This document shows, in pieces, positions 1 to 28,514 of a stretch of DNA of 28,514 bases. Positions within the stretch are counted from its first letter, which is position 1; each line of letters starts with the position of its first letter. The translations under genes and the position numbers were made by a program. Source of the stretch: a virus; the IMG/VR virus record IMGVR_UViG_3300017714_000112, positions 1-28,514 of that record. One strand, 5' to 3'. Under the pieces are notes generated by a model that was not told the DNA's origin, did no database searches, and was given only the letters and a program-made list of their open reading frames with translations.

Positions 1-537
1 AAATTCTGGGAAGATAGATATAGTCAAGGAGGTAGTAGCGGTATAGGATCATATGGTAACTCAGCCGTATATAAGGCCGATGTAATAAACTCTCTGATTA
101 AAAAATATAACATAACCACCATCAATGATTTAGGACATGGTGATGGTAATAATATAGAACTAATAGATGTTCCGGAATACTTTGGATATGACGTTAGTAA
201 ATCTGCTCGTGATAGATGTATACATAAGTTTAAAGATAATGGGGCATATACGTTCTATTCAAGGGAGACACAATTTAAGAAGAAGGATATGGCTATTAGT
301 CTGGATGTACTCTACCACCTTACTGAAGAGAAGGTATACAAGAAGTATTTAGATAAGTTATTTAAGATAGGTAAGATGGTTTTAATATATGCTATGGATG
401 AAGATAGTACCGGCAATGATCATGTAGTAAGCAGAAGGTTTACCCCTTACATAGAAAAAACTTATAAAGATTTTAAATTGATAGAAGTTGTCAATGGGTT
501 TACTGTAGACGTAAAGTTTTATCTCTACAATTCTTGA
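1..537 (+). CDS. class I SAM-dependent methyltransferase (5' truncated)
   Basis: The reading frame is open from the first base of the window to a TGA at 535-537, so the N-terminus lies outside. The visible start, with FWEDRYSQGG, is typical of small methyltransferases found with glycan or capsule genes. Motif I (SAM-binding loop) is DLGHGDGN at visible residues 43-50. It is followed by the acidic strand-2 motif GYDVS at 62-66 and a motif IV-like strand, AISLDVLYHL. No DPPY/NPPY motif typical of DNA N-methyltransferases is visible. The acceptor is therefore more likely a small molecule, sugar or protein than DNA. Function is inferred from fold motifs only. The gene lies 52 bases upstream of the terminase on the same strand. 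It may cooperate with the glycosyltransferases at 15507-19057, but nothing here proves that. Methyltransferase fold is fairly certain, substrate unknown. Confidence 0.8.
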   Translation, partial: KFWEDRYSQGGSSGIGSYGNSAVYKADVINSLIKKYNITTINDLGHGDGNNIELIDVPEYFGYDVSKSARDRCIHKFKDNGAYTFYSRETQFKKKDMAISLDVLYHLTEEKVYKKYLDKLFKIGKMVLIYAMDEDSTGNDHVVSRRFTPYIEKTYKDFKLIEVVNGFTVDVKFYLYNS

Positions 538-589
538 TTTAGTCTCAGAATAACAAACCCGGCCTTTACCGACCTAACAAAACACATAT

Positions 590-1834
590 ATGGACATTAC
601 TTTATTTACACCGTATAAAAAACAAAAAGAGTTTATAGATAAGTTTGCATCTACTAAAGAGTTATTTGGGGTAGTAGCAGCACCTAGGGGATCGGGTAAG
701 ACATTATTAGGAATAAATTTATTATTATATTGGCTATTGCAGAAACCTTCACAAAAAGGAGGATGGATTAGTCCTGTTTACTCTCAAGCTAAATCGGTTA
801 TGGATCAAATAGTGACTACGGCTGAAAACTTAGTATCGGCTTCCAATCGTATGGAAGGTACCATAACGTTTATAAACGGTTCTACTATAAAGTTCTTATC
901 TTCAGATTCTCCGGATAACATTAGAGGATTTAGGTTCACACATCTTATCTTAGATGAGACTGCCTTTATTAAAGAGACGGCTTTAGGTACGGCTATACTT
1001 CCTACATTGAACCCGTCCGGTAAAAAATGTTTAATGATATCAACACCCAAGGGTAAGAACCATTTTTACAATTGGTACAACAAAGAAGGTGTGGTTGCTT
1101 TTAAGTTTCCTCTAACCGAATGTCCTTATGTATCGAATATCTTGGTTAGTGAGGCTAAAAAATCCCTACCACCCGACATTTTTAAACAAGAGTTTGAAGC
1201 AGAATTTGTAGATTCTAACAATGATGTGTTTATAGGTATAGACAAAGTCTCTACGATTACTAATTTCCAGGTCCGTCGCCAAGACGCTTTCATTGGAATA
1301 GATACCGGTCTAACAGATGATTTTTCTGTATTGTCTATATTATCACCAGTCGGTACCGTTCTTAATGTAGAGACGCTAAATAACCTGTCGTTACAGGAGA
1401 TTGCCTCTAAGTATACCTCTATAATGAAACAATACAACATCATCGGAGGTCTTATAGAGTGTAACGGTATAGGAAAGGCAATGGCCGATCTGATTCGTCC
1501 GCACTTCCGACGTATAAAAGAATTTTATATGACCCAAGACCGTAAGACTGACCTAGTTCGTAAACTAATATCTGATATAGAATCAATGAATGTCGAGTTA
1601 CCAACTCGTGATTTACTACCGGCTCTTCATCGTGAATTTGGTTCTTATACATACAAATTAAGTCCTAACGGTAAATTAACGTTTAGTCACGCTACCGGAT
1701 ACAAGGATGATCACATAGATTCGTTGATGTTAGCCAATTATTCGCGGGTCGCCTTCATGGATCGTAAGCCGATTAAGATAAAAACCCTCCAATCTAAAGT
1801 AGGCAAACAAAGATTTACATTACCCACCCGTTAA
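590..1834 (+). CDS. terL: terminase large subunit (packaging ATPase/nuclease)
   Basis: This is the motor that pumps phage DNA into the prohead and cuts the concatemer. The N-terminal ATPase has Walker A APRGSGKT at residues 31-38, Walker B LILDETAF at 119-126 with the catalytic Glu, and the coupling motif STPKG at 151-155. The C-terminal RNase H-like nuclease shows FIGIDTG (Asp238), LIECNG (Glu290) and DDHIDSL (373-379), which supply the three acidic metal ligands. The length of 414 residues is normal. The start is the ATG at 590, preceded by an A-rich stretch without a Shine-Dalgarno sequence. No small terminase subunit is recognised in the window; it may lie upstream. Identification is very secure. 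Confidence 0.97.
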   Translation: MDITLFTPYKKQKEFIDKFASTKELFGVVAAPRGSGKTLLGINLLLYWLLQKPSQKGGWISPVYSQAKSVMDQIVTTAENLVSASNRMEGTITFINGSTIKFLSSDSPDNIRGFRFTHLILDETAFIKETALGTAILPTLNPSGKKCLMISTPKGKNHFYNWYNKEGVVAFKFPLTECPYVSNILVSEAKKSLPPDIFKQEFEAEFVDSNNDVFIGIDKVSTITNFQVRRQDAFIGIDTGLTDDFSVLSILSPVGTVLNVETLNNLSLQEIASKYTSIMKQYNIIGGLIECNGIGKAMADLIRPHFRRIKEFYMTQDRKTDLVRKLISDIESMNVELPTRDLLPALHREFGSYTYKLSPNGKLTFSHATGYKDDHIDSLMLANYSRVAFMDRKPIKIKTLQSKVGKQRFTLPTR

Positions 1835-1858
1835 AAACTTATTTAAATATTTATTTTT

Positions 1859-2608
1859 ATGTCAAATACTTCTTTCGATATCACATTACCCGATTATTTA
1901 ACCATAGATCAGTACGTAAAACTGAACGGTTATAAGGGTGATAGTAATTTTGGTAGGCTAGTACACACTGTATCTGCTATAACAGGTAAGGAAAAGAGTG
2001 ATGTCCGTAAATGGTCTCTCTCATCTTTAACAGATCTAGCTAACCACTTTAGTGAGATTGTAGATCACAAGCAGGAGTTCCACTCTATCATTGAATGGAA
2101 CGGTGTATTGTACGGTTATTCACCAGTAAAAGCCTCTACCTTAGGAGAGTATATTGACTTAGAAAACTTAGTACAGGATTTTGAAGCTAATGCTCACAAA
2201 GTAGCAGCGATATTTTATCGTCCTATCAAGTCACATAGATTTAAATCTTTAGAGTTTCATATCAAACAAAAAATAAAAATGTTAAAGAATAAAGTAGAGA
2301 ATGTTTTTGATTGGTATAAGACAGAAGAGTATGACTCAGATAAACGTAAGCAAGTAGAAGAAACATTTAAAGACTTTCCAGCACATATATTTTTAGGAGC
2401 TCTTAGTTTTTTTTTGTCGACCGTAAATCTCTACTCGACAAATATTCTTTTTTTGGAGAAGAAAATAACAAAGACAATACACAAGGAGATGATGAAGGAT
2501 CAGATGGATCTTCTTTCTCTAACCACTGGGGCTGGTGGGGGACTCTTTACAACCTCTCTAAGTCCGGTATATTACAAATTACAGGAGACAAATCCATTAC
2601 TGACGTAA
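1859..2608 (+). CDS. tail assembly chaperone, short (0-frame) form
   Basis: This 249-residue frame opens with FDITLPDYLTIDQY, followed by a middle part containing GEYIDLENL and AAIFYRPI. These are features I associate with a widespread phage tail assembly chaperone family that precedes tail genes. A helical segment around residues 177-200 (PAHIFLGALSFF onward) leads to two T-rich slippery sites. After the second site the 0-frame tail looks unlike a conserved protein and stops at 2606-2608. In lambda-like phages the equivalent short protein (gpG) is made in excess over the frameshifted form (gpGT), and both chaperone tape measure and tail tube polymerisation. The gene lies about 10 kb from the tape measure here, which is unusual. 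Family call is moderately confident. Confidence 0.72.
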   Translation: MSNTSFDITLPDYLTIDQYVKLNGYKGDSNFGRLVHTVSAITGKEKSDVRKWSLSSLTDLANHFSEIVDHKQEFHSIIEWNGVLYGYSPVKASTLGEYIDLENLVQDFEANAHKVAAIFYRPIKSHRFKSLEFHIKQKIKMLKNKVENVFDWYKTEEYDSDKRKQVEETFKDFPAHIFLGALSFFLSTVNLYSTNILFLEKKITKTIHKEMMKDQMDLLSLTTGAGGGLFTTSLSPVYYKLQETNPLLT

Positions 2609-2709
2609 ACTTTCTAACTGCTATGAACTATTTAGAGATAGATAAAGATTACAATGCTGAAGTACAAAGATTAGAGAAACAGGCAATACAAACTATGAAA
2701 CGATCATGA
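1859..2709 (+). CDS. tail assembly chaperone, long form by -1 frameshift
   Basis: The -1 frame is open from 2407 to a TGA at 2707-2709 and reads as a convincing protein. It runs through an acidic linker (GEENNKDNTQ), then WGWWGTLYNLSKSG, and ends in a charged helix (EKQAIQTMKRS). A slip at the T-run 2448-2454 would join residues 1-199 of the 0 frame to 84 further residues, giving about 283 residues. The TGA overlaps the ATG of the next gene (ATGA at 2706-2709), the coupling expected if the -1 frame is the one translated into the next gene. There is no plausible independent start for the -1 segment near its beginning. The arrangement parallels lambda G/GT. A homopolymer assembly error that split one gene is the main alternative. 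Confidence 0.72.
2410..2455 (+). promoter_or_regulatory. candidate -1 ribosomal frameshift region (two slippery sites)
   Basis: Two T-runs, of nine (2407-2415) and seven (2448-2454) bases, each give the heptamer T TTT TTG in the 0 frame (2410-2416 and 2449-2455). After a -1 slip both the P-site and A-site tRNAs re-pair with TTT codons. A stop (TAG, 2404-2406) closes the -1 frame just upstream of the first run, so any shift must occur at or after 2407. The second run is favoured because the 0-frame peptide between the runs continues a plausible helix. I did not identify a clear downstream pseudoknot. Confidence 0.6.
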
Positions 2710-4538
2710 GTTACCCAAAAAATAATTTAACATATAGAGATATTATAGAACAGTTTCAGGCTGCTACTAATGCCTCTATTGCAGTTGCTACATTTGATAC
2801 CGGTACTATAGATTTTTTAGACGCTAATGCCGTAAATAAAAATTATCCTTATGTTTATCTTAGACCTATATCATCACCAGGTGTAGTAGATAAAGTAAGA
2901 AGTCTAACATTTGAATTATACTCTATGGATGTTCCGTCTTTATCGGATCAATCACCAGTTAGAGTTTTATCAGAAACAGAACAAAGAATATATGACACAA
3001 TTGCTTGGTTTAATTTTGGACCAGCAGAACGTCAACAAGTATACGAAATATCAATGACCGACTTAAGTCCGGTTAATGAAGCATTTCAAGATAGAGTGTT
3101 TGGATGGGTTGCAACTATTGAAGTTGCTACACCTTTCAATTGGAACTATTGTGACTATCCACAAGTATGGCCTACGGCAACAGCAACACCGCCTCCGACA
3201 GCCACACCAACGTCGACTCCAACTAGTACTCCAACCTCTACACCTACAAGTACTCCAACGGGTACACCAACATCAACTCCGGTTCAGCCAACAGCTACTC
3301 CGACAAGTACACCAGGAGGTAGTCCAACACCTACACCTACTACTAGTCCTACGCCAACGGCTACACCACTACCTACAGTTCCTCCAACTCCGACTCCGTC
3401 ACCAACGGCAGCTCCGGTCTACTTTGAATTTAAAATAGATCATAACAATCAATCAGGGTCGTTGTCAGGAAGTTGTGACTTATCTCAATCACTAAACTTC
3501 GAAAGTGTTTATGTTGATTGGAGAGATACAGATCCTGTATGGCCAGATAGAATAGTAGGTAAATCAGTTTACTCTAATGAAGGCTTAACAAACATATATA
3601 CAGGTTCAGCTATATCAGATGGATCTGCTTATAGATTAGCTTATGGTAGTGAATCAGTAGCAGCTACTCCTTCTTATGCAGCAATAGATATTGAATGGAT
3701 GCAATTTACAGCTAGTAACATTGTTAATACTTTAGTACCTTGTGCATTCCCAATAATAGAAACTAGGACATCTATACCACAAACAGTTAGTAGTTCATTA
3801 ATTAGTGCTCAGGTAGATGACTTTGCAGGTAGAAACTTTGATCAATATGGATTCCAATGGAGTACTGGATCTAATGCAACTGCAATGATGGAAGGTAATT
3901 CATATACTTCTAGTCAAATAGGATTAAATCCTTGGGAGTATAGTTTAGAAACTGGTATAAATAGTACATTATATGTAAGAGGATTTGTTAGAGATGATCA
4001 ATCAGGAGCTTACTATTATGGAGATATAGAATCAGCTAGTTCTAAACCAGCTTATCCTTGGCCAGTAAGGTTCTACGATAGTGCTTTAGAAGCAGAAAAA
4101 GCTACATTAAATGAAGCTATTCAAAATAGAACAGATCAAATGAATAGTCAATGTGGAGGTGGTTCTGGAGGAGCTACTACAATATATATTGCTAGTGAAT
4201 ATCCAACCGGTAGTGCAGCAGACTTTAATCCTCCTTACGGATGTACTATATCAGGTAGTGCAATAACTATAAATGACTTTATAGGAGCATCAGTATGGGA
4301 TAATAAAGAATTAACTACACCAGAAAGTTTACAACCAAACAATACAGTAGAAAGATATTATTCTTACTTCGGTAACATACATGGAGTAGATGAAAGAAAT
4401 GACTTTATAGTAATGTATGGAAATAAAGCAATACCAGGAACACCGGATTACGATCCTACTAATCCTAATGCAATTAAGAGAGTAGAAATAATGTCTGGTT
4501 CATTAACTTGTGCATCACCTAATACTTGTAACCCATAA
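2706..4538 (+). CDS. tail terminator/completion-like protein with Thr/Pro linker and surface module
   Basis: This 610-residue protein has three parts. Residues 1 to about 155 (YRDIIEQF, YVYLRPIS, LTFELYSMDVPS) resemble the small tail-terminator proteins that cap the tail tube in Bacteroidota phages; such proteins normally end there. Residues 156-237 are a Thr/Pro/Ser-rich linker. Residues 238-610 are a Ser/Thr/Gly-rich, beta-predicted region with scattered cysteines and a glycine-rich hinge (CGGGSGG). It includes a VYSNEGLTNIYTG segment resembling the repeat modules of the 1874-residue protein downstream. The start ATG overlaps the TGA of the frameshifted chaperone. The fusion suggests a neck protein carrying an exposed decoration or host-binding arm. 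Domain roles are inferred from sequence style and gene position. Confidence 0.65.
   Translation: MSYPKNNLTYRDIIEQFQAATNASIAVATFDTGTIDFLDANAVNKNYPYVYLRPISSPGVVDKVRSLTFELYSMDVPSLSDQSPVRVLSETEQRIYDTIAWFNFGPAERQQVYEISMTDLSPVNEAFQDRVFGWVATIEVATPFNWNYCDYPQVWPTATATPPPTATPTSTPTSTPTSTPTSTPTGTPTSTPVQPTATPTSTPGGSPTPTPTTSPTPTATPLPTVPPTPTPSPTAAPVYFEFKIDHNNQSGSLSGSCDLSQSLNFESVYVDWRDTDPVWPDRIVGKSVYSNEGLTNIYTGSAISDGSAYRLAYGSESVAATPSYAAIDIEWMQFTASNIVNTLVPCAFPIIETRTSIPQTVSSSLISAQVDDFAGRNFDQYGFQWSTGSNATAMMEGNSYTSSQIGLNPWEYSLETGINSTLYVRGFVRDDQSGAYYYGDIESASSKPAYPWPVRFYDSALEAEKATLNEAIQNRTDQMNSQCGGGSGGATTIYIASEYPTGSAADFNPPYGCTISGSAITINDFIGASVWDNKELTTPESLQPNNTVERYYSYFGNIHGVDERNDFIVMYGNKAIPGTPDYDPTNPNAIKRVEIMSGSLTCASPNTCNP
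3171..3416 (+). repeat. Thr/Pro-rich mucin-like linker 1
   Basis: About 82 codons encode almost only Thr, Pro, Ser and Ala in TPTST-type repeats (residues 156-237 of the host protein). Synonymous Thr, Ser and Pro codons are freely mixed, so the protein repeat is much more regular than the DNA repeat. Confidence 0.9.
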
Positions 4539-4879
4539 TGACAGAGAAAGAAGCATTATTACAGTCTTTAAAGGCATTCGGTAAAGAGTTTGAGAATAAT
4601 CTTAAACGTTTAGTACCAGTTAGGGATAAAGGTCCTCAGCCTCCTAAATATGGTGCTCTTAAAGATAGTATAAAGACGTTTGCAGATATAAGCGGAGAGA
4701 CGGTTAAATCCGGCGTAGATATGCTGTACTATGGTCAATACGTTAACAGCGGTACATATAAAATGGCTGCTCAACCATTTATTAATGATGCTTGGGAAGA
4801 AACAAGATTTAATGCTAAGACAGATAAAGCTTTAGAAAAATATTTAGATAGTCAATTCGAAAAAGTATTTAGAAAATAA
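4538..4879 (+). CDS. HK97 gp10-like tail completion / head-tail joining protein
   Basis: This 113-residue protein is small, basic and mostly helical at its ends. The core reads LVPVRDKG...GALKDSIKTF, then VDMLYYGQYVNSGT, then AAQPFINDAWEE. This is the pattern of the HK97 gp10 family (LVPVxTGxLRxSI, then a Y..Y...G motif, then P...pA). Those proteins sit at the head-tail or tail-terminator junction and complete the neck. Its ATG overlaps the previous stop (TAATG), so translation is probably coupled to the tail-terminator-like gene. Its position beside that gene supports a neck role. I see no unusual features. Confidence 0.72.
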   Translation: MTEKEALLQSLKAFGKEFENNLKRLVPVRDKGPQPPKYGALKDSIKTFADISGETVKSGVDMLYYGQYVNSGTYKMAAQPFINDAWEETRFNAKTDKALEKYLDSQFEKVFRK

Positions 4880-5985
4880 TGATAACAGTAAACGCACAAC
4901 CACCGTATCCTAATGCAACATATACTCATTTGTTGTATACGATTACATCTACAGAATCTGGTCAACCTCAGTATCAGTATGTTATGGACGTTAAGCAAGG
5001 AGGAGCTTTACTAACTAGAATAAGACAGTATCCTAATCCTCAAGGAGCAGGAGTATTTGATCCTTCAAGAATACTTAATGACTATATTGACTACGATCAA
5101 AATTGGAAAACATCTACTAATATATTACCAGTAGCTTCAGTACAAACATTTGATATTTTATTTGGTGAAGAGTATGGTACATCAGTATCTTCTTCTGTTA
5201 CTTTATACGATGGTAATGGTAGTCCAGGTAATCCAAATGTATCAACGTCACCAGCACAAGTATTTGGTGCTGTAGTAGATCCTAATAATGGAACTAGTTT
5301 CAATTGGCAGGCACAAGATGTTTTAAGTAACATGCCTCAAACAGATCTAGATATAACTGAAGATGAATATCAAACTCTATCAATTTATAATGATGGAAGT
5401 TTAACTACCGCTCAAGTAAATTATAATCCAGGACCAGTTTCTACTTATAATTTAGTAAGTGGATTTAATACTATACCGGTAGGTGGAAAAAATATAGGAG
5501 TTACTGGATGGGATACAATTACTGTCTCAGTTGACTCACAAAATTATACTTTCAATAAAGCAGATAATTGTAACTATGAAAGACTAAGATTTGCTTTTAT
5601 AAATAAATTTGGCTTTTGGGATTACTTTGGTTGGAATTTACCACAAAGAAAAACTACAGCAATGTCTAGACAGTCTATAACTAGACCCATGGTTAATTAC
5701 TCTGGTCAATTGTCAGTTTATAATCCTACAAGAAGAGGTAAAGATAATTTTAACATACAATATAACGATGTAATAAATGTATCAACGGATTGGTTAGATC
5801 AACAACAAGCAGAATGGATGAGTGAAATGTTAGAATCTCCTTCTGTATTTGTACAAAGTGGAGATAATTTTCTTCCTGTTGTAATTACAAATGGTTCTTA
5901 TGTTCATAATACTAACAAAAGAAGTCAAAAAACATTCCAATACGATATTACATTCGAATACGCAAACCAACAATTAGGTAGATAA
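4879..5985 (+). CDS. tail-tip / distal tail structural protein
   Basis: The 368-residue product is predicted to be mostly beta. The N-terminal part has YQYVMDVKQGGALLTRIRQYPNP followed by FDPSRILNDYI. The later part contains RLRFAFINKFGFWDYFGW and, near the end, WLDQQQAEWMSEMLESPSVF. I associate this arrangement with structural proteins lying between neck and hub genes in Bacteroidota phages, plausibly distal-tail or baseplate components. No catalytic motif is visible. It overlaps the preceding gene by one base (TAATG) and is followed immediately by the large hub gene, so it belongs to the same operon. The exact role is inferred from position. Confidence 0.6.
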   Translation: MITVNAQPPYPNATYTHLLYTITSTESGQPQYQYVMDVKQGGALLTRIRQYPNPQGAGVFDPSRILNDYIDYDQNWKTSTNILPVASVQTFDILFGEEYGTSVSSSVTLYDGNGSPGNPNVSTSPAQVFGAVVDPNNGTSFNWQAQDVLSNMPQTDLDITEDEYQTLSIYNDGSLTTAQVNYNPGPVSTYNLVSGFNTIPVGGKNIGVTGWDTITVSVDSQNYTFNKADNCNYERLRFAFINKFGFWDYFGWNLPQRKTTAMSRQSITRPMVNYSGQLSVYNPTRRGKDNFNIQYNDVINVSTDWLDQQQAEWMSEMLESPSVFVQSGDNFLPVVITNGSYVHNTNKRSQKTFQYDITFEYANQQLGR

Positions 5986-5986
5986 A

Positions 5987-8900
5987 ATGGCAGATGTAAT
6001 TGTTAGAGTCATACACGATGGAACAACTTATGACTTAGACATTGATAATAATATTCCACTAAGGATTGATATCTCAGCTGTTGAGAATCAAGACATCGGA
6101 TCTTTCTTTGGAGTAGGCTCTCAGCAATTCGATCTACCAGGAACTAAAGAAAACAATACATTTTTTAAACATGCATACAACGTCGGTACTAACGGCGTTC
6201 CTGCATTTTATAATAGTATTACAGGATACATTATTTTAAACGGAGAGACAGTCTTAGACGGACAATTCCAGTTATTAGAGGTTATTGCAGATGATATGGG
6301 CTTTGTAACCTATAAATGTCGTATAACTGACCAAGTAGTAACGTTTAATGATGCATTAGGAAGTAAATTAATAGCATCAGGTAGTTGGGATTACTTAAAC
6401 CATACTTTAGACTATGCTAATATAACAGGATCATGGAATGATGAACTATTATCTGGTTCAGTTTACTATCCTTTAGCTTTTTATGGCTTTGAAGATCCTG
6501 AAAATATACAATTACCTTGGTTTGCTTTTAGAGAATCAGGTTCATCAGCAGGAAATTATTTAGATAATAGTTTAACCCCACTACAAGCACAACAGTTAGT
6601 ACCAGCAGTTAAAGTAAAAGATACTTTAGATGTTATATTTGATCAAGTAGGATTTAGATATACCGGTAGTTTTGTTAGTGGTAGTGACTTTGATGACTTA
6701 TATATTTTACCTAAAGCTCAAGAAGGTTTAGGAATCGTAGGAGAACCAGGGCAGGTAGCTACTTGTGATGCTGGTCAGCTAAACAATCAAACAATTGTTA
6801 CACCAGCTCAAGGAAATACAAACATAGATCTTTTAGAATTAGATCAAGTTACTTCTGATCCTACTAATGCTTTTAATACTACAGATCATTATTATCAAAT
6901 AGCAGGTATTGGTGACCATACTTTTGAAGGTCAAATAACTTTTTTTAATCCTGTTTCGTTTTTCAACTCTACTGTTGAAGTTACTCTAACTTTAATGCAA
7001 GGTAGTAGATCAGGAGGAGTAGTTACGGGTACTAATAGATCTTCTCAAACTAGAACATTAACTGCTGCAGATGGATTTGTTGCTATTTCTTTATCTGTAG
7101 GTGCTCAATTTTATGCTTCATCAACTAATGAGGTATTTCTTAGCGTATCTTATAAATACGTTTCAGGAAACACTCCACCTAATTTAACTTTATTTGGATT
7201 TAGTAGTGATTTTAAATGTACTCAAGCTCCTCAAGCTACTGTAGGTGCTACAGTTAACATGGGAAGACAGTTTGGTGGTAATACTAAGTCGTTAGATATA
7301 TTAAAAGGTTTAGTAAATAAATTTAATTTAGTTCTTAGTCCAGTTAAAGGTCAAGAAAGAATTATTTCTATAGATTCTTTTGATAATTGGATGAGATCAG
7401 GTGCAATTAAAGATTGGACTGAAAAATATAATACAGCTACTCGTATTGCTATAAATCATACAGTAGATGAACAACCAAAAGAAATTATCTTAACTGATAA
7501 AGAAGATAACGATAGATTTTCTAAGGTAGCTAAAGAAACTGATCCATATAGACAATATGGTAGTTTGAGATTAATTGCAGATAATAATGTTTCATTAGGA
7601 AAGAAAACTATAGGTGATTATTTTGCTCCTACTATACCAGGAGGTCCATTTGCAACAGATGCTACAGGAACAGGTACAGGTGGTAATGGATCTTTACAAA
7701 TAGATACATCAACTAACTTTATTTTTCCTCATTTATATAAATTAGAGAGTAGTCAAGTAAAATCTTATGCTTTTAAACCTAGATTAGGTTATAAAGTTAA
7801 TGGTACTCTACCAACTACAGCTAATGGTACTGGAATATATGTAGGACCAGCAGGAGGAGGAGTTTCTAACTTATTTACTGGTAGTTATGCTACTATAGCT
7901 AATATTTCTAACGCTCCAGCATTAAATACCTCAAAAAACTTAAACTATAACACAACTTATGCTCCTTTTAGTAATACAAACAACTTAACTGGTGGTACTA
8001 ATGCTTATGATGACTATTGGGCTACCTATATTGAGAGTTTATACTGGGAAGATAGTGTTAAAGTAACGATGGACTTACAGTTCACTCAAAACGAATATTA
8101 TAATATTAACTTAAACGATAGAGTATTCATTAAGGATACTTTTTATCGTATAAATTTAATTCAAGGATTTAACTTATCAGATGATGATATAGCTACAGTA
8201 GAGTTAATTAAACTTTATCCAGCTTATTTCGAAGGATTAGACTTTACAGGATGTACATTTACAGTTACTGCTACTACAAGTAGTTTAGATTGTGACTTAA
8301 ATACTCCTACACCTACTCCAACATTTGTACCAACACCAGTAGGACCTACACCAACACCATCACCAACTCCTACTGCTACACCGATACAGACATCGACTCC
8401 AACAGCTACAGCAGGTCCAACACCTACTCCAAGTGCTACTCCTGCACCTACAGCAACATTACCAGCTGGAGTTAATGAGTATAGATTTACTTCTGCTCAT
8501 TTAAACTTAGGAGATGCTTGTGTAGACGATACAGATGCTTATATAGCTTATAGTTCATTAGGAGCAATAGAAACAATTACTACTGCTTCATTATTCTATG
8601 AAGATACTGCTTTAACTCAATTATGGGATCAAGGAGGTAATAATTTATACTACGGTATTAACGAAGCACCATTAAGTGGTTCACCATATATTGCAGGATT
8701 GTTAAATACTGGTCAATTTACTAATTTAAGTATTTGTCCTACACCTACGGCTACTCCAAATGCAACACCAACACCTACACCTCTTGTAGCATTCCCAATT
8801 AGTGCATCAGAGAATAGTCTTACTAGTAATCTTTGTACTGCTCCATTAACTCAGTCATTATTTACTAATAAAATAATTCCAAACTGGCCTACTGGTGCTA

Positions 8901-11611
8901 CAATATACACAGATAGTAATTTAACAACTGTATTCCAGGGAGCTAATAGATACTTTAGATTCCAAAGTGGTAGTGACAATGCTGTTTGGTCAGTAAGTAA
9001 TGCAGGTTCACCATCAGTACAGGGTCAAGATTGTTCAGGATCAATTTATCAATTCTTTGGTACTCCTCAACAAAACTTAAACGTTGATCCTTGTTCTAAA
9101 CCATTAACTCAAACATATTATACTAGAGACTTTAGTGCAGTAAATGATATTACATCAGGAGATAGAATTTATATTAATGCTACATTAACAACAGAATTAT
9201 TTGATAACCATTTATATGCTATATCTGATATTTCAGCTAGTGATTCTTACATTAGTACTGGTAGTTCATTTAAATACAATTTAATTGGAGGTGCTAATAA
9301 TATTAGTACTTGTGTATATGCTACACCAACCCCAACACCAACAATACCTCTAAATGTAACTAGTGCTTCAATAGACGCTGGTTCAGTAATAGGAGGTGAA
9401 GGATGTTTCAATCCTCCAACAGGAAGTGTATTCTTAAGAGATGATTTAGCTACTTTATTACAAAATAATACAGGAGTTGCTTATACAGACATACAAACTC
9501 AGATACCTTATCAAGGAAGTAGTGGTAGATACATGATACATCAATCAGCTTCTATAGATTCTCAAGGAAATGCTTATTCGGAATCAAGAGCTATTGTAAT
9601 TATTAACGGAACTGGTGTAATTTCACTATATCAAACATGTGGAACTGAAGTATATCAATTCTCTGCTAGTAGAACAAGTAATTTAAGTTTAGATCCTTGT
9701 GCTCAACCACAAAACTACACAGTTTATTCTGATACTATTAGTTCTTCAGCTCAATTAACTACAGGAACTAGATTATATGCTAATTCTGACTTAAATGTTG
9801 AATTACAAGATAATACTAACTTTGTAATCTCAGATATTTCTGGATCTACTGGATATGCTGTAACAGGTAGTAGCTTTAGATACTTATTAATTAATGGAGC
9901 ACAAAGTGTTAGCACTTGTATACCTGCAACACCAACACCTACTCCAACTTTACCACCAGCATTGTATAGTTCCAGTATTTCACAAGGATATACATTTGGA
10001 TTTGGATGTTTTGTACCATTAACAGGATCAGTTTACCACAGTAAACCATTAGAAGATATAGCAGTAGATGAATCAGGATGTTTCTACAGTGATCCTTACT
10101 TACAGAATGGATTCCAAGGTGGTAATCTTAACTTTGCAATATTCCAAAGTGGTTCAACAATAGATTCTGGTTCAGGAACTGATACTTACGGTACAGCTAG
10201 AATAACTACTGCAATAAGTAATACAGGATGTATAACAGTCTTTAGAGAAAACTGTGGATCAGGTAGTGCATTCCAATTATTTAGTAGTGTAGGTAGTTCA
10301 GCTACTAATACAGATCAATGTTCTGCTGAAGTAGGAGAAATAAATACAGTAAGGTATACTACAGCCTTTACCGATGTAGCAAATGCACAGGATGGTGATA
10401 AGATTTATGTTGATGCAGCACTTACACAACAATTAGCAGACTCAACTAAATATGCAATATCGAATGACTATAAATGTTACGGTTACGAGACAGGATCATT
10501 CTCAAGAAGAATATCTTATAGCTTAATTACAGGTGGAACTGGGGGATTAACATTAAGAGGAGATGATTCAGGATCTTGTGCTGCAGTACCTAATACACAA
10601 GGATATAGTGCTTACGTAGGAGACGAGACTAGATTTATTAACAGTTCATTTAGTTGTGGAGATACAATATTCAACTCAGGATGGCAACAATATTATATAA
10701 GTGGACCAACTAGAGCAATGGATATACAGAATGGTGATAGAGTTTACTTAGATGTATCAGGATCTAATGAATATACAGGAAGTTACTTAGCATTATCAAC
10801 AGTAAATCCAGATTTCGAAGGACCATTTATGTCAGGTCAACCATTTGAAGTAATAATGGACTATACAGCAGGTGTTGGTATATCAAATATACAGATATGT
10901 AACAATTGTCCAATAACTCCTACTCCAACTGCTACACCAGGTGGTCCAACACCAACTCCGACTCCTAGTCCGACACCTATACCACCTACACCTACACCAA
11001 GTAGTACACCTACGCCTACTCCAACACCAACAGATACGGTTTATGCGTTAAATAAAACTACTGCTCAAACAATTATAGGTATAGTATGTGGAGCAACAGC
11101 TACAGATGGAGACTTCTATACAACTAGAACTAGGGGATTAAATATTCAGAATGGAGATATAATGTATGCTGATGCTAATCTTACAACACCATTTAATGGA
11201 GGAAATGATTATTATGGAGTAGGTACAGCAAATGATACTACACCAGAAAGAGAAATAAGAGTAGATCAAAACGGTAACGTTACTTATGCTGCGACTTGTA
11301 TAACTCCAACAGCAACACCTACACCTAGTCCTACTCCTTCAGCAGTACAAATTTATAGAGGGAATACTTCTCATGGAAACGTAAGTAATGCATGTGCAGA
11401 TACAGGATTAAATGTAGTATACTCTACAGCAGATGTACCACAGCTACAAGCTAACGATTATATTTATACTAATTCAAGCTTAAGTACACCATTTAACGGA
11501 GGAGGTCAATATTGGTCACTAGAAGAAGGTGGAGGTACTTCACCATTTGTTAGGAAAGCAGCATTGATAGCATCAGATGGTAGAATACAACTATTAACAA
11601 ATTGTCCATAA
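5987..11611 (+). CDS. giant tail hub/fibre protein with Thr/Pro linkers and repeated Cys-bounded modules
   Basis: This 1874-residue protein is the largest in the window. Residues 1 to about 770 resemble tail-hub/baseplate proteins of Bacteroidota phages. The start has NIPLRIDISAVENQDIG and QQFDLPGTKENNTFF, and later come LDILKGLVNKFNLVL and a DWTEKY segment. From about residue 773 the protein changes character: Thr/Pro linkers alternate with roughly 100-residue beta-type modules. Most modules contain a GDxIYxDxxLxxxFxG-like motif and end near a cysteine; I count about ten. The long C-terminal part probably projects from the tail tip as a receptor-binding or adhesive arm. Start ATG follows TAAA of the previous gene; the end overlaps the next gene by one base. 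No enzymatic motif was recognised. Confidence 0.7.
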   Translation: MADVIVRVIHDGTTYDLDIDNNIPLRIDISAVENQDIGSFFGVGSQQFDLPGTKENNTFFKHAYNVGTNGVPAFYNSITGYIILNGETVLDGQFQLLEVIADDMGFVTYKCRITDQVVTFNDALGSKLIASGSWDYLNHTLDYANITGSWNDELLSGSVYYPLAFYGFEDPENIQLPWFAFRESGSSAGNYLDNSLTPLQAQQLVPAVKVKDTLDVIFDQVGFRYTGSFVSGSDFDDLYILPKAQEGLGIVGEPGQVATCDAGQLNNQTIVTPAQGNTNIDLLELDQVTSDPTNAFNTTDHYYQIAGIGDHTFEGQITFFNPVSFFNSTVEVTLTLMQGSRSGGVVTGTNRSSQTRTLTAADGFVAISLSVGAQFYASSTNEVFLSVSYKYVSGNTPPNLTLFGFSSDFKCTQAPQATVGATVNMGRQFGGNTKSLDILKGLVNKFNLVLSPVKGQERIISIDSFDNWMRSGAIKDWTEKYNTATRIAINHTVDEQPKEIILTDKEDNDRFSKVAKETDPYRQYGSLRLIADNNVSLGKKTIGDYFAPTIPGGPFATDATGTGTGGNGSLQIDTSTNFIFPHLYKLESSQVKSYAFKPRLGYKVNGTLPTTANGTGIYVGPAGGGVSNLFTGSYATIANISNAPALNTSKNLNYNTTYAPFSNTNNLTGGTNAYDDYWATYIESLYWEDSVKVTMDLQFTQNEYYNINLNDRVFIKDTFYRINLIQGFNLSDDDIATVELIKLYPAYFEGLDFTGCTFTVTATTSSLDCDLNTPTPTPTFVPTPVGPTPTPSPTPTATPIQTSTPTATAGPTPTPSATPAPTATLPAGVNEYRFTSAHLNLGDACVDDTDAYIAYSSLGAIETITTASLFYEDTALTQLWDQGGNNLYYGINEAPLSGSPYIAGLLNTGQFTNLSICPTPTATPNATPTPTPLVAFPISASENSLTSNLCTAPLTQSLFTNKIIPNWPTGATIYTDSNLTTVFQGANRYFRFQSGSDNAVWSVSNAGSPSVQGQDCSGSIYQFFGTPQQNLNVDPCSKPLTQTYYTRDFSAVNDITSGDRIYINATLTTELFDNHLYAISDISASDSYISTGSSFKYNLIGGANNISTCVYATPTPTPTIPLNVTSASIDAGSVIGGEGCFNPPTGSVFLRDDLATLLQNNTGVAYTDIQTQIPYQGSSGRYMIHQSASIDSQGNAYSESRAIVIINGTGVISLYQTCGTEVYQFSASRTSNLSLDPCAQPQNYTVYSDTISSSAQLTTGTRLYANSDLNVELQDNTNFVISDISGSTGYAVTGSSFRYLLINGAQSVSTCIPATPTPTPTLPPALYSSSISQGYTFGFGCFVPLTGSVYHSKPLEDIAVDESGCFYSDPYLQNGFQGGNLNFAIFQSGSTIDSGSGTDTYGTARITTAISNTGCITVFRENCGSGSAFQLFSSVGSSATNTDQCSAEVGEINTVRYTTAFTDVANAQDGDKIYVDAALTQQLADSTKYAISNDYKCYGYETGSFSRRISYSLITGGTGGLTLRGDDSGSCAAVPNTQGYSAYVGDETRFINSSFSCGDTIFNSGWQQYYISGPTRAMDIQNGDRVYLDVSGSNEYTGSYLALSTVNPDFEGPFMSGQPFEVIMDYTAGVGISNIQICNNCPITPTPTATPGGPTPTPTPSPTPIPPTPTPSSTPTPTPTPTDTVYALNKTTAQTIIGIVCGATATDGDFYTTRTRGLNIQNGDIMYADANLTTPFNGGNDYYGVGTANDTTPEREIRVDQNGNVTYAATCITPTATPTPSPTPSAVQIYRGNTSHGNVSNACADTGLNVVYSTADVPQLQANDYIYTNSSLSTPFNGGGQYWSLEEGGGTSPFVRKAALIASDGRIQLLTNCP
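8303..8464 (+). repeat. Thr/Pro-rich mucin-like linker 2
   Basis: About 54 codons (residues 773-826 of the giant tail protein) rich in TPTP/TATP units. They separate the hub-like N-terminal region from the Cys-bounded modules. Confidence 0.88.
8738..8782 (+). repeat. short Thr/Pro linker between modules
   Basis: Fifteen codons reading PTPTATPNATPTPTP directly after a module-ending Cys. Confidence 0.8.
9320..9349 (+). repeat. short Thr/Pro linker between modules
   Basis: Ten codons reading ATPTPTPTIP, again just after a module-ending Cys. It is nearly identical in protein sequence to the linker at 9923. Confidence 0.75.
9923..9958 (+). repeat. short Thr/Pro linker between modules
   Basis: About twelve codons reading PATPTPTPTLPP after a module-ending Cys. 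It pairs with the linker at 9320, marking a duplicated two-module unit of about 600 bases. Confidence 0.75.
10910..11035 (+). repeat. Thr/Pro-rich mucin-like linker 3
   Basis: About 42 codons of PTPT/PSPT repeats with one Gly-Gly break. They follow CNNC and precede the last two modules of the giant tail protein. Confidence 0.88.
11300..11343 (+). repeat. short Thr/Pro linker before the final module
   Basis: About fifteen codons reading TPTATPTPSPTPSA, placed between a module-ending Cys and the last module. Confidence 0.75.
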
Positions 11612-12399
11612 TGGCAGGATCAGTAACATTACAATTAACAACAGGATCATCAGAAGTAGGTAACTTTACTATCTACTGTGAGAGTGCTGATCCAGGAAAT
11701 GAAATAGCTCAGAACGTATCTTCTGCTAGTTTAGCAGCTGGGTATTGTACTGATGAGATATGTACTCAGTATGTTATAAAATCTAATACTAACGAATGTC
11801 AAACTCAATTAGTAGTATATAAAGATGGTCCTCCGCCTACACCTACACCAGTACCAGGAGTTACTCCTACACCTACACCAATTGTTAACCCAACACTAAG
11901 TAATGGTTGGAGATTCCAGGCAGGTACCTTTTTTAATGCAACGGATGGATTCCATAGAGGTACTTTATTTGGTTGTCCTTCAGTATTTGGATTTGGTACA
12001 CCGGTTACTCCTACTACAACTCAAATAAGTTTACCGGGTACTAACTGTTACACTGGAAGTGCTCCTTATTTCTTCCCAATAGATAAAGGATATGGTATAG
12101 GAGGAGTTGGTAATGCTTCACAGTATGCTTTAACACAGTTTACATATGATAGGACTGGAGGAACAGTATCAGCAGGAATTATAAACGGAAATGGATTTGG
12201 TAATCCAGGAAGCGTTAGTCTATCTGGTTTAATTCAAGGTAGTGACGGTAGTAGTGGTACTTGGTCAGGTACTTTTACTCCAGGAGAAACTTACACTGAT
12301 GCAAATGGAGTAGCTTATACACCAGAGAGTACTGGCCCTGTAGTAATGACTGGAATAAGTACGCTAACACCTAACGTAACATATAATATTACAACATAA
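11611..12399 (+). CDS. secreted-style two-domain virion display protein with Thr/Pro linker
   Basis: The ATG at 11611 overlaps the stop of the giant tail gene (TAATG), so I prefer it to an upstream in-frame TTG; this gives 262 residues. Residues 1 to about 72 form a small Cys-containing beta domain (VTLQLTTGSSEVGNFTIYC, two later Cys pairs). A short PPPTPTPVPG...TPTPTP linker follows. A Gly/Ser/Thr-rich C-terminal domain (from about residue 95, with LFGC and GTNC cysteines) completes the protein. No known enzyme motif is visible. It shares the linker style of the two preceding large tail proteins and probably sits with them on the virion surface. Function is otherwise unknown. Confidence 0.6.
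   Translation: MAGSVTLQLTTGSSEVGNFTIYCESADPGNEIAQNVSSASLAAGYCTDEICTQYVIKSNTNECQTQLVVYKDGPPPTPTPVPGVTPTPTPIVNPTLSNGWRFQAGTFFNATDGFHRGTLFGCPSVFGFGTPVTPTTTQISLPGTNCYTGSAPYFFPIDKGYGIGGVGNASQYALTQFTYDRTGGTVSAGIINGNGFGNPGSVSLSGLIQGSDGSSGTWSGTFTPGETYTDANGVAYTPESTGPVVMTGISTLTPNVTYNITT
11830..11893 (+). repeat. Thr/Pro-rich linker 4
   Basis: About 21 codons of PTPTP repeats interrupted by VPGV. They join the two domains of the 262-residue display protein. Confidence 0.8.
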
Positions 12400-12512
12400 T
12401 GAAAGTAAAAGAATTACCAATAGATGAAATGAAAAGAGTAGTTGAGTTACTTCAAGAGGCTGGGGTACCAATGAGGGATATACCTGACATGGAATTACCT
12501 GACCAGGAATAA
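12399..12512 (+). CDS. 37-residue hypothetical protein
   Basis: A short ORF begins with an ATG overlapping the previous stop (TAATG) and ends with TAA at 12510-12512, just before the tape measure gene. The product starts MKVKELPIDEMKRVVELLQE and ends in an acidic tail. It looks like a small amphipathic helix followed by a disordered acidic end. The coupled start and full use of the space between two structural genes support it being translated. Homology is not recognisable and no function is proposed. Confidence 0.55.
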   Translation: MKVKELPIDEMKRVVELLQEAGVPMRDIPDMELPDQE

Positions 12513-12533
12513 AATTTAACTTTATTTATATAC

Positions 12534-14129
12534 ATGGCTACAAAAACTTATAAAGTCGAAATCGATGTCGAATCGAAAACGCTCGGACAACTCGAAGATG
12601 AGTTAGCTCAGATTAATGAGGAGTTAAGGGATGTCGATAGAAATAGTGAAGCCTTTAAGAATTTATCTAAAGAAGCTCAAGCTCTTAATAAAGAGATAGA
12701 GAAAACTAATAATGAGATAGAGGGTTTAAAGCTAGAGGATAAACTTATGGCTGCTGATGGAGCAGCTAGAGTATTTGGTGGTTCCTTAGCTACAGTAGTC
12801 GGTACTTTAGGAGTATTAGGAGTAGAATCAGAAGCTTTTGGAGAATTTGAAAAGAAAGCAGCATCTGCCATTGCAGTAGGTTTAGGAGTTAAAGATGTCG
12901 CAGAAGGATTTGGTAACCTTTCTTTAGTAATGAAGAAGAGTGGTATTGCTGCTAAATTATTTGGTAGTACAACATCTAAAGCTTTAATTGCTACAGGTAT
13001 TGGTGCATTTATAGTAGCATTAGGTACCGTTATAGCTTATTGGGACGATATAACAGCAGGAGCTAAGAAATTTGCTAACTCAGTACCTTTCATAGGTCAG
13101 GCAATAGAAGGAATAAAGAATCTTTTTGGAGATTTAATGGATGCTGCTAGACCAGTACTAGAGTTCTTAGGTATTTTACCAGATGCAGCAGAAAGAGCTC
13201 AAATGGCTATAGTAGAAACTACAGACTTAGCTATACAAGAATTACAAAGAGAATTAGCTATAGCACAGGCAGCAGGAGAAGATGCTAAAGAAATATTTAG
13301 GATTAGACAGGAGTTAATTGAAACTGAATTAACAAACTTAAAAGCTGCTAATGCTGAAAAAGAAGAAATATACAAAAAAGAAACAGAACTATTAGCTTTA
13401 CAGGCAGCTGAACAAAAGAGAATAAGAGAAGGAATGTCTGATGTAGTTATAAGAGAGAAAGTAACTACAGTAAATACTCTTAAGGCTAAAGGACTAGAAG
13501 AAATAGAAGTTGCAGGTCTTACTGCTCAAACTGTAGAAATAATAAACCATCAGAAAGTAGCAGATGAAGCTGCTTATACATTAGCGGTTATTGACAATCA
13601 AATGAAGTTAGATGCTGCTAAAAGACAAGGTTTAGATAATCTTATAGCTATAGTAGGAGCTGAAAGTAAGGTAGGTAGAGCTGCTCTAATAGCAAAACAA
13701 GTATTAGCTGCTAAGGAATTGTTTATGGAGGCTAAAAAGACAATTACTTTTGCAACATTAAAAGCTTCAGAAGCTACAGTAGCAACAGCTACAGGTGCAG
13801 CTAAAACAGCAGCAGTTGGATTTCCAGCAAATATTCCATTACTTATAGCTTATGCAGTTCAAGCAGCAGGAATCATCGCAGCAGTAGTCTCAGCTGTTAG
13901 AGGAGCTAAAAAAGCTAGTAAAGGAGTAGGAGGAGATGTCCCAATGCCTTCTATGTCTTCAGCAGGGTTAGGAGCAGGAGGTCCTGCAGCTGCACCGACA
14001 CCACAACAAGCACCAGTACAAGAAATATGTCCAGAACCAACAATTAAAGCTTATGTACTCTCAGGAGATGCTAGAAATGCTCAAGAGGCAGATGCTAAAT
14101 TAAACAACAGAAGAACGTTGGGAGGATAA
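12534..14129 (+). CDS. tail tape measure protein
   Basis: The tape measure sets tail length and is ejected with the DNA. The 531-residue product begins with a long coiled coil (about residues 14-66, rich in LEDELAQINEEL-type heptads). An Ala/Gly-rich hydrophobic region follows, including a likely membrane segment at about 150-170 (ALIATGIGAFIVALGTVIAYW). A second charged helical region (about 220-310) and a hydrophobic Ala-rich stretch near residue 430 come next, with an Ala/Pro-rich tail. This architecture is typical of tape measures. It is short; at about 1.5 angstroms per residue it would suit a tail of roughly 80 nm. The start lies 3 bases after a TATTTATA element. The gene directly precedes the head protease, an unusual neighbour. 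Confidence 0.8.
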   Translation: MATKTYKVEIDVESKTLGQLEDELAQINEELRDVDRNSEAFKNLSKEAQALNKEIEKTNNEIEGLKLEDKLMAADGAARVFGGSLATVVGTLGVLGVESEAFGEFEKKAASAIAVGLGVKDVAEGFGNLSLVMKKSGIAAKLFGSTTSKALIATGIGAFIVALGTVIAYWDDITAGAKKFANSVPFIGQAIEGIKNLFGDLMDAARPVLEFLGILPDAAERAQMAIVETTDLAIQELQRELAIAQAAGEDAKEIFRIRQELIETELTNLKAANAEKEEIYKKETELLALQAAEQKRIREGMSDVVIREKVTTVNTLKAKGLEEIEVAGLTAQTVEIINHQKVADEAAYTLAVIDNQMKLDAAKRQGLDNLIAIVGAESKVGRAALIAKQVLAAKELFMEAKKTITFATLKASEATVATATGAAKTAAVGFPANIPLLIAYAVQAAGIIAAVVSAVRGAKKASKGVGGDVPMPSMSSAGLGAGGPAAAPTPQQAPVQEICPEPTIKAYVLSGDARNAQEADAKLNNRRTLGG

Positions 14130-14144
14130 AACCTATTTATATTT

Positions 14145-15368
14145 ATGAAGATTTTCGAATTACTTATTGACGAACTAGATAAACTAACAGGAGTAGATGC
14201 AGTAGCATTGGTAGAAGAACCAGCTATGGAAGCAGACTTCTATGCATTTAATAATAAAGAAATAGAAGATTTTGTTATTAAACAAATAATAGAAAAAGAG
14301 CTATTTGTAGAAAGAATGCCTGGTGAAGGTAGAGATGAGTATATTGGTAGATGTATTCCAGTACTTAAAAAAGAAGGATACGACGAAGATCAGGCAGCAG
14401 CTATATGTTATGATGCCTTAAAAAAAAACTTTGAGTCAATAATAGATGATGGTAAACCCCTATTCGATACTATAGAAGAAGCTGAAAAAGTAGCTTTACA
14501 GTTAGGATGTGAGGGACATCATGAACATGAGATAGACGGAAAAGTATGGTATATGCCCTGTAAAGAGCATTCTGACTTAACCGATGATCTACTAGAGCAA
14601 TATCAATTTGAATCCTTTACTGATTACCCTGAATCTGCAACAAATGCTGCCAAAAGAGCTCTTGAATGGAAAGACGAACATCCAGATAACGACTGTGGTA
14701 CAAGAGTTGGATGGGCAAGAGCTAACCAGCTTGCTAACAAACGAGCAATATCAGAAGAGACTATTGCTAGAATGGCTTCATTTGCTAGACATTTACAACA
14801 TGAAGACGTTCCTTACTCAGAAGGGTGTGGTGGACTAATGGTAGATGCTTGGGGTGGTAGAGCAGGTATAGAATGGGCTAAGAATAAGTTAGAGTCTATT
14901 AGAGAAGAGAACAGTGCAGAGACATTTGCTAAACACGGGAGTAACGCGAAATATACCTTTGCTTTAGATAAAGAACAACAGATGGTTGTAGGTCCTTTAA
15001 TGATTCCAGATAAATTAATTTTTAGACTAGATGAACAAGGAGAACCTTACTATGTATTCTTTAGTCAAGATACAATAAAACAAATAGCTCAAAAGATGAT
15101 GAAAGATAAACATATCGATTCAGTAAATCTAGAGCATAACCCAGACAATACTGTAGATGGATATATGGTTTCTACTTGGATAGTAGAAGATGAAATGAAA
15201 GACAAACAACAAGTATATGGATTTAATTATCCAGCAGGTACTTGGTTTGGTCAATATAAGATCGAAGATATGTCTGTTTGGGAAAAAGTTAAAGCAGGAG
15301 AGATCAAAGGATTCTCCGTAGAAGGCTTCTTTGCCGATAAGTTTGTTCAAGCTAAGAAACAACATTAA
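14145..15368 (+). CDS. XkdF-type head maturation protease with extra central domain
   Basis: This protease should process the scaffold and possibly the capsid protein during head maturation. The N-terminus carries the signature VDAVALVEEPAMEADF (residues 17-32) of XkdF-like phage proteases. A short helical motif follows (GRDEYIGRCIPVLKKEGY...AAAICY). Residues about 161-255 form a second conserved unit (YPESATNAAKRALEW, GWARANQL, GCGGLMVDAWGG). I know this unit from other phage head proteases but cannot give it a function. The C-terminal protease region (about 283-400) contains NLEHN (His331) and KGFSVEG (Ser391), candidate catalytic residues. The start follows a TATTTATA element. The expected substrate, the scaffold gene, lies beyond the inserted glycosyltransferase cassette. 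Confidence 0.85.
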   Translation: MKIFELLIDELDKLTGVDAVALVEEPAMEADFYAFNNKEIEDFVIKQIIEKELFVERMPGEGRDEYIGRCIPVLKKEGYDEDQAAAICYDALKKNFESIIDDGKPLFDTIEEAEKVALQLGCEGHHEHEIDGKVWYMPCKEHSDLTDDLLEQYQFESFTDYPESATNAAKRALEWKDEHPDNDCGTRVGWARANQLANKRAISEETIARMASFARHLQHEDVPYSEGCGGLMVDAWGGRAGIEWAKNKLESIREENSAETFAKHGSNAKYTFALDKEQQMVVGPLMIPDKLIFRLDEQGEPYYVFFSQDTIKQIAQKMMKDKHIDSVNLEHNPDNTVDGYMVSTWIVEDEMKDKQQVYGFNYPAGTWFGQYKIEDMSVWEKVKAGEIKGFSVEGFFADKFVQAKKQH

Positions 15369-15393
15369 TATATATTTATATACTTATATATAA

Positions 15394-15425
15394 AGAGAAA
15401 CCCCGGTGTTTCAATTCGGGGTCTC
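15394..15425. terminator. stem-loop at convergent gene junction
   Basis: GAGA, then CCCCG (15401-15405), an 11-base loop, then CGGGG (15417-15421) and TCTC form an imperfect GC-rich hairpin 3' of the protease gene. There is no good T-run on the plus strand; on the minus strand CTCTTTATATA follows. It probably stops or stabilises transcripts from one or both sides. Confidence 0.5.
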
Positions 15426-15437
15426 AGAACTATGTAT

Positions 15438-15478
15438 AAAAAAATAAAATAGTACGGGCTAAGAGTGCCCATTTGTAC
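15438..15478 (-). terminator. candidate terminator of the glycosyltransferase operon
   Basis: On the minus strand, GTAC...GGGC, a 7-base loop, then GCCC GTAC (15452-15478) is followed by a T-rich tract (complement of the A-run at 15439-15449). It lies about 30 bases beyond the last gene of the minus-strand cassette. Confidence 0.55.
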
Positions 15479-15506
15479 ATATACAATATAAGAACTTTAT
15501 TTTAAA

Positions 15507-16298
15507 CTACCAACTAAATAAAGGAAAATATTCTCTCCAATTAGACTTAATTAATTTATAGTTATCAGGAGATCTTAAATACGTTATATCAAACATCTTC
15601 TCATCACTACCAATATATTTATTTTTTAAACTATTATCAATAGTTATTTCCATTTCATCTATTAGAGAGTCTAAGGTATCGTTAGGTACAAAGAAACAAG
15701 TACCATGTATAAATCTCATTTGAGATAATGCATGTGATTCTATATTATGAATACTAATTTTTTCATGGTGAGAGAAAAATGTAGGTTTAGTTATATCTAT
15801 CTTTTTAGGATCTGGCCATTTCTTATGAGCATAACTTAGTATATCTTCTCTATAAGTACCAGCGTCTTTCCAAACATAAACATCTCCGTTAAAGAATTTA
15901 TTGTCTCTAGCATTTCTTAACCAATATAATTTATTAAACATAATAGTATTATATAAAGGTTTAGTCATTTCAGGTACATCAAAGTGTGCCTTATCTGTAA
16001 ATTCTTGTGTCTGCATTAGATTTTCTAGTCTCTTATAGAATAACTTATAAGCAGTTAGATCTTCTGTCTTCTGTACGATAATCTTAGTATTCTCCATTGT
16101 AGGATCATATACCTTTCTATTATCGTATATAGCTTTAAAAAATTTCTCTTCTGTATATATTACTATAGGATTATCTATAGAGAGAACATTTCTCATCCAA
16201 TGTAAATAAGTATGGTAAGACATTTTAAAGTTATCCCACTTATCTCTTTTTATATCAAATAACGATTGAACTATAACTGGTTTTATATCCATTCCCAA
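15507..16298 (-). CDS. HtrL/YibB (WlaTC)-like glycosyltransferase
   Basis: The 263-residue product opens with PVIVQSLFDIKRDKWDNF, followed by NPIVIYTEE. A later NKLYWLRNA...GDVYVWKDAG segment ends in Asp145. This order matches the HtrL/YibB family, predicted GT-A-type glycosyltransferases found in lipopolysaccharide and capsule loci; the acidic residue in VWKDAG probably takes the place of the DxD metal site. It is the last gene of a minus-strand operon and overlaps the upstream gene by 16 bases. No signal peptide or transmembrane segment is seen, so it should act in the cytoplasm on a nucleotide sugar. Acceptor unknown. Confidence 0.7.
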   Translation of the reverse strand: MGMDIKPVIVQSLFDIKRDKWDNFKMSYHTYLHWMRNVLSIDNPIVIYTEEKFFKAIYDNRKVYDPTMENTKIIVQKTEDLTAYKLFYKRLENLMQTQEFTDKAHFDVPEMTKPLYNTIMFNKLYWLRNARDNKFFNGDVYVWKDAGTYREDILSYAHKKWPDPKKIDITKPTFFSHHEKISIHNIESHALSQMRFIHGTCFFVPNDTLDSLIDEMEITIDNSLKNKYIGSDEKMFDITYLRSPDNYKLIKSNWREYFPLFSW

Positions 16299-17023
16299 TT
16301 TATTTTAGTATGTTTATGTAATACGTTTACTTTATCATTATCGAAATGTTTACTATTAGAGTTTTCGTCAAAAATAGTATCTAAAGTATAACCGTGATGG
16401 TTAAGTATAGTTGGTACAAATCCTTCTGAGTAACCATACATTCCAGACTTTAAATGTTTCATTAATAAGTTTAAAGATCTTTTACTAAACCTAACAATAG
16501 GAAAAAATGAACCAAATAGATTATTACAAGTTCTAGGTAACCTATCGTTATATCCTGGAAATCTCATAAACCATTGAGCACCAGAATAACTGTTTTCGTT
16601 AATTTTAGGTATATTTATCTGTTGACTTACTAATGGATGTTTAAAACAATACAGTGAAATAAAATCACTAGTATTATTCTCAAAACCTTTATAAAATAAA
16701 TCCCAATCGGCAACCGTCACATCATCGTCATAGAACCAATAGTAATCGTAACCTTTATTGTGAATATAGTAGTATAACATTCTAAAATGTGCATAAAACC
16801 AAATTACATTTCGGTTGCCGTAGGAATTATAATAGTGTTTAGGACTAACGCTATCAGTAAAGTTAAAGCTATTCCTAATATCTTGTTCTGTATACTGTAA
16901 ACCTTTTGGTAAAGAATGAGTTGTTACATCTGTTAGGTAATCAAACTCTATATTTTGTTTATCCCAATAGCTTTTATAAGCATTATATGTTGGTTTATAA
17001 GTACAAACTATATTCTTATGCAT
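16283..17023 (-). CDS. putative GT-A-fold glycosyltransferase with DDD motif
   Basis: The 246-residue product has a strand-loop YDYYWFYDDDVTVADW with Asp99-Asp100-Asp101, the pattern of the metal/nucleotide-sugar DxD site of GT-A glycosyltransferases. A preceding aromatic-rich helix (NVIWFYAHFRMLYYYIH) and a C-terminal His (LHKHTKINWEW) are also compatible with this fold. It is soluble, with no membrane segment. It overlaps both neighbours (8 and 16 bases), indicating tight co-translation with the other transferases. I cannot assign a CAZy family; the call rests on the DDD motif and context. Confidence 0.62.
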   Translation of the reverse strand: MHKNIVCTYKPTYNAYKSYWDKQNIEFDYLTDVTTHSLPKGLQYTEQDIRNSFNFTDSVSPKHYYNSYGNRNVIWFYAHFRMLYYYIHNKGYDYYWFYDDDVTVADWDLFYKGFENNTSDFISLYCFKHPLVSQQINIPKINENSYSGAQWFMRFPGYNDRLPRTCNNLFGSFFPIVRFSKRSLNLLMKHLKSGMYGYSEGFVPTILNHHGYTLDTIFDENSNSKHFDNDKVNVLHKHTKINWEWI

Positions 17024-17810
17024 ACAATTTTGTTAATATTTTATGTATTTCTGGGGTACGGTTAAACTGGTGTACTATATCATAGTCTTGCCATCTAGGA
17101 ACTAAACCATATCTTTGTTTTATTCTATCCCCAAATCCCCAAGCTTCAAAAAACTGTGTAGGACCTGCTACAGCCATATGTATACACCAATTATCTGTTA
17201 AGTTAAATTTTTTAACAGCAAATATATCTTTATAAATTACTATGTTCATAGCAGCTTGATCTTCTATATCATGACCTTTTTTACTAGTTAAACATTCAGT
17301 ATTCATTTGTCTTAAGTATTTAGATAATACTTCTATATCTCCAGCTATAACTCCACTACAATATACCTCTTGATCTTTAGTAGGTTGAGTATAAGAAGGA
17401 AAACATTTATTCATAACATCAGTATTCCAAGGCTCTTCTCTATGTAAAACTCCTTCTCCTGCTACAAATATATCAGCTTCATCAGTTATTTTAAGGAAAG
17501 GGTCTTTTAAAAAAGCTACGTCAAATACATCTGTGTATAAAACTTTATTATAGTACTGTTTATTATCTTCTAAGAAATCAGCCATAGGTAATAATCTCAT
17601 ATTATTGACTGTTTCATTACTATTTTCTCTTATACCTTGATATCTAATATTATGTTTTTCTAATGCTTTTATATCTGGTCCAGTAGGATTATAAGCAACT
17701 AAGATAACATCATCGTTATTAGTTACTGCTTCAAATGAGTTTTTCCATAGTAATATTTTATCTATGTTTTGCTCTATATTGTTACATACTCCTGTTAGTA
17801 AGTTGTTCAT
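17016..17810 (-). CDS. putative glycosyltransferase with TDVFD metal site
   Basis: The 264-residue product contains VLYTDVFDVAFLKDPF, with Asp94 and Asp97 in a DxxD site. This is the typical strand end of a GT-A-like family in which a [L/T]TDxxDxxF.xPF motif binds the metal-nucleotide sugar. It also has DIEDQAAMN, which fits the acceptor-side region, and ends with IVHQFNR, matching the C-terminal HQ(Y/F)xR usual in that family. The gene overlaps the upstream gene by 4 bases (ATGA) and the downstream one by 8. Donor sugar and acceptor cannot be read from the sequence. Confidence 0.68.
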   Translation of the reverse strand: MNNLLTGVCNNIEQNIDKILLWKNSFEAVTNNDDVILVAYNPTGPDIKALEKHNIRYQGIRENSNETVNNMRLLPMADFLEDNKQYYNKVLYTDVFDVAFLKDPFLKITDEADIFVAGEGVLHREEPWNTDVMNKCFPSYTQPTKDQEVYCSGVIAGDIEVLSKYLRQMNTECLTSKKGHDIEDQAAMNIVIYKDIFAVKKFNLTDNWCIHMAVAGPTQFFEAWGFGDRIKQRYGLVPRWQDYDIVHQFNRTPEIHKILTKLYA

Positions 17811-19057
17811 AGTACCATTATTTTTTTAGTTTGCCATCCATCTTTATTTCCTGGCCATATAATTATTTGATGAGGTTTAGGACCTGTATAAGATTTCCAT
17901 ATAGTAAAGTCTCCGCCATCTCTAGCTGCTTTAACTTTGTTGTTAAATTGTTCTCCATCCATATCTTCTCTATGTATTTGAGTACCATCTTTATCTTCAA
18001 ATATAAAAGCACAAAAAGTATAATCGTCTAAAGGAAAGTCATAGTGATTTAAATCTATAGCATGTTTAAATTCTGCACTATAAGTATCTTCTTTATTACC
18101 AGGAGGATGATTATTAGCTTTAGTTCTATCTGATATAGCTCTTTCTTTAAATTTTATACCAGCATATATTTCGTAATCTTCTAGAGTTCTAACTGTACCT
18201 AAGCCGTATTTAGTTTCTTTTATTTCATCTTCACTATCAACATGTAGTAAGCTTCTTACTTTAGCATGACAAGCTTTATTTCTAGCTCCCCATTCCTTAT
18301 CGTCATCCCATTGTTTAGTTCTACCTTTTCTAGTATATTCATGCCAAGCTAAAACTTTATTGGGGTGAAATAAATTATAACCGTGAGTATAAGATCTAAC
18401 TGCTAATGTTATTTCTTCTCCGTGAAAATAATATTCTGGATCATGTTGTACTTCTATAGCATGTTTACCTAAAGTAAAGGCAAAGTGAGCAGAAAAGAAT
18501 CTAGCTGGTATAGGATGTAAGGGTTTATTATCTATGTAATAGGGTAGAAAGAATACTACACCCTCAGGGGTAAATCTATCGAAAGACATACCCCATGGAT
18601 GATTGACCCGTCCGTCAGGTTCATTTTCTGGATTATAAGAAGGAATATAACTAGTAAGTAAAGGTTTGTCGTTACCCAGGTTAATTAACCCCTTTAACAT
18701 TGTTATACATTCTTCATCCCAATTTTCTATAAACCTATGGTGGGAGTCTAATTGTAAGGTATAATCTTCACCTCGGTATTGTTGTTGTATTAGGTTTCTA
18801 GCCCAACAAGCACCCTTACTATCGCTATAAGGGATATCAATAATGTTACATCTAGTATTATCATGAAATTCGTCTAAGTTATCCCAGTCGTCTTCTGGGT
18901 TATGTTGCCAGGCTATACATACGTTTAGTCTATCTGGATGCTTAGCCTTTGAGAATAAATCTCTTAATGTTGGAACTAATTCAGGGTCCCTATATGCAGC
19001 TATTTGTACGAATATAGTTTCTTCTCCCTGTTTCTTTTTATCAAAATTAAAACCCAT
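17807..19057 (-). CDS. GlcNAc-transferase family protein (PF11397, GT60-like)
   Basis: This 416-residue protein shows the family pattern clearly. It has IFVQIAAYRDPELVPTLRDL (residues 15-34), then LNVCIAWQ, then KGACWARNLIQ (81-91), then YTLQLDSHHRF (99-109), where the Asp-containing DSHxRF replaces the classical DxD. FSAHFAF and the NKVLAWHEYTR region come later. PF11397 includes the eukaryotic GT60 enzymes that transfer GlcNAc to hydroxyproline of Skp1 or to Thr in parasite glycoproteins; bacterial members are mostly uncharacterised. The C-terminal quarter looks like a separate beta domain. It begins 8 bases after the stop of the GIY-YIG gene and is translationally coupled to the next transferase. 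Family assignment is strong, acceptor unknown. Confidence 0.8.
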   Translation of the reverse strand: MGFNFDKKKQGEETIFVQIAAYRDPELVPTLRDLFSKAKHPDRLNVCIAWQHNPEDDWDNLDEFHDNTRCNIIDIPYSDSKGACWARNLIQQQYRGEDYTLQLDSHHRFIENWDEECITMLKGLINLGNDKPLLTSYIPSYNPENEPDGRVNHPWGMSFDRFTPEGVVFFLPYYIDNKPLHPIPARFFSAHFAFTLGKHAIEVQHDPEYYFHGEEITLAVRSYTHGYNLFHPNKVLAWHEYTRKGRTKQWDDDKEWGARNKACHAKVRSLLHVDSEDEIKETKYGLGTVRTLEDYEIYAGIKFKERAISDRTKANNHPPGNKEDTYSAEFKHAIDLNHYDFPLDDYTFCAFIFEDKDGTQIHREDMDGEQFNNKVKAARDGGDFTIWKSYTGPKPHQIIIWPGNKDGWQTKKIMVL

Positions 19058-19065
19058 TTATTTAT

Positions 19066-19533
19066 TTATTTTTTCCAATGTGTGTTTAGTGCTGGCTGGA
19101 GTAATTTAATCCAGTGCTTTTCTATATCTAATCTCGTATGTTCATCATCTGATTCTGCAATTACAAATGAAGTAATATACTTAGCTTTGTGATGATAAAG
19201 AACTGATTCTTTACTGTAAGGTCTTTTATGTTGAGCTAATCTCAGTCTTAGTGATCCAGAACTACCTACATATAAACCTTTATCAGTTACAACTATGTAG
19301 ACCCCTCCTTTAAGTTTTCCTCTCCATCTAGTACCATTAGCTTTACTTAATTGTTTCCATTGTTCAGTATTTTCTCCTCTCCATTTTTTAGCAGTCTCTT
19401 TAGTCATTTTATTATAATGACATTTTTTACAATAGTTATAAGTATAAACTTTATTTTGTTTCTTATTATTAATTGTATAGTAATCACTTATAGGTAAGTC
19501 TTTATTACATTTAGTACATACTTTATTCTCCAT
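19066..19533 (-). CDS. GIY-YIG endonuclease with N-terminal zinc finger
   Basis: The 155-residue product starts with a Cys4 zinc knuckle (CxxC at 6/9 and 35/38), common in phage homing endonucleases. The GIY-YIG core follows: GVYIV at 77-81, LYVGSS at 87-92, then Arg (96 or 98), His102, and the catalytic Glu138 in DIEKHWIKLLQPALN with Asn150. All core residues seem present, so the enzyme is probably active. It would nick or cut DNA at a recognition site and could spread itself and linked DNA between phages. It is the first gene of the minus-strand cassette, 8 bases upstream of the GT60-like gene. It may be a free-standing homing gene linked to the cassette by chance. Confidence 0.85.
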   Translation of the reverse strand: MENKVCTKCNKDLPISDYYTINNKKQNKVYTYNYCKKCHYNKMTKETAKKWRGENTEQWKQLSKANGTRWRGKLKGGVYIVVTDKGLYVGSSGSLRLRLAQHKRPYSKESVLYHHKAKYITSFVIAESDDEHTRLDIEKHWIKLLQPALNTHWKK

Positions 19534-19775
19534 TAGTATATGTTTTATTTATTTTTATTATATTATATGTTATATTATATACATAGTCATATTTAACCAT
19601 TTATTATATTTTATTTAATAATAATTCTATAATACTATATAAATACCTTATTACATATATCTAAGATATTAAAATTATCTCGAATAAGCAACTGTTTAGA
19701 TAACTTTTTTGAAAAATATATATTTATACCTATTTATAATGGTAAAACTTTTATTAACCCAATTAATAATTCACT
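19534..19775. other. very AT-rich divergent intergenic region
   Basis: About 240 bases separate the minus-strand cassette from the head operon, and promoters for both should lie here. It contains TATAAATA at 19637-19644 (TATTTATA on the minus strand) and two TATTTATA copies on the plus strand (19721-19728, 19731-19738). No promoter can be fixed with confidence. A 22-codon ORF starts at 19739 and runs into the scaffold gene. Confidence 0.45.
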
Positions 19776-20504
19776 ATGCAAAAAGAGGAATTAAAAACGT
19801 TGGTTAAAAAGTACTTCAACTTGACAGAGAATAATACATCCGAAAATAACGCAGAGATTAAGGCTGAATCATTTGATTCGGCTGAACTTGTTGACGGCAC
19901 TAAGATTACCAATAAGGAATCCGATGAATTTGCCGTAGGACAGACTCTATATGTTATTACAGAGGCTGGCGAAGAAGTGACAGCACCCTCAGGGGAGCAC
20001 ACTACTAAGTCTGGTATTGTAATCGTAGTCGACGGTGAAGGAAAAATAACCGGCTATCATCGTCCAGGAGAGACTGGACAAGGATCACTTACAGAGGAAG
20101 AAATGAGCTCTGAAGCAGTATCCGAAAAGGAAGTTAAATCTGATTCAATTGAAGAAGAAAAGACTGAATTAGCTGATCATGATAGAGCAGAGATTACAGT
20201 TGGTGATGAACCAATTAGAGCAGCAGAAGAAGTAGCTATTGAAGCTATTATGGAATCTGTTGGACCAGAAATCGAAGCACTTAAAGCTAAGCTAGCTGAT
20301 ATGGAAGTAAAATTTGCAGAGTATGACGAAAAGCTCAAAGAGCATATGTCAGCTCCAGCAGAGGCACCCGTACAAGCTAAAGAGAGATTATCCGCCACTC
20401 TAACAAAAAAAGATCAAGCGTGGAAAAAAGAACCTTTTAATCAAAAACAAGCCCAGTATGACATGGTCTTAAAAGCTGTGGCATCTAACACTAAAACTAA
20501 ATAA
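19776..20504 (+). CDS. head scaffolding / prohead core protein
   Basis: The 242-residue product is strongly acidic and begins with a helix (MQKEELKTLVKKYFNL). A small beta section follows (LVDGTKIT, LYVITEAGEEVTAPSGEHTT, IVIVVDGEGKITGYH). Next come a Glu-rich disordered stretch, a coiled coil (about residues 160-195, IEALKAKLADMEVKFAEYDEKL) and a basic C-terminus. That layout, placed directly before the capsid gene, is typical of scaffolds that fill the prohead and are then cut by the maturation protease. The basic C-terminus would bind the capsid protein. The capsid gene starts 2 bases after the stop. Confidence 0.78.
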   Translation: MQKEELKTLVKKYFNLTENNTSENNAEIKAESFDSAELVDGTKITNKESDEFAVGQTLYVITEAGEEVTAPSGEHTTKSGIVIVVDGEGKITGYHRPGETGQGSLTEEEMSSEAVSEKEVKSDSIEEEKTELADHDRAEITVGDEPIRAAEEVAIEAIMESVGPEIEALKAKLADMEVKFAEYDEKLKEHMSAPAEAPVQAKERLSATLTKKDQAWKKEPFNQKQAQYDMVLKAVASNTKTK

Positions 20505-20506
20505 CA

Positions 20507-21412
20507 ATGGCAACAGGACTTAACGTTTCAGCCCTTAATGACTTTAATAACGAAGTAGCTGGGCGAATCATTCCTAAAATTGTTTTCGAAGGATATACAA
20601 CATCTGTTCTTCCAATTCAAGAAGGAATTAAATATCAAGAACCTTTAAATCTATTTGATGTAGATTTACAAATTCAAACTGGTAGCTGTGTATCGACTCC
20701 ATCAGGGTCTTTCAACGCTACACAGAGAAACATAACAGTAACAGATAGAATCTCTTACGACGGATTATGTTTAGACGACCTAAACTCTAAGTACTTAGGT
20801 ATATCTGCACTATCTGCAGGATCATATAACGAAACATTTGCATTAGCAGAAACTTATTCTGACTTAATCGTAAATCAAATGAAGAAAAAAGATGACCAAT
20901 TCCTATGGAATACTACAGACGGTCTAGGTCTTTTAACTTCAGGATCTACAGCAGGGGTTGTAACTCCAGCATTAGCAAATGTACCAGTAATAGTAGGAGA
21001 TATCTTAGAAATCATCGACGAATTAATTATTAACCTACCGGATGACGTAGCTGATAGAGATGATTTAACAGTATGGATGTCAGTAGCTTCTTTCAGAAAG
21101 TATGTAACTGCTCTAAGAACGTTAAATAACTTTTACTTCGATCCTTCATCTGTAGCAAACAGACATGGTATCTTACAAATGCAATATCCTTTCCAAAACG
21201 TAAAAGTAATTGGAACAAGTGGTATTACAGGAGAAAGAATTGCTCTTATGCCTGATCAATATGCAGTAGTTGGTACAGACTTAATGTCTGACGTTTCTAA
21301 CTTCTCATTATGGTATGACATAAATGCTGACCAATTAAAACATAGACTAAAGTCTAAGTTAGGTGTGCAAATTGCATACCCTGAGTACGTTATTTCTAAC
21401 GATAGAAACTAA
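20507..21412 (+). CDS. major capsid protein
   Basis: The 301-residue product is an HK97-fold capsid candidate. The N-terminal arm (ALNDFNNEVAGRIIPKIVFEG) leads to the E-loop region and a central LCLDDLNSKYL. An A-domain follows with VWMSVASFRKYVTALRTLNNFYF and IGTSGITGERIALMPDQYAVVGTDLMSD, a pattern common in Bacteroidota phage capsid proteins. It lies directly after the scaffold and is followed by a strong terminator, so scaffold and capsid can form one abundant transcript. Codons are regular and no truncation is seen. The absence of a long N-terminal extension agrees with a separate scaffold. Confidence 0.88.
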   Translation: MATGLNVSALNDFNNEVAGRIIPKIVFEGYTTSVLPIQEGIKYQEPLNLFDVDLQIQTGSCVSTPSGSFNATQRNITVTDRISYDGLCLDDLNSKYLGISALSAGSYNETFALAETYSDLIVNQMKKKDDQFLWNTTDGLGLLTSGSTAGVVTPALANVPVIVGDILEIIDELIINLPDDVADRDDLTVWMSVASFRKYVTALRTLNNFYFDPSSVANRHGILQMQYPFQNVKVIGTSGITGERIALMPDQYAVVGTDLMSDVSNFSLWYDINADQLKHRLKSKLGVQIAYPEYVISNDRN

Positions 21413-21425
21413 TAGAAGATCAAAT

Positions 21426-21451
21426 AAGGCGGTTTCGGCCGCCTTTTTTTT
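21426..21451 (+). terminator. rho-independent terminator after the capsid gene
   Basis: AAGGCGG (21426-21432), a six-base loop and CCGCCTT (21439-21445) form a perfect 7-bp stem running into eight T's ending at 21451. It lies 14 bases after the capsid stop and should end or attenuate the scaffold-capsid transcript. Confidence 0.92.
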
Positions 21452-21471
21452 AACATTTAAAAACTTATAAT

Positions 21472-22023
21472 ATGGCTTGTGATATAACATCAGGATTTCA
21501 ACTAGGTTGTCGAGACAACTCAGGTGGAATTAGTAATATCTATATCTTATCAGGCTCAGTAACATCAGTAACAGAGGCATCTGGAGAAATAACAGACCTT
21601 AGTGGTGATGGAGTATTCTATCAATTTGAATTGACTAAGAATACAGGAGACTTTACGGAGACTCCTAATCCGAGCTTAGAGAACGGTACAGTATTTTACA
21701 CCCAAACGGTTAATGCTGCCTTCCATAAGTTGCAAACTTCTATTAGAAACCAAGTAAAAGTATTAGCACAGAACCCAGATCTTAAAATCGTTGTTGAAAC
21801 AAACAATGGAAATGAAGACGGAGTCGGTAAATTCTTTTATGTAGGAAGATATAGAGGGGCAACCTTATCAGGAGGATCAGGTACCACTGGAACAGCATTT
21901 GGCGATGCAAACCAGTACGCACTGACATTTGAGGGTATGGAACCTCAACCAGCACAAATGATTCTAAACCCAGCAGGATTAGAATTGACAGATGCCTTAA
22001 CAGGTATTACTGTTTCATTTTAA
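21472..22023 (+). CDS. probable tail tube (major tail) protein
   Basis: The 183-residue product starts MACDITSGFQLGCRDNSGGI and is beta-rich. It contains YQFELTKNTGDFTET, then ENGTVFYTQTVNAAFHKL, then LKIVVETNNGNEDGVGKFFYVGRYRGATL. It closes with GYALTFEGME-like QYALTFEGMEPQPAQM. This succession fits tube proteins of Bacteroidota phages, where a conserved xxNGxxxxG loop precedes the closing strand. The gene stands alone between two terminators, consistent with a highly expressed structural protein. An alternative is a capsid decoration protein. Role is inferred from composition and position. Confidence 0.6.
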   Translation: MACDITSGFQLGCRDNSGGISNIYILSGSVTSVTEASGEITDLSGDGVFYQFELTKNTGDFTETPNPSLENGTVFYTQTVNAAFHKLQTSIRNQVKVLAQNPDLKIVVETNNGNEDGVGKFFYVGRYRGATLSGGSGTTGTAFGDANQYALTFEGMEPQPAQMILNPAGLELTDALTGITVSF

Positions 22024-22041
22024 ATACTAATTACAAAAATT

Positions 22042-22076
22042 GGGGACGGTTCTAGTAGGAACTCTCCCCTTTTTTT
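22042..22076 (+). terminator. rho-independent terminator after the tail tube gene
   Basis: GGGGA (22042-22046) pairs with TCCCC (22065-22069). An inner GTTC/GAAC stem sits above a small internal mismatch. Seven T's follow (22070-22076). It lies 19 bases after the stop. Confidence 0.88.
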
Positions 22077-22091
22077 CTTATATTTAATAGT

Positions 22092-22550
22092 ATGATCAAC
22101 ATCTATAGTGCCCACCCGACTTCATCCTTTGTGATGTACCCTGATGATCCAATAACTTCATCGGGAGCACAGCAGTATAGATTAGAACTAACACAATCTT
22201 TAGACCAAAGTACTAGCTCAATATTTACGGTTCAAAGATTAAACACTGAACAACCTCAAAGAACATCTGAGGTTTTAGTTATGTCTGCATTTAGTGGTAG
22301 TGAAATACCAACAGCAGATGGTCAGTATACAGCTAGTTTAAGACTAGGATCAGGTAGAAGCCTCGTATGGGGCACAGCCCATAAATTATTTGGGACCTAT
22401 CATGTAAGATGGAGTGAAGTCGATCTAGATTCTTACGTAGGAGACATAGTAGCATCAGATAGAGCTTACGTGCATGGAACTAATCTACAAGATATAACAA
22501 CATACACAGGCACAGATCAAACAGGTGCTTATACCACATATAACGGATAA
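22092..22550 (+). CDS. hypothetical virion protein
   Basis: This 152-residue product is predicted to be beta-rich. It starts MINIYSAHPTSSFVMYPDDP and has a central VLVMSAFSGSEIPTADGQYTASL segment. It has no signal peptide, membrane segment or enzyme motif. It sits between the tail tube and portal genes, and the portal ATG follows its stop by one base, so it is probably a structural or connector component made with the portal. No family was recognised. Confidence 0.6.
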   Translation: MINIYSAHPTSSFVMYPDDPITSSGAQQYRLELTQSLDQSTSSIFTVQRLNTEQPQRTSEVLVMSAFSGSEIPTADGQYTASLRLGSGRSLVWGTAHKLFGTYHVRWSEVDLDSYVGDIVASDRAYVHGTNLQDITTYTGTDQTGAYTTYNG

Positions 22551-22551
22551 A

Positions 22552-23751
22552 ATGGCAGAAAATAAAAAATTTAAATTCCAAATGATACCTCCTCCAGGAG
22601 GCAATAGATTCTTTGATCATAGAGAAGATTACTCTACTGACGAGTTTATTAGATTTGGAGAAGATAACCTATTCCCTCAGAATACAATAGAGCTTTATAA
22701 CAAGTCTTCAATTAATGCATCAGCAATTAATGCTATTGTAGAAGGAATTATAGGTAAAGGACTTACAGCTGATAACGAATCATATCTAGAAAAAGCTAAT
22801 ATGAAAGGTGAAACTTGGAATGATATATTTCAGAAGATAGCCTTAGACTATAAATTACATGGTTCATATGCATTAGAGATTATTTGGTCTAATGATAGAT
22901 CTAGAATAGAAGCATATCATATTGACTTTGCTAACGTTAGAGCTGCAGAAAAAGACCATAGGGGGCATATACCAGGGTACTATGTCTCATCTAAATGGGG
23001 TAAAATAGGAAGAGCAAGACAATTTGTTACTGAAGAAGAAGCATTATACTTATGTGCTTTCGATCCAGCTAAAAAAGAAGAACATCCTCACCAACTTTAC
23101 GTATGTAAAAACTATAGACCAGGTCAGCAATATTATCCGCTACCTGATTATGTAGGAGCATATAGAGTAATTGAACTAGATATGGAAATAGATAACTTCC
23201 ATACTTGTAATATTAGAAATGGTTTAGCACCGTCTCTAAGCATTACTACATTTACTAATGGATCAGACGATCAATTAAGAGATATCGAAGGGCAGCTAAA
23301 CGCTAACTACGGGGGAACTGATAATGCTGGTAGTCTTATGTACATAGATGTAGACAGTCCAGAGAATGCTCCAGTAATAACACCAATACCACAAAATGGT
23401 GCAGATGGTTACTACACAGCCATTAATGACTTAGTGGTACAAAAAATATTAACAGCACACAGGATTACTTCTCCAATGATCTTAGGAATTAAGACAGCCG
23501 GTGAATTAGGAGGAAGATCAGAAGTAATCGATGCGTATCTATTATTCCAGAACAATGTTATTGTTCCTTTCCAGCAAGTAATACTAGGCTCATTAGAAAG
23601 TATTATGCAAATTAACTACCCAGATATAGTCTTAGGTGTGGAGCAAAAGAAACTATACGAAGACGGTAGAGAGGAAGAAGAAGTGATAGTAGATACCGAC
23701 ACAACAGCTCAAGAAGAAGCTGACATTCAACAACCAGAACTACTCGCATAA
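22552..23751 (+). CDS. portal protein
   Basis: The portal forms the ring through which DNA enters and leaves the head. I use the ATG at 22552 (399 residues; TAA-A-ATG after the previous gene) rather than an in-frame GTG at 22525 that would overlap it. Diagnostic parts are DNLFPQNTIELYNKSSINASAINAIVEGIIGKGL near the N-terminus and WNDIFQKIALDYKLHGSYALEI, the usual portal wing. LTAHRITSPMILGIKTAGELGG marks the stem/crown region. The C-terminus is acidic and probably disordered. It overlaps the next gene by one base. It lies after the capsid and tail tube genes instead of next to the terminase, an unusual order. Confidence 0.88.
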   Translation: MAENKKFKFQMIPPPGGNRFFDHREDYSTDEFIRFGEDNLFPQNTIELYNKSSINASAINAIVEGIIGKGLTADNESYLEKANMKGETWNDIFQKIALDYKLHGSYALEIIWSNDRSRIEAYHIDFANVRAAEKDHRGHIPGYYVSSKWGKIGRARQFVTEEEALYLCAFDPAKKEEHPHQLYVCKNYRPGQQYYPLPDYVGAYRVIELDMEIDNFHTCNIRNGLAPSLSITTFTNGSDDQLRDIEGQLNANYGGTDNAGSLMYIDVDSPENAPVITPIPQNGADGYYTAINDLVVQKILTAHRITSPMILGIKTAGELGGRSEVIDAYLLFQNNVIVPFQQVILGSLESIMQINYPDIVLGVEQKKLYEDGREEEEVIVDTDTTAQEEADIQQPELLA

Positions 23752-24338
23752 TGACAGATGTATTACTAATATCCGAAGCAAAAGTTAGACAGTTTACTGA
23801 CATTAATCAAAATGTTGATACTGATCTAATAAAAAATAATATAAGAACAGCTCAAGATTATTATGTCCAAGCTGTTATAGGTACTGAACTATATAATAAA
23901 TTAAAAGATGATGTTAAAAATAATACCTTAGCTGGTAATTATATTACATTACTAAACGATTATATTCAGGACTTTTTACTGTATGCAACTTACTATGAGA
24001 CACTAGAAAGTATATACATCAGACCAAGAAATAATGGATTACTAAGACCAAATGGTGGAGAAAATAGTGATCCAGTAGATAAAGATCTTTATCATATGAG
24101 AAGACAATCAGTTGAAAATAAGATGACTTATTACAACGAAAGATTGACTAACTACATTATAGAAGAGCAAACTTTATTTCCAGAGCTTAATGATAACGAT
24201 AAGCTTTACGAACAGAATCCAGACTATACCAACAAGTATCACAATCCATTTGTAATGAGAAAGAATATGTATGCTGAGTGGGCTAAAAGGTATGGCATTC
24301 AACTTTACGACACACGATATAAACAATACCCTCAATAA
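23751..24338 (+). CDS. head-tail adaptor (DUF6712-like)
   Basis: The 195-residue helical protein begins LLISEAKVRQFTDINQNVD. It contains IRTAQDYYVQAVIGTELYNKLKDD and LLNDYIQDFLLYATYYETLESIYI. This helical pattern is shared by adaptor proteins following the portal in many Bacteroidota phages (DUF6712-type, comparable in role to HK97 gp6). Such proteins bind under the portal and close the connector. The ATG overlaps the portal stop (TAATG) and its own stop overlaps the next start. Family name is from memory of the motif, role from position. Confidence 0.7.
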   Translation: MTDVLLISEAKVRQFTDINQNVDTDLIKNNIRTAQDYYVQAVIGTELYNKLKDDVKNNTLAGNYITLLNDYIQDFLLYATYYETLESIYIRPRNNGLLRPNGGENSDPVDKDLYHMRRQSVENKMTYYNERLTNYIIEEQTLFPELNDNDKLYEQNPDYTNKYHNPFVMRKNMYAEWAKRYGIQLYDTRYKQYPQ

Positions 24339-26347
24339 TGGCAACATCACTAGAACTTCAATTTATAGATGAGTCGTATCAAAAGCTAGTCCAAATAAGT
24401 GGATCTTATATAGCAGATGGTACTGGCTCTCAAATTAATAATTTAATCTTAACAGCATCTTATGCAAATAATGCTAGATCAGCAAGCTATTCTAATAATA
24501 GTACATCAGCATCCTATGCTGTATCATCTAGCCATAGTGCTAACTCTGATAATGCTATTTCGTCATCGTATGCGGTAAGTGCTAGTCATGCAGTGAATTC
24601 TGATATTGCCATTTCAGCCTCACATGCAGTAAATAGTGATAATGCCGTTTCTGCTAGTTATTCTCAGAATGCAGGAGCAGCAGTAAGCGCATCACATGCC
24701 TTAAATGCCGATAACTCTATATCTAGTTCACATGCAATCTCTGCATCTTTTGCAGTTACAGCATCACATTTAATAGGAACAGTAACTTCTGCTTCTTACG
24801 CAGTAAGTGCTTCACATGCTAACTATGCTAATAGTGCTGGAACAGCTAATTTTGTAACTGGATCTAATGTATTTGGACCTTTAGGTTCTAATAGTATTTT
24901 ATCAGCATCTTTTGCTATATCATCTAGTTATTCAGAAAGAACAGGTACAGCTGGCGATGCAGAAGACTTAATTGTAGGAATAAAAAATACTTCAGGACAT
25001 ACTATTATAAAAGGTACACCTGTACATGCAGTAGGAGTAACAGGAGAGAATATAGATATTATAACTGCTTCTAACTTTAACGGAGATATGCCAGCATTAG
25101 GTGTAGCTCAAGCAGATATAAATGCATCAGCAGCAGGTAGAGCAGTAGTAAGTGGTAGATTGATAGGATTTAACACTAATGGATTTATAGCAGGAGATAA
25201 TGTATATGTAGGATTAGATGGAGCTTTAACACAAACTAAACCAACTGGTTCAGCACTTATACAAAATATTGGTATTATTGGTAAAGTAGATAGTACTGAT
25301 GGAGAAATGGTAGTATTAGGAGCAGGTAGAACAAATGACGTACCTAATATAGCTGAAAATTACTTATGGTTAGGAAATAGCGATGGTGTAGCTACAGCAG
25401 TAATTAGTTCATCTATAAAAGTAGATGACGCTATATCATCTTCATATGCTGTATCATCTTCATATGCTACTTTAGCTGATAACTTAACATCAGGTAATAA
25501 AAGCCATGCTGGTTCAATAAATCAAACAGTAGCAGCACCGGTTGCTAACACTCAAACAAACTTTGTAACAACTACAGGAGTTACTTTTAACGGTAACAGT
25601 TATCCTATATCTGAATTTGCTTATGTTAACTTTCCATCATTTGGAGATCAATTTACTAATGCTTATGGTATATCACAATACGATGGGTTTGGATACACAG
25701 GAGGTGCAGAATTATTAATTGCACCACAAAGAGTACAATTTAACCTAACACCAAAAGGAGCAGCAGCACCTGGAGTATATAATTTATCCGGTGTAATGGC
25801 TATGCAGTCTAGTTCTTTAGGAAATGGTAGTCAGGTATTATGTTACGGTACAGAAGTACAGTTAGGTGCATTTAGAGGGGTAACAATTAGCTTAGGTAAC
25901 AGATCAGGAATAGCAACTAACCAAACAGAGAACTTAAATATAAATGCTGTAACGTCTTCTATGACTACAGATTATAATTATAATACAGCTCAGATAGGTC
26001 ACTTTACTACTGGTGGTTCAAGAGGAAATGTAGCTGCTATTACAAATGCAGGATCAGGTAATAATTCATTCTTAAGTCTAAACCAAGGTAACTTCTATAC
26101 TTTAGATCTAACTACATCAGATACTATACTAGCATTAAACACATTTGATGTTGTAGCCTCATACGGACAAACGTTTTCTATCTTAGTTGATAATAGTACT
26201 ACTACTAATGCATTAACCTTTGATAGTAACTTTAAGTTTGCGGGAGGTACAGCTCCAACAATAACTCAAAATGGTACAGATATACTAACAGGTATAGTAT
26301 ATGGAAATAATAACGTATACATAACAGCAGTACAAAATTTATCATAA
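24338..26347 (+). CDS. repeat-rich tail fibre protein
   Basis: The 669-residue product starts with a short head (LELQFIDESYQKLVQISGSYI). From residues about 39 to 205 it has many degenerate Ser/Ala/His-rich repeats such as SASYAVSASHAVNSD. A second short patch lies around residue 365 (ISSSYAVSSSYATLAD). The remaining two thirds are beta-rich, with segments such as GHTIIKGTPVHAVGV and a C-terminal SILVDNSTTTNALTFDSNFKF head. Such repeats form slender triple-stranded shafts in phage fibres. It follows the adaptor by a TAATG overlap. The protein likely contacts the cell surface or forms a whisker. The fibre call is firm, receptor unknown. Confidence 0.78.
   Translation: MATSLELQFIDESYQKLVQISGSYIADGTGSQINNLILTASYANNARSASYSNNSTSASYAVSSSHSANSDNAISSSYAVSASHAVNSDIAISASHAVNSDNAVSASYSQNAGAAVSASHALNADNSISSSHAISASFAVTASHLIGTVTSASYAVSASHANYANSAGTANFVTGSNVFGPLGSNSILSASFAISSSYSERTGTAGDAEDLIVGIKNTSGHTIIKGTPVHAVGVTGENIDIITASNFNGDMPALGVAQADINASAAGRAVVSGRLIGFNTNGFIAGDNVYVGLDGALTQTKPTGSALIQNIGIIGKVDSTDGEMVVLGAGRTNDVPNIAENYLWLGNSDGVATAVISSSIKVDDAISSSYAVSSSYATLADNLTSGNKSHAGSINQTVAAPVANTQTNFVTTTGVTFNGNSYPISEFAYVNFPSFGDQFTNAYGISQYDGFGYTGGAELLIAPQRVQFNLTPKGAAAPGVYNLSGVMAMQSSSLGNGSQVLCYGTEVQLGAFRGVTISLGNRSGIATNQTENLNINAVTSSMTTDYNYNTAQIGHFTTGGSRGNVAAITNAGSGNNSFLSLNQGNFYTLDLTTSDTILALNTFDVVASYGQTFSILVDNSTTTNALTFDSNFKFAGGTAPTITQNGTDILTGIVYGNNNVYITAVQNLS
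24450..24945 (+). repeat. SASYA/SASHA fibre-shaft repeat region
   Basis: Degenerate repeats of the S-[AS]-S-[YHF]-A type occur about a dozen times, spaced mostly 8-11 codons apart. The DNA is diverged between copies, so this is an old protein repeat and not recent slippage. Confidence 0.75.
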
Positions 26348-26348
26348 T

Positions 26349-26480
26349 ATGAACGAACAAAGAATAGAAGCATTAAGAGCTGAGATTAGAGCTGAAAAAG
26401 ATAACGGTAGTACTAAAGAAGATTTAATTAATCTAACTATTCTACCTAATAATTTAATCCAAGAAATATACTCAGAATAA
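26349..26480 (+). CDS. 43-residue hypothetical protein
   Basis: An ATG one base after the fibre stop opens a short frame that ends with TAA at 26478-26480, immediately before the next ATG at 26481. The product starts MNEQRIEALRAEIRAEKDNG and is charged and helical in its first half. The exact abutment with both neighbours strongly suggests it is translated in the fibre operon. It might be a small chaperone or adaptor for one of the fibre proteins, but that is only a guess from position. Confidence 0.6.
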   Translation: MNEQRIEALRAEIRAEKDNGSTKEDLINLTILPNNLIQEIYSE

Positions 26481-27335
26481 ATGAGTTTAATTAATATTCC
26501 TTTTGGGTTTATGGGGTCTACTGGAGCAGGAGATCGTTTACTTGACCTTTATGGTTCTGAAGTAGGATTTGCTTTGTCTACTAGAAAACTTAGCTCTACT
26601 TATACTGGTAACTGTATGGAAGTAACTAGAGATTCTGATAGTACTACACTAGATATAGGATTTGCAGGTGATTCTGTTAATACAACAGCAATAACTAATT
26701 TTTGTACCGGTACAGTAGGTAGAGTTACTAAATGGTACGATCAAACAGGAGGAGGTAATTACTTTGCAGATGATAATGGACCTGTGATATATTCTGGAAG
26801 TATTAAAACCTCTAGAGGATTACCAGCTTGTGATTTTGATGGCGGTTTATTGTCGGAAGGACTACATTACCAAGGAGGAGGAGCTGGACAAGGATATGAA
26901 TTTACAGGATCTTATAGTTACTTTATAGTATCTACAGGAGCAAAAACTTCAAACTCTTATATGTTTGGTAGTTCAGTAGCAGCATCTAAACCTGCTATTA
27001 TATGTAAATATACAGGTGCAAACAGTACAGAGTGGTATAATACTCAAAGACAGTTAATTGATTCAAATCAAAATAATGCTGACGTACAACAAATATCAAT
27101 AGTACACGATAGTACTAACACAACAACATGTCATTATTCTGGTAGTCAGGTATTTTCAGTAGGAGGAGACACTCTACCTGCTATCCCTGCAGATGTAGAA
27201 GCTATAGGAGGAGATAGTCCAACAGGTAATGTCTATGGAGGTAAAATGTCAGAATTTATATTTTACAATAATGAAAAGACTAGTGATCAATCTGCAATAG
27301 CTACTAACCAGAACGACTATTATCAAATGTATTAG
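26481..27335 (+). CDS. fibre-tip protein with arabinofuranosidase-B/LamG-like fold
   Basis: The 284-residue product has the series GFALSTRKLSSTYTGNCMEVTRDSD, then LDIGF, then VTKWYDQTGGGNYF, then GLPACDFDG. This is the core of the alpha-L-arabinofuranosidase B catalytic-like (concanavalin-A-like) domain often found in phage fibres and Bacteroidota surface proteins. FTGSYSYFIVSTG and MSEFIFYNNEKTSDQ continue the jelly-roll sheet. It may bind or trim host polysaccharide; catalytic residues cannot be confirmed by eye, so a pure lectin role is equally possible. It ends the fibre operon, before a strong terminator. Confidence 0.72.
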   Translation: MSLINIPFGFMGSTGAGDRLLDLYGSEVGFALSTRKLSSTYTGNCMEVTRDSDSTTLDIGFAGDSVNTTAITNFCTGTVGRVTKWYDQTGGGNYFADDNGPVIYSGSIKTSRGLPACDFDGGLLSEGLHYQGGGAGQGYEFTGSYSYFIVSTGAKTSNSYMFGSSVAASKPAIICKYTGANSTEWYNTQRQLIDSNQNNADVQQISIVHDSTNTTTCHYSGSQVFSVGGDTLPAIPADVEAIGGDSPTGNVYGGKMSEFIFYNNEKTSDQSAIATNQNDYYQMY

Positions 27336-27383
27336 GTGGATCTGCCATGATTGATTGAGTACCTTTCCCAAGATTACCACCTG

Positions 27384-27408
27384 CCCCTCCACCCGAGGGG
27401 TTTTTTTT
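27384..27408 (+). terminator. rho-independent terminator ending the structural operon
   Basis: CCCCTC (27384-27389), loop CACCC and GAGGGG (27395-27400) form a 6-bp GC-rich stem followed directly by eight T's (27401-27408). It lies about 50 bases after the fibre-tip stop. A wider AGGTGG/CCACCT inverted repeat (27334 and 27376 area) flanks it upstream. Confidence 0.92.
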
Positions 27409-27417
27409 AGGAAAAAG

Positions 27418-27448
27418 TTGCCTAATTATAATAAAGTAGCTATATTGT
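27418..27448 (+). promoter_or_regulatory. candidate Bacteroidota-type promoter
   Basis: TTG at 27418-27420, then 20 bases, then TATATTGT at 27441-27448 resembles the flavobacterial -33 TTG and -7 TAnnTTTG elements with suitable spacing. It lies just after the terminator and before the sigma-like gene. If real, the transcript would start very near the ATG at 27453. Confidence 0.4.
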
Positions 27449-27452
27449 GTAT

Positions 27453-28010
27453 ATGAAGTTAAGTGAAGAGGATAAGATTGTTAGAAAAGAGTTAGATAAG
27501 ATATATCCTCAATTGTTAATCAATTGCGAAAAGGTATGCGGAGCAGCCTTTAATAAGCATGGTATGGATTTACTAGCAGTAGGTATAGAACAATATCTAA
27601 AGAAACCCATAGAGTATCAGCTGAAAGTTATAAATGACGGTAAACTAGAACATTTTATTACTTATATAATGAACTTCCAGTTAAAACATGCTACTACTCA
27701 TTTCTATCATCACTATAGAAAGCATCATGAGAAACAAAGAGAGTTATTTCCTAACTACGATTATGGTACTAACTTTCAGATAGATGGATGGGAAGAGAAT
27801 CATAAAGGAGATGATGATGCTATGTTATGTGTGAAACATCATATGAGTAAATTAGATCCTTATAAAAAAATGCTAGTAGATGAATATGTGATAAATGGTT
27901 TAAAGTTTAATCATATATCTAAAAAGTATAACATTGGGTATCATAATTTAAAAAAAGATTTAAATAAGGTACTAAAAGAAATTAAATCATTATGCAATTA
28001 TTTGAGATAA
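27453..28010 (+). CDS. putative phage RNA polymerase sigma factor
   Basis: I choose the ATG at 27453 (185 residues); an in-frame GTG two codons upstream overlaps the likely promoter. A region 2-like helix pair is suggested by LEHFITYIMNFQLKHATTHFYHHYRKHH. A C-terminal region 4-like helix-turn-helix is suggested by LDPYKKMLVDEYVINGLKFNHISKKYNIGYHNLKKDLNKV. Small sigma-like proteins of this kind direct host polymerase to phage late promoters; T4 gp55 has a similar size, though I see no clear identity to it. The gene opens a new transcription unit after a terminator. It could regulate the structural genes in this window. The call is from pattern only. Confidence 0.6.
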   Translation: MKLSEEDKIVRKELDKIYPQLLINCEKVCGAAFNKHGMDLLAVGIEQYLKKPIEYQLKVINDGKLEHFITYIMNFQLKHATTHFYHHYRKHHEKQRELFPNYDYGTNFQIDGWEENHKGDDDAMLCVKHHMSKLDPYKKMLVDEYVINGLKFNHISKKYNIGYHNLKKDLNKVLKEIKSLCNYLR

Positions 28011-28192
28011 GTTTAATAATTAACTTCGGATTGATAATTCTGTGTCTATCCTTAGTTTATCCTAAAGCCTTAGTATGGTATAGGAAAAGACAGAAACGTA
28101 GAGAGAACCTTTCTAAACTGGAGAGAGCCAACTTAATCAAGACGATTAGAGTAGAAGTTAGAAGGTATCTAGAAGAACTACAAGAAAAATGA
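27992..28192 (+). CDS. small membrane-anchored protein
   Basis: The 66-residue product has one N-terminal membrane segment (about residues 5-23, ISLIINFGLIILCLSLVY). A basic cytoplasmic-type stretch (YRKRQKRREN) and a charged helix follow. The ATG lies 19 bases inside the end of the sigma-like gene. Its stop overlaps the next ATG (ATGA), so three genes are co-translated. The topology resembles small phage spanin- or holin-associated proteins, but no lysis enzyme is visible nearby, so function stays open. Confidence 0.6.
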   Translation: MQLFEISLIINFGLIILCLSLVYPKALVWYRKRQKRRENLSKLERANLIKTIRVEVRRYLEELQEK

Positions 28193-28479
28193 TAGAAACA
28201 TTATATATATTATTAGCGTATGCAATTATAGGTAATATGATTGCGTATGACTTTACACCCCTGCAGCCGGCTAAAGACAAATTCATTGAATTCTTTAATC
28301 GTCGCTCGACGAGTTTACTCTTCTCCTTATTCGATGGAGTCTTAAACTGCTCGAAATGTGCAAGTTTCTGGATTACCCTGATAGGTCGGGGATCCATATT
28401 GGATGCAGCAGTAGCCGGTATGTTAGGGTATTTAGTAAATTATATGTACGATAGAATAAAGTTATGGTATGAGAGCTGA
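28189..28479 (+). CDS. small membrane protein with CxxCxxFW motif
   Basis: The 96-residue product begins with a hydrophobic helix (LYILLAYAIIGNMIAY). A polar middle follows, then the motif NCSKCASFWITLIGRG and a second hydrophobic helix (AVAGMLGYLVNYMYD). A Cys-x-x-Cys-x-x-Phe-Trp motif near a membrane helix recalls DUF1360-type small membrane proteins, sometimes found in phages and in sporulating bacteria. The start overlaps the preceding stop. Function unknown. Confidence 0.62.
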   Translation: MIETLYILLAYAIIGNMIAYDFTPLQPAKDKFIEFFNRRSTSLLFSLFDGVLNCSKCASFWITLIGRGSILDAAVAGMLGYLVNYMYDRIKLWYES

Positions 28480-28514
28480 TTATAAGGAATGGCTATTGAA
28501 TGAGTTTGCTACTA
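28469..28514 (+). CDS. start of next gene (3' truncated by window end)
   Basis: An ATG at 28469, overlapping the end of the previous gene by 11 bases, opens a frame (MRADYKEWLLNEFAT) that runs off the window. Overlapping starts are the rule in this region, which supports it. Too little is visible to name it. Confidence 0.45.
   Translation, partial: MRADYKEWLLNEFAT

Follow-up and report, generated by a model that had tools for sequence, protein, structure and literature searches.

In a stretch of viral DNA of 28,514 nucleotides (hereafter, the window), a cassette of four glycosyltransferase-like genes was found in the same region as three virion genes that encode Thr/Pro-rich linkers. Judging from sequence, this cassette is probably a phage-encoded O-glycosylation module for the virion linkers, in which the enzyme is matched to the type of linker. 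The evidence consists of gene assignments, protein folds, conserved motifs and a statistical association between enzyme and linker type.

The three virion genes are all on the plus strand. The first (2706-4538) encodes a tail/connector-region protein of 610 aa with a single Thr/Pro/Ser tract of 90 aa, including 32 Thr and 28 Pro (residues 150-239; linker DNA at 3153-3422). The second (5987-11611) encodes a large tail protein of 1874 aa with four tracts of 164 aa in total (8294-8476, 8729-8803, 9899-9982 and 10901-11050), while the third (11602-12399), for which comparison with the relative L006 suggests that the true start is probably an ATG some 9 bases downstream of the listed TTG, encodes a small tail protein with one tract of 23 aa (11836-11904). 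The first-pass annotation described three consecutive tail genes with long Thr/Pro/Ser linkers; three such genes are indeed present, but they are not consecutive, two tract-free genes, one HK97-gp10-like (4538-4879) and the other at 4879-5985, being located between the first and the second. The window contains no match to DNA patterns for five exact TP or [TSA]P repeats, and the tracts were defined at the ORF level instead. Since composition-preserving shuffles of each protein gave any tract in only 33, 14 and 9 of 500 cases for the first, second and third gene products, respectively, the length and number of the tracts are far beyond chance, and a comparable tract is absent from every other protein of the window. 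The N-terminal part of about 150 aa of the first product exists in relatives as a stand-alone, tract-free protein (L008:3328-3789), indicating that it is a conserved structural domain, which the linker connects with an additional C-terminal part. For the second product, the N-terminal half is conserved throughout the phage family, and the equivalent of the third gene carries longer tracts in relatives (L006: 1063 aa).

The four glycosyltransferase-like genes, as first annotated, form a single operon, a tight block with overlapping ends on the minus strand (15507-19057), opposite to the strand of the three virion genes. GTa (17807-19057), the proposed linker-initiating enzyme, was confirmed to be a member of PF11397/GT60 (E = 5.6e-74; 250 bits against a cut-off of 21), with the match spanning positions 96-350 of 352 and covering the catalytic domain, and it also matched phrog_24687 (3.5e-167). 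The GT60 family is characterized by DxH in place of DxD (PMC7185993), and alignment of 10 diverse members of the GTa family indicated invariant L-Q-x-D-S-H (DxH), HGEE and WHEY motifs; no solved structure was found near GT60 by sequence. GTb (17016-17810, minus strand) is a predicted GT-A fold enzyme (model pLDDT 93.3), with a fold nearest to the GT6 alpha-1,3-Gal/GalNAc transferases (Foldseek against PDB, best E 2e-9, TM about 0.6) and with D-x-F-D invariant among 12 members; assignment to GT6 itself was rejected, the resemblance being one of fold without a match to PF03414 or any other Pfam family. GTc (16283-17023, minus strand) is likewise a predicted GT-A fold enzyme (model pLDDT 86.6) with an invariant DDD motif, its best Foldseek matches being B3GalT5 and others (E 1.5e-5, TM about 0.5). 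Against Pfam, PHROG and NCBIfam, neither GTb nor GTc matched any family above its cut-off. GTd (15507-16298, minus strand), a probable glycosyltransferase, belongs to the HtrL_YibB family (PF09612, 2.4e-18, 67.2 bits, cut-off 24.1), and its score for the narrower TIGR02192 equivalog (69.3 bits) is below the cut-off of 264.9. Preceding the cassette is a gene for a GIY-YIG endonuclease (19066-19533, minus strand; PF01541, 1.1e-7), a possible mobility factor, which also adjoins the cassette or the GT60 gene in G099, G100, G142, G169 and G171.

The co-occurrence of linkers and transferases across phages was examined starting from the linkers as well as from the enzyme, against controls and also among the phages of the window's family, and the results support a functional link. 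PF11397 was present in 15 of the 50 Thr/Pro-tract phage records and absent from the other 35, many of which are fragments, versus 1 of 48 tail-repeat controls (Fisher 1.8e-4), and the sole positive control record itself has Thr/Pro tracts. With the enzyme as the starting point, the Thr/Pro DNA motif was detected in 24 of 43 GT60 records versus 3 of 48 controls (Fisher 1.6e-7). Among 42 non-redundant loci, a Thr/Pro-tract gene is located directly upstream of GT60 on the same strand at a distance of about 50 bp in 10, and few or no such genes were found more than 8 genes away; in locus L070, a five-gene cassette is bracketed by Thr/Pro-tract genes. HtrL_YibB alone was dropped as a marker, as it occurs in Thr/Pro records only where GT60 is also present. 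Isolated phages matching GT60 number only three, all distant and from Xanthomonas/Stenotrophomonas, and do not provide clean examples because their Thr/Pro tracts are about 9 kb away on the opposite strand. Coupling of phage-encoded glycosyltransferases to virion proteins, a feature of virion glycosylation of the mycobacteriophage type, was thus found.

A second pairing of linker and enzyme was identified in the relatives G150 and G165, which carry poly-Thr linkers and, in place of GT60 and directly downstream in the same slot, a gene for a protein that we refer to as YLSCQ ("prophage pi2 protein 34"), a putative glycosyltransferase as suggested by DxD-like motifs. The poly-Thr/YLSCQ pairing was predicted beforehand to recur, and it was found at 15 of 15 environmental loci from about six lineages and at 8 of 8 loci in cultured phages; the poly-Thr tag is absent from all of the homologous major tail proteins (6/6) of phages without the YLSCQ gene. 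YLSCQ occurs with poly-Thr tags in phages of Lactococcus, Lactobacillus, Enterococcus and Staphylococcus; in prophage bIL285 of Lactococcus lactis IL1403, for example, orf45 is of the YLSCQ type and the orf50 product has nine Thr at its end. Profile comparison indicated no relation of YLSCQ to GTb, GTc or GTd, and no solved structure was found near it by sequence. This system resembles that of the window in that a putative glycosyltransferase adjoins virion proteins with a Thr-rich tag, but differs in the tag type, poly-Thr instead of Thr/Pro, and in an enzyme unrelated to GTb-d. The coupling of a second enzyme to poly-Thr is hard to explain otherwise, and therefore argues that the enzymes act on the linkers.

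Serotype-converting phage glycosyltransferases are well known, and the cassette might instead modify host surface glycans (LPS or capsule) so as to prevent superinfection or change the receptor, being near the tail genes merely as part of a shared adsorption module. In agreement with such a role, 12 of the 43 GT60 records, including one of 251 kb, have neither Thr/Pro nor poly-Thr tracts, indicating that GT60 cassettes can lack a linker substrate, and the FkbM, carbamoyl- and methyltransferases carried by sister cassettes also suit cell-surface glycans. This explanation is rather unlikely, however, as GT60 is specific to the Thr/Pro phages while generic GT2 (PF00535) is not (12 of 50 Thr/Pro records versus 11 of 48 tail-repeat controls, no difference), a control that also rules out an association of any glycosyltransferase with Thr/Pro tails, and as a second, unrelated enzyme follows the second linker type. 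In addition, no hydrophobic membrane segment was found in GTa-d, and neither a flippase nor an anchor-type glycosyltransferase in the window.

Within the window's own phage family, Thr/Pro linkers were found in 13 of 13 GT60 records for which the tail region could be read, while the fully readable relatives without GT60 have no Thr/Pro linkers, with the one exception of G174, a near-complete relative with linkers, in which neither GT60 nor any other glycosyltransferase was detectable. This exception would suit linkers that are plain, unmodified rigid spacers, co-inherited with the cassette by modular exchange of the tail locus without enzymatic link; Pro-rich linkers are stiff even without sugars, these phages are mosaic, and the labels cluster on the tree. 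Kinship was controlled by a tree of one tail gene, by which ancestry is only partly controlled, and on which a few GT-negative labels (for example G147) represent contigs broken at the relevant site. We consider plain spacers quite improbable, since members of the family have the cassette at three or more different sites (between the protease and capsid genes, upstream of a sigma-like gene, and directly after the linker gene) and it nevertheless follows the linker, and since the poly-Thr/YLSCQ pairing returns in unrelated Gram-positive phages, there on C-terminal tags of capsid and tail-tube proteins rather than on linkers. Independence of linkers and transferases among relatives, which would speak against the functional link, was thus seen in part only, in the tract-free GT60 records and in G174.

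The cytoplasmic GT60 enzyme of Dictyostelium acts on hydroxyproline, but a Skp1-like pathway, in which linker prolines are hydroxylated and then glycosylated by GT60, is most improbable, with no 2OG-Fe(II) oxygenase seen among the window ORFs and with prolyl hydroxylases failing to co-occur (PF13640 in only 2 of 43 GT60 records). Glycosylation of phage DNA bases by the cassette has an equally slight chance: phage DNA glycosyltransferases are common (cited in PMC12619734), but the ORF list of the window includes neither a base hydroxylase nor a nucleotide-modification gene, the characterized GT60 members act on polypeptides (PMC9472816, PMC7185993), and the coupling is with protein linkers.

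For glycosylation of the virion linkers, we infer the following reaction, donor, sequence of steps and benefit to the phage. Late in infection, GTa would act in the cytoplasm on newly made tail proteins and initiate glycosylation at Thr (perhaps also Ser) of their Thr/Pro linkers. The initial sugar would probably be GlcNAc or a comparable hexosamine in alpha linkage, supplied by a nucleotide sugar of the host, and GTb, GTc and GTd would then extend it; in related phages, DUF3431, GT29 sialyltransferase-like, GT25, carbamoyl- and methyltransferases replace GTb-d for extension or decoration. Glycans of this kind would make the linkers, by which the C-terminal tail domains are displayed, stiffer and better protected, and would diversify the virion surface. 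The earlier appeal to the general O-glycosylation of Bacteroidota is neither needed nor supported, as its D-(S/T)-(A/I/L/V/M/T) motif is essentially absent from the window tracts (a single copy, bordering one of them).

A close enzymatic parallel is TcOGNT, the GT60 enzyme of Trypanosoma cruzi, by which Thr residues of mucin-like proteins receive alpha-GlcNAc, with KPPTTTTTTTTKPP as the substrate in the activity assay (PMC3769586, PMC9472816). GT60 clusters with GT27, a family of Ser/Thr polypeptide transferases, the DxH being common to both (PMC7185993). The two systems share the GT60 family, a Thr-rich, Pro-containing acceptor and further glycosyltransferases that extend the first sugar, but that of T. 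cruzi is a eukaryotic Golgi pathway, whereas the phage enzymes are predicted to be soluble and cytoplasmic, with different partner glycosyltransferases. Chromosomal GT60-HtrL cassettes of Bacteroidota (Jiulongibacter L628 and the Saprospiraceae MAG L630) combine GT60 with carbamoyltransferase and/or FkbM-HtrL-type genes and adjoin a Thr/Pro-tract protein as do the phage cassettes, but they belong to cells, and the protein at L630 bears a sorting tail for type IX secretion and is therefore secreted, not virion. Virion glycosylation is already known in mycobacteriophages, of which the phage-encoded glycosyltransferases place glycans at the C-termini of capsid and tail-tube proteins (Freeman et al. 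2023, as cited in PMC12619734). Both cases concern a tailed phage with its own glycosyltransferases, that of the window being uncultured; the present system differs in having GT60 as its lead enzyme and, as proposed targets, internal Thr/Pro linkers in tail proteins that are variable, and in that the type of enzyme follows that of the linker. A search of open-licence papers, in which absence is weak evidence, brought up neither a GT60 phage system nor poly-Thr tags, and the GT60/linker form looks like a new variant.

On a wider scale, we somewhat favor the view that Thr-rich acceptor tags of defined type, either Thr/Pro linkers or poly-Thr at capsid and tail-tube proteins, are added or inserted by tailed phages across phyla along with a dedicated, tag-specific glycosyltransferase cassette, GT60 for Thr/Pro and the hitherto unassigned YLSCQ family for poly-Thr, forming a mucin-like virion glycocalyx in which the tag predicts the enzyme. 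The poly-Thr-tagged phages of Lactococcus and Lactobacillus, such as prophage bIL285 and the Lactobacillus casei phage PLE3, represent culturable systems for this idea, and bacterial GT60 may serve as a simple tool for Thr-O-glycosylation. Phage glycans influence immune recognition, for which mycobacteriophages are the precedent cited in PMC12619734, and virion glycosylation therefore bears on phage ecology and therapy. If the proposal is true, many uncultured aquatic phages, together with phages of lactic acid bacteria, would make a mucin-like coat by their own enzymes, and the function of unknown "moron" glycosyltransferases would become readable from the linker in the neighboring virion gene.

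The 28,514-base virus contig carries a near-complete structural module, including genes for a large terminase (590-1834), an HK97-gp10-like protein (4538-4879), a tape-measure-like protein (12534-14129), an XkdF-type protease (14145-15368), capsid and portal (20507-23751) and fibres; with these structural genes present, no replication genes were recognisable in the contig or in its relatives of about 30 kb. Thr/Pro-rich tracts (linkers) are carried by three tail-region genes on the plus strand (2706-4538, 5987-11611 and 11602-12399), as the first-pass annotation had claimed, but these are not consecutive, two tract-free genes lying between the first and the second. On the opposite strand, between the protease and capsid genes, four tightly packed genes (15507-19057) form the cassette GTa (17807-19057), GTb (17016-17810), GTc (16283-17023) and GTd (15507-16298). 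A GIY-YIG gene (19066-19533) with an N-terminal Cys-rich motif lies beside it, as in most family members that have the cassette at this location; the cassette may be mobile. At the right end stands a sigma-like gene (28189-28479), which in relatives (for example, locus L008) connects to the terminase region; this suggests a circular or circularly permuted map.

The earlier description of all four as glycosyltransferase-like agrees well with family matches for GTa and GTd and with the folds of models for GTb and GTc. GTa belongs to GT60/PF11397 (5.6e-74) and has the DxH motif, given for GT60 and mucin-type GT27 in a survey of GT-A enzymes (PMC7185993), and GTd is HtrL_YibB. No Pfam, PHROG or NCBIfam family was found above cut-off for GTb or GTc. 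AlphaFold models, each built with 12 relatives (pLDDT 93.3 for GTb and 86.6 for GTc), gave GT-A folds closest to GT6 alpha-1,3-Gal/GalNAc transferases for GTb (E 2e-9, TM about 0.6) and to B3GalT-like enzymes for GTc (E 1.5e-5, TM about 0.5), with invariant Asp motifs kept in both.

Scanning viral contigs for PF11397 relatives yielded 262 encoding stretches, from which 80 loci were kept. The order GTa-GTb-GTc-GTd was found again in unrelated phages; in most other loci GT60 is paired with an FkbM-HtrL fusion, with variable genes in between (GT25, a PLOD-type GT domain, carbamoyltransferase, CmcI-type methyltransferase and DUF3431). Two members of the window's family have a GT29 sialyltransferase-like gene next to GT60, and GTb-GTd were not found there. 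Such a pattern, in which the first enzyme stays the same and those after it vary, would fit an initiating transferase with changing extensions. The nearest chromosomal cassettes adjoining a Thr/Pro-tract protein are from Bacteroidota; GT60-HtrL cassettes in Jiulongibacter sediminis (L628) and a Saprospiraceae MAG (L630) lie divergent from such a protein, that of L630 bearing a type IX secretion sorting tail.

The proposed co-occurrence of Thr/Pro linkers and transferases was indeed found across phages. The Thr/Pro DNA motif was present in 24/43 GT60 records versus 3/48 control records, picked by a collagen-like Gly-Thr-Ser tail repeat, and adding tracts by ORF definition raised the former to about 31/43. 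In the reverse test, PF11397 was detected in 15/50 low-GC Thr/Pro-pattern records versus 1/48 controls, the sole positive control also having Thr/Pro tracts. Generic GT2 showed no difference (12/50 versus 11/48), and HtrL was confined, among the Thr/Pro records searched, to those also holding GT60. The tract lies within three same-strand genes upstream in 14/43 GT60 loci versus 1/61 control loci; it is in the gene directly upstream, on the same strand and about 50 bp off, in 10 of 42 non-redundant loci, at position +4 in 5 of 41, and almost never more than eight genes away.

Within the window's own family, for which relatives were collected with one tail and one head gene and some 40 records were read completely or for the greater part, Thr/Pro linkers were present in all 13 records with a cassette and readable tail. 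None was found in the GT60-less records with readable candidate sites (G145, G150, G155, G180 and the near-identical pair G165/G166); the exception, G174, has the linkers without GT60 or any other recognised glycosyltransferase. The cassette lies on the minus strand between protease and capsid genes in the window, G099, G100 and G142, upstream of the sigma-like gene in G102 and G173, and directly behind a linker gene in G149 and G154, indicating that it follows the linker and not a fixed map position. On a tree of one tail gene the joint label needs 7 changes versus a shuffled mean of 10.5; the association is thus partly inherited, and that part is not independent evidence.

In G150 and G165, long poly-Thr/Ser linkers replace Thr/Pro, and directly behind them both encode YLSCQ, a putative transferase of 315 residues with an FHDxD motif. 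G165 has two extra genes, one a radical SAM protein; this radical SAM/SPASM gene (L581:10726-11652) also belongs to the poly-Thr cassette of its relatives (L617, L619, L623). The prediction, made before the scan, that YLSCQ genes elsewhere adjoin poly-Thr linkers was borne out: a poly-Thr gene lies within three genes upstream in 15/15 loci, representing about six lineages including phages distant from the window's family, and a Thr/Pro tract in 0/15. Poly-Thr was found in 2/43 GT60 and 1/61 control loci. At one YLSCQ locus (L624) a GT6 enzyme adjoins the gene.

Isolated phages hold 72 YLSCQ relatives, the family being of the 'prophage pi2 protein 34' type. In the eight loci read (L721-L728: MA9V-3, a Chryseobacterium phage, PLE3, phiFL1A, nattely, SA2, CHPC971, Iacchus and bIL285), poly-Thr stands at the end of, or within, head or tail proteins near YLSCQ, as tags on capsid and major tail proteins; an example is ...TTTTTSTTTTTTSSTTTTTTT in the major tail protein of phiFL1A, and PLE3 carries poly-Thr on capsid and tail proteins. 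No such tag was found at the ends of six homologous major tail proteins of phages lacking YLSCQ in the stretch read. In Staphylococcus phage VB-SauS-SA2 (L725:3117-3930), the C-terminus of the major tail protein is poly-Thr and the repeat runs on in an overlapping frame, which looks as though frameshifting gave a longer tagged form of the tail-tube protein.

That two unrelated enzymes are each tied to their own Thr-rich type is the strongest argument that they act on the linkers. Transfer of alpha-GlcNAc to Thr in mucin-like proteins is the reaction of characterised GT60 enzymes; for T. cruzi, it was assayed on KPPTTTTTTTTKPP (PMC3769586, PMC9472816). The phage enzymes, in none of which (GTa-GTd) a membrane segment was found, would be cytoplasmic and modify freshly synthesised tail proteins ahead of assembly, with host UDP-sugars as donors. 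Some GT60 cassettes must have a different acceptor or a target in the host, since 12/43 GT60 records, one of them 251 kb, have neither Thr/Pro nor poly-Thr. Many contigs in these surveys are fragments. Action of host general O-glycosylation on the Thr/Pro tracts is not expected. Hydroxyproline was considered as acceptor, but prolyl hydroxylase did not co-occur, so that Thr is the likely acceptor.

Mycobacteriophages are described, in work cited in PMC12619734, as encoding glycosylation of capsid and tail-tube C-termini, whereas the system proposed for the window phage is GT60-led and associated with Thr/Pro linkers. Judged by the open literature searched, two features are new: the GT60-led form with Thr/Pro linkers as its proposed target, and the matching of enzyme type to linker type. 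The poly-Thr tags near YLSCQ possibly represent a virion modification that is widespread among Gram-positive phages but has gone unrecognised.
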